A stretch of 64,000 nucleotides of DNA from Xestospongia muta (lineage: Eukaryota; Porifera; Demospongiae; Haplosclerida; Petrosiidae). The DNA is taken from positions 13,268,192 through 13,332,191 of the forward strand of contig OY848917.1 of NCBI GenBank assembly GCA_963693285.1. The letters are read 5' to 3'. Each line of letters begins with the position of its first letter. Position 1 is the first letter of the stretch. The notes beneath the pieces were generated by a model that worked only from the letters and a program-made list of their open reading frames with translations, made no database searches and was not told where the DNA came from. Position numbers and translations under genes: made by a program. This document shows positions 1-64,000 of the stretch, piece by piece.

Positions 1-1110
1 GTCAGTAGTTCATACATGGACTAACCAAATGTTATTTACAATATGAGGACGAGATTGATACAAACTGTCAATTTCATATATAGTCTTAGCATTTATGTCA
101 ACAACCTGTGTATGCATGTTGTAGTTATGAGGTCATATATTATAATGCTTTGATTTACTATTAATATCCAGTGCTGAGGTAAATGAACTGGAAATAGAAC
201 GAAGTCATATGATGACAAGTCTTGATTCTGTTGGAAGGAAATCTTATGCAGCATACAGTAGAGAGCATTACCTTAGACGTATTAGTGACTGCATCATATC
301 CTCTTGCTCTTAAAATTGGTATGAAAGTTGGATTGATTACCCATACCTTTATGTCACCCTGTGTTTTAGACTAAGTAATAATCAATTCAGTCAAAATAAA
401 AACACTACCCTCTGGACAAATTGTGAAATTGTTTTCAGATAATCCACTATGACCTATGTGCATACATAAATATATACAGTATTAATTATACAAACTACTT
501 ACATCTGATGACAGCCAATTTCCTGGGGCTAAAGACCTATACTTTTCGTGTTTCTTGACATCATTCCAATCCTGTATTAAAACTAAAATTTAAAAAAAGG
601 GAATTGTGCAAGTTCATCACCTTATCATCAACTTGACAATTGCTTACAGATATATGCTATGGAATATAATATATATTTTTAAATTATTAAGATAATTATT
701 AGTTTTTACAGTTTCCCAATCTGAGTATAGGGGTTTTGTACAAGTCTTCAGTATAGCCTACATAAAGCATTTATGTCATAATTCAGTATTGCCTACTGTT
801 TTCATACCCTCTCATTTGACTTGTATAATGCCAAAACAATGTTTTCCTAATTGGAATGCATAGAGGCACAGTAGTAACTATAAGTCCATATTCCTTACTG
901 AGATGTATTGACAGTTTTTGTTGTAATCATAGTTGCAGTTCACATGATTGTCATTATACTCTATCCAGTTATTCTGAATTTTAACCAAAGCAGTGTCTAA
1001 GTAAATATACATACATATTGATAAGCATATATTGATTTCATACAGTGTCCTGTATGAGTCGCTTCACCATGATGAATCTAGTAAAGGTGGAACAAGTTTA
1101 CCATCAATTT
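1..1110. other. AT-rich non-coding stretch
   Basis: No open frame of useful length or recognisable domain is visible. It may be intron or downstream sequence of the minus-strand exons that begin near 1111. Confidence 0.4.
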
Positions 1111-1990
1111 TCATATTTCGATGCTCACAATCATCCCAATAATATGATATGATCTTGAATTATACTTTTGACTCGGATATGCTTCAATAGTAACTCTCCT
1201 AAAGATAACTCGGTTAGGGATCAAATGGAGTGAGAAAACTAACTCTGGTATTGTTACAGGTGTTAGCAACTTTGATTTTGACAAGTCATTATGACGTTGT
1301 ATTGAAATAATTTGATAGTCTGGGAGAGCAGTGACTGTGGTATCAATGCATTTCATATACTGATTGCATTTGTCACACCTTCAATGACATGTCATATATA
1401 AAAATTCATGCTATTGTGTACAAAACTTACTTTGGAAGTGATGTATCCATTTCCCAATTGAAGATGGCATTGCACCACAGGTCCTTTAGATTACAACCCC
1501 TTTTCTTGACTGTTGTCATAATAATAGAGTGATATTCTGTATTTGTTGTCACCTAAAATTTTAGGAATCATATTGTATAGGGAAGTGGTTGGTATCAGAA
1601 TGTACCGTATGACAATGAGAGCATTCCTTGCTATTACTCGTTGTTATATTAAATAAATTGGGAACAATCTCAACATCCTGTTCACTAAATGTTAATCAAA
1701 AATCATAGACGACAAAATTATAACCTGCAGTGTCTCCACTAGGTTTGAAAGTACACAAGCAATACCTTCTGAGGCATCATTCATTGCTCCAAACACTAGA
1801 TTGTCTTGTTGTGATGTTAACAAAGCCTGATAGAGCAGATGTACATACATATTTTTATGTGTTCTAATTTCACTAACTGTAAATGAATCTGCACTTTGTA
1901 CTGATCTTTCAATTTCATAATGTATTCGTTGAAATTCAACTTGTATGGGTGACAGAAAGTCATGTGGTATTCCTATAAGCTTTATAAATG
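1111..1990 (-). CDS. Exons of an unrecognised minus-strand gene
   Basis: Three open segments look like exons on the minus strand. One around 1700-1990 reads IGIPHDFLSPIQVEF and later HLLYQALLTSQQDNLVFGAM. One around 1436-1550 contains KKRGCNLKDLWCNAIFNWEM and ends at a GTAAG donor. One at 1111-1356 contains PELVFSLHLIPNRVIFRRV. I do not recognise the family. They could be C-terminal exons of the PHD/transposase-like locus upstream, since the strand agrees and no clear terminator or new start separates them. They could also be a separate gene. Exon borders are approximate and no function is proposed. Confidence 0.35.
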
Positions 1991-2649
1991 TCCACAGTTT
2001 TAATTTTTTTATTTACCACACAAAAGTGATGGCACCAACGTAATACGAACCAATTGTAAAACACTATTCATCCAACAAATAGTATTAGAATAATTTTGGA
2101 AGCCTTTGTTGGACTTTGGCTGGACTTCGACCACTACTCCACTTTGATAGTCCTCCTGTCACAAAGTGATTACATTTTTATAACCTCTATACATACCATA
2201 ACTCTTGTTGGTGTTCTGTGAATTGAAAAGTTGATTCTTATAACTGTACATGTGCATTCGGGTATATACCTTTTACTCTCCCCCTTTTGAATGGACATGA
2301 TACATACATCATTATCATCATCCTCTTGTGTTCTATAGATATAGATACAGTTTAAACAATTTATGAAAGATTTGTACAAGCATGTACAGATAGATGTATA
2401 TAAGGACATGTACTTTTTATTGTCACTTTCTTCTACAATGATGACATCATCCATATCCGTCTGCTTGCTACATACATTGGTAGTACAACTATCTATACAT
2501 TGGCAAATAATTACCTTGAGATCAAATTAAATATCTTTTGGGGGGGCATCTGAAAATGGCCCCTTTCACCTACAGACAATCTTTTTTTTGATCTTCTTTG
2601 CCATTTTTCTTGTAACGGTTTGGATTCTTTTGATCTCTTTTTCTTATGT

Positions 2650-2652
2650 ATG

Positions 2653-2707
<55 letters not shown>

Positions 2708-2770
2708 GTAATATATACATTATATAGATAGATAGATAGATATAAATATAGATAGATAGATGGATGGATG
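2650..2770. repeat. AT dinucleotide and GATA/GATG microsatellite
   Basis: An uninterrupted TA run starts near 2656 and runs to about 2700. It is followed by short GATA units (about 2725-2760) and then GATG units. Open frames that cross it are low-complexity Ile/Tyr runs and are not genes. Confidence 0.9.
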
Positions 2771-2836
2771 GGTGAATGTACAGATAGGTAGTTGAAAACA
2801 GTACTGTATTTAAAGTCACTCTCAGCCTTACTCACC

Positions 2837-5800
2837 TTCAATGTGTTCTTGGTTTTTGCAGAAAGTTTATCTATAAATGCTCTTTGCCTCCCAATTAATA
2901 TAGAGTGTTGTTCTTTGATAAAAATGTCTGGTCTGAGCCGGTGTTGTGGATGGTCATGACGTTTTATGATTAAATTCCACGCTTCCACTGATCCAGTTGT
3001 CCTATCCACTTTTTCATTAATTACCTAATCACAAAGAAAGTTATTACAAAACTCTACATATTTATGTCAAATTACGAATTGTTCTAATTGTTCAGCATCA
3101 TTCTTGTCACTAGTCTTGTATCTCATTATGTTTCCTATAAGAAATGTGTTATAAACACACGTATGGTGTCTGTATTAAACTCAACCTCTTAGGACAGATG
3201 TCCATAATGGAATAAGTGATATCCATTTGGTTTCCATGATATCTTGCCAACTAGAGTTATAGAGGGGATTTTTTGGCTTCTTAGTGTCTGTTATTGTATA
3301 AACATCCTTAAGTTTTCCAATAATAAATGGATAAAATGGCTTCTTTGCCAATTTGTTTAGACGCTCTTCTTCCTTATTGTCACATACAACATCATCTTCA
3401 ATACTGTTTTGTCCCTCTTCTTCAGGTTCGAGTTGTTCATTCTCCTTTGGGCCTGCATCTCCCAATGTAGTAAACACTTTCTCTAAAGATGTGTATGCTA
3501 ACTTGACTTTTTCGTCTATATTTTGAGAACAGAACAAAGTATAGCTAAGTTGGAGACGTTTACAGAAAGATTGTATACTCCATGCATTAACAAGTGAAGA
3601 AAATGTGAACATTGTGAACCTGTATGCTTCTTTTGACAAACTACAAGGAATATATATATAAAGCATTAGTTATTGAATATATTACCATTTCCTTTTTAGA
3701 TCTTGTCTTATGCTCTTCATTACATGTGAGATGCATGCATGAATGAATGTCTTTTTAAAGTCATTTTCTGTTGAACAACCATTAGCAATCGAAAACACCG
3801 ATGCAAATAGTCGGACAGTGTTTCTTGATTGTACACTTTCAAAAAGCTCAGTAGTAATGTAAGGCTACGGTCGATGACAACTGTATGGGGCATAACCACA
3901 TTGGCATAACCATAAATTAGTGCTTCCGATCTTCGAAAAGACTCTAAAAAGTGTGATACTGCAAGAACTGAATGTTCTGTTGAGATGAACTCTGCTACAG
4001 CTACTGGTGGTTCCCCTTGAATTGGATGTTTAATAACAAGTGAATAGTAGTATAATGGAGAAGTGGTCTCATAAGCAGTGTTCTTTAAAGACATGATACT
4101 TCCAGTTGCATCCAGAAATAGAGTTTGAGAGGGTATCAGATGATGGTATAACCGAACTCCCTCCTCCGTGAAACAAATCAAACTAAATGGATAAGCACAT
4201 ATTCTCTGAATGTAACCTCTTATTTTAGATGCTGGAGATGTTTCAATAATGTTATCCCTGAGATTGATTAGTGATCGAATAAGTTCAAAGTGGAACTCTC
4301 TCTCCTTGTTTGCTTCTGATGAGATTTTTTGAATTGTGCTTAGATTTTTGCCAACTTTATCCCTTTTCCTGATTCTAGCTCCTCAGCCTTGATCGATGCA
4401 AAGATCGTGCTGTAAACAGTTGATGGTGATTGGTACGTAAGAACTTTTTTCAGTTTTTTTCTGTCTACTTCTTGAATTTGTCTTGCCTTTCGTTCCTTTC
4501 TGTCATGATTTACAATACTGCTGGAGAATGATACACGTATATTGAGGTGCGATGGTGGTGACGTTATGTCGTAATCAGAAATTTCTGCTGTGAATTTGAC
4601 TGGACAGTCCTTAAAAGTACACTGCCCACTGCAACAAAAGACAACAGATGACTTTTTACGAGAATGTAGAGCTTTCCTCCACTTTCTCTTGAAAGCAAAG
4701 GAACAATAGGAGTTTCCTTTCATTAAGAATCGCAGGATGATGTTCTTCCAATGAGGAGCAAGTGATTTCTTTAGGCCTCCCATTCTTTCCCAGAGTTTCC
4801 ATGTTAACTTGTACATATTGTCAGGATTTATAGATACTTGGAAGAATTGGTCATCACTTCCACTCTAAACAAAAGTAATATCAATAACACTTTGTTCTCG
4901 TCCCTCATTGTACCTTACCTGAAAAGACTGTTCAATCCACGAGGATGGTGTTTTAAGAAATGTTGGTAAGTCTTTTTTCTATTATAATTGATGCATTTCA
5001 TTTTAGTCCATTATAACAATTAGCATTTACCATCTCAGTTGACTCAAGTGTTCCAAGTAGCTGCAATTGCTCTTCAAGCTTGTCTATAAATTCACATGTA
5101 AGTTAATAATGTGTTTACTAATGTTTCACCTTCGTCATACAGGAGTTCATCTTTCATTGCCTCAACACAAGAAGGACATTTGTATGTTGCACAACTTAAT
5201 GCCTGTTCCTTGCTGATATCAACACATTCAGGATGAAAAAAGTCTGCACAATAGTCGCACATTATCATGAAGCTTGAAAATGAAGTATTAAGTGTTTATT
5301 TAGACTTTTTTTAAATATACCTTTCATCATTGTATGGTTTCTGGCATATACAATAAAGGTCAAGAGCAGAAGAGTCAATTGAGTCAACATAATACTCAGA
5401 TTTGTTAGGCTGTAAATGATCAGGTGAATATTTTGACATTATATAACTATCATTGAGGGTGGAGAGAGAGTCTTGTTGGAATATATAAGTCTACATATTG
5501 TGACTATCAAGACATATAGTCCTATTTGTTTACACTTACAGATTTAAAGTTGCCAGTAGATGATGTGTCATTGGCTGAGATGTCGTTCTGTCCATTAAGA
5601 GTTTGAAAAGGTTAACTTTATATTGATGTCAACACTTACATGAATTGATTCATGGACATTGTCACTATCAAGAAGGTTAGTATCAGGTATAGGAGGTATA
5701 AGATTGTGAGTGATCTGTTGTACAGCCGATATCTATATGTCATATGTGTAGCCTACAGGATGACTCACTATATCCAAGCATTGGTGAGAAGAGATTGCTT

Positions 5801-6269
5801 GAGTTGTCTCAAGATGAGTATTACTGCCCTATATTGAAAGTGGATATCATGACCACACACTTTTAGACACAAGTGGACTTACTGGTTTACCAATATTGTG
5901 CTTGATTATAGAATCAGATGTTGTCATATCTTCAATTCTGATAGGAGAAGCTTGGCAGGTGGGTATCTAATATTATAAAGATCCATCGAGTTTTTCTGTG
6001 TCCATGTATTACCAATATTAATATCATACACATACCTTTTGGGTTATTAGATCAATAATAGCTGTTCTAAAATCACTGACATTTTTGTACCAGTGACTAC
6101 TGACAGCCTTTGTTAGTTTTGTTGATGGTTTCACCTCATTGCAGGCAGCCATTGCTGCCTTGTACCAATACCCATCCTTTTTACAAGAAGCCTTCCTAGG
6201 CGGTAACCCATTTTCACAGACAAAGGTAATAAGGGCTTCTCTGTTAACTTTGAACTTGACTTTACGTGG
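2837..6269 (-). pseudogene. PHD finger plus transposase-like gene, frameshifted
   Basis: This is a multi-exon minus-strand locus. An N-terminal exon (6036-6269) contains REALITFVCENGLPPRKASC. A PHD finger is split over two exons (about 5320-5410 and 5150-5275): LYCICQKPYNDE joins to MIMCDYCADFFHPECVDI and later YKCPSC, which gives the C4-H-C3 zinc ligands. A long exon from about 4864 to 3700 resembles large domesticated or MULE-like transposases of invertebrates, with a possible acidic site in LFLDATGS and VVIDRSLTLL, then FIHACISHVMK. The 3181-3660 exon ends in PLWTSVL. The exon at 2837-3025 holds GSVEAWNLIIKR and LRPDIFIKEQ. Two single-base deletions, near 4361 in an A run and near 3800, break the frame, yet the sense continues on each side. 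It is therefore either a young pseudogene or an assembly error. The transposase link is a judgement from pattern only. Confidence 0.6.
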
Positions 6270-6529
6270 CTGAATGAAAAAAAACAATTTAATAATCATA
6301 TACATACATTTCTAACCATAGTGGTACAAGATAACCACCGTATTTAGAAGTTGAGATGATCTGTTGCACCAAATTGACTAATAGATGGCAGAGTTTTTTT
6401 TAAAAATAATAATCGTAAAACGAAGAATAGAAGAGTTCACTGTCAATGTTTCTCAAATAAATAGCACTTGACAACTGAAGTCAGTCTTACTTATATATAG
6501 TCGCACTGATGCAATAAGTTTAAACCTGT

Positions 6530-7330
6530 TTGTAAGTAATGAAGTATTTGAATTTGAAATAGTGTTAATAAGCCCATGCAATGGAACTGCTAATGTCACG
6601 ATGAATCTCTGAGGATTAGCACAATCATGTCTTAACAAAGACATGAATTAGTGTAAAATCAAAGGAAGGTATGTTCAAAGTTATGATTCCTTGCAGAATA
6701 CATACTAATATCTCAATAATAACACGATTATTCAATTTTAACTTCTATCTTTTATTTTTGCTATAGTACATATATTTTGCATACATAAATACAGTTGAGA
6801 CCGTGGAAAGAGTAGGTGTGGTGCTCCAACAAGCAAAACAAATATGTCGAAATTTTTATTTTTGCTGATATCTTAAGGTATTTGTTGGTTGTATTAATCA
6901 TATTCACATATATTTTGTGAGTACAAATGTAGTCGAGGCCATTGCAAGAGTAGATATGTTGTCACTGCCCAGCAAAAATGAAAAATGTAGAAAATTATAT
7001 TTTTGCTGATCTATTAAGGTGTTTAGTTGATTGTATTAATCCTATTCACATGCAATAGAACTGTTAATGTTGTGATGAATCCCTGAGGATTAACACTTAT
7101 TGTGTCCTATTTACAGATAGTACTGATGCAACAAATTTAAGCCTGCTTGCAATAATGAAGTGCTTACATATGAAGTAGTGTTGATAAGCACATGTAATGG
7201 AACTGTTAATGTCACGATGAATCTCTGAGGATTAACACTATCGTGTCTTAACAAAGACAAGAATTGGAGTAAAATGAAATGAAGGTATGTTCAATGTGAT
7301 AATACCTTCTACAATACACATACATTAAAA
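6530..7330. repeat. Imperfect direct duplication
   Basis: The segment around 6530-6720 (key piece: GTCACGATGAATCTCTGAGG) recurs around 7140-7330 in the same orientation. A shorter third copy lies near 7050-7110. No coding sense was seen. Confidence 0.75.
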
Positions 7331-9170
7331 CTAAGTCAAGTAACTTTAATTAATAAATAAATAATAATCAAGATGTGAAGAAAACACTAGATCATATCAA
7401 ATACCTGTATTATAATTATATGTATGTGTGTTGTGTATGTGTACTCATGTGTTATGCACTAGATTGTTATTTCTTGCTCTCTTCCACATTTACATCAACT
7501 GCAGTCAAAACCATTTCAGGAATAGGTCTTACCCAACTAAAATGAAAAGTTTAGAAAATTTATTTTTGTTAAGCTATAAAAGTGTATAGTTGATCATATT
7601 ATTAATATTTACATATATTTTGTGATCACAAATGTGTTTACACAATTAACTCAATTGTTGTAATTCTCCTAGTACCTTTACATGATCCACGGCCAGCCTT
7701 ATAATCACCTAATAATATAATATTAATTTGCTATATCAATCTCTGATTTACTTCTCCTTCACTTTCAGTTTGATGTGGATAACTCGAGATTTCAACAAAC
7801 CACAAGCTAAATGCTGGCAAAATCTTGCAACATATATCAAATTGCAAAAGCATGATGTCTTATATTATTTATTTCATTGTTACTCACATGTAACCATAGA
7901 CAAAATGTCATAAGCTATTCTGGTAGTGACATGTGTGAACCTCCTGCTACATAGACTCTGGAGTACTTCATGTGGTCACTATGAACAGGTTAGTCCATTA
8001 TATTTTAATGATGTCATGATTCTTGTTTCAGGCTAACACTGATCATGTGTATAATTACCAATTTGGTGATGATAATTATGGGTGGAGTCCAATTTATTCA
8101 TTTAAAGTACCACCTAAATCTGATCCAAATGCCGGAATAAAAATTATAACATTTGGAATTAAAATATGATACTTTACGATCTATTTGAACTTTCTCCCTC
8201 CAATATATGGGTGAATTCCAAGTGATGTTAGTCTTCAAGCAATCCATTCACAAGTTCCTTCTCTTCAAATAACTCGCCTCATTGAATCAGACATACCTAT
8301 GATAGATCTTGTATTACATATTGGAGATATGAGTGTTAAGTCAATATGAAACTGACTTTCATTCTCTCTTTTGTAGTGGGATGAATTCTTTGATTTAATT
8401 CAACCAATATTTACTCAAGCACCACATATGGTATATATTGGTAATCACGAAAATACTTTTCCAAGTTAGGGTAAGTAAGGGAACTAGATAAACTTGTTTT
8501 TGTATCCTGTCTTTCCAGTTATTTCTCTAAAGGAACTGACTCTGGAGGCAAGTGTGGTGTTCCCTACAACAAAAGATTACTTTTGTCAAAATCAGGAACA
8601 GATCAGGATTGGTAAGCAGTGATATAATCTATCTTGATTCTAATGCATTCAATAATATAGGTACAATTTTTGATATTGGTAATATTCGTGTTATTGTAAT
8701 GAGTACTGAACATAACTTTACCATGGGATCTCCCCAGTAAGTTTGGCTTCAAAACAATTGTCTATAGTGAATAGAGAAGTGATTTCATAGTTAATTTTTG
8801 GTTGTCACAGGTAAAGTATGTAGTAAGCATTTGTATGTATTATCATGGCTGTTTCTTTCTAGGCTTAAGTATGTTCATATAAATAATGAGATAAATGCAG
8901 TGAAGACCATTATAGGAGTAGGTGTAGTGCTTATGTCCAACGGAAATTAAAAATGTAACAATATTTATTTTTGTTGATTTATTAAGGTGTATAGTTGATT
9001 GTATTAATCATATTCTCATGTATCTTGTAGCTCAAATGTAGTCAAAACCTATTAACCATATTTACATGTATTTTGAATACAGTTGTCTCCTCCCAGCATA
9101 AAAAGAAAAATAATAGAAATTATTATTGTTGGCCTATTATAGCGTGCAGTTGGTTGTATTAATTGTAAAC
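6775..9170. repeat. Dispersed ~130-base AT-rich repeat, about five copies
   Basis: Copies start near 6775, 6910, 7475, 8880 and 9040. Each holds a version of an AAATGCAGTCAAGACC block, then TTATTTTTGCTGAT, then a TGATTGTATTAATCATATTC block. Two copies are adjacent. The others flank the broken phosphatase gene on both sides, so the repeat has spread around it. No open frame of note. Confidence 0.7.
7970..8735 (+). pseudogene. Purple acid phosphatase-like gene remnant
   Basis: Plus-strand pieces match the metallophosphoesterase of purple acid phosphatases. YNYQFGDDNYGWSPIYSFKV corresponds to the end of the N-terminal FN3-like domain. LVLHIGDMS corresponds to the GDxx metal motif. The piece VYIGNHEN carries the intact GNHE motif. 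GGKCGVPYNKR and IGNIRVIVMSTEHNF follow, with GT-AG introns in between (donors near 8340 and 8471). A TAG sits right after NHENTFPS (about 8467), and stops follow ITFGIKI near 8168, so the frame is broken. Nothing matching the C-terminal metal-binding histidines is visible, so the copy is also truncated. Ancestral enzymes hydrolyse phosphomonoesters with a two-metal centre. This copy should be inactive. Confidence 0.75.
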
Positions 9171-9614
9171 TGTTGATCATAAAAAATTAACACTCTTTGA
9201 TGTTTCTGATTGATAAAATTGTTTTCCAACCAACCTTAAGTATTATATCTAATGTTTCAACCTAGGTAGTGAAATGAGTTCTGCAGCAATAAATTTGAAG
9301 ATAAAATTCAATGTTTATTTCATTTATTAAGTTTCTGTTGACATACAAATGTATTTGTTTGTAATGTTTTTGTTTCATATATTGTTATAATATTTAACTT
9401 TAATTTTTATTTCTATTATAACCAATCTAGCATTGGTATGCATTCTCAGTGTTATACAAACAATATATATTGTTATTGGTATTGCTCAGGCACCTTTGTC
9501 TGGTTTATTTAAATAAAAATAAAAATATTTAAATATATTTTCTTAATCTTCCAAACATTAGCCAGCCCCACCCAATGATAATATTAAAGCCCACGCAACA
9601 GCAAAACCACAAGA

Positions 9615-9908
9615 ATGTCAAATATTTGTCCTCAGGAATGTGAGGCTAACTTCAACAGAGTTTATACTGATGTAATTTATTTACTGTCTGAGGCTAGAGG
9701 GAGTCCTTCCTCGAGGAAAACCGAGGAGACTAAGTCAACTATAAATTGCAGAGAATATAATGTCAGAGCATCACTACTACAGTCACCAATTCCTTTGAGT
9801 GGATTCAACTACCAACCTGTCTTTCTAGAACCTGAAGAAGCTAAATGCCTACACAATCCACTAATTAGTAAACCTTGGGTTGTTAAGTTGTATTTGGTGG
9901 GAATGTAA
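9615..9908 (+). CDS. Short open frame, no recognised family
   Basis: A 97-codon frame begins MSNICPQECEANFN and ends VVKLYLVGM. It has no signal peptide, membrane segment or known motif. It abuts the transposase relic on the other strand. It may be chance, or part of the same decayed element. Confidence 0.2.
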   Translation: MSNICPQECEANFNRVYTDVIYLLSEARGSPSSRKTEETKSTINCREYNVRASLLQSPIPLSGFNYQPVFLEPEEAKCLHNPLISKPWVVKLYLVGM

Positions 9909-9929
9909 ATACCAAAACTTTTCTTTTGG

Positions 9930-10730
9930 AAAATATCACAAGAAATGTTTCAAGAACCAAAATGTGAACAGTTCCATGTCCATCCATCCTTTTGGGGAAA
10001 ACCATGCAATGTCTCTGGTACTTCACCAATAGTTTGGTCATGCCCCAAACGTTTTGTGTTCAATATAATCATTGGTGGTAAGTAACTACCCCTTTCACTC
10101 ACACACCTGACCACAGTTATATGTTCCTTTTTACCATTTACAATGGTGCTTGAGTATTTATCACCATAGTGTGACACTATTTTGAGTGGTTTAGGATCTA
10201 AAAGTATACCAGTTTCATCTAAATTGAATATCTAACAAGGTTTATTTAATAAATTTTTTATGAGAGCTTCTTCCAATATATTGAAATATTGATCAATCAC
10301 TTCTTCATTGGTAGCCATAGCTCTAGATTTTGATAACAAAGCTGGAGTTCCTTAAAGTAATATTGGGATTCCTTTCGACAGAAACTTTCTCACCACCCAT
10401 TTGACACCTCCTTCTCAACTCCACGACTGCTTAACAACTTTTCAAATAGCAAAATTAAATCACTATGAGTATTCCAAATCCTATTTAAGTACACCCAACT
10501 AAAAATGATACTAAATGTTCCTCTTCAGAGTCAGATAAATATTTTGGAGCTCCACAGACAACACCAGGAAGCACTTTCCCAGACAGCCTATCATAAATGG
10601 TACTTTTAGGAATATTAAAATCTGCTGCTGCCACTTGTGCTATTCATGGTAATTGCTTTCAATGCATATTCCATCCTCTTCTTGGTCCACATTTTTTGAC
10701 TTCGAAGGGAACCAGAGTCAGGCAGCTGTG
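9930..10730 (-). pseudogene. Pogo/Tigger-like (DDE_1) transposase relic
   Basis: Read on the minus strand the order is as follows. A helix-turn-helix piece reads AAADFNIPKSTIYDRLSGKV then PKYLSDSEEEHLVSF. A linker follows (NEEVIDQYFNILEEALIKN). Then comes the DDE_1 core FNLDETGILLDPKPLKIV, with the first catalytic Asp in LDET, and after it HYGDKYSS, KKEHITVVRCVSERGSYLPP and GEVPETLHGFPQKDGWTW. This matches the jerky/Tigger branch of pogo transposases. Stops and frame changes occur throughout, for example just after FLVGCT and before IFNLDET. The third acidic residue region is not found, so it is a dead, truncated copy. No inverted repeats were found at the ends. Confidence 0.85.
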
Positions 10731-11745
10731 AATGTATAAAATTGGCACGATAACTGTGGTTTGGGTTTTCTTTCCCAAAAAAACCACAGTCTATCCTTCA
10801 ATGGCAGACAAGAAAGCATCTTTAATCTACCTCAATTTTGAATGATGTTCACTATCTGAGAGATTGAGCCAAAATAGTGGTTTTTGGTCCATCTGGATTA
10901 TAAGGGTGTGGATAGGGGTGTGTAGTGTAATTTTGTGGGAGTTTGAAACCAGCTGATATTACTGACAGTTAGATGTGACTCATAGAAGAGTTTACTGCCA
11001 TTGTTGTAAATAAAAAAGTTTATAGCAAAGAGCTTGTAACAATTTTTGTATGATATTACATGTTTTGAGTCTGTATATTGAATATTACTGTTGTGGCAGT
11101 TTGAACTGTCTTCCTCTAAAATGTAGGGGACTAACATCATGATTTTTACAGCCATTGTAGAATTACTTATGACTAAGTTTTGGGTGAATTAAGAATAAAT
11201 GTTTATTGTTCTTAGTAGATTTTTCTGTCTGAAATTTGATGGTTTTGAGTGATTGAGCATTTACTCTAGTATATGTTTTGCATACTTAAATGGATATATT
11301 ACTTAACTATTATGAATGGTGGATCTATAATACCAATACAAGATTAAAACATAACCATGCATTTCTCAGTACTATGTAAGAATTTTTATACTGTATAGCT
11401 GAAATTTTTTATAGGCTAAAAAGATATTTGAGAAGATAGTAAATTGGTGAATAAAGGTGTCATGAAACAACTTTTGGTAGCCTCTCTAGCTAAGTAAGAA
11501 TATATGTAGACAATGGTCCTTAAGGATTTGGAAAGAAAACTGTTTAATGAAGTAATAATTGTATAGAGACATGCGGCTATAATGAATTGGAGACTGCTAT
11601 GCCTAAAATGATTATCGATTTTGTGGATCTGTGATCATGAAATTATAGAATTTTAGCCTGAAATATGTAGAATAACTATTTATGCTTGAATGATTTTTTA
11701 ACAAAGCTTATGTTTTATGGATTTATTTTTGTCATTAGTTATGTC

Positions 11746-11789
11746 AGACATATGCAAACATCAGACATATGCAAACATCAGACATATGA
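11746..11789. repeat. Tandem 17-base repeat
   Basis: The unit TCAGACATATGCAAACA is present about two and a half times in direct tandem. Confidence 0.9.
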
Positions 11790-12235
11790 TATCTCTGTAG
11801 CAGGTATGTACTTTATTGTTATATCATCTAGTATTATATGTACTAATGTTTAGCTGTGTATATGTAGATAATATTATTTTATTTGTAGATAATGTTTTTC
11901 TACTGGTAATAAAAGTAGAGGGTGAGAATTTGATACTGTCATACTACCGATGATTATGTAGAGTGATAGAGAAATTTATCAATGGAGAAAACGTTGATTA
12001 TAGTAAGGATGTCATACAAAAACTTTTCTGATTTTTATATTCCTTAAAATAGCTAAATTTCCTGAAGATGAAAACAATTTGTTTTATGTAGCCATTACAA
12101 GAGAAAAAAGCAGTTATTTCTTAATGACACTGTTTTCAAAGTGTTAGGTTGAGTTATGAAACACTTTGTTGTCCCTTCAGTTTTGGTCAGTAGTTTATGA
12201 ATGCAAATAATATTACTTTAAAAAAAGAAAACATT

Positions 12236-12246
12236 ATTATTATTAC

Positions 12247-12306
<60 letters not shown>
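12236..12306. repeat. ATT trinucleotide microsatellite
   Basis: A nearly pure TTA/ATT run of about 70 bases with a few interruptions at the left end. Confidence 0.95.
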
Positions 12307-13946
12307 GAATCATCTTAGTACCTATCAACCTTATTTTATAGATTATCATCAATTTTTAGCATTTTAAAATTATAAATTGTTTGCTTATTAGACATTCATA
12401 TTGTTTATTATGCATTTTCATATCTACAACTGCATGTGTTATTCAAAGTGCTTTTCTTGTATTAGGTGTGTAAACCATGTTGTGTACAATATGGTGGAAC
12501 TTTGATCATTACTTGTTGTCATATGTTTAGAGTCTACTATTTTGGTAAATAATCATTTCACACAATTTATGCAAATGCAGTCAAATACTGCTAAAATGGA
12601 CACCTCAAGACTTTAGTAATATGTATGTATATGTTTAAACTTATACTTTTTGTGATTTAATGACTAACATTTAATGACTCAATTTGTACTTCATACCAAT
12701 TGTTTTTCATTCATTAAATTACTGTCTTTGAAAAGCTTGAAAAGAGCTACAACACTACATTAAAACATATTTAGTATGTGCATTTATATGTTAACATATA
12801 TTTATGAGTAGAATGTGATCTCCAGCTATTAACAGCTTTCCTTTAATCGTTTTAGTGTACCTTCATTTTATAGGCTAAACATTATGTTCCTTTAAATACT
12901 TGTTCACTATATTGTCAGTGTTCAATTCAATATAATTATACCGTATTTATCGGAAATTATCAAATGATGACTGACTTTTATAAAGTTCATTTATGTCATC
13001 TCTTGTAATTAGAGTTGATGTTTTGTCATTATATCAGTTTAATTACATAGTATAATATTTTAGTATACTCCATTTTGTTGTCACCTTCATATCTTAAATT
13101 TGTCTTTTGTTTTACCAATTGTATTCAATGTAATTGTTTAAGTATTAATTACCTAAAGGTATTTGTATAGATGAGAGAATGTTTTAATATGTGTTTATAT
13201 ATTTAAATTCACATGATTAGCATTTTTGTCATTTGCTGAAGTCTAATCTAGCAGACTCTCTAGCTGCTGTACCTTGAAAAGTTCTTTCTTACATCTTGCA
13301 TGCACTGTAGTAAAGGATTTGACATGAATAGTCATATAAAGTCCAGTGTGGTGGCTCAATTAAATATTGCACTATGTATAATATGTGACATATAAAACAT
13401 TTCGGAAAACAGTTTTGTATAAACACAGTTGCTATATATACATAACTATTCTATATATATGCAAAACTGTTTTTTGATATGTTTTAACAGTGGTTTTTTC
13501 ATAAATCAGGCCACAATCGTTTTGACAAAAGTGATTCCTTTTTGCAAATCAGGTCACATATGTACACGTATTTATGTCATTTCAGAATAAATAATATGAA
13601 TCATTATGAAGTTGATATTGGAGCTACCTTTTGAAACATGAATTTAAAATATATTTTATCACTACATCTATCAACATATTTGTATGTGCATTGTCTGAGG
13701 GGATTCACAGGTGACTTAATATCTAACATACTATTTGATAAGACCTGAATTATCTTGCTTGCAAAAACATAATTTTAAGGTGTTGTATTCATAATATAGA
13801 GTTTTAATGACATCTGATTTTAGAAAAATGTTTATATATTTAAAAAGCTCACAATATTATATATCAAACTTGAGTATTAAAGCAACAACTAAAATATGTT
13901 CTCTAGTCTAACAATAATGTTTCAAACATGTTCTCCATAAAGGTAG

Positions 13947-16654
13947 CTATTCATTTTTTACATTTATATAATTACTTCCTGATAACTGAACTGTCATCTC
14001 ATCGTCATTTGTCTCTGCAGCAGTTGCAACAGAATATATTGGTGGTACAATATTTTGTAGTGACTGAGCAGGTGTAGATTCGTTGTTGTGTTTCTTCTTA
14101 TTAACTGATGCATAAACATGTAATGTGTAAGGATTGATATCTTCTTCATTGTTATTATCTCTTAACTGTATACTCTCATCATTTATCTTGCTTTCAACTG
14201 TAGTACCATCTTTCTTCTTATCGACTACTGCGTAAACATGTGATGCATATGGATTGATATCTTCTTTGGTGTTATTATCTCTTAACTGTAGATTCTCATC
14301 ATTTAACTCATTTTCAACTTTAGTATCATCTCTGTATTGTAAGAATAAACATTGTGGTTGATAACACTTATAACAATATTACATGTTTACCTTGATGACA
14401 GGTATTGTCCTGTATATTCTCTTTGTGGATTCATTATGTCACTAGAAAAGTATGACAAATACATTCTATTGTTTAATTGGAATTAATAATTACACAGTCT
14501 TCATGGACATGGGAATCTATTTTAAAATAAATTCAACACTTACAATTTTTCGTATCTTCTTCTTCGCAACCATAAGCAGCTTATTATTAACACAATGATA
14601 GTGATAAGGTTAGTAAAAAATAGAAATACCACACCAATAACAAGCCATGATGACAACACTTGTGAATTCTCTCTACAATTGCAGTCTTTTGAGTGAGAAC
14701 TTGGACTTGGTTTTATTATCATTGCTTTGCTATTGACTGTTGATGTCATTTTGTCAATTGATGACGAAGTAAAAAAATAAAGCAATTTTAAATAGATGAA
14801 ATATGATGCTTTGATAAATTACCTGTATTTAATGTAGTTACATCACTCCATTCACTTGGAAGTACATATTCCTCGTTTGAATATGACACTACAAAGAAAC
14901 TGTAGTTTTGATTATTGCATAAACCACTAATGATCAGTTCAGTATAGTTGGTCACTCCTACACTGATTGTTTTACAATAACAATCATTAACATCATAGAA
15001 CACTTCATAACCATCTATCGATGGATTGTCATTAACTGGTGGAGACCATGTGACTAGAACATCAGAGGAATTAATCCACTTTGCTGTGACATTTATTGGT
15101 TTCCCAGCAACTATAATTAAGAAATGGTCATTACCATTGTCTTTCATTTCATAATGGTTGCCAATTATGGTCATATACATGCATATAATATACTGTAACT
15201 GTTTGAAGATGCTGTCTAGAATTTATCTCATTTGTTATATAAAATTATCTTAATGACTGTTGGCCAAGGTTTATGCATGAGGGCTGTCTATCTGATCTAA
15301 TGTAGCTTTGCTATGTAATTGTGTGTATGGGCTATCACTATATATTTATAAGACATTCCATCATATTATACAGTATATATACACACTTGCCTTTTTGACA
15401 CATTTGCTTAAGTATACAAACTGTGCAATGCCATAGTAACTAGTAATCAAAACAGTGTATATTTCAAATTTTTTTTGTGAATGTATGCTACATCTACCAA
15501 GTGATTATCAATCAGTTAAAACAAACAATCTATGTAAACAATGTGTGTGTTTTTGTACATACCTTTAACATAACTGTAAGCAGGATAGGCTTGATTTATA
15601 CTATTGTAGTACTTGTTCTCAAGTACATAAACTTTGCAATTCCATAGTAATTAGCAATCAAAACAGTTCACGGTCTAATACTTATCAATGTGCATACAGA
15701 TTAATGCTATGTTCAGCCAAGTGACTATCATTCAGTTAAAACAACTAATCAATTTGAACATTGTGTGTGTTTTGTACATACCTTTAACATATATATTATT
15801 GTAAGCAGGATAGGATTGATTTATACTATTGTAGTACTCATCCTCAACTCTAGTGTTAGATACAGAACAATTGTACCATCCTTCATCTCTTGATTGAAAT
15901 AGAAGCTCTACTAAAATTTTAGTTGGTAGTTGATATGAGAGAATAATCTGTGTAATATTGGGATAGATCAAAGTATCATTTAGTGTACAATTGATATATG
16001 TTGCTGTTCCATTTGTAACATTGAAGGATATCAGGAATGATGAATCATCTCTGGTGGATAGTAATGACTTGAATGTTGTTTCAGTGATTTTAGGTCCTCC
16101 TGAACAAATTAATAAAACTATTATTGATTTTTAATCCAATTTCACTCACTGTTTACTCTGTAAGTATGCACCTTGTATAGTGCTATCCTCAATGTTTGAT
16201 TTATATTACATTCATCTGGTATAACACATGTATAAATACCCTCAAAATTATTCAGCCCATTGTCACGATATAGTCCAATCTGTCCTGACATATACACAGA
16301 ATGTAATGGTGATGAGTCGTCTACTGTAGACACTTGAGTACCATTAGGATAATACCATACTCCAATATTAGACTCATTTTTAGCACTTTGACACCACAAG
16401 GCATCATTTAATCCATTATTGTTTTGGTCATTATCATAGAAATAATTTGCAGGAATCATGGAATTATTTGTGTAGGACGTTTTATCAAGTCCTCCATACA
16501 ATCGCACTCCTATATTGTTAGTAGTATATATATATGTAATTAGTTAATGCTTTTTAGAAAACTTACCAGTGTGAGGTAATGGTGGAGGATCATTAGACCT
16601 GGCCAGTAATGGTATCAGTACACCAACTGTAAGAAAAAAGAAGATAGTTGACAT
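13947..16654 (-). CDS. Receptor A: Ig-Ig-FN3-TM with tyrosine repeat tail
   Basis: Type I membrane receptor of the local family. Exons (minus strand): 16567-16654 signal peptide (MSTIFFFLTVGVLIPLLARS), 16150-16509 Ig1, 15782-16099 Ig2, 14823-15110 FN3, 14544-14736 stalk and membrane helix, 14391-14441 juxtamembrane, 13947-14331 tail. These sum to 1683 bases, an open frame of 560 residues. Ig1 carries Cys in ALWCQSAKNES and GIYTCVIPDE. Ig2 carries Cys in the INCTL position and in GWYNCSVSN. FN3 starts KPINVTAKW and has the DCYCK loop. The helix is VVFLFFTNLITIIVLIISCL, followed by RRRRYEKL. Many N-x-S/T sites are present. The tail has two 40-residue units with HVYAVV and HVYASV and ends NYINVKNE. 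The stalk is short; no repeated stalk exon was found. The ligand is unknown. Junctions were chosen by phase and paralogue agreement. Confidence 0.85.
15410..15781 (-). repeat. Partial Ig2 exon duplicate inside an intron of A
   Basis: The 3' end of the Ig2 exon and its donor (GTATGTAC context) recur around 15556-15625, next to the true end at 15782. The intron sequence after each copy is also alike (15410-15555 versus 15610-15770). This is a tandem duplication of about 200 bases whose second exon end has no matching start, so it should be spliced out. Confidence 0.75.
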
Positions 16655-16703
16655 TATTATGACAATCCTCGAATATCGAGCTAGTCACCCTGCCCTTAGA
16701 AAT

Positions 16704-16712
16704 GGGAGGGGC
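16704..16712 (-). promoter_or_regulatory. GC-box-like motif upstream of receptor A
   Basis: GGGAGGGGC on the plus strand lies about 50 bases upstream of the start codon of A, in otherwise AT-rich DNA. Similar motifs lie upstream of receptor J and pseudogene H. A promoter role is inferred from position only. Confidence 0.35.
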
Positions 16713-16719
16713 TTTGTAG

Positions 16720-17300
16720 GGAATGGCTCGCTCTACGCTAGACAAAATCAGCAAAACATTTGTAGATATAGCAAAGACATAGTAAAGACACTAAAAATTA
16801 GTTTATATTTTATTAAAAGAGTGTGACTCCGTATCTGCAGTATCCTATAATAGCATACCACTTTGTAGTAAATATAATGCTAGATACCATTTGCTAACTA
16901 CCTTTTTATACGACAGTCTTTTAGAATACAACACATATTATATATATAATAGATAGTGCTATTTGTACAGCACAAGCAGAACATATTTCATCAAGAAATT
17001 AATACTATACCTTAAATCCTAAATCCTAATCGTTAAAATGTAAATGCATTTATTTGACATTGGAATATGCCCTTCTGGTCCTGTCCTGTTCAAATAGTCT
17101 CTCTGATATGGCAAGTTGGCTATCAATAGAACCAAGAATAATGTCATACTATGGGATCACTTTGCAGGAACTCATTTGCATTATTGTTTTGGGCAATTAC
17201 CTCAGATACTTAATGATTCAATTGAAGACACAATTCATTGGTCACCTGTTCAACTAAATCTAGGTCCTTATGTGAATTATTAGACAGAGAAGTATATAGA
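16720..17300. other. Spacer upstream of receptor A
   Basis: No gene was recognised. The 67-codon frame at 17054-17257 has no motif and lies beside a reverse-transcriptase fragment, so it may belong to that relic. Confidence 0.35.
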
Positions 17301-17312
17301 CAATCTAAATTG

Positions 17313-17573
17313 TCACACGAGAAACCCCTTCAGCATACTTAAATGTCCACTTATAATAATAAAGGTTACATTCACTATTGAATAATGAATAGACATATGA
17401 ATGTAATTCTGAAGCAAAATGATTGACAGATGCAATATTCCATGTATACTAACACAATTGAAAATGTTTTTGAAATCTAACTTCAGAAAAACATGATTGG
17501 AAGGAAGGTTTTTCACAAAAAGATATTCAGTAACTGCATGTACTGTGGCTACTGAGTCTTTTGGTTTTACCAT
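17313..17573 (-). pseudogene. Reverse-transcriptase fragment
   Basis: The 86-codon minus frame includes SVATVHAVTEYLF and HVFLKLDFKNIFNCVS. The latter fits the LKLDFxNAFN motif at the first catalytic Asp of reverse transcriptases. Nothing after it on this strand restores the later motifs, so it is a short relic. It is not obviously the same element as the one at 39-42 kb. Confidence 0.6.
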
Positions 17574-18296
17574 AACTTAACTGAAAATCATAGTGCCTAA
17601 AGCAAATATATTTGTAACTGCAGACTGGTTATTATTACTGAGATGTTTGGGCCTAAGGCTGTCTGGACCTCCAGCTGAACCAGATGGAAAAAAATTGTAT
17701 ATGTTACATTTCCGGTATAGAAACTTTCACACATGAAACATTATTAGTGGAGGGTCAGTTAAACAGTTGCTATGATGCATGCATGGTGATGGTACATAGA
17801 TTTCAACAACACAATTCACAGCACCATGGATGCTGAGAATAACATCTTTCTTCAGAGGGTGACAAATATCAAAGATGCCTTAGCTAACAACAGCTGATTG
17901 TTAAGACCTACCATCAAATATCTTTAATTAATGGAAATTATAAATTATATAAGTTAAAATATTGCTTAATTTATAAGATATCCAATTCTACATACACTTA
18001 TTGTGTGTGTGTGTACATATAATATCAGTTAACACTAGCTTTTTGAAAAAGAAGAAAGAAGACAGATTTTATTTATGTTTATAATGTTATGACTTGAATG
18101 ACAATTCACTATCACTGTTATCTAAAGTTAAAAAAAAACATTTGTAAACTTTATGCAACTAGTAGAACTTACGGATGGAAGTATTTAAACTACTGAAGCC
18201 TGTTGATTATGATGAAATTCGTTTCCCAGGTGAATTTAGAGACAATGGTTACAACAAAAGTTACATTTTACACTTAGATATAAAATATTATTGAAG

Positions 18297-20850
18297 GAGG
18301 ATAATTAGACCTGATGAACAATGGTATTAGTACAGATGAGAAGAAAATTAATACTATTATGACAATCTTGAAAATTAATCAAATATGCTCACACTATATC
18401 AAACTAAAGCTTTAAAGTTACAGATAAAAATGTTCTCTAAACTCATCAATATTGTTCAAGTATATTCTCTATTAAGAAATTTATTCCTTATTTGTTATCT
18501 TCATTCACATAATTATTTCCTCATAAATGGAATGTCAAGTTGTTTACATAGCTCATTAAACTATTTAGAAACAATAGTGGAAACTTGGATTTGTTGGTTG
18601 TATAGCTATGATTTTGATTCTTTAGTGGATATTCATAAATTACGTACAAGGAGTGACTCAAAGTCATCTAGAATCTTCTAATCATGAAGTTTGCAAATTC
18701 TCTTCATTCTGATTATATTGTTCAACAACTTATCGGTTCTTCAAATCATACTAATAATGTATCAGTAATAAACAAGATAAAGCCATGTAGATTATTTTAA
18801 ATTTTTTTGTTCTACTGCAATAACTGAATGTAGGAGGAATAAAATGAAACAGCATAATAACCACCAGAGCATATAGCAACAATTATTTCAGTACTCTGTA
18901 CTATGAGCACTACATTGTAATGGCAGGTGTCATTAATATACTACCAATTGCCTTATCATAGCAGTAATAAAGTCTATACATTATAACCAGTGATCAAACA
19001 AGACAGCGTTAATTATTATGAATTTACAATGATTTTAAAGATATTTATTTGTAAAATGTAAATGTTTTGAATAAAAATGTGGGATACAACCTTTGAGTAG
19101 CCTCTATGACTGATATGTAGATAATGATTCTTGAGAAGTTGGTATAGGAGAACTGTTTAATGGAGAAATTATTGTATAAGGATATGCATCATGGAAACTC
19201 ATTATGAAGTTTGTGTTGGAGCTAGTTTTTGAAGCTTTTAAAAAGTTTGAAGAGTACCTCCTTACCTTCTGTATATTTTCTACTATATAGAGATGACCTA
19301 CTCATATATAACAAATTAAACTCAGTGAAGGTTTGTGCTAGTTAAAGTTTTTTCTTAATGACAACAGTGATATCACTTCTTTGACTGAACACATAGGAAG
19401 ACCTTCAAGTTATTCTACAGAGGTTAATATTAGTGTCATTGTCATTTGTTATGTAAGAGTCATTGTCGCTTATCACAGTAACGAGACTATAGGAATGTTG
19501 TTTTATATACCAAATGTTTGAAAAAAAATGTATGTTTGAAGAAAATGTAATGAATTAATATATATACATATTATTTTAAGGTACTGTATATATATATATA
19601 TATAAATTTTTCATGATATCTAATTTGAACTCCAAATAATGAGTGATAAATCTATTGCATGCAGTAAAGATTAATATAATATGGATGACTACATATGTCA
19701 TTGCAGCTCAACATATTTTATGTACATTGTTTGATGTTATTCACCAGATGTCTTAACATTAACTGGTGTATATGTGATCTTAATCTAAAAGCACTTACCT
19801 AAGTTACTATTTGATAAGGCAATGAATTATGGTGATTGAAAAGTACATAGTAATAAGGTACTCAGTGTACATTTAGAGTTTAATGATATCTGACTTTTGA
19901 AAAATTATTCAGATTATATTCTACTTTATACTTACATTTTTAAAAGCACACTATAAGTACCATCTCTGTGTTGTAAGAATCAACATTGTAGTTGATAAAA
20001 CTTATAACAATATTACATGTTTACCTTGATGATAAGTATTGCCTTGTACATTTTTTTGCATCATCATGTCACTGGAAGAGTATAACATATACATTCTATT
20101 ATAAATTTCAATTGAAATTAGTAATTACACCAACTTTAATAGACCTGGGAAAAATATTTGTAAATTTACTTTAATGCTTACAATCATTCATGTTTTCTTC
20201 TTAGTAACCATAAACAGCTTATAATGAACACAATGACAGTGATAAGGTTAGTAAAAGTAGAAATCCTACACCAAAAGTTGGTTATGATGACAACACTTGT
20301 GAAGTCTCTCTACACTTACAGTCATTTAATTGAGAACTTGGAGTTGGTTTTACTAATGTTGTTATTTCATTGATTGATGACATTGTTGCTCTGTTGATCC
20401 CAATTAATGATGTCAATGTTGATGACAGTGTAATTTCATTAACTTTCATTAATTAATTTTATGTTATTAACTGATGGTGATGTCAATTCATTTATATAAT
20501 GAAGAAATGAAGCAATTTTAAATATATGAAATATGACATTTTGATAACTTACCTGTATAGTGACATCACTCCATTCACTTGGAAGTGCATATTCCTCATT
20601 TGAATGTGATACCACAAAGAACCTGTAGTTCTGACTACTACATTAACCACTGACGATCAGCTCAGTATATTTGGTCACTCCTACACTGAATATTTTACAA
20701 TCACAATCATGAACACCATAGAACACCTCATAACCATCTACTAATTGATTGTTATTAACTAGTTGAGACCATGTGACTATAATATAGAACATTTGAGAAA
20801 TTGATCTACTTTGCTATGGCATTGCAGGTTTCCTAACAACTATACAATTA
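18297..20850 (-). pseudogene. Receptor B: broken member of the Ig-FN3 family
   Basis: Minus-strand remnants are strewn over 2.5 kb. They include an FN3 exon with stops and deletions (about 20555-20850, still matching SEWSD and the DCDCK loop), a membrane exon (about 20180-20460), the small juxtamembrane exon (about 20030-20080), and the splice context of the tail exon near 19950. The tail itself is missing: 3' flank sequence joins straight to that splice site. A signal-peptide-like scrap lies near 18297-18360, out of order relative to the rest, and both Ig exons are absent. This is a rearranged, dead copy. Confidence 0.75.
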
Positions 20851-20859
20851 GCAAATGAT

Positions 20860-21715
20860 TATTACAGTTATCTCGCACTGTCAGATGGTTAACAATTACA
20901 TTACTGATAATACTTATACTTTAACAGTAGCTGCAAAGTAGTCAACATCACATTATTGCTGTCATTAATAAACTGTACTAATTGACAGTAGTTGTTAATC
21001 TTTAAAGCAATGAAGATATTGTCTAACATTTACTCATTGTTTATGCAAAATAACTTTAATAGATGCTGACCAGGTTTGTGTATGAATACCTACAATTTCA
21101 GCAAATCTGGTATACTACAATACCCACAATAGCAGTATTACTTACAATATTAATATTACCAATATTACCTACAATAATAGCAATACTGGTATTACCTATA
21201 ATAGCAACAATACCAGTATTACCTATATCTAAGATATCATACATTACTATCATTACCACTAATTCAATTATTCTTAATAATTATTGTTGTGTAATGTCAT
21301 GATGATTTCATCATAGGGCAAATTATACTAAGAAGCACTCAAAGACCAACAGGATTGTCATAGACTAGAATATGAGGATATACAAGGTTTGCCTTGGACA
21401 TTGATAGACTAAATTTAATGACAAATGTTCCTTTGATCGCTAGTCTGTTTAGAATAAAAGAAAAATTAGCATTTTTGGCATAATTTCTGTATATCTAGCT
21501 TCTATCTTAGTCATTGATCTAATTCACCTTCACACTGCTCTAGACGTCTTATACTAACATCTTCGCTGTGAACATAATTGATCACGTGCTTTTTCATACG
21601 TAGTTGCTGGTTCCAGTAAAGCAATTAACGCATTTCTAAGAGTGACCGAACCATATCAAAGTCAAATTCTGCTACATCGTTCAGATTAGTTATCTCGTGC
21701 TAAGGGCGCTCAGTA
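20860..21715. other. Spacer between B and C with degenerate short repeats
   Basis: Around 21110-21230 there is a loose array of ATTACC/AATAGCA units. The 79-codon plus frame over it is Ile/Leu/Pro/Thr low-complexity and not credible as a gene. The 21500-21715 stretch is less AT-rich and is the likely promoter region of C. Confidence 0.45.
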
Positions 21716-24700
21716 ATGATGCCAAATAGTTTCATTTATCTTGTTTTCGGTGTGTTAATACCATCATTGGCAAGGTCTACTAAACCTCCTCCATTACCTC
21801 ACACCGGTAAAGTTTCTAAAGATACACTAACTAATACTTAATATCATTATATTAATTTATATAGGAGTGAGATTGTATGGAGGATACAATAATATATCCT
21901 ACCCAAATAATTCCATAATTCCTGCAAATTATTTCTTTGATAATGACAAAAACAAAGATGGATTATATGATGCCTTGTGGTGTCAAAGTGCTAAAAATGA
22001 GTCTAATATTGGAGTTTGGTATTATCCTAATGGTACTCAAGTGTCTACAGTAGATGACTCATCACCATTACATTCTGTGTATATGTCAGGACAGATTGGA
22101 CTATATCGTGACTTTGGGATAAATAATTCTCAGGGTATTTATAGATGTGTTATACCAGATGAATGTAATGTAAATCAAACATTGATGGTACTACTGTACA
22201 CGATGAATACTTATAAAGTAAACAGTGAGTTAAATTGAATTAACAATGAATAATAGTTTTATTAATATATTCAGATGGACCTAAGATCACTGAAACAACA
22301 TTCAAGTCATTACTAACCACCAGAGATGATTCATCATTCCTAATGTCCTTCAATGTTACAGATGGAACAGCAACATATATCAATTGTACACTAAATGATA
22401 CTTCGATCTATCCCAATATTACACAGACTATTCTCTCATATCAAGTACCAACTAAAATTTTAGTAGAGCTTCTATTTAAATCAAGAGACGAAGGATGGTA
22501 CAATTGTTCTATATCTAATGCTAGAGTTGAGGATGAGTACTACAATACTATAAATCCATCCTATCCTGCTCACAATAATATATATGTTAAAGGTATGTAC
22601 AAAACACACACACTGTTCAAATTGATTAGTTGTTTTATTGATTGATAATCACTTGGCCGAACATAGCATTAATCTGTATTGATAAGTATTAAGACTGTGA
22701 ACTGTTTTGATTGCTAATTACTATGGAATTGCAAAGTTTATGTACTTAAACAAAAGAATTTTCAAGTAAGGCATATGTGTGTATAGTATAAAAAATGTCT
22801 TATAAAAACATCATGGCATTCCTTACAATCATAAATTACTCAATGACAATGTTTTTGCCATCCCCTCCCCTGTATTTATTGAAATTGTTTTTATAAATAA
22901 TAAGATAAATATTTTGACAGTAATATTGTTTTGACAATTATACACTGTAAAAATTGATTTGTTGATTTAACCAATGTATTGTTATACAGGTTGCAGGTAG
23001 CAAACTAATATGATGTGAAAATAGACATAACACTGTTTTTTTTTACTAATAAATATAATATTAATATTATTAGTGATAAAAATGGTGTTATGTTTACTTT
23101 CACATCATATTAATTGCTACATACAACCTGTATAACAATATATTGGTTAAAATCAACAATTCTATTTTTTACAGTGTAGTTTAGTAATGATAGCACTACA
23201 ATGTTTATTGTTTGAAGCATCTCATCTTGTTACAGTATATTGTATTCAATGTAATTGATTGACAAACATTTTGAGAGTGCAAGACAAAATGATGACCATT
23301 TCTTAATTATAGTTCCCAGGAAACCAGTAAATGTAACAGCAAAGTGGACCAATTCCTCTGATGTTCTAGTCACATGGTCTCCACCAGTTAATGACAATTC
23401 ATTAATAGATGGTTATGAGGTGTTCTATGGTATTAGTGATTGTGATTGTAAAACATTCAGTGTAGGAGTGACCAAATATACTGAACTTATCATCAGTGGT
23501 TTATGTAGTAATCGAAATTACAGTTTCTTTGTGGTGTCATATTCAAATGAGAAACATACACTTCCAAGTGAATGGAGTGATGCCACTACACTCACTGCAG
23601 GTAACTCATAATTCATGTATTTGAATTGTTTCATTTCTTTCACTATTGTAAGTCAACAAAGTGATACCATCACTAGTTAATATAATAAAGCTGTCATTGA
23701 CTGACATCAATGATGTCACTACAATCAACACAGGTAGCTTATCACAATGTTATCTATTCCAACTTGCTTCATTTCTGTCATTATCAGTCAATGAAGTAAT
23801 GCCGTCATCGACATTGACATCATCATTTAGGATCTATGATGTCACTACAATCAATACAGGTAAGTTATCACAAAGCTACATTTCATACTTCTAAAATTGG
23901 TTTATTTCTTTCACTATATAAAAGTCAACGAAATGACATCATTATCAGTTAATAAAATAATACCATCATCAATATTGACATCATCAATTTGGATCAGTGA
24001 TGTCACTACAATCAATACAGGTAAGTTATCACAAAGCTACATTTCATACTTCTAAAATTGGTTTATTTCTTTCACTATATAAAAGTCAACGAAGTGACAC
24101 CATCATTGGTTAATAATATAATACCATCATCAATATTGACATCATCCATTTGGATCAGTGATGTCACTACAATCAATACAGGTAAGTTATCAAAAAGCTA
24201 CATTTAATACTTCTAAAATTGGTTTATTTCTTTCACTATATAAAAGTCAACGAAGTGACATCATCATCGGTTAATAAAATAATACCATCATCAATATTGA
24301 CATCATCAATTTGGATCAGTGATGTCACTACAATCAATACAGGTACGTTATCACATTTTATACTTTTGAAATTGGTTCATTTCTTTCACTATATATATTG
24401 AACAAAGTGACATCATCATCATTTAATGAAATTAATTATAAGCTGTCATCAACGGTGATGTTATCAATTGGAATTAACAGAAGAACATTGTCATCAAGCC
24501 AAGAGATAAAAACATTAATAAAAAAACCAACTCCAAGTTCTCCATCAAATGATCGTATATGTGAAGAGAATTCACCAGTGTTGTCATCGTGGCTTATTGT
24601 TGGTGTGGCATTTCTGGTTTTCACTAACCTTATCACTATCATTGTGTTAATAATAAGTTGCTTATGGTTTCAAAGAAGAAAATATGAAAAATTGTAAGTG

Positions 24701-25600
24701 TTAAAGTGAATTTGTGAATAGTTCACATATTCATCGAAGTTAGTGTAATTATTAATTCTAATTAAAGAGTAGAATGTGTTTGTCATACTTTTCTAGTGAC
24801 ATAATGAATCCACAAAGAGAATATACAGGACAATACTTGTCATCAAGGTAAACATGTAATGTTGTTATAAGTGTTATCAACTACAATGTTGATTGTTATA
24901 ATACAGATATGGTACTAAAGTTGAAATTGAGTTAAATGATGAGAGTCTACAGTTAAGAGATAATAACAACAAGGAAGATATCAATCCGTATGATAAACTT
25001 GTTTATCCAGTAGTTGTTAAGAAAAAAGATGGTGCTACAATTGAAAGTGAGATAAATGAAGAGAATCTGCAGTTAAGAAATAATAACAATGAAGAAGATG
25101 AAAATTCATATTCACCGCATGTTTACGCAGTGCTTAAGAAGATGGAAGATGGTACTACAGTTGACAGTGAGATACATTATGAGAGTTTACAGTTAAGAGA
25201 TAGTAACAATGAAGAAGATGACAAATCATATTCATCACATGTTTACGCAGTGCTTGAGAAGATGGAAGATGGTACTACAGTTGAAAGTGAGATAAATGAT
25301 GAGAGTCTACAGTTAAGAGATAATAACAATGAAGAAGATGACAAATCATATTCATCACATGTTTATGCAGTGCTTGAGAAGATGAAAGATGGTACTACAG
25401 TTGAAAGTGAGATAAATGATGAGAGTCTGCAGTTAAGAGATAATAACAATGAAGAAGATGATAATTCATATTCATCACATGTTTATGCAGTAGTTAATGA
25501 GAAAGAAGACCAAAATGGATCACCAATACCTTCACCTGCAGCTACTGCAGTGATGAATGATGATGAGATGACAGTTCAGGATGAAGACATAACTGTGTGA
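21716..25600 (+). CDS. Receptor C: largest Ig-Ig-FN3 receptor, five tail repeats
   Basis: The only intact family member on the plus strand. Exons: 21716-21806 signal peptide (MMPNSFIYLVFGVLIPSLA), 21865-22224 Ig1, 22275-22592 Ig2, 23313-23600 FN3, stalk exons 23653-23733, 23788-23859, 23925-24020, 24086-24181 and 24247-24342, 24408-24693 last stalk plus membrane helix, 24797-24847 juxtamembrane, 24907-25600 tail. Total 2529 bases, 842 residues. Ig1 Cys residues lie in ALWCQSAKNES and GIYRCVIPDE, Ig2 Cys residues in YINCTL and WYNCSISN. FN3 has DCDCKTFSVGVTKYTELIIS. The helix is VGVAFLVFTNLITIIVLIIS, followed by FQRRKYEKL. The tail has five 40-residue units with LVYPVV, HVYAVL three times and HVYAVV. 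The stalk is Ser/Thr-rich and may be O-glycosylated. Surface recognition and tyrosine signalling are inferred. Confidence 0.88.
22943..23176. mobile_element. Tc1/mariner-like MITE, copy 1
   Basis: A 234-base foldback flanked by TA on both sides, starting CACTGTAAAAATTGAT and ending in TTTTTTACAGTG. Most of its length pairs with itself (for example ATATGATGTGAAA with TTTCACATCATAT). It lies in the intron between the Ig2 and FN3 exons of receptor C. Related copies are at 32049 and 50627. Confidence 0.85.
23653..24342 (+). repeat. Tandem array of stalk exons in receptor C
   Basis: Five consecutive exons of 81, 72, 96, 96 and 96 bases, each beginning and ending in phase 1. The last three start at 23925, 24086 and 24247, an exact 161-base period of exon plus intron, and are nearly identical. 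Each encodes a unit like VNEVTPS then IWISDVTTINTG. Any number of them can be skipped or gained without loss of frame. Confidence 0.85.
25020..25500 (+). repeat. 120-base coding repeats in the tail of receptor C
   Basis: The unit runs from KMEDGTTVESEINDESLQL to SYSSHVYAVLE. Starts near 25141, 25261 and 25381 give an exact 120-base (40-residue) period. An older unit precedes them from about 25020, and the first LVYPVV unit lies before that. Only a few bases differ among the last copies. Confidence 0.92.
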
Positions 25601-26048
25601 ATGTAACAAAGGAATTACTCATTTATGAAAAACATGTTCAAACATTATTGTTAGAGTAAAAAGAACATATTTTAGTTGTTAACTTTAATACTCAAGTTTG
25701 ATATAATGTGCTTTTTGAAAATGTTAACATAAAATGTGAGCCTATTTCGAATAATTTTTCAAAAATCAAATATGATTAAACCTTCAATTCCTTAAAATTA
25801 TATTTATTTAATTATAATACTTATTGCTTTATTAAATAGTAATTATAAGTTTAGATAAGTGCTTCAGATGAAGATCACATATAACACAAATAATATTAAG
25901 TAACCTGTTAATCAGATCAGATAATTTATTAAATGTAAGATTTGTTGAGCTTCACAGTGATATATTAAGATTTGTCCATATTTAATCTCCAGTTCATACA
26001 ATAGAAATCAGATATTTTGAAATAATTCATCGCATTATCTCCAAACAC
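25601..26048. other. 3' flank of receptor C
   Basis: AT-rich with no open frame. It likely holds the 3' untranslated region and polyadenylation site of C. Confidence 0.5.
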
Positions 26049-26058
26049 ATATTCTTAC

Positions 26059-26677
26059 TAGCCTCGTACCCAGGCGTTCTAGTAAAGAGTAGAACGCCTG
26101 GTGACTACTGCTTGCGCATGCGCTTAATTATTGAAACGTGTTGACATCATAATTACTACTTTTTCAATTAAATGACGAATCGATGGGCTGAGTTTATAAT
26201 GATGACGTTTCATTCACTACATGAATTTAACCATGGCTAGTCGAGTTTGTCGGTTATGCAGTGATTTAGTGGAAGCCAAAAGAGCAACAAACTTGTTTAG
26301 TGCTGTTGGGATGCAAAACAACTGGGTTTCTCGAATAACTTCTTTGCTTGATGTTATCGTTTCGAGAGATCATGGTCTCTCTTTATATATTTGTATTAAG
26401 TGCAAAATTCGAATTGTGTCTCTAGAGAAATCTCTTGCAGACTTAGAGGCATTCAAACAGCTGGTTCCTAACTTCTTTAGAGCATACAGTAGACCAGCAG
26501 AAAAGTTTCTATCAGTACTACAAAGTAGCCATCACAATTATGACATTGAGGTAAAAGGAATTTTGACGTCATAGTTGACGGAGGATTCCTAGAGTATACT
26601 ATTTTCCATGAAATCTGTGGAAATTAAACGCATGCGCAAACAGTTGTTACCAGGCGTTTAGCCTGGGTACGAGGCTA
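26059..26677. mobile_element. 619-base inverted-repeat element, Mutator-like
   Basis: The ends are TAGCCTCGTACCCAGGC and its reverse complement. Homology between the two ends goes on inward to the TTGCGCATGCG block, giving imperfect inverted repeats of roughly 55-65 bases. It is flanked by a perfect 10-base direct repeat, ATATTCTTAC, at 26049-26058 and 26678-26687. Each end also holds a small hairpin (CCAGGCGTTCT with AGAACGCCTGG on the left). Long inverted repeats with a 9-11 base target duplication fit the Mutator superfamily. No transposase is inside, so it is non-autonomous. Confidence 0.88.
26221..26574 (+). CDS. ZAD-like zinc-binding domain inside the element
   Basis: A 117-codon frame in the middle of the 619-base element. 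MASRVCRLCSDLVEAKRA and later LSLYICIKCKIRIVSLE give two CxxC pairs about 50 residues apart, with LF, an Ile/Leu-rich helix region and the LxxxI(C)xxC layout of the ZAD (zinc-finger-associated) domain. At the end, ATTGAG|GTAAAAGG can serve as a splice donor (about 26551), after which only seven codons remain before a stop. It therefore looks like a first exon cut from a longer gene. A TGACGTCA box lies at about 26564. Whether it is expressed is unknown. Confidence 0.6.
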   Translation: MNLTMASRVCRLCSDLVEAKRATNLFSAVGMQNNWVSRITSLLDVIVSRDHGLSLYICIKCKIRIVSLEKSLADLEAFKQLVPNFFRAYSRPAEKFLSVLQSSHHNYDIEVKGILTS

Positions 26678-26687
26678 ATATTCTTAC

Positions 26688-28900
26688 ATTCATTGTATAC
26701 AATGCAATTTCTACAATGTCATTACTGTGACAACTGATAATGACTTCCTTAAGTAAGCCTCAGTAGAATAACTCTAGTTAAAGTCTTCCTGTGTGTTCAC
26801 TCAATGAATTCATACCAAGTGTTGTCATTTTAACAGATCGTTAGCTACAACAATCCTTGACTGACTTTAAATTGTTATATGTGAGTAAGTCATGTAGATC
26901 TCTATAATAGTAAATACACAGGAGGTATATAGTTACAAAACTCATTTTAAAAGCATGTTTTAAAAAAGGCACAACTTTTACAAATTTTCACAACACCACT
27001 ACTATGTATGTATATTATATATATATAATAGACTTGGTCATTCAGTAATAAACAGCGTATCAATTATTTTGAATGTGATTGGCCAAACAAAAGACAATTT
27101 TAACATTGATGGTGACAACACAATGGAATATATCAAAATATAAAACTATGTAATTAAAGTGATATGTATCAACTTTTACAAATTACATGAACATTAAACC
27201 AATTAGGACAGACACTGATAATGGGAGATCACATTCTACTCATAAATATATGTTAACAATAAATGCATATAATGTGGCTTATCATGGGAAGAACAGAGAA
27301 ACTGACTTTATCATAGTCAGCAGACTTTAAAGGTTTGAATACTTCCCATCTGCAAGTTGTACTACTTGTAGAAAACAACTAAAATACGCTCCTCAAGGTT
27401 TTAGTAATATATATAGCTTCAACTTTTTATAATTTTAGTGAATTTAGTGACTATAATTATAATAGCTAACATGGTACAGATTAATTTGTTAATTAACACA
27501 TTAAATTACATTAGGTCTGGGTAAAGCTCAAAAGTATTACACACTACATTAGAACATAATTAGTACATGCATTTATATGTTAACATATATTTTTGGGTAT
27601 AATGTGATCTCCAGCTATTAATAGCTTATATTTTTGGTTTTAGTGTTCATTTTATTTTATAGACTGAACATCATGTTCCCTTACATACTAGTCCACTATG
27701 TTGTCAATACTTAACTCAAAATCAACTATATTTATCTGAAATTATCAATAGATGACTGACTTTTATAAATTTCTATTATGTCATCTCTTGTAATTAGAGT
27801 TGATGTTTTGTCATTATGTCAGTTTAATTACAGTTTAATATTTCAGTATACTCCATTGTGTTGTCACATTGAATGTTAAATTTTTTTTATTTTACCAATA
27901 ACATTCAACATAATTGTTTAGCTGTTCACTACTGAATGAATACTGTTCATACCTAAAACTATTTGTGTATAAGAAATGAGATCTTTTCCCTGTGTATTGT
28001 ATAAAGTGATCAATTAAATTCAGATGGTTAGTACATTTGTCAACTGCTGGAGTCTACAGTTTGCTGAACCTCAAGAAGCTCTAATGTGACCTTTTCACTC
28101 TAGTAAAGAATCTAACTACAGTGCTGTATGTTTGCTATTATTAATTGTATATATTTCAAAAAAGTGCACTATATTTAACTTGAATATTAAAATTAAACAG
28201 TAATTTCATCCTCTGTAAGTCTAGCAATAATCTTTCAAGCATGTCCTCCATAAATGTAGTTATTGTTTTCACATTCACTACAATTGAATGATACTATGAC
28301 AATGGAACAGCAACTATAAAAGATGATTTAGTCTCTGACAATTATCTGGTGGGTAAATCATAGGTAACACAGAACAATCTGTTAGCTTGACTGGCTAGAT
28401 CAGTTGTTCTAGTAGTGGCCACAATCTCCTATATGTAATAGTGCTATATTAATTTAATCACAAGTCACAAGATTGGGGTATTAAAGACCACAACTTGGGA
28501 TCTAACTGTCTACATGACTGGACCTTATCTAGAGGAGATTGACCAGAGAGGATAAGGTGGACTTTGTTTTCAAAAACTTTAGGTGAGTGACTCTCTTCGA
28601 TTATGTTCATGTATATGTAAATTACATCTATAATTTAAGTGATTGATGCAACTAGTAGTTTCATATTCTCTTTAGTTATAGTTAACAACTGGAAGCATTT
28701 ATTAAACAATCTTATTTGCACAGTTGTAATAGAGCAGTAATAGAACTGTTTATAACTTTGAACATATACCTACTCAACATACCATGAACCCTTATATATA
28801 AAAACATTGATGGTTGATTAACATTATTGTTATCAATACATTTTCGTATGAGTTGACAAAATCCTCAACATTGAGTATTATATTAGCTACATATATTTAC
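26688..28900. other. Intergenic, with copies of receptor-cluster flank
   Basis: No gene was recognised. 27380-28100 resembles 12590-13300, the flank of receptor A. 28200-28290 resembles the 3' end region of receptor genes (compare 13900-13990), so it is probably the last scrap of a lost copy. Confidence 0.6.
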
Positions 28901-28908
28901 TATTGTAG

Positions 28909-29160
28909 GACTTGGAGCCACATTTGATATCGATTTAATTCAGAGAGTAGGTGAAATCACTGCTGATGAAGGTCAGGCATTACATAATATTATGTTAGCT
29001 AAATTGAATGGTTCAAGTACTGAGGCTGCTGGTCTGAAATGTTTTTCTCCTGATGTTAATCATTTTCATAATCCATGATAGGGACATGGTAAAAGACATT
29101 TAGCAAAGACGCTACCACCTATCATTGATGGGTGTGGCTTACACAAAATGGCCTTCAAAA
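28909..29160 (+). pseudogene. GH3 glycoside hydrolase-like fragment
   Basis: After an AG acceptor, the plus strand reads LGATFDIDLIQRVGEITADE, then GQALHN, then AAGLKCFSPDVNHFHNP, two stop codons, and GHGKRH. The order matches the beta-glucosidase/beta-xylosidase GH3 barrel, where the usual text is an S-P-N/D-x-N...D-P-R/W-W-G-R/H-G block. Both stops lie where Arg/Trp and Trp are expected (about 29077-29082). No catalytic Asp region was found. This is a dead fragment. The 65-codon frame at 29497-29694 could be a further piece, but I cannot support that. Confidence 0.6.
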
Positions 29161-29169
29161 AGACAGTTA

Positions 29170-30330
29170 TAGTAGACTTTGTAGCAACATAATTCATGAA
29201 ACAGCTCTATAACTCATAATTAATGTTGTCTTATTCCAATACTAGATATTTTCATTCTCATACCTGAAGTATTATTAGCACTTTTGGTTCCAGGTTCCAG
29301 GGTTATGTAGTAATGAAGTTCCTCTATTTTTACGTTTTCCTCAAAATCTAAATCTTTAATATTTTTCAGCAAATTTACCTCTTAACATTTTAATAGCAAT
29401 TGGAGTTATTTGTTCTTATGTTCTGAAAACTTTATAAGTAATAATAATAACTGACTTTAATATTTAGTTTCCTTTTCCCACAGCATCAAGGTATATTTGC
29501 ATCAGGAAAAACATCATTCTTACTATCAGTACATCAGAGAGAAAGATCCTGATTGCACTTTGTTATTAATTTGTATTACGTTGCTGTATTTTAAACTCAA
29601 TACAGAAGGTACTGATTCATTTATAAAAGCTGTAGAGATGTATTTCTTTTGTTCAATATTAAGGACATCTGCCCATTCAAACATCACAGTGTGATCAAAA
29701 GGAGTATCAATAATATATATACCCAGAGCTTGCAGAAACTACCTATTTTTAATCATCTAGATATTTTCCAGTCTTATCTGGAAAGATAATTGATGATACT
29801 GCTATTTTGTCAACAACACTGGACAATACAAAACACTTCACTGGTGGTGTTTCATCAAATGCCAGTAATACTGAGTCTATTTGATAATGTGAAATAAATA
29901 AAATATTATTGTGCTGTTTGCAAATTTAATGCAGAAAAATAGTCAGCTATGACCTTGTTTAGACACTGTCAGTACAAACTTTAAGAATCCATTGTTTTCT
30001 GGGTTTATACATCATGATTCAGACTATTGTATACAGCTACACATTTACCCAATCTAAAGTTAGTTGTTCACGCTATGATCAATTAAACAGTAAAGCTAAT
30101 GAACTCAGCATTTTTTAAAGTCATACAACAGAAAGGAGTAAAAAGTATATAGAAATTAAAATGAATATATAGCCATTATGCATTATATTGATTCAAGTCA
30201 TCAGGTCTTGATTGTCTTTTTTATTGTAATCAGTCTTTTGTTAGCAATTGACACAATGTTCTCATTATCTTTAGTATAATTAGATAAAGTAGCCAAGGAT
30301 GCCTCAATCTAGATATTTGTATAATGAATA
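29170..30330. other. Intergenic, no recognised gene
   Basis: AT-rich. It holds one open frame (29497-29694, ending SAHSNITV) without a known motif. The right end is the 3' side of the class C GPCR gene. Confidence 0.4.
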
Positions 30331-30336
30331 TTAATT

Positions 30337-33300
30337 TCAAAGCAAAAGCATCTGATACTTTTCAGTGCATGTCACTAGCTTAGGCAAATACAAGTTAAAT
30401 ACAGTTTTTGGACACACGCACACACATTATGCATATTTACTCACTTTTAATATTGATGATTTTAATTGACGTATTTCCTCGCATTTTTGAAAAAAGAGTT
30501 TTTTTGCAGATAATGTTCTTTGTAAACATGCTTCCTGTTTTGCTTTCTTGAGGTCATTTACAATGGCTACAAACTTTATGAAGCAATACAAAATATTATT
30601 AATAATATGCGATCATCAACAAACTTTACTTTTGGTAAGTACATTGCAGTTAGTAAGAATGTACCAATTAAAGGTACAGGGCATGTAAAAATCATAACAC
30701 TATATTCAAGTCTGATTGAAGAAGTAAAGAGTATGCCTGCGATAAATGAAAGTACGACAACAAAAAATGTAAAAGTAACAATTATCAGACTAGACAGTTC
30801 TCCTTCCTTCTTGAAATAGGAAATGATTTTGAGATTATGAAGTGACAGTGCTAGTATCGTTACGAACAGAATTAAAATATAGATATTTACTGCCAGATCC
30901 CACAAATTAGAGTGCCTTGCGCAATAATATTCTATTTTTGTTGAATCCTGGACATTCTACAAAAAGCGAAAGTAATCAATATAACTGAAGAGCTAAAAAA
31001 ACGGAGATTATAGTACACACACTCACTAAAATATATAACTATCCCAGATTAGGATTGTAACTACAATAATACTTACTGGATCTTGACAATCATCTTCTAT
31101 ATATTGTGTTGCAATAAAATGTGGACTGATGATCATTCTTGAGACAACAATTGTAATCACAGGAAACACAATAACGATTATTACGAATAACAATACACGG
31201 TCAGAGAGATACCTCTGATAGCAAAATTATAATTTCAAAACAGTAAACAGTAGGAGATGTTATCAAAGAACAGCACTATGAATTACAAAGAGTGCACCTT
31301 TATCATTTATGCTTACCCTAAGTCTAATTCTTGGATTACGAAATATGCGATAGATTCGCCAATTTTTAACCAATAAAGTAGAAAAAAGTGTTGTGATTGA
31401 TGTATACAATATGCAATAAGATGCCTACATAATGGCAAGAAATATTACTAAAAAATTAAAAGAACAACAACAGACATACATCACAGAGAGGAGGTATTGC
31501 TTTTTTATAATTTTCCTTGTTTCCCATGTAGAAATATACCAATAAAATCAAGCCGGCAATGAACATGCAACAGCATGACAAATTAAGGATAATATTGAAT
31601 TTTGGAGATGAAGCTTTGATGTGCCTAGTAATGAACAAATATAGTCATCAATTATATCATTACATAAGCTAAATTTATTCATTGCTAAGAACTAACTTGT
31701 TTTGTCTCCATATAAATGTAACTACTAATAGAGCAAGACCAGCAACAATTCCAAATAAATTCCATGCTGCAATTATAACTACAGTAACCAAGAAACCCGT
31801 TGGTACAAATGAACAGTTATGTGGAGTACCATCAGTTGGTAAATATCCACCTGTATTAATAATTATATATATTGGTTACTGTTAACATTTTAATTATGGT
31901 TACATTACAGATGTAAACATAGACAAATAATCATAGATTCATAAGTTATAATGATTCTTTGACTTGCTACCTACATGACCTATTAGTGTCTTTATCTGTA
32001 TTTTGTATACATCATTTCTTAATAAAACTTCTTGTTTGTGCATCACTACACAGTAAAAGTGATTGGGTTGATTTAATTAATATATTGCTATACAGGTTGC
32101 ATGATACAAAGTTCTAGAACTAATAATGATTTTTGAAGAAATAAAAACATTTTTATTTGATAGACAATCAAGTCCATAGGATAATAATAATCTAAACAAT
32201 ATTATGTTTACTTTCAGTCGCATCATGTAACTTGGATAACCATATATTGGGAAAAACAACCAATTAGTTTTTACAGTGTACAAAAATATGTAGAATTGTT
32301 AATATAAGACAATGCATAAAATGCAAATAATTTATTGTTTTTTTCTATTTAATAGGAATATTGAATAAAATTGATCATTGTGTATCAAAAACACTTATAT
32401 AAAATTCTAATAATGTTAACCAATGAGAAAAGAAACATTGTATGTGTAAAACTACATAAGTACTAAATTAAGCATACTTTGATTTACCAAAATTGAAGCT
32501 TTAAGTGTGTCAGAATTCAAAATAGCCTCAAGTTTGGATGAAATAGAGTTAAAAGATACTAAGTTTACATTAAGTATACAAAAGAGGAAGGAAAACTCCT
32601 TTGTCCTCTCTATATGACCATCATGTTTTCAGTCCTTTTTCCTTCAACATGATCACTGTTGCTTTTCTCTAACTACCAAACATGAGATGTTTTAAATCTT
32701 GTTATAAAATGTATGTGTATTGGCACTACATGTGGCAATGCAGATCCTATTAGTATATTCTTATACATTCCTGTCCTTTGTCTATAAGCCTTATTGCTCT
32801 ATTACTTGTTTCTCATAGTTGTTGCCCTATGTTATCACAAATGCTATCTGGAAGACTAAGATAAGTCAATTCCAAGGAAGTCATACTTAATGATTCCATC
32901 ATAAATAGTTGTAGATTGAACATTTTTCTTCAGGAGAAAAAACATAGCTACTTCTAAAACCAATATAAATTGTCACTGGAGCAACTCATTTTCATTCATA
33001 GATAACAAAAAGGAGAAAACCAGTAAATAATAGTACCAGAATAACGATTTATCAAAATTAAAATAGAGAATATGGAAGAGCCAGTCAACATTAAAAATCA
33101 CATGCAGTATATAACATCCCAAAACAATCAGTATGTATCACAATTAAACTACTGGTTATATTAGTTGTAACTACATATCTTTACTTAATTCTATATAGTT
33201 CCATTCTTTGAAAAGAAAACTAACAAAATATGTAAATCTCAACACACCTTTCCATGAAACATCACAGCAATGAGAGCTATTCTTACAAACATTGTAGACA

Positions 33301-36300
33301 GGTCTTTGCTCTCCTATTGACTCCAAACTCCCCAAAATACATTCTTTCTTTCCTTTACAATAAAATGATTAATTTTGATGACAATAAAACCTTACCAGAT
33401 AATTGTGTCACTAAACCTTTACCATAATTACTTCTACTACCAGAATGATTAAAGTTTTGAATACCCTAATGTTAAAGAAGTAAATGATAATATTAAGTGA
33501 GACTGTAAAAAATAAGTACTTACTGCGAGTCCATTAAATGGATTAATTGAGTTCTTTAAGCTATCTTGAAGAATTTTGATAAGACGCGGATAAAACCATG
33601 GATTATCAATAACAAAAAAGATGTCATCATTCAAAAATTCATTCTCAATTTTAGTTAGACTAGCATTCCATGTCAGAGCTAAAACAGTAGTAGCATCATA
33701 TGCATTTAATAACTTAGAATGAATAATAAGAGAATAATAATCCTCCATTGTTATATCAGCTGACATATTAAGTACTGTATTATAAAATATTATAGAAAAA
33801 ATATCTTTTACTTCCTGCAGAAAATATGCATCAATAAAGTAAAGTGACAAAGATTAATTACAAAACTAACATTTCTCTTATTCATGTTAAATGGAAAGGT
33901 ATCCACAAATAGCGTACAATTGATAGCTTCCAATATCTGTTCATTAGTACAATTAGAGTTAGACCTATTTTTTTCCAAGTACCACCACCTAGTGCTATAC
34001 ATACCAGGTAGGATCCAAACATGGTCAGCAGTAGTAAGTTTCAGATGGTATGCCTAAAATGATAGTATAATATTATAGCAATATTTCAGATTATAACAAC
34101 TTACAACACAAAATACAGTTCTAGCATGTAATTCTCCAAGCATGAGTAAAAATATTCGGATATCTTTAGCCTAAACATTGAGAAATACATGTTATTGAAA
34201 ACTCAAGACAACAAATATTGTTTGCAAATTAAAAGATTTCAAGTTGTTTAAAAACAAACTAAAGGATGAGTTACGAGTTTATGAACTTACAACATCAAGA
34301 CACTTACTTTTGCATCTTTTAAATTTTTTTCGGGTGATGTTTTGAAAGAGCCCAGATCAAAAACAGTTATATTACTATTATTTCTTTGTAAACTATTTGA
34401 TAATAGCTCAGCAACCTGCATGATTTCAAAGTGTGAATAACAAATGGCTAATGATATAAACTTATTTATATGACACCACCATATCATTTAATTGCATAAT
34501 TATATTATTGTCAGAAGATGTGCAAAATAACAAACTATTGACTAAAAATGATCGCTTCCTGTTTTGTATTTAACATTGACATCTAGAAAGAACAATTACT
34601 AAGTAACATGGATGCAAAAGTAATTGCTTTCCTGTACATATATAATAATGTAAAATAACATTTATAAAAATGTGTGCTTTTAAATAAGTGCAATGCTTAG
34701 AAGTATCCCTTCTGATGAAAGATTCTAACTTGCATGGATGTACTATATTCTTTAATATAGTTCATTAATAATTAGATTAATATTATAAATTCTTAGTACT
34801 TACTGAAACATAGTATTCTTCCTCTACTGATAAAATACCCACTCTTCTCCAACTAAAGTGTTCTAATAACTCTCTTCTCACTTTATTTAAAAAGTGATCA
34901 TCTGGTACTGTAGCGTAGAAATAAGGGTATCTACTGGTGTCCTCAAGTGATAAATCAGTCACTGAATATGATATCTAACAAAAAAATTCTTGAGTTTCAT
35001 TGAATATGTTATTCAATTTTTATTGCAACAATAGTAAGTTCTCATTTCTTCAAGATACAAGAATTTTAATTTACACGTGTTAAATTTTTGATTTACAAAA
35101 AGCATACATCCCCAATCTACCTGTAAAATATTCAATTTTCCACAAATATAACCAATACTTTTAGCAATGTTAGGATGATCAGGACCAATAACTCCATGAA
35201 AAGAATATTTTGCATATCTTCTTATTATTATTCGATATGGTTCAGTTGGATCCTATATAATATAAGCAGTTACATAATACGGTGAAAAACAGACTTAAGG
35301 TAGATTAACAAGATGCAGTTACTGCTTAGTAATGATACCTTCAATTAGCAAATAATTTATAAATTAGTGATTATAGCAAATAAATTTAATTGGAAGTCAC
35401 TAAATGCATCATACTTTTTTTATTGTTTGCAACCTCCCTCTCTTAAATCTTTTTAAACTCTTAAGTTAGCACTAAATGTGTAATTCTACTAATGTGTGGA
35501 TGTATTTTACACATAGCAGCCTCATGCTTTTGACTTAGCAAATTTAAACGTATGTTGATTCATCACATCTTCAAACCTGGAATATCTTTAACATATGTAA
35601 TCTGTTTTAATCTCAACCATTTGTCCTGCATGATGATGGCATATAGTGCACTACCACATATTTAATAATTATATGATGACCCTCTTAACTTTGTTTTTTT
35701 TGTGTTCTCATGTTAGTGAGGTTTGCCAACACTGTTTGATTGAATTGACATAATGGTTGACAAATCACACGAGTAAGTGTTACAGTTTGTACATCAAAGC
35801 TGTGTTATACCATACTGTTTTATTAAATGTTAATTTTAATTTTTTAAAAAATAGTAAGATTTTAACCTGTACCTACCTTGTGTTAAATGCTCTTGATTTG
35901 TCAAACATAGAGCAAAAAGACAATATATATTAAAATAGTTGTTTATGGTGTTATATAAAATGCAATGTTGTTAGGGATGTACAAGTATTTTATGATTTTA
36001 AAATTAAGGAAAACTATAAAACTACAAACTGAAAGTGATTTTGCCAAAACAATAAAAGAAATAAACTGTAACTTTATGTACTCACTCTGCTGCACCATTG
36101 AATGGCTGGTGTAGTGAACAGATAAAATATAAACCACAAAGTTGTTTATATCAGATTAAATTGGTATGTTTTTTGGGAATCAGAGTTGATGATTATTTTT
36201 TGTTTAGTTAGTTGTATGATTCTATAATATGGTCAACAATATATACCTAATGTATGGTTATCTTTGTTAGTGGATTAAGATGAAATGTAACTTGGATGCA

Positions 36301-38121
36301 AGGCTTAGCTCCTCAGCCAACTGAGTAGACATTTACGTAGTCCAATATTCTAGGTAAGGATCTGACTACATTGCATTCTGGCTGTTATCTAATTTATAGT
36401 ACTGGTATTTACTCTCGACCAAAGTCTAACATCTTTAAATAATACTTGGAATATAATATAGCTACTACAATATGCACACAATCAATATTAATTTATATCT
36501 TTGGCCTTATTCCTTCTAGTGAACTCTAAGCTTAATCTACACAAACTCCTTATTTATATCTTTTCTATAATATATACCTATTTAACAAATGGCACATCAA
36601 AACAATAGCTTTTATATACAGTATGTCATAACAAATCAAAGACAATCTTTATTGAGTGTTTGTATACCCAATATGAAAATCACTGCAAAGAATAGTCAGT
36701 TATTTTAACAACAATTTTGTAGCTTAAATTGGTGGATCACTATATAATACAAACTTTATGAAGTGATCAAACAAACAAGACAGTGAGTACAATTTGTATG
36801 AATTGCAGATCTCATAGTAATCCACTAAAATACAAAGTGATTATCGAAATTGATAACTGATTCATTTTTAAAGTGCAGTTTTAAAACGCAGTTTTATAGA
36901 CCAACAAAAGATGTTACATGTCAACTTCGTGGTGCAACAAAACAATAGCAGGTTCTTATTAATAGTCCTATGCAAGACTATTCTATGTGTAACATTACTT
37001 CTGCTATATAGAACAGTAACTTTAAAAATAAAGCAGCAAGCATGTAAAACATGTTGTCATTTACAAAACAAACCACACTTTCGAATTCCAAAAACAAAAC
37101 AGAGTGGCTAGCTACCTCTTTGTGACTATGCCTATTTCCTGGCTATTCAAAGTTACATGAAAGATGACAAAGTGAATTAAACTTTTTATACACGCATGGA
37201 TAAATTTGCCAAAGCAAAGACAAGACAAAAAGAAAATTGGAATATAATGAAATCTGTTAGTACAACTGATATGTCATAGAGATTTGTAAGACTTGACAAA
37301 TAGATCTATTGTGGTTTATCACTAGATTGACATTTTAAAAATATATTTCACTGTATTTAGGGCAATTAAACCACCATATATGAGATTCAGTTATTGTAAA
37401 TTTAATTTAATTTAATTTTAATTTAATTTAAGTTTTGATACATTCAGAGTATGTTTAACGAATTAATGTGTGAAATGTTTTGACTTGGACGAAAAACAAA
37501 CTTTCAAAGTAAACTTGACATATTATAACACTGACAGATACAGATATAATATCAAACATACATTTACAACTGAAAACAACACTATTTGAACTATTATACC
37601 TTAAATAATAGTGAGAGTGCATGTACACTACTTATGTAACTATGTAGATATTTACTGCAATTAATTATAATACAATTTAGTGCATGCTCATTATAGCATA
37701 ACCAAAAACAAATGTACCACAGTATAATTATAATTATGGTGACAAAACTTTAATGTGACTTTTTATCAGCATTCAAAGTCCAAACTTAACATTGCTTTGT
37801 CTAGTCACAATTGAATTATGGCAGTCACTCAGCTCTGTTGTACAATCTAACCTGTTCAGGATCTTTAACAAATACAGGCAATAGCTCCAGTTTAAAACAA
37901 CTTAATATATTAGGAGCCTGATTGATCTTGTCCATAGCTAACTCCACTGCACTCGTGGTAAGCATATCGCACCCATTGAGATCTCTGTATGGACAAGGAA
38001 AGAACCCGAGGAAACGAAGAGAATGTTTAACATCTTCTGATGTACAGTTATACGAAATATGTTGGGAAATGCTGCCTGTTAACAGCGCCAACAGCACACA
38101 CAAGGAAAAAAGTATCTTCAT
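30337..38121 (-). CDS. GABA-B-like class C G protein-coupled receptor
   Basis: A complete 16-exon model on the minus strand. Exons: 37852-38121, 35121-35252, 34804-34974, 34308-34415, 34105-34170, 33871-34053, 33524-33814, 33396-33465, 33248-33352, 31697-31850, 31480-31624, 31317-31424, 31077-31214, 30630-30956, 30445-30573, 30337-30378. They sum to 2439 bases, 812 residues. A signal peptide (MKILFSLCVLLALLTGSIS) leads into a Venus-flytrap domain (ELAMDKINQ, FHGVIGPDHPN, ISYSVTDLSLED, YFYATVPDD, FSWRRVGILS, ARTVFCV, WILPGMYSTRWW, YDATTVLALTWN). Then come seven membrane helices (GFLVTVVIIAAWNLFGIVAG, NIILNLSCCCMFIAGLILLV, VLLFVIIVIVFPVITIVVS and others) ending MYLPK, and a Lys/Glu/Gln-rich tail that could form a coiled coil. 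The Cys-rich domain of glutamate receptors is absent, as in GABA-B types. The ligand is unknown. The last 14-codon exon is the least certain. Confidence 0.85.
32049..32278. mobile_element. Tc1/mariner-like MITE, copy 2
   Basis: 230 bases between TA dinucleotides, starting CACAGTAAAAGTGATT and ending TTTTTACAGTG. It shares the CTATACAGGTTGCA block with copies 1 and 3. It lies in a 1.4-kb intron of the GPCR gene. Confidence 0.8.
35253..37851 (-). other. Large first intron of the GPCR gene
   Basis: About 2.6 kb between two phase-0 exons. The reading KDPEQ then DPTEPYRIIIRRY is continuous across the junction, as expected in this fold. Contents are AT-rich, with an AATTT array at about 37396-37433. 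No other gene was seen. Confidence 0.55.
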
Positions 38122-38129
38122 GTTTTAGT

Positions 38130-38975
38130 ACGTTGTAGTGCATACACGGATGAGGAGGAGACTACCGCCCACACAGGATTAGCTTGGAAGACGTGGAGTC
38201 TGATAACGATGATATGTACGGTACAACTCAAGTCTGAACGTTTTTCATATATCCTCCCAAGCAGATTAACGTCTGCTAAAGCTATATACCCTAAAATGTC
38301 TAAATCTCATTTAATGCCTGAAAATAACAACAAGGACCAGATCACTCTGGCTGAACTTGATCAGACAGTATGTCGGGAAATGTTTTAATGCCTCATTCAC
38401 CTAAGAACACCATGCAGGAACTACTGGAATAGATAGGTACATAAAAATATGTTCTAAGTTACTGTTTTAATAATAATAATTATTATTATCCTGAAGCTTA
38501 AAGTTTTTTCCCTTTAATGTCATTTCCTCATGTATATCTTCATAAAGGATATATTGTTTGGGCAATATGTGGCATATTCACTGTCCATATTATCTAATCT
38601 GGCTGTGCAAAAAACAGTTATACCTTTGAAGCCATTCTATAATATGTCTGTATATAACAAATTCAAACCTTGCAGTGAAGAAGATAGAACACTCCAAGTC
38701 TAAAAATTACTGCTAAGTATGTAAAAATTAACTAATACTGAGAAGAACAAAGAAAAGAATAGGATCTCTACCTTACTTACAGTAGCATTACCTAATGTAA
38801 CACTTCATTTAAAGATTCTAAATGTTTGGTAATAACATGTGCAATACTTACCATCAGTATACAGTAAAACTTAATTATGTAATTTTAATTTGTACTTTAC
38901 ATGGATGGATTCCTATGGAATCTAGAATTTATGTGAATTACTCACTGTATAATTTCTAATGTTATTTCAACAACA
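38130..38975. other. Region upstream of the GPCR gene
   Basis: No gene was seen. 38140-38300 is less AT-rich and is the likely promoter of the GPCR. The rest is AT-rich spacer up to the microsatellite. Confidence 0.4.
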
Positions 38976-38994
38976 ATAATAATAATAATATAAT

Positions 38995-39056
<62 letters not shown>

Positions 39057-39068
39057 TAATAATAATAA
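38976..39068. repeat. AAT trinucleotide microsatellite
   Basis: An AAT/ATA run of about 90 bases, just at the 5' side of the retroelement relic. Confidence 0.95.
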
Positions 39069-42000
39069 CGGCTCCACGTTGCTGTCAGTGTAATGGTGTC
39101 AATGCTAAATGTATTAGATGTGCGTGTACCAAAGAGAAAAGATCCTGTGTATCATGTCTGCCAAGTAAGTCAAACAACTGTCAAAACTTGCTGAGCTGTA
39201 GACAGAGAGCTATAGTCAAGGCCGTGTGTTCTCCATCAGTGTCATGTCCATCATCAACTTTGTGTCCATCATCAGCTTCTGACTTCATTGATGCTTTGGC
39301 ACCAGGTTATACTGCCCCAACCATCTTGAAGACAGTAAGTTCTTTACACCACTCTAATGAATCCAATGGTGACGAGTCACCTAATCTTAGTAAAAGGAAA
39401 GGTTGTATTAAAGTGGTTGTAGGTAATTACCCAGCAGATCGTCATATTTTTTTCTGCACTCATGCTTCAAAGGAATCAAATGATAAAAAAGGCAGCTGAC
39501 ATTAGGAGAGCATTAGAGAGGTGTATGATGATGTGGATAAAATATTGAATTTGATCAACTGTTACAAGAGGCTATTAGATGTGATAGGTCCCTGAGGAAT
39601 ACACGCAAGGGTGATGTAGATGATCATCACATTGTTAGAGTGTTAACTAGGCTGATGTTGAATGGTAAAGTGCATGCTGCAGTTTGGTGGTTGTCTGAAA
39701 AAGGAAGGGGAGTGATTTGATCGAGACTAAGGACATCCGGGGAAACATGTCAAAGTTGTCTGTATGGGAGATACTGCATCAGAAACATCCAGACCCTCAA
39801 CTCCCTTCCAGGTCGGCCCTACTCAGTTGTGATGACTTGCCTAGCTTTGAGGAGGTTGAGATCAGTAGTGGTCATATCAAGCATGTGGCTCATTCGATGC
39901 AGGGAGGGGTTGGTCCTGGAGGCTGTGATGCTGTTCATGGGCAGGACTCACTCCTTCGTTATGGTGCTCATAGTGAGAGACTTTGTGAGTCATTAGCTTC
40001 TCTTTGATGCAGATGGGCCAACTCCATTGTTCCATGGGCAGATGTTAGAGGTCTGATCGCAAGCCGCCTCACTGCTTTAGACAAATGCCTTGGTGTGCGT
40101 CCAGTTGGAATTGGTGAGGCTTTGCTGAGAGTAGTCAGTAAGGCGATATACCTGGTGACAATGTTTGATGCTGATTGTGGAGTGACTCAACTGTGTGCCA
40201 AAACTAGAGATGGGATTGAAGGAGCTGTACATACCCTGAGTGAACCGTTTGAGGAGAATTGGGAAGATAGATGGAGGTGATGATAATGGATGCAGCAAAT
40301 GCTTTTAACTTCTTGAATGGAATTGCTACATTGTGGGACGTAGGTGTACTGTGGCCTAGATGTTCAAGATTCCTCTTCAATTCTTATGTAGGATGAGCAG
40401 CTTTGGTGGTCGTGTGTCTGAATCATTCTTGTACAGCAAAGAGGAGTCACACAAGGAGATCCACTATCAATGTTCATGTATGCAGTGAGCTCTTTACTGT
40501 TGATATCTTCTTTGGATCACCTGTACCAATTAACACAGGTATGGTATGCAGATAATGTTTCTGCATGTGAAAATTTGGACTTACGAGAGCTGTTCTACAT
40601 CCTCAATGAGAGAGGACCTTCCTTTGGTTACTTTTCTGAACCTTCAAAGAGCTTTTTGGTAGTTGATGATAAACAACTTTCTAGGGCAACTGAAGCTTTC
40701 AGTGGTTTGGGTATCAATGTCGTCTGCAGTCGGAGGCTGTTGGGAGGAGTGATTGGAAACACAGTGGGCAGGATTGCCATTGTTGAGATCCTGATAGCGT
40801 CAACACAGCCTCAGGCAGCATTTGCAGCATTCATTAAATTTCTCCAGTTTTGATGGGTCTATGTTCAATGTGTTATTTCTAATTGCCAATCTCTGTTTAA
40901 GGATCTGGAGTGTATGATTTGGGATAAAATTTGGGCCAACTGTGATAAGGGGAGATGTTTCGCAGGGTTGAAGGGGTTCTCTTTTCTCTACCAGCTCGAT
41001 AGGGAGGCCTTGGTGTGTTCAATCCTATTGAAACAGGAAATTTGTTTTATTTGATATCCAGGTAGGCGACTGATGTGATTGCTCGGGCTATAAAATCTCA
41101 CAAGGGTTTTGAGGTAGATGCACATCTGAGTCTGATGCAGAAGATATAACAAAAAGCACAGAATTTAAAGAGAAATTATATCATGACAAATTTGATGACA
41201 TCATAGGTCAGTTTGATTTTGCACACCAGCGGGCAATACTGAGGGCAAGGAATGGGAAGGTTTCAGCCTGGCTTACAGTGTTGCCATTGGCCAGGAGTCA
41301 GTTTGACCTGTCAAATCAGGAGTTCTGGGATGCCTTGGCAATTAGGTACAAGAAACCATTGAGAAATGTCCCGGACTTGTGTGATGGTTGTAGCTCTCAG
41401 TTTAGTTTATCACATGGATTGTCATATAGGAAAGGTGGTTGGTGATCCAGAGGCACAATGAAATACAAGATGCAATAGGAGATCTTGCCTCTCTTCTTGG
41501 AGTGAAGTGAGGTGTGAGCCTGTCGTGAGAGAGGCCAACACCAAAACCGGTACCCCAGCACTGATTGCTGATTTGGCAATTTATGGTGTTTGGTTGCCTC
41601 AGACTGAGGTGTTGTTTCATATAAGAGTTATAGTATTAGATACTGATGCCCAGTCTTATAGTGATCATTAACCAAAAGAAGTGTTGAGAGCAGCTGAGGG
41701 AGAAAAAATAAAAAAAATATATGGCTGCGTGTAAGGCACGTCGTGTGCTGTTTACACCAATTTGCTGCTCGGTTGATGGTATGTTTGGCAGTGAGGCTGA
41801 GGTCTTTTTGAAAAGAGATAGTGAGAGTGTGTCATCTAAATGGGGAAATCTTATTGCGAAATAATGGGATGGGTGAGAACTAGAATGTTGTTTGCCATCT
41901 TGAGATCATCCATACTTTGTTTAAGAGGGTTTCGTACAAAGTGGAGGTGCCTTGGACTTGAAGATGGAGCATCAATTGGCGACTATAATTTAACCCTTTG

Positions 42001-42120
42001 TCTACTAACGCCTACCTTTTTGATGTTTGCATTATCTTGGTTTATACAACAGTTACATGTTTGGCTGAACAGGAAGTTACGCTATACTGACGTTTTATGT
42101 GTATACAAGGGAAGAAATTT
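39052..42120 (+). pseudogene. Decayed reverse-transcriptase retroelement
   Basis: The leader at about 39066-39498 is Cys-rich (CCQCNGVNAKCIRCACTKEK, then CVSCLPSKSNNC). After broken frames the polymerase follows: [52 protein letters not shown] text near 40280 (the motif with the first catalytic Asp), the QGD block near 40445-40460, and QVWYADNVSACENL near 40540. The last has YADN where active enzymes have YADD. FGYFSEPSKSFLVVDDKQL, VSAWLTVLPLARSQFDL and IADLAIYGVWLPQTEVLFH continue to near 41640. Frameshifts and stops occur throughout. The base composition is clearly less AT-rich than the surroundings, as expected for an inserted element. No long terminal repeats were seen. Confidence 0.85.
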
Positions 42121-42371
42121 ATAAATGTGTCACAATATAAAGCCACTGTCGTTTGTCATAGCAATGAAGAGGAGTGTTGTTGTATATATGATAAATGCTT
42201 GAAAGTACAGGTGTTTTATTGGGCAACGAAAATGCATAAACATTTTTTTTAATATTGTAAAGAAAACATATTCAAAATATGCTTACAGATTATTAGTTTG
42301 AGTATTAAAGGTAACACCAAAATTTAGTCTCAAACAATTACTCTATGAATGTAGTTATTCCTTTTTTTAAT

Positions 42372-44658
42372 TCACATAATTACTTCCTGATAATCAACGA
42401 TATTCTCATCATTGTTCTTATCAGCAGCAGATGAAATGGAATATACTGATGAACCACTTTTGTCTTTCTTATTAACTACTGGATAAACATGTGATGCAAA
42501 TGGATTGATATCTTCTTCATCGTCATCATCACTTAAGAGTAGGTTCTTGTCATAGGACTTACTTTCAACTGCAGTACCATATCTGTATTGTAAGAATCAA
42601 CATTTTATTTGATAACACTTATAATAACATTACTTGTTTCCATGTTTTCTAGATTTTAGCAACCATAAGCAGCTTATAATTAACACAATGACAGTGATAA
42701 GATTAGTGAAAAGGAGAAAACCCACACCAATAGGCCACGATGACGAATTCTCCTCACAATTTCTGTTGTTTGCAATTGATTGACAACTTGGAGTTGGTTT
42801 CATAAATGTTGTTATTCCATTGACTAATGTCGTTATTTCATTGATTGATGAAAATGTTACTCTGTTGATCCCAATTAATGATGTCAATGTTGATGACAGC
42901 AATATTACATTAACTGATGATGATGTCACTTCTTTGATATATATAGTTAACAAAATGAATCAATTTTGAATGCATGAATTATGACATTGTGATAAGTTAC
43001 CTGTATTAAGTGTAGTGACATCATTAATACCATTCGATGATGTCAATGTTGATGACAGCATTATTACATTAACTGATGGTGATGATGTCACTTCATTGAC
43101 ATATATAGTGATAAAAATGAACCAATTTAAAAAAGTTAAATGTACCTGCAATGAGTGTAGTGACATTACTCCATTCACTTGGAAGTGTATGTTCCTCATT
43201 TGAATATGACACCACATAGAAACTGTAGTTTTGACAACTACATAAACCACTGATGATCAGTTCAGTATATTTGGTCACTCCTACACTGAATGTGTTATCA
43301 CTAACACCATAGAACACCTCATAACCATCTATTAATGGATTGTTAATAACTGGTGGAAACCATGTGACTAGAACATCAGAGGAATCGATCCACTTTGCTG
43401 TGACATTTACTGGTTTCCTAGCAACTATAATAAACAAGTGATCATTATATTATATTCATAGTTTCAAGTGGTTGTCAATAATGGTTATTTGCATTGTGTG
43501 TATAATACAGGATAAAAAACATTGCATTGTTGTCAGTCTAAATTATACTGATTGATAGTCGTAGTTAATTGTCAAAGCAATAAAGACATTGTCTAGTATT
43601 GACCACATTAATTTAATGAAATAATTATCATAGATCCAGGCCCTGTGAGTAAGTTATTAGGGCTAAGGGATTAAGGTCAATATGTTTTTATAACATATTT
43701 CTAAATACAATAATTTTTGTAATGTATGCAATGCTTACATGAATGATTAGTAAAACAATCTATTTTAAGTGTGTGTGTTTTGTACATACCTTTAACATAT
43801 ATATTACTGTGAGCAGGATAGGCTTGATTTGTATCATTGTAGTACTTGTCCTCAACTCTAGCATTTGATACAGAACAATTGTACCATCCTTCATCTCTTG
43901 ATTGAAATAGAAGCTCTACTAAAATTTTAGTTGGTAGTTGATATGAGAGAATAATCTGTGTAATATTGGGATAGATCAAAGTGCCATTTAGTGTACAATT
44001 GATATATGTTGCTGTTCCATTTGTAACATTGAAGGATATCAGGAATGCCGAATCATCTCTGGTGGATAGTAATGACTTGAATGTTGATTCAGAGATGTTA
44101 GGTCCTCCTAAATACATTAATAAACCTATTATTGAATGTTAATTGAATTTCACTCACTGTTTACTCTGTAAGTATGCTCCTTGTATAGTAGTACCATCAT
44201 TGTTTGATTTACATTATGTTTGTCTGGTATAACACATTTGTAAATACCCTCAAGTTTATTCAGCCCATTGTCAAAATATAGTCCGATCTGTCCTGACATA
44301 TGCACAGAGTGTAATGGTGTTGAATTGGTAGACACTTGAGTACCATTAGGATAATACCAAACTCCAATATTAGACCCATTTCTAGCACTTTGACACCACA
44401 AGGTATCATTCAATCCATCATTGTTTGGATCATCTTGATGGAAATAACTTGCAGAAATCATAGAATTATTTGGATAGGATACATTATTGTATCCTCCATA
44501 CAATCTCACTCCTATATTATTATATATATATATATATAACTAGTTTGTGGTTCTTTAGAAAACTTACCAGTGTGAGGTAATGGAGGAGAATCATTAGACC
44601 TCGCTAGTAATGGTATTAGTACACCAACTACTAGAGAAAAGAAGACAGCTGACATCAT
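42372..44658 (-). CDS. Receptor F: Ig-Ig-FN3-TM, one tail unit, fused exon
   Basis: Exons (minus): 44568-44658 signal peptide (MMSAVFFSLVVGVLIPLLA), 44158-44511 Ig1, 43790-44107 Ig2, 43146-43424 FN3, 43001-43090 stalk, 42634-42928 stalk plus helix, 42372-42582 tail. Total 1638 bases, 545 residues. Ig1 Cys residues lie in TLWCQSARNGS and GIYKCVIPDK. The FN3 loop reads SDNTFSV, without the Cys pair of A, C and J. The helix is VGFLLFTNLITVIVLIISCL. The juxtamembrane exon of the other copies is gone. A deletion places a new GTAATG donor after KSRKHGN, and the phase still fits the tail exon, so the join reads HGNKYGTAVES. The tail has one unit with HVYPVV and ends DYQEVIM. Confidence 0.82.
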
Positions 44659-44659
44659 T

Positions 44660-45240
44660 TGTAACAATAGTGCTAGCCTCGTGTAGCCTGGTACTTTCCC
44701 CTCAACTTAACTAGGGTCTGTAATGTGAAAAATGAACTTTCAAAAAACCATTCTTTTAGTACTGTGAATTGATATACATACTTGATATAATCCAAAGGCA
44801 ACACAAGAATGTAGCTCCAACTTTTCTTTCTGTAGAAAAAAATATATTAATATCTGTTTGGTATACTAGGGGTTAAAATTAGCTTTGTGTTGCCATGTGG
44901 GAAACGTGAGTAGAGGTGAGCTTGTGTGTCATTAATCTGTCATTTGTCTGAGGTCAGTGTGGATACACTAGCATGTCCCAGTAGTGAAGTTGCTCTTTGT
45001 TTTTTCCTGAAAATGTGTTAACCCGGTATGACTGGTTACACCTCTGCTGCCCCCATTTTCCAGAAATACAGTGTAGCCTCTCTCTCACATCATGGTATTG
45101 TAGACCAATGTCTGGTGTATACCTAGTAATAGGGGAAAATTGGTGCGAATTGATTTGGCATCTGGGCATGTAGTGATATGTGCTAGTCGCCATATTGGAA
45201 TGGGCGGTGCCCTTTGTGTCATGATTTAATTGATTTTTTT
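44660..45240. other. Spacer upstream of F
   Basis: No gene is supported. Around 44672 a TAGCCTCGTGTAGCCTGGTAC stretch recalls the end of the 619-base element but has no partner. The 79-codon minus frame at 44954-45193 shows no motif. Confidence 0.35.
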
Positions 45241-45259
45241 ACACTATAGGCCTCAACTA

Positions 45260-46115
45260 TTATCAAGCTATCATGGCAAAGAAAGTGCAAGATCCACCAG
45301 GTGATTTGCATGTATAATTGCTCTTTGCTAACATGTTATTACTTAGATCCACATACGGTGATTTGATTGACTTGCTACAAGAGTCAGAAAATTGTGTAGA
45401 CGAAAGTACTAGTGTACCAGACATTCTCTTTGAAAAGTTTCTGCTTGCCCATCCTCATGTGAATGTTGGACATCCCAAGTGCTTGTACGATACAGTGAAA
45501 CGTATCGCCGCACCAACCCAACCGTCTTTAAGAAGTAGTAGTAAAATTTGTGGACCGGCTCTTACATTGTACAGAAGTAAAACATGGGTACCATGAGTTA
45601 GAAACCCTGGCCCTAAAGGTTTATTGTATGTTTATTGTTTACTGCATTTTATATAAATTATGTTTGCATGTAGGTACTGTATTTCCTAAGGAGCTACAAG
45701 CTTATGGCCTTAATGAAGAGCTGTTGGCCCAAGTTTTCAGTCAGGTATTAAGTGGCCAGGAACAATCCCTGGTGTGGCATTTAAGAGGAGTCCTTGATTA
45801 TGGATTTTACCAAGATTTGCACTATTTCATCACAAGATGTCCTCAAACGTCCACTTTGACAAAAATGTCACTAGGAAAGTTTTATATTGCAATCGATACA
45901 AATCTGCAGGCAAGAGATTTACGGCCTAATAATGCTTATCGTTTTATTGAAAGGATTGCTACATCTAATCAACCTTGAAATTCTATTGTAAAGTATGGTT
46001 TAGAAGATATTCAAATGAATGGAGTTCAGCAGCAAGTAAAGGAATGCACCGAACAGATTCAAAAGTTGGTGGCTACTGTAAATGCATTAAAGATAGAAAA
46101 TGCTGAAACGATGTA
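45260..46115 (+). CDS. Two-exon gene or fragment of unknown family
   Basis: The first segment, from an AG acceptor near 45342, reads STYGDLIDLLQESENCVDES, then PDILFEKFLLAHPHVNVGHP, to about 45590. The second, from about 45675, reads PKELQAYGLNEELLAQVFSQ, GQEQSLVWHLRGVLDYGFYQ, and KFYIAIDTNLQARDLRPNNA, and stops at 45978. Beyond the stop, the text GLEDIQMNGVQQQVKECTEQ and KLVATVNALKIENAETM continues, as if one stop or frameshift cut the original. An AG acceptor near 45249 could open an earlier exon that joins in frame. I do not recognise the domain. The base composition differs from the receptors, so it may be part of an inserted element. Confidence 0.4.
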
Positions 46116-46129
46116 GTAAGTAAACCTAT

Positions 46130-46800
46130 ATTTGACAACGTCACTAACAAAATTTATTTCTATCAGAAATTTGTGGGGAGATGACAAATCAGTCGAAAAA
46201 AACACTTAATGAGGACTTCAAGGTTTTAGTAATGTATATTTAACCTTCTTATCATTTTAATCATTTTAATGATTTAATTACTGTAATTGTAATGGCTAAA
46301 TAATAATTACACTAACTAACAATTACTCACTGTTTAATTTATTGGTATTTTGTATGAATATCCTTCCCTGTAAGTAATAAATTAGTTGTTATAATAACAT
46401 AGCCTATGTCATGATCATGTTGAGAATGGAGACTAAGCCAATGTTATAGTATGGCTATGAATAGGTTAGAGAGAAATAGTTTGGAACATTCAAAGGCTTT
46501 GTGCAATTTTTTAATTTAAGTGTATATGGCAGGATATCTTGAATAGTCAAAAACCAGAACTACCCTATAAGTGAATGGTGCTCTTCGTATTCCACTATCA
46601 AATGTCTTTGCATATAATTAACAAACACTCTTGCAGCACTCTTAACAAAGACAAGCTAAAGGAATCACGTAAAACATTGAAACAACGACGCCCCACCAAA
46701 GTTAGGTTGATGACATTTTATAATTGAAATACCACTAAAACACAGGAATTCTAAACTGGAACAAGAGCACATTATTTTTTACAGCAATATGAATTATGAC
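46130..46800. other. Spacer where the 3' half of G should be
   Basis: No membrane or tail exon was found in the stretch where receptor G would need them. No other gene was seen. Confidence 0.5.
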
Positions 46801-46804
46801 AAGT

Positions 46805-47999
46805 TACCTGTAATGGGTTTAGGGACCTTGCTCTATTCACTTGAGAGTGTACGTTCCTAATTTGAATATGACACCACAAACAAACTCTAGTATTACGTAT
46901 TACATAAACCACTGATGATCATTTCAGTATTGTTAGTCACTCCTACATTGACTATTTTATTACTACCATAGAACACTTCAAAAACATCTATTAATGGTTG
47001 TTAATAACTGGTGGAAACCATGTGACTAGAACATCAGAGAACTTGATCCACTTTGATGTGACATTTACTAGTTTCCTAGCAACAATAATGCAATAATAAT
47101 CATTACATTGTCTATAGTCGTTTGTACATACCTTTAACATATACATTACTGTGAGCAGGATAGATTTGATTTATACTATTGTAGTACTTGTCCTCAACTC
47201 TAACATTTGATACAGAACAATTGTACCATCCTTCATCTCTTGATTTAAATAAAAGCTCTACTAAAATTTTAGTTGGTAGTTGATATGAGAGAATAATCTG
47301 TGTAATATTGGGATAGATCAAAGTATCATTTAGTGTAGAATTGATATATGTTGCTGTTCCATTTGTAACATTGAAGGATATCAGGAATGATGAATTATCT
47401 CTGGTGGATAGTAATGACTTGAATGTTGTTTCAATGATCTTAGGTCCACCTTGAATATATTAATAAAACTATTATTGATTGATAATTCAATTTAACTCAC
47501 AGTTTATTTCATAAGTATACAACTTGTACAGTAGTATCATCAATGTTTGATTTACATTATGTTCATTTGGTATAACATGTATAAATATCACATAGTTATT
47601 TAGCCCATAGTCACAATATAGTCCAATCTGTCCTAACATATACACAGAATGTAATGGTGATGAGTCATCTACTGTAGACACTGGAGTACCATTAGGATAA
47701 TACCAAACACAAATGTTAGACTCATTTCTATCACTTTGACACCACAAGGACCATTTAATCAATCTTTGTTTGGATCATCTTTATGGAAATGATTTGTAGG
47801 AATCATAGAATTATTTGGGTAGGATATATTACTGTATCTTCCATACAATCACACTTTTGTATCATAAAAGTATATATAATTAGTTAATACATTTTCAAAA
47901 ACTTACCATATAGTCAGGTCATGGAGGAAGATCATTAGATCTGGCCAGTAATGGTGTTAGTACACCAACTGTAAGAAATAAAAAGATAGTTGACAACAT
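46805..47999 (-). pseudogene. Receptor G: truncated member
   Basis: A signal exon near 47915-47999 (MLSTIFLFLTVGVLTPLLA) has a degraded donor. Ig1 (about 47505-47860) has lost bases, and the GIYxCVIPDE segment now reads VIFIHVIPNE, so its second Cys is gone. Ig2 (about 47136-47455) is well kept (QTTWYNC equivalent: GWYNCSVSNVRVEDKYYN). FN3 (about 46813-47080) has frame breaks near 47000. Stalk, helix and tail exons are missing. This copy should not make a receptor. Confidence 0.8.
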
Positions 48000-48890
48000 A
48001 ATTCCTGCCAGTCTGCTCATAGGTAATCACAGAGTATTAATTATTCCATAGATGTTATAAATGGATGATCAGATTCATGCTCTGACATCACTTCCTGTTA
48101 TGCACAAATAATTTCAGATATATACAACAGTACACACTACAACACGTGTACTACAACCAGATATAACTAAAACTTTTGAAATTGTTTATAATTGCAAAAT
48201 TTTCAACAAAAAAGCAAATAAGTTCTACACAGAAATTATGTTAAAATAGATAGAATGTTTTTTGACAAAAGACTTATCAGTAGTACATAAGTAACATGTC
48301 ATATATGTTATGTTTATCACTTTTGTCAGATATAAGCTTCTAAGAGGTCAGTTTTATTTATAAATATGTCTTTTATATGCCATTTATAACATATACTCAT
48401 TATAAATATGGTTAAAAGTAAAATTATGTACTGGTATGAATTTTGTTAGAAAACATTCTATCAATTTTAACATAATTTCCTTCTAGAACATCAATTACTT
48501 ACTTCTTGTAAATTTTTGGCAATTACAAAGTATTTCAAAAGTTTTAGTTATATCTGTTGGTATTACATGTGTTGTCACATGTTGTCATGTGTATTGTTGT
48601 ACATATCACAGCTTTATCATGGAAAATCAATCATTTGTTAACTCACTTGTATAAGACAGCCATGTTTAGCAAATGTAGCCATAGTAACATAGGTTCAACT
48701 AGTTTTGGTGTAAAGCGCATGATCACTTAGAGTTGGATGTTGTTTTACATCCATGTTGTATAATACTATGATTATTAATATCTTTTTTCCTGCTATTTAC
48801 ATTTGGTTTGGGTCTTCATTATCTGGGAACAAAGTTATTAATTATTCATAATAACATTATTATAAGAATAGTTATTTTCTTTTCGTATTT
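48000..48890. other. Spacer between G and H
   Basis: No gene was seen. It contains imperfect inverted text around 48190-48550 (for example AACTTTTGAAATTG near 48170 and CAAAAGTTTTAGTTATATCT near 48537), so a foldback element of about 380 bases may lie here. Confidence 0.4.
48155..48560. mobile_element. Possible large foldback element
   Basis: The left arm (CAGATATAACTAAAACTTTT at about 48158) is mirrored on the right (AAAAGTTTTAGTTATATCTG at about 48538). Inner blocks pair too, for example ATTATGTTAAAATAGATAGA near 48235 with TCAATTTTAACATAAT near 48460. It looks like a MITE or a palindromic insertion between G and H. The exact ends and target duplication were not settled. Confidence 0.65.
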
Positions 48891-48904
48891 ACATAATTAC
48901 TTCC

Positions 48905-49850
48905 TTATAACTGAATTGTCATTTCATGATCATTCATCTCTGTAGCAGTTGCATTGGAATATGTTGGTGGTAAAATATTTGTCATGACCAAACTGGCTTA
49001 GATCCATTGTTTTCTTTCTTTACATTAACTACTTTATAAACGTGTGTTGCATATATGGATTGTATAATCATCATTGGTTAAGCATAAATTCGTGTCACTT
49101 AACTCATTTTCAACTTTAGTACCATCTCTGTATTGTAAGAATAAACATTGTGGTTGATAACACTTATAACAATATGACATGTTTACCTTGATGACAGGTA
49201 TTGTCCTGTGTATTCTCTTACACTGATAATCATGCTAACTTTGATGAACGTGAGAAGCAATTTGCAAATTAACCTTAACTCTTACAAATTTTTATGTTTT
49301 CTTCTAGATCTAAGCAACCATACAACACACACCTTATAATGAACACAATGATAGTGATAAGATTAGTAAACGTAGTGTCTATTTGTCCGGCAGGAAATGT
49401 ATACTTTGTTGTATAAAGGTAGGTTAAGGTTTAGTGGGTGGTGATCAGTTTAATGCACAACAAAGTATACATTTCCTGCCGGACAAATAGACACTGCCAT
49501 TAGTAAAATGTAAAAATCTCGTGCTAGTAATGAGTTATGATGAGAAATTTCTTCAAAACTACAGTGATTTAATGGAGACTTAGTTTTACAAATGTTGGTA
49601 TAAATATTCCATTGACTAACATTGTTATTTCATTGATTGATGTTAGAACTTCATCATTGATGTCAATGATGATACATTTTAAATTCATTAACTTAACATT
49701 ATAAGGTAATGGAGGAGGCCCATTAGATCTGGCTAACAATGGTATTAATGCTAGTCTGGCGTTGGCGACCCTTTCTCTCTTAGCGAAGGGTAGGTAAAGT
49801 TAGACCATATTAGTGCACCAACTTTAAGACAAAGATATGTTTATGACGAA
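48905..49850 (-). pseudogene. Receptor H: fragments with MITE insertion
   Basis: A tail exon remnant (about 48905-49132) starts RDGTKVENELSD but shifts frame before the HVYKVV motif. The juxtamembrane exon (about 49188-49230) and the membrane exon (about 49275-49680) follow, the latter split by a 128-base foldback. A signal-peptide scrap (about 49705-49830) carries a further insertion of about 60 bases. FN3 and both Ig exons are missing. Non-functional. Confidence 0.75.
49371..49498. mobile_element. 128-base foldback MITE
   Basis: Perfect 39-base inverted repeats (49374-49412 and 49457-49495; outer end AGTGTCTATTTGTCCGGCAG) surround a 44-base loop. The element is flanked by a perfect 9-base direct repeat, ATTAGTAAA, at 49362-49370 and 49499-49507. 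It interrupts the membrane-helix exon of pseudogene H. Other paralogues have one copy of the ATTAGT(A/G)AA word there, which shows the empty site. Confidence 0.92.
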
Positions 49851-49877
49851 GCTAGCCCCTCCCTCAATCATTTAAAC

Positions 49878-49886
49878 GGGAGGGGC
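49878..49886 (-). promoter_or_regulatory. GC-box-like motif upstream of H
   Basis: GGGAGGGGC inside a longer block that matches the region upstream of receptor J (58936-58965), including GGGGCTGCTA. Probably a leftover of the family promoter. Confidence 0.35.
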
Positions 49887-49889
49887 TGC

Positions 49890-50390
49890 TATACTACAAT
49901 GTCGTTAAAGTACTAAAATTTAATATTGGGTTCGGCTTTCAAGTTACTCTCTAACTTAGTATTAAGATACGGGCTTAGCAGAGTGTTTCCACCCATTCTC
50001 ACCAAGTAATGTGACTAAGGTCGCTGCTGTCAGTTGTCGTAGTAATGATATAGAGTAATGGTGTTTTATAATAATGTAAGTGTTTAGGGAGAAAAGCTAG
50101 ATAACTATAGCATTATTAATAAATTAAATAACTATGCTAATTGGATTAATATAACTTCAAAGTATTGTGAACATTTGGAGTTTTAATAATATTTGAATTT
50201 GAAAAATTAATCAAAATATTTTCACACTTTATAATTATAATATTTAAACAGTGGATCATAAGAAACTTGAGTAATAAAATTAACAGCTATAATATATTCT
50301 TTTAGTCTAACAATAATGTTTCACACTAGTTCTCTATAAATGTAGTTATTCCTTTTTTATATTTACATAATCATTTCCTGATAACCGAAC
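49890..50390. other. Spacer between H and I
   Basis: AT-rich flank. The right part is the 3' untranslated region and flank of receptor I, matching the flank of other copies. No other gene was seen. Confidence 0.5.
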
Positions 50391-50392
50391 TG

Positions 50393-52464
50393 TCATCTCA
50401 AAAGATTCTTTTCTGCTTCTGATAAATTGGAATATATTGGTAGTCCATCATCTTTTTTCTTCTTATTAATTTGTGCATAAATATATGATGAAAATGTAAT
50501 GTCTTCTTCTTTATTGTTATTATCCATGAATTGTAGATTTTGATAATTTAACAAACTTTCAACTGTTGTATCATCTCTGTATTATAAGAATCGACATTGT
50601 GATTGATAACACTTATAACAACATTACGCTGTAAAAATGATTGGTTGATTTAAGCATCATTGGATTATACAGGTTGCAATTGTAAACTTATCTTTGTCGA
50701 AAGAGTAATCATAATATTGTTTTCATTACTAATATACTACTGTTTATGTAGCTACAAAATAATCACTTCACTGTACATTAATAATGAAATTAGTAGTATG
50801 TTTACATTTTGTATATGCAAGTTGTATAACAATGTATTAGTTAAATGAACCAATCAATTTTTACAGTGTACATGCTTACCTTGATGACAAGTATTGTCCT
50901 GTGCAATCTTCTTGTTTAATCATTACGTCACTAGAAAAGAATGGCAAATAAATTGTATTCTTTAATTGAAGTTAATATGGAATTATATTTAGTTCGATCT
51001 ATATAGAAAACTATTTGCAAAATATTTTACTTACAACTTTTTATGTTTTCTCATGAATCTTAAAAACAATAAGCTGATTATAACGAGCACAATGATAGTG
51101 ATAACATTAGTGAAAAGCAGAAATCCAGTACCAATAATGGGCCATAGTGACAAATTGTCTCCACAATTACTGTTGTTTGATTGAGAAGTTGGAGTTAGTT
51201 TTACTAATGTTGTAATTTTATTGACTAATGAATTAACCAATTTTAAAAGTATGAAATATGACATTTTGATACGTTACCTGCAATGAGTGTAGCGACATCA
51301 CTCCATTCACTTGAAAGTGTATATTCCTCATTTGAATATGACACCACATAGAAACTGTAGTTTTGACTACTACATAAACCACTAATGATCAGTTCAGTAT
51401 AATTGGTTACTTCTACACTGAATGTGTTATCACTAACACCATAGAATACCTTATAACCATCTATTAATGGATTGTTAATAACTGGTGGAGACCATGTGAC
51501 TAGAGCATCAGAGAAATTGACCCACATTGCTGTGACATTTACTGGTTTTCTAGCAACTATAATACAATATAATTGTATTGTGTATGTTTTTGTACATACC
51601 TTTAACATATATATTATTGTGAGCAGGATAAGATGGATTTATAGTATTGTAGTACTTGTCCTCAACTCTAGTGTTAGATATAGAACAATTGTACCATCCT
51701 TTATCTCTTGATTGAAATAGAAGCTCTACTAAAATTTTAATTGGTAGTTGATATGAGAGAATAGTCTGTGTAATATTGGGATAGATCAAAGTATCATTTA
51801 GTGTACAATTGATATATGTTGCTGTTCCATCTGTAACATTGAAGGATATCAGGAATGATGAATTATCTCTTGTTGATAGTAATGACTTGAATGTTGTTTC
51901 TGTGATCTTAGGTCCACCTGAACATGTTAATAAAACTATTATTGATTGTTAATTCAATTTAACTCACTGTTTATTTTATAAGTATACATTGTGTACAGTA
52001 GTATCATTAATGTTTGATTTACATTACATTCATCTGGTATAACACATCTATAAATACCCTGAGAATTATTTATACCATAGTCACGATATAGTCCAATCTG
52101 TCCTGACATATACACAGAATGTAATGGTGATGAGTCATAATTTATTGTGGACACATGAGTACCATTAGGATAATACCAAACTCCAATATTAGACTCATTT
52201 TTAGCACTTTGACACCACAAGGCATCATTTAATCCATCATTGTTTTTGTTATTTCCATGGGAATAATTTGCAGGAATCATGGAATTATTTGGGTAGGATA
52301 TATTATTGTATCCTCCATACAATTGTACTCCTATATTATTATAAATAATAGTTAAAATACCTTTCAAAGAACTTACCGGTGTGAGGTAAAGGAGGAGGAT
52401 TAACAGACCTGGTCAGTAATGGTGTTAATACACCAACTACAAGATATAACAAGATAGTTAACAT
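50393..52464 (-). CDS. Receptor I: Ig-Ig-FN3-TM with short tail
   Basis: Exons (minus): 52377-52464 signal peptide (MLTILLYLVVGVLTPLL), 51968-52330 Ig1, 51600-51917 Ig2, 51278-51556 FN3, 51035-51224 stalk and helix, 50880-50930 juxtamembrane, 50393-50576 tail. Total 1473 bases, 490 residues. Ig1 Cys residues lie in ALWCQSAKNES and GIYRCVIPDE, Ig2 in GWYNCSISN. The FN3 loop is the short SDNTFSV type, as in F. The helix is FLLFTNVITIIVLVIISLLF, followed by RFMRKHKKL. The tail has one unit, with YIYAQI, a good fit to the ITIM pattern, and IYSNL. Compared with paralogues, the end is cut by a frameshift: the conserved DDEMTVQ segment is read in another frame as KNLLR and stop. It is otherwise open. 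Confidence 0.83.
50627..50868. mobile_element. Tc1/mariner-like MITE, copy 3
   Basis: 242 bases between TA dinucleotides, starting CGCTGTAAAAATGATT and ending TTTTTACAGTG. It sits in the intron between the tail exon and the juxtamembrane exon of receptor I. It shares end sequence with copies at 22943 and 32049. Confidence 0.8.
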
Positions 52465-52479
52465 CGTTTATGACAATCT

Positions 52480-55400
52480 TGCTAGTCTACTTGTAGCTAA
52501 TCGCCGAATATTAATTATTGATATTTACTTTTCCTGCTATTGACATTTGGGTTGGTCAGGAACGAAGTTATTAATTATTCATAACAATTTTTTACCACGC
52601 GGACAACATTAATTTTGTAGAATAAGCAATTATTTCTTTTAGAAAGTCTTATGTTATTGAATTAAAGTTAGTATTGAGTAGTTATAGTGTATATAGGTCC
52701 TGTTGATCCAATGTTGATGCAATCATTACAAAATTGCTTCTCTTTCTTAAGCTTGAACAAGAGACACAAATCCTAGATTAAATATACAAACAGAAAAGAA
52801 TACCAACTGTATTATTTGAGGTCATCAGTGAAACCACAGCTTCAATTATCACAGTAAACCATGTTCACTTTCATAGATACAAAGTAACAAGAACAAGATG
52901 TCCAATCTTCTTTCTTATTTTCAACTGTACATAAATGTACATTGGAAGTAGGTGGTGAGAATAAAATTGTCAGTTCTGTTTAAAATATAAAAATTATAGT
53001 GCTATATAGCTGTTTAGGAAAATGGTAAATTGAACAGTTATAATTAACAATCAGTTGCTAGCACAAGTGTTCATTAGCTGCAGCAAAAATGCTTACAACT
53101 AGAACAGTCTATCTTTCATGGGCAAAGCATGAAAGATTAGCAAAGAATAACAGCAAATAATAATGAATTGCTGTAATGAGACTCAAATGAGTAAACTATG
53201 AGAGATCGATAATGTTTTCATTACTGAAAATATATCTTTATGTTTGCCATCTATGTACACCTTTTAAAAACGTAAATTAGAGTATATAGCTATCCTTTAT
53301 TACATGTAGAGAATTTTGGTGGTGAGGTTCCAGTATTAGGGACTCATTTCACAATATTACACAAGTAGAAGCAAAGCAATTGTAATATACTGTAGTCTGA
53401 ATATTGAAAATTTGTTTCTGTTGAGTAAATGACTAAATTCATCTAATTTCTTTAATAAATGCACACAGTACTCTATTCAACTGTTGCAGTTTTCTTTTGA
53501 TTGAGTTATCATAGTCAGTACAATAACAATAATATAAGACAATATCAGTAAATTATCTGTTAGTTCACGTAACAGCTACATCATTAGCTAAACAGGAAAT
53601 CATTCAAGTTATGCTATACTAAATTTACTTGTACGGAAGGAGTTATTATAAATATGTCAACTAGTCTATATAGTATAGGATTGAAAACGCCCACGACATC
53701 TGGTACTCTATTCAATGCATATACAATACATTCTATCATGTTTTTGCTTTGTAATAATTGGAAAATGACTAATAGTAGAGCTTACAATTCTTTATAATAA
53801 AATAATGAAGCTATTACAGTGAACTATAACATGCTAGGCCAACACAACAACACTTCATCTTTCAATACATAACTAAATAATACAAGTTCTAGATCTAGAG
53901 TGACGAAAGTACGAGTACCTCAATGACCTTTCCATTGGATTTATCACAAAAGAAAAGACCTATTTTATAGTCACTGGTGTCAACATATATAGCATTATTC
54001 CTTGATACATTTATTTTTAAATATTTCATAATTAAAATAGTGTAACAACATACCTACACTCAATCAATCTTTAGGCAATAATCCCAAAGAATGTAATCTC
54101 TCCCTTAGACAAACAAGGAATGGAAAGGAGTATGAATATAAATTGACTTTGGAAGAGATGTAATTAAAGATCTAGGAATTGATTCATGCTTTCTATAGTA
54201 AAATCTGACTTTCCTTTAATCATCTAAATAAATTATTAATGATTCTTTAAGTGCATAATAGTTATAAAGTTATACTCGCATTTTTTATCTTTTATAACTA
54301 TAATAGGAGATTTCCAAAACAAATAATGACAAGCTAAATCAACGTAGCAATCTTTTGTGTTTACATGGCAAACTGCAATGTATGACTGTATAACTTAAAA
54401 CAATGATTATAGTCCCAAAATTGCACCTCTAGCTTACGACATTCAGTCTTTCAATAAGAATAACGTGAGTTTATTTAGAAACAAACTGTTTAAAGCAACG
54501 TGTTCTTATTTGTTTTAAATAATTTGTCTTAAATCTTTTTTTAGTATTATTAGTATAAGAATATATAGCTACAAAACTATTTTCTGAAGTTTTCCTCGTA
54601 AATTATGTAATTTAAAAGTGAATTTCTGTAATATTAACAACTTTTAGTACTAGAACATAAAGAAAAATATATAAATAAGAATCATAAATAAATAGATAAT
54701 GTTAATAAAAGAAAAAAACTTAATGTCTTTATACAGCAATATAATACAGGCAAGAGTGTGTCCAGTTAATACTGTCAGGTAATAAAAAATATTTGATTTC
54801 TTTGAACAAGGTGTGCGTTATCGAATGTTTATTAAGTTTATGGATCACGTGATCTTTAGCAATCCCGGTACGTAGTTTATACAATCTATATCCAATGTCA
54901 CCATGTAAGGTGATTGAGGTTACTACTATGTTCAGTTGTCATAGTAATGAGATAGAAGAATGATTATAATACTTTATATAAAGAAAAATATGTGTTGATT
55001 TTCTATTAGTTTATATAAAAGGTATATGTTTGGTTAAACAGGAAACCTTTGAAGTTATGTGACACTAAGGTTATACGTAGGAGAGGAGTTATTATAAATA
55101 TATTACCCAATCTGATAATGTAAAGTGACTACAAAAGCTTATTACTCTCAGTTGTTATAGTAATGATTGTAATAAGATAAAGGAATGGAGTAGTATATAT
55201 AATGTAGGTGTTTGGTTGAGAATGAAATGTTAACTATATATATAGGAGTAATGTTGATTGAATAATCATGACTTTAAGGTATTGTGTGTACATTTAAAGT
55301 TTTAATGACATCCGATTTTTGAAAAATTAATCAAAATATGTTCTTTATACTTTATAATTATATTTTTAAAAAGCACAGTATATCAAACTTGTATAATAAA

Positions 55401-55480
55401 GTTAACAGCTAAAAACATTCTCTAAATATAATAATAACGTTTCAAATATCTCCTCCATAAATGTAATTATTCCTATTGTT
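52480..55480. other. 3-kb spacer between I and K
   Basis: No gene, relic or clear element was recognised up to about 54860. After that comes the left copy of a segmental duplication whose right copy starts near 56090. The AT content is high throughout. Confidence 0.5.
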
Positions 55481-57240
55481 CACATAATTACCTCCTGATA
55501 ACTGAACTGTCATCTCATTATCATTCTTCTCTGAAGCAGTTATATTCGAATACACTGGTGATCATTGTCTTTATTCTTATTAACTACTGCATAAACATAT
55601 AATATGTATGAATTGTTATTTTCCTCATTGTCATTATCTCTTAACTGTAAATTATCATTATATATCTCACTTTCAAATTTAGTACCATCTTCCTTCTCAT
55701 TAACTACTGCATAAACATGTGATGAACGTGGATTATAATTTTCTTAATTGCTATTACCTCTTAATTGTAGATTTTCGTCATTTAACTCACTTTCAACTGT
55801 AATACCATCTCTGTATTGTAAGAATCAACATTGTGGTTGATAACACTTATAACAACATTGCATGTATACCTTGATGACAAGTATTGTTCTGTATATTCTC
55901 CTAGTGGTGTCATTATACTATGAGTGTAGTGATATCACTCCATTCACCTTGAAGCATATGTTCCTCATTTGAATGTGATACCACAATTAAGCTATAGTTT
56001 AGACTGCTACATAAACCACTGATGATAAGTTCGGTACAGTTGGTCACTCCTACACTGAATGTTTTACAATCACAATCACTAATACGTGATTGTTAACAAT
56101 CCTGGAATGTAGTTTATACTATCTAGACCCAATGTCACTATGTAAGGAGACTGAGGTTACTACGTTCAGTTGTCATAGTAATGGGATAGAAGAATGGTTA
56201 TAATACTTTATATAATGAACAATATGTGTTGATTTTCTATTAGTTTATATAACAGATATATGTTTGGTTAAACAGGAATCCCTTGAAAATGTGACTCTGA
56301 AGTTATACATTGGTCAGGAGCTATTATAAATATGTTACCCAATCTGATAATGTAAAGTGATTATATAAGTTCACTACTATCAGTTGTTATAGTAATGATT
56401 GTAATAAGATAAAGAAATGGTGTGGTGTATATAATGTAGGTATTTGGTTGAGAATGAAATGTTAACTATATATATAGGAGTATTGCTGATTGCATAATCA
56501 TGAATTTTAAGTCATTGTGTGTACATTTAAAATTTTAAATACCTGACTTTTTAAAAAATTAATTGAATTAAGTTCACACTTTATAATTATATTTTTAAAA
56601 AGCACACTATATCAAACTTGTGTTATAAAGTTAACAGCTAAAAACATTCTCTAAATATAATAATAATGTTTTAAACACGTTCTCCATAAATGTAGTTATT
56701 CCTATTTAATGTTCACATAATTACCTCCTAATGACTGAACTGTCATCTCATCATCATTCTTCTCTGCAGCAGTTATATTGGAATACACCTGTGATCCATT
56801 GCCTTTCTTCTTATTAACTGGTGCATAAACATGTGATGCATACGAATTGTTATTTTCTTCTTCGTTATTATCTCTTAACTGTATATTATCATCATATATC
56901 TCACTTTCAAATGTAGTACCATCTTCATTCTCATTAATTACTGCATAAACATGTGATGAACATGGATTGTCATCTTCTTTATTGCTATTATCTCTTAATT
57001 GTAGATTTTCATTATTTAACGAGCTTTCAACTGTAGTATCATCTTTCTTCTTGTTAACTACTGGATAAACAAGTTTATCATATGGATTGATATCTTCTTT
57101 GGTGTTTTTATCTCTTAACTGTAGATTCTCATTATTTAACTCAATCTCAACTTTAGTACCATCTCTGTATTGTAAGAATCAACATTGTGGTTGTAAACAC
57201 TTATAACAACATTACATGTATACCTTGATGATAAGTATTG
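54860..57240. repeat. Tandem segmental duplication of about 1.2 kb
   Basis: 54880-55860 and 56095-57220 run parallel: GTAGTTTATAC, GTTCAGTTGTCATAGTAATG, GTGTTGATTTTCTATTAGTT and TATGTTTGGTTAAACAGGAA occur in the same order in both, followed by a receptor tail exon in each. The left copy ends in pseudogene K and the right copy in the intact receptor J. Confidence 0.85.
55493..56082 (-). pseudogene. Receptor K: tail and FN3 fragment
   Basis: A tail exon (about 55493-55809) has two 40-residue units with HVYAVV and YVYAVV, but a TAA interrupts the first unit (SN-stop-ENYNP). After the juxtamembrane exon (about 55869-55912), the sequence joins directly to an FN3 piece (55919-56082, ISDCDCKTFSVGVTNCTEL). 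The stalk and membrane helix are deleted, and so are both Ig exons. Dead copy, related to J. Confidence 0.8.
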
Positions 57241-58735
57241 TCCTGTATATTCTCTTAGTCGTTTCATTATACTATAACAGAAAAGTATATATATAACAAG
57301 TACATTGTATTCTTTAATTTGTATAAATAATTACAATTACTTTAACGGATTTGGGAAAGTATTACAAAATTAACTTTAATACTTACAAATTTTTATGTTT
57401 TCTTCTTAGCAACCATAAGCAACTTATAATGAACACAATGAATGTGATAAGATTAGTGAAAAGGAGAAATCCCACACCAATAATTGACCATGATGATGAA
57501 TTCTCTTCACAATTACTGTTGTTTGGAATTGATTGACAACTTGGAGTTGGTCTTACAAATGTTGTTATTCTGTTGACTAATGTTGTGTTGACGTATATAG
57601 TAAAAGAAATTGACCAATTTTAAAAGTATGACATATAATATTGTTTCAAGTTACCTGCAATGACTGTAGTGATATCACTCCATTCACTTTGAAGTGTATG
57701 TTCCTCATTTGAATATGACACCACATAGAAACTGTAGTTTTGAGTACTACATAAACCACTGATGATCAGTTCAGTAGTGTTGGTCACTCCTACACTGAAT
57801 GTTTTACAATCACAGTCACTAACACCATAGAACACCTCATAACCATTTATTAATGGATTGTTATTAACTGGTGGAGACCATGTGACTAGAACATCAGAGG
57901 AATTGATCCACTTTGCTGTGACATTTACTGGTTTTCTAGCAACTATAATATACTAATAATAATCATCACATTGTATTGTTTTTTGCACATACCTTTAATA
58001 TATATATTATTGTGAGCAGGATAGGCTTGATTTATACTATTGTAGTACTCATCCTCAACTCTAGTGTTAGATACAGAACAATTGTACCATCCTTCATCTC
58101 TTGATTGAAATAGAAGCTCTACTAAAATTTTAGTTGGTAGTTGATATGAGAGTATAGTCTGTGTAATATTGGGATAGATCAAAGTATCATTTAGTGTACA
58201 ATTGATATATGTTGCTGTTCCATTTGTAACATTGAAGGATATCAGAAATGATGAATCATCTCTGGTGGATAGTAATGACTTGAATGTTGTTACAATGATC
58301 TTAGGTCCACCTGAACACATTAATAAGATTATTATTGATTGTTAATTCAATTTAACTCACTGTTTATTTTATAAGTATACGTCGTGTACAGTAGTATCAT
58401 CAATGTTTGATTTACATTATGTTCATCTGGTATAACACATGTATATATACCCTCATATTTACCTATACTATATTCACGATATAGTCCAATCTGTCCTGAC
58501 ATATACACAGAATGTAATGGTGATGAGTTTTCTTCTGTGGACACTTGAGTACCATTAGGATAATACCATACCCCAATATTAGACTTATGTTTAGCACTTT
58601 GACACCACAAGTTGTCATTAAATCCATCATCATTTTGATCATTTCCATAGAAATAATCTGCAGGAATTATGGAATTATTTGGGTAGGACGTTTTATTGTA
58701 TCCTCCATACAATCGCACTCCTATATTATTATAAG

Positions 58736-58767
<32 letters not shown>

Positions 58768-58891
58768 TTAGTTAGTTAGTTAATAAATCTTTAGAAAACG
58801 TACCAGTGTGAGGCAATGGAGGAGGGTCATTAGAACTCGTCAGTAATGGTATTAATACACCAACTGTAAGAAAAAAGAAGACAGTCGACAT
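56702..58891 (-). CDS. Receptor J: Ig-Ig-FN3-TM, three tail units
   Basis: Exons (minus): 58804-58891 signal peptide (MSTVFFFLTVGVLIPLLTSS), 58361-58720 Ig1, 57993-58310 Ig2, 57655-57942 FN3, 57387-57576 stalk and helix, 57224-57271 juxtamembrane, 56702-57164 tail. Total 1755 bases, 584 residues. Ig1 Cys residues lie in NLWCQSAKHKS and GIYTCVIPDE, Ig2 in GWYNCSVSN. The FN3 loop is DCDCKTFSV with the Cys pair. The helix is VGFLLFTNLITFIVFIISCL. The tail has LVYPVV, HVYAVI and HVYAPV units, then VYSNI and NYVNI. The first unit (NPYDKLVYPVV) matches the first unit of receptor C, so unit order is partly kept between distant copies. Function as for the family: inferred surface receptor. Confidence 0.86.
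58738..58785. repeat. TA microsatellite with TTAG repeats
   Basis: A TA run of about 25 bases, then AGTTAGTTAGTTAGTT, in the intron after the signal exon of J. Confidence 0.9.
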
Positions 58892-58948
58892 CGTTACGAC
58901 AAATTGCACAACTCGCTCAAAACTATTCTCACATTCAATAATTAAAAC

Positions 58949-58957
58949 AGGAGGGGC
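58949..58957 (-). promoter_or_regulatory. GC-box-like motif upstream of receptor J
   Basis: AGGAGGGGC followed by TGCTACAC, about 60 bases upstream of the start of J. It matches the block upstream of H and, more weakly, that of A. Confidence 0.4.
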
Positions 58958-58969
58958 TGCTACACGATC

Positions 58970-59800
58970 TGTATAACAATATTGTTATAGTACCAGCTGT
59001 AACTAAATTTATTAAGATTATCATTCAATAATTATAGTGTCGGATAGAGAATAGTGGAAACAAGGCCAATGAATGTAACCCGAGGACGTTATTTCAATTG
59101 AAATTCACACGTAGCTCTTTGGCGATTGTAGTGCATAACAAACAAATGCTCTTGCAGTTCTCTCGCAATACTGATGGTAATTTAACACAAACAATAGCTG
59201 TTTGGTTGTCATGGAGTACTCTGGAACTTTAGAAAGTGAAAACAACTTTATCACATGTTAATATAAGCTGTTGATTTCAAGTAGTCTATATATAATTTCA
59301 TAGAAAGCAGACTCTCACATTGTTAGTGACATTAGTTCAACTTGGAAACATCTTTACATCTCAAGTTTTCAAACTTCTTTTACCACTCAACAGTCAAATT
59401 CTTTACACACGTGAACTCTCTTTTGTTATATTGTTGCAGACAATGAAATTATATATCAATAATGTTATATTATTATAGTATTAATACAAATGTCAGATTA
59501 TTTGTGAACATGATCTATTATTTGCAGGACAAATTTGTGACAATTACCTCCATTAATAGTACTTGTGTGTCACAAATTCGTGACACTGGCCCTGTAAGGA
59601 TTAAATATTATAAGCCTGACTAAATTGTGTATCTAAAATATCTTTGTTTTTCCTGCAATACACTAAGTAAGATATTATACTAATAGCTAAACATACATGT
59701 TATTCCCAGGTGATAATATTGATTAAGAAGCTCTCTTGATTGAATATTTTTGTGCAGCACACTGATGAAACATTAAGTTCTAATTTCTCTTTAAAAGAAG
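58970..59800. other. Spacer right of the receptor cluster
   Basis: No gene was seen. Around 59528-59585 a short inverted repeat pairs ACAAATTTGTGACA with TGTCACAAATTCGTGACA. Confidence 0.45.
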
Positions 59801-59802
59801 TA

Positions 59803-61060
59803 TTAACAATTGCTAGCTAAATCTGTAGCATCATCTACAGAATGTTCTGCCTCTTTGAGTTGATTTTCAGTGATCTTTGGAATCCACTGCTGATACATAA
59901 CATAACCGAGGTAAACACTTGTAATGACAAATAACATATAATTGCTAATCATTACAAGAAATTTTATAAATACAAATAGATAGATTCATTTTCACTATAT
60001 CTAAAAAGAAGAAAACATGTATATACTAACATACATGTATTTACATATTGCATATCAAATGTAATATGTGTTCTTGTTTCCTGAATTAAAATAGACATAA
60101 AAATATCACCACCAGCCACATAATGTACATAAACCATCCTGACTTAGGTGTTATGGACATGGGAACAATAAAGAAAAGAAAAACAAGAAAATATGCTAAT
60201 GTGAGAGCAACTGTCAGTGGTAACACAAACATCAACCAACCTTTACAAAGAAAACTGACAAACTTGCAAAATCTCTGACGAACTAATAGGATTATAATTG
60301 CTTAAGAAGTACACTCACTCTGAAATACTTGTATAGTTATTACTATTATTATTATTATTACAAATAATGATGTTGACGTACCTCACCAAGATGAAAAAAC
60401 AGGATGTTATTAATACACTGACAACTTTAATTGATGTTAGAAATGGTTATTGGTTCAAGCTCTTGTGTATATATATGCATTAGATAAAATTTAAAATAAT
60501 GCCCTTACTTTTATTCTCAGAAGTACTAATGAGCCATCAGTAAATAGCTATGCAGTCAAAACAAATTCAGAAGAATACAAATCTGAATGATTTCTCAATG
60601 GAAATAAATTAGTGATTTACCTGTTTCATATTTTGAGATGGGTTGGTTTTGTTGTTCATATTTTTGTCAGTAGGTCTGGATTCAGTAACATTTATGAATT
60701 ATTTAATTGTTTAGGAAATTATTTTTCCACCTTAGTGAGGTAATTATTATATATTGTATTACTTACTTGTGAATAGTGGCCTGACACTGAGGACAAATTG
60801 AGGTACTAACTGTCTGAAAATATGTCTTATAAAGAACATATATTAACAAGGTCATGTTAATACTCTTGGTTAACCTGGTTTTAATATTCCAGTGGTTCTG
60901 AAGCTCCATACCAGCCCAGCGAATCTGACATTGTCTCTCTCAGACTTGGTAATTGTATAGGTTGCATATATTGAGGAGATCTTGAAAACATCTGGAGAGA
61001 TGGTGGCATGTAACATTGATTATAATCTTGAATGATTGTTGTACTTCCTATAATCATATG
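59803..61060 (-). CDS. 3' exons of an unrecognised membrane protein gene
   Basis: The last exon (59803-59917) reads VYLGYVMYQQWIPKITENQL, then KEAEHSVDDATDLASNC and stop. The exon around 60110-60242 encodes a long hydrophobic stretch, WLMFVLPLTVALTLAYFLVF then LFFIVPMS, and a second one, GWFMYIMWLVVIFL, with TPKS between. Further upstream, 60775-60815 reads VSTSICPQCQATIHK, a CxxC zinc-binding pair, and 60890-61045 reads YNQCYMPPSLQMFSRSPQYM. The order (Pro/Gln-rich part, CxxC, hydrophobic part) recalls small Zn-linked membrane proteins, but I cannot name a family. Exon borders are partly uncertain. Confidence 0.4.
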
Positions 61061-61299
61061 TTACTATGGGTAGATATGTCATACATAAAGCTACAATTTG
61101 ATTTTTAAAATAGATTGATAATAAAATAGGGGCTGATGTTGTTGGTCTCAAGTGAGTGGATACAATCAATGTCTCTGGCACTGTTCATAGCAATGAGGTT
61201 TACATTGGCTGAAGCTGTTTCAAGATTACTAGCAAATGGCAACCGGGTATTAGCCAGAATTGGGATTACGATGACTGCATATGGATAGATAAACATCTG

Positions 61300-62060
61300 A
61301 GTTGTTTATGCATGTAGTATTTGTTATGTATCTTTCATCATCCAAAAGAGATATGTTAAGACTTAAGACTAACAATTTCCTGAACCTACATATTATGAAG
61401 AAACAAACACTTTGTGAGAATTCTATGCAACAAAAAGAGGAATTATTTACATAGACAACTAAAGTGCACTGCTGTAGTGTCTGTTCTAATGTAGCAAATA
61501 ATTTACATATCTCATTATGTTTACCTTTTCTTTAGACAAGGTTTCTTTATAATTGGAGTCTTTTTTAAGTCTTTCTCTTTTGAGCATTATCCTTCAAAGT
61601 GCTATTATTAACTTTCTTAGGTATATTTCCATTTACTTCCTTGGCTACTGGAGCTTTAGAGTAAGATATTGTATACTTTTACCTACAAATAATAAGATAT
61701 ATTGAGAACTTTTATCAGAGGAATGCAGTTATTTTTGATGAAGAATATAAATTATTATTACTAACCGCTTTACATAATAATATTCATTTATCACACCTAG
61801 CGTAATTAAATAATGAGGTATACCTTATATAAACATAGAGTCATTATGGAAGTAACTTTTTATAATCAAATTTACTAGTCTAAAGTAAGAGTACTTAGTA
61901 TGGTAGCTTTTGTATTACTGGATTAGAATTTTGTGGCCTTTTAATTTAACTATAGATAATAAGTGCAAGAGCTGTTAGTTTTTTCTACGCTATTCTAATA
62001 TAGTGAAATGAACAAATACTACATCATATTGATCTATGACACTTAAAACCCATCTATAAG
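61300..62060. other. Non-coding spacer or intron
   Basis: AT-rich, with no credible exon. The 63-codon minus frame at 61105-61296 has no motif and overlaps the region between likely exons. Confidence 0.35.
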
Positions 62061-62066
62061 TTCTTA

Positions 62067-62198
62067 CCTTTTTCTTGCTAGGAGATTCTGAATCTTGAAC
62101 AATGGCTTCTGAATGTTGAACTGGACCAGATCCATCAGACCATGGAGCAACAATATTGCTTCCTATAGTTGTATGCTTCTTCACAAGGTGCTGCAGAC
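62067..62198 (-). CDS. Single exon of an unknown gene
   Basis: The minus strand reads HLVKKHTTIGSNIVAPWSDG, then SGPVQHSEAIVQDSESPSKK and K, ending at a GTAAGAAC donor. It is polar, with no domain recognised. Start and partner exons were not found. It may belong with the exons at 59.8-61.1 kb. Confidence 0.3.
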
Positions 62199-62704
62199 TC
62201 TACATAAATTGAAACATGGTGAGGTAAATTATGGGCTTTATTTTCACCAACAATTGAAAAATAGATGGCCCGTTCTTCAACTAAAAATACATTAGGTATA
62301 TTATAATTATTGAACACCAGCAACACATTAGAATCAGTTGTGTCTCTATCTTATCTACACCAACATTAAAATGCCTAAAGTATGTGCAAGTCTTTTTGTC
62401 AATGAGTTATTCATTCGATCTTCTTTGGAATAGTATCGTTTAAAGTGTTTCCTTTTGCCTTGTTATGAATATTTCAACTTACTTTTTAGCTACTTGCACT
62501 AAACAGTGAAAATAACAATTTTTATCATATAGTTCGAACATACTGCGTTAGTACTATTTGTCACTGTATCTTTTATCACAGTAATACATCCTTTTGTACA
62601 TTACCTGCATTAAACCATATAATAATATTCATTCATCACAGCTTCTGCTATAACACACACACACATGAGGCAGTCCCATATACTAATATGAAGTCATAAT
62701 TAAT

Positions 62705-63550
62705 GTTGTGCCAGTACCAGTTTATACCTCCAGTATAGTACTAGTTCCAGTACCCAGTACCAGTATAGTTCTAGTACAGTACTAGTTCCAGTATTCAGTT
62801 CCACTATAGTTATAGTACAGTACTAGTTCCAGTACCAAGTATCAGTATACTTCCAGTACAGTACTAGTTCTAGTACTCAGTACCAGTATACTACCAGTAC
62901 AGTACTAGTTCCCATACCCATTAGCAGTATATTTCTAGTATAGTACTACTTCTGTAATGTACTAGTTCCAGGATCCAGTATTAATCAATTTGTGCCACAA
63001 AATATTTATTTTAAAGGCTATATATATATTCACAATACCAGTATTGAAGCTTATTTAAATGTGCTCTCAATTAGGTAGTTAGAATACTACAGGTCTATAA
63101 GCATTTGGCAAAACAATCAAATGTATTTCTTGTTTAGCCAGCCAACTAGTAAAGTATAGTAGCCCAGTACTAGTACACTTCCATTACGCTACTATATAGT
63201 TCTAGCACCCAGTATAGTACAGTACTAGTTCCGGTACCCAGTACCAGTATAGTTCTAGTACAGTACTAGTTCCAGTACCCAATACCAGTATACTTCTAGT
63301 ACAGTACTAGTTCCAATATTTAGTTCCAGTGTAAATCTAGCACAGTACTAGTTCCAGTACCAAGTATCAGTATAGTTCTAGTACAGTACCAGTATAGTTC
63401 TAGTACAGTACCAGTTCCAGTACCCAGTACCAGTATACTTCTAGTACAGTACCAGTTCCAGTACCCAGTACCAGTATACTTCTAGTACAGTACCAGTTCC
63501 AGTACCCAGTACCAGTATACTTCTAGTACAGTACTAATTCCAGTATTTTA
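62705..63550. repeat. 41-base GTAC-rich minisatellite in two blocks
   Basis: The unit contains CAGTATACTTCTAGTACAGT, then ACCAGTTCCAGTACCCAGTA and C, and repeats exactly at 41 bases around 63420-63540. Older, diverged copies fill 62705-62970 and 63160-63420. A 190-base stretch without the repeat (about 62970-63160) splits the array. The newest copies are at the right end. Confidence 0.92.
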
Positions 63551-63559
63551 CTGGAATTA

Positions 63560-64000
63560 AGTTTAAAATGAGGTACTATAAGTAGTTTTAGTTCTATTAC
63601 CAAAGTACTGGCACAATACTAGTCATAATAATAATAAATTCCCAGACTACATAATCTTTTCTATGCTATTCTAATACAGTAAAATGAACAAATACCAGAC
63701 TACATAATCAAGAGTTTGCCATCTTGTTGTCCTATTTAAAAGGTTGATTCTTTTTTACAGGCCAATGAGCCAGCCTACATAAATGGACCACCTCAATCAA
63801 TTGTAATGTTTGATGTCAATAGCTACAATTTGTTTTTGTGAACATACATTATATAGCATTAATAAAAGCACTTGCTTATATTAGCTATAGAAAGAGTGGT
63901 ATACCAGGCCACTACTTTAAGCTATATAGTCTCTTTGAGAACTTTATCAAGATTATGGAAATTGATATAAGTCTTTACCTTCTTTCTTGGCTTATATAAT
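63560..64000. other. AT-rich window end, no gene seen
   Basis: The block at 63655-63690 repeats text from near 61981-62016 (CTATTCTAATA then AAATGAACAAATAC), so a small duplication spans the minisatellite. No coding sense was seen. Confidence 0.4.

What the first reader, a model, noticed from the sequence alone, without database searches (positions are those of the whole stretch)
13947..58891. Cluster of paralogous Ig-Ig-FN3 receptors with tyrosine-repeat tails
Five open genes (A, C, F, I, J) and at least four broken copies share one exon plan: signal peptide, Ig1, Ig2, FN3, stalk/helix, juxtamembrane exon, tail. Seen directly: all five open frames close to a multiple of three and share phases. 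Established: Ig-rich, single-pass receptors with tail tyrosine motifs are typical of immune and allorecognition receptors (for example Alr genes in Hydractinia). Inference: this is a sponge self/non-self or microbe recognition family. The mix of live and dead copies and of both orientations suggests birth-and-death evolution.
Basis: partly seen in the sequence, partly recalled or inferred. Interest (0 to 1): 0.9.

Follow-up and report, generated by a model that had tools for sequence, protein, structure and literature searches.

The report
Sponge immune-type receptor gene cluster
A stretch of what is likely a sponge genome holds five open and four broken copies of one gene predicted to encode a cell-surface receptor; matches to its first domain recur about 150 times in that genome, in one cluster mostly beside tyrosine-phosphatase exons with which they are predicted to form single genes, so the family likely works as a recognition system wired like vertebrate paired immune receptors.

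Summary
In detail: copies A, C, F, I and J have open, splice-consistent frames; B, G, H and K are fragments or frameshifted. Order: signal peptide, Ig1, Ig2, FN3, stalk, TM, juxtamembrane, tail. Pfam finds only FN3 above cut-off, but a confident model of a relative matches NCAM2 Ig-Ig-FN3. All listed relatives with an organism name are Amphimedon queenslandica. The cluster belongs to a superfamily: 150 scored Ig1 matches, 39 at 68% identity or more, 111 at 55% or less. New: (1) in C7:495-700 kb, 13 of 15 related Ig1 exons are followed by tyrosine-phosphatase exons, and Amphimedon gene models join both; (2) 23 of 23 uninterrupted last tail exons keep a YxxPhi tyrosine, while four C7 copies carry another short tail; (3) Ig1 changes faster than Ig2 family-wide (0.68 against 0.39), not within the window's own cluster; (4) SH2-SH2-phosphatase and SH2-kinase genes are present. 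Ligand, polymorphism and function are untested; allorecognition remains inference.

The parts
13947..16654 (-). copy A, open, 7 exons: SP 16567-16654, Ig1 16150-16509, Ig2 15782-16099, FN3 14823-15110, stalk+TM 14544-14736, juxtamembrane 14391-14441, tail 13947-14331
20187..20783 (-). copy B, fragment: part of FN3 and a frameshifted TM exon
21716..25600 (+). copy C, open, 12 exons: SP 21716-21806, Ig1 21865-22224, Ig2 22275-22592, FN3 23313-23600, five stalk exons 23653-24342, stalk+TM 24408-24693, juxtamembrane 24797-24847, tail 24907-25600 with about five 40-residue units
23778..24432 (+). 161-base tandem array carrying four of the five stalk exons of copy C
24909..25491 (+). 120-base (40-residue) tyrosine repeat array in the tail exon of copy C
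42372..44658 (-). copy F, open, no juxtamembrane exon found, one extra stalk exon
46824..47996 (-). copy G, broken: frameshifts in Ig1 and FN3, no TM or tail matched downstream
48875..49748 (-). copy H, broken: partial SP, TM, juxtamembrane and tail pieces without Ig1, Ig2, FN3 matches
50393..52464 (-). copy I, open, tail ended early by a stop
55469..56083 (-). copy K, broken: part of FN3, juxtamembrane and interrupted tail
56702..58891 (-). copy J, open, 7 exons, three-unit tail

Best explanation
The window holds part of a much-duplicated gene family that likely encodes single-pass recognition receptors of a sponge, whose Ig1 domain probably binds variable ligands and whose tail tyrosines would, once phosphorylated, dock SH2 proteins. 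Shown from sequence: open gene models, domain order, copy number, a [VI]YxxPhi tyrosine kept in all uninterrupted last tail exons examined, faster amino-acid change in Ig1 than in Ig2 across the family, and other cytoplasmic parts beside related ectodomains (a short tyrosine tail in four C7 copies; tyrosine-phosphatase exons behind 13 of 15 Ig1 exons in another cluster). Inferred: ligand contact brings receptors together, Src-type kinases phosphorylate the tail, and SHP-type SH2-SH2-phosphatases or other SH2 proteins bind, while the phosphatase-bearing relatives oppose phosphorylation directly. The balance would set a threshold for accepting or rejecting a cell or microbe, as paired receptors do in vertebrates. 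Whether the net signal of the window's receptors is inhibitory or activating is not decided.
For: Gene models. AlphaFold2 of relative P0047, pLDDT 80.7, pTM 0.71; best Foldseek match NCAM2 IgIV-FN3I, E 1.8e-10, with PTP delta and cytokine receptors also in the list. Genome copy number. Phosphatase neighbours and joined Amphimedon models. Tail tyrosine in 23 of 23 uninterrupted last tail exons, V/I/L at +3 in all. Domain rates. SH2-SH2-PTP in four single reading frames (C5 629 aa; C3 571, 567, 541 aa) and nine SH2-kinase frames on C8. Three JGI contigs with hardly room for introns encode Ig1 and Ig2 joined as modelled: P0001 491 aa in 1,676 bases, P0047 371 aa in 1,536, P0037 868 aa in 3,059.
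Against: No ligand, expression, phosphorylation or population data. The repeated motif mostly has H at -2, so it is not a textbook ITIM. Tyrosine columns as a class are not significantly more conserved than others (0.82 against 0.70, P 0.08). In the window's own cluster Ig1 and Ig2 rates are equal; no single site survives correction, and stretches above 1 occur in Ig2 and FN3 too (up to 1.64 and 1.13). Phosphatase linkage in this genome rests on position and on Amphimedon models, and some of those models (P0028, perhaps P0033) look like fused neighbours.
Confidence: 0.5

Rival explanations
1. A cell-adhesion or tissue-patterning family: Ig-Ig-FN3 proteins like NCAM or LAR-type phosphatases that hold cells together, with copy number varying without any recognition of non-self.
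For: Best folds include NCAM2 and PTP delta; Ig-FN3 adhesion receptors are the ordinary animal use of this plan (recalled).
Against: To my knowledge adhesion genes rarely stand in over a hundred copies with many pseudogenes, as here; Ig1 pooled omega is 0.68, and 1.19 in the C7 cluster.
Confidence: 0.25
2. Microbe-sensing or phagocytic uptake receptors: YxxPhi tails act as AP-2 sorting or engulfment signals rather than as SH2 docking sites.
For: YxxPhi is also the consensus of endocytic sorting signals (recalled); sponges are phagocytic filter feeders (recalled).
Against: Up to five repeated motifs, and YxN-type ends such as PVYSNV and NYVNIK, fit phosphotyrosine docking better; relatives beside phosphatase exons point to phosphotyrosine control.
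Confidence: 0.15
3. Mostly decaying duplicates with little function: tandem duplication and relaxed constraint explain the raised omega.
For: Four of nine window copies are broken; omega of 0.4 to 1.2 is high; the window cluster shows no Ig1-Ig2 contrast.
Against: Open frames, splice sites and phases persist in five copies; Ig2 is constrained family-wide at 0.39; the tail tyrosine and its +3 residue are kept in 23 of 23.
Confidence: 0.1

Closest known systems
Amphimedon queenslandica uncharacterised Ig1-Ig2-FN3n proteins (e.g. A0A1X7THN0, A0A1X7TQK7; database names only)
   Same: Homologous ectodomain, 31-50% identity in the listings; TM and tails with tyrosines in several, or a PTP domain in five of the listed proteins
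   Different: Usually more FN3 domains and a different short tail; the one such tail tried found no match in this genome
Hydractinia Alr genes
   Same: Clustered Ig-superfamily receptors; tails with ITAM/ITIM motifs (passages of PMC12065747, and PMC11999971)
   Different: For Alr an allorecognition role is established; here untested; no phosphatase-bearing relatives of Alr are known to me (recalled); no Hydractinia protein is named among the listed hits
Botryllus fester co-receptors (FcoR)
   Same: Multigene Ig receptors with tails holding ITIM, hemITAM or a core Y-x-x-I/L/V motif; alternative exons between the Ig/sushi part and TM (passages, PMC12065747)
   Different: Sushi domain, chordate, paired with fester genes
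LAR-type and R3 receptor tyrosine phosphatases
   Same: Ig/FN3 ectodomain on a phosphatase, as predicted for the C7 relatives; an R3-type sponge phosphatase is in print (PMC5336234, passages)
   Different: The window's open genes end in tails without a phosphatase domain

Membership tests
Immunoglobulin superfamily | Ig fold in the two N-terminal domains | tested here: met
   By homology: model of P0047 (38% identical to copy A) gives Ig-Ig-FN3 with NCAM2 as best match. Pfam Ig models give no hit on the window's domains; relative P0023 reaches Ig_2 at 27.2 bits, cut-off 27.
Immunoglobulin superfamily | FN3 domain third | tested here: met
   PF00041 37.9 bits in C, 33.7 in A, cut-off 25
ITIM-bearing inhibitory receptors | (S/I/V/L)xYxx(I/V/L) in the tail | tested here: inconclusive
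   The repeated unit reads H[VI]YxxPhi in most copies; strict spelling in it is LVYPVV of C and J. Each open copy has some strict match (SNYINV in A, VDYQEV in F, LNYQNL in I), but no chance control was run
ITIM-bearing inhibitory receptors | phosphorylation and SHP recruitment | not testable with these tools
   SHP-type genes are present; binding needs experiment
Receptor tyrosine phosphatase | cytoplasmic PTP domain | tested here: not met
   The open copies end in complete tail exons without one (for A), and no listed PTP match lies in the window or the other close clusters (one search is cut off). PTP exons stand behind more distant relatives
Receptor tyrosine kinase | cytoplasmic kinase domain | tested here: not met
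   Same tail exons; no listed PF07714 match lies in these clusters (list cut off)
Hydractinia Alr | sequence relationship to Alr | tested here: inconclusive
   120 of 148 hits listed, with only part of the candidates scored; all with an organism name are Amphimedon; no direct comparison made
Hydractinia Alr | allelic polymorphism that decides fusion | not testable with these tools
   no population data

The most novel reading that the evidence does not exclude
A sponge-grade paired-receptor system: one fast-evolving Ig1-Ig2-FN3 recognition module is joined, by phase-compatible exons, to at least three alternative signal outputs (repeat-tyrosine tails, a short tyrosine tail, a built-in tyrosine phosphatase), with SHP- and Src-type partners encoded in the same genome. 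That would place the kinase-against-phosphatase logic of vertebrate immune receptors in sponges, in a receptor family of its own beside Alr and FcoR, and would name missing membrane receptors of sponge allorecognition.
Probability: 0.25. Interest if true: 0.88.

Novelty: new variant of a known kind. Interest (0 to 1): 0.66.

Why it matters
Sponges tell self from non-self with great specificity, yet to my knowledge no membrane receptor for it is established. A graft transcriptome of Amphimedon (PMC5450542, abstract start and passages seen) reports no significant enrichment of cell-adhesion or aggregation-factor genes, and the words immunoglobulin, fibronectin and tyrosine do not occur in its main text. 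This family gives concrete candidates with defined exons, phosphatase-linked relatives and testable tail motifs. If confirmed, it would show that phosphotyrosine-balanced recognition existed at or near the base of animals, or arose there independently.

Tried and rejected
AlphaFold2 on Amphimedon P0005 with 24 close rows failed (pLDDT 38.6) and was not used. A PDB sequence search with Ig1 gave two chance-level hits (E 0.28). Kinase-linked copies were sought; none is listed in the clusters (list cut off). The Amphimedon tail of P0023 found no match here; without a positive control that is weak. A calcium-loop-like motif before the first Ig1 cysteine was tested and left as a lead: strict form in 12 of the 28 close Ig1 exons with the anchor residues (2 of 30 lack the cysteine and were dropped) and in 3 of 54 homologues. 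Tyrosine conservation as a class was not significant. Those 23 tail exons were picked by me as uninterrupted; broken tails and the four short-tail copies were left out. Site-wise counts had no site passing correction; the two highest stretches are in Ig1 (2.48, 2.02), but Ig2 reaches 1.64 and FN3 1.13. In one search, three stop-bearing exons (one Ig1, one Ig2, one FN3), partial exons and matches under 60% identity were dropped; pairs outside dS 0.05-1 were left out of the medians. In one search, 11 of 15 genes had an FN3 match within 2 kb in the capped list (9 of the 13 with PTP). Paper searches listed no paper whose title or abstract start describes this family; that does not prove absence, as only open-licence papers are held; the aggregation-factor paper PMC5400394 is not held. 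VIA-align rows are tied, many of them two-domain FN3 receptors, so only the Foldseek order was used. A PHROGs scan of one frame gave nothing.
Full report
WHERE IT LIES. The window is C1:13268192-13332191 of a 158-Mb, 28-contig genome without a name. Copy A as query finds 25 proteins: 24 from Amphimedon queenslandica and one unnamed JGI protein, at 31-45% identity. So the organism is most likely a demosponge related to, but not, A. queenslandica (inference).

THE OBSERVATION. tblastn with single exons finds nine copies. I modelled the five open ones from the sequence: A, C and J, F and I. Every modelled intron has GT-AG ends once the fifth exon of F is started at the AG read, and the frames close. 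Outer exons are symmetrical phase 1-1, which lets whole domains be added or lost; TM, juxtamembrane and tail are joined in phase 2. Copies B, G, H and K are partial or frameshifted. C has five stalk exons and a tail of about five 40-residue units; A has two units and J three, F and I one each by eye.

THE DOMAINS. Pfam sees only FN3 above its cut-off. The first domain shows the Ig signature C-W-GxYxC by eye, the second C-GxYxC. With 60 diverse rows the relative P0047 folds well (pLDDT 80.7, pTM 0.71), and the best solved match is NCAM2 IgIV-FN3I (Foldseek E 1.8e-10), the same Ig-Ig-FN3 order. TM scores over the whole chain are low (0.20), as flexible multi-domain proteins often give, so this supports the folds, not the domain angles. 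An earlier model with close homologues only had failed.

HOW MANY COPIES. The Ig1 exon gives 150 scored matches out of 191 candidates, a lower bound. By my count of that table, 39 rows (partial exons included) are at 68% identity or more and lie in five clusters (C1:1.72, C1:10.6, C1:13.3, C7:1.0, C7:2.8 Mb); 111 rows are at 55% or less, most on C7. The window's tail is confined to close clusters: 34 of 34 tail matches. Tandem duplicates of several kilobases are 97.6% and 98.2% identical in their longest aligned pieces. Broken pieces lie among intact ones. This is the pattern of birth-and-death evolution.

OTHER OUTPUTS FOR RELATED ECTODOMAINS. First, four close C7 copies are followed not by the repeat tail but by a short exon reading ECSAYQS (or near) and YE(I/T)V. 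It resembles, by eye and over about 14 residues only, the tail start of a distant-type gene embedded in the same cluster at C7:1002915-1005630; clearer remnants of that gene's tail lie beside these copies. Second, a profile search found Amphimedon proteins with the same Ig1-Ig2-FN3 start and a PTP domain: P0031, P0032, P0033, P0036 and P0038; Pfam gives P0031 a Y_phosphatase of 163.8 bits and an I-set domain before it. Third, in this genome PTP exons stand behind Ig1 exons: of 15 Ig1 matches on the minus strand of C7:495-700 kb, 13 are followed by PTP exons before the next Ig1, at 3.6-16.2 kb, with a listed FN3 within 2 kb in 9 of the 13. Position and the Amphimedon models agree, but no transcript proves the join; P0028 shows that such models can fuse neighbours. 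No listed PTP or kinase match lies in the window's cluster or the other close clusters (two of these lists are cut off).

THE TAIL. In the 23 uninterrupted last tail exons that I picked, one tyrosine is invariant and has V, I or L at +3; in 22 of 23 the residue before it is V or I. The commonest forms are HVYAVI, HVYAVV, HIYEPI and HIYAAI. Within the repeated unit, strict ITIM spelling is seen only as LVYPVV in C and J; scattered strict matches elsewhere were not tested against chance. YxN-type sites (PVYSNV, NYVNIK) occur near the end of many. The JGI protein P0001 has YSVVNKK and YIYAAVNK in its tail, so the motif probably predates this species. Units vary by repeats inside one exon on C1 and, by their spacing, as separate exons on C7. 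Possible partners exist: SH2-SH2-PTP in four single frames and nine SH2-kinase frames on C8. Against a special role, tyrosine columns as a class are not significantly more conserved (P 0.08).

SELECTION. Among 27 genes with all three domains, pooled dN/dS is 0.68 (0.62-0.75) in Ig1, 0.39 (0.35-0.44) in Ig2 and 0.51 in FN3, intervals from resampling genes. Synonymous divergence is similar (median dS 0.22 in Ig1, 0.25 in Ig2), so the contrast lies in replacement changes. In the C7 cluster Ig1 reaches 1.19 (0.87-1.67) and in C1:1.7 Mb 1.07 (0.87-1.45). In the window's own cluster, six genes, Ig1 0.72 and Ig2 0.71 do not differ. Site counts put the highest stretches in Ig1 (IPANYFYDG 2.48, GSQVSTVD 2.02), but Ig2 and FN3 also have stretches above 1 (1.64, 1.13) and no site is significant after correction. 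This is faster or less constrained change in Ig1, suggestive but not proof of positive selection.

HAPLOTYPES. Four ENA ORFs from a 315,760-base contig equal this genome's C7 copies exactly. ORFs from two other contigs match no copy here better than 95% (P0064) and 89% (P0056).

READING. The least strained account is a recognition receptor family whose outer domain diversifies while its tail keeps phosphotyrosine docking sites, with phosphatase-bearing cousins. It works like paired immune receptors and like Alr or FcoR; it is not shown to be a member of either. An R3-type phosphatase of Amphimedon is in print (PMC5336234, passages), and expanded NLR and SRCR genes and Ig-TIR receptors are described in sponges (PMC6208332, PMC7308585, passages). 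None of the passages I read describes this family.

Noticed in passing
G000 C11:3.76-3.99, C12:0.98-1.34, C2:9.41-9.70 Mb: Three further dense clusters of PTP exons; 199 PTP matches reported genome-wide, with FN3 exons also listed on C11 and C12. A very large receptor-phosphatase repertoire seems likely.
   Followed up: partly
G000 C3:11956215-11961765 and C5:8741046-8742560: Four SHP-like SH2-SH2-PTP genes, each in one open frame, three in tandem.
   Followed up: partly
G000 C8:6531713-6584463: Eight SH2-kinase frames in tandem, Src-like by plan.
   Followed up: no
G000 C7:960368-960493 (-): A partial SH2 match (33.5 bits) a few kilobases left of the first C7 copies.
   Followed up: no
Ig1 exons, e.g. 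window 21865-22224: A DxNxDGxxD stretch just before the first Ig cysteine resembles a calcium-binding loop; strict form in 12 of 28 close Ig1 exons; 14 matches in all 30 against a mean of 0.03 in shuffles.
   Followed up: partly
window 30576-38124 (-): Open frames that look like pieces of a class C GPCR (start resembles a ligand-binding region, Pfam E 0.11 only); recalled resemblance.
   Followed up: no
window 26206-26574 (+): Possible zf-AD zinc-finger domain, 22.4 bits, below the cut-off of 28.
   Followed up: no
window 40422-40853 (+): Frame with GVTQGDPLS and YADN, recalled as reverse-transcriptase motifs, in the G+C-richest 2 kb of the window; no Pfam match.
   Followed up: no
window 62711-63545: Long CAGTACCAGTA-type tandem arrays with units of 41 bases and multiples.
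   Followed up: no
L041:1508-2131 (+): Exon of the distant-type C7 gene between FN3 and TM, with a region that matches no Pfam family.
   Followed up: no
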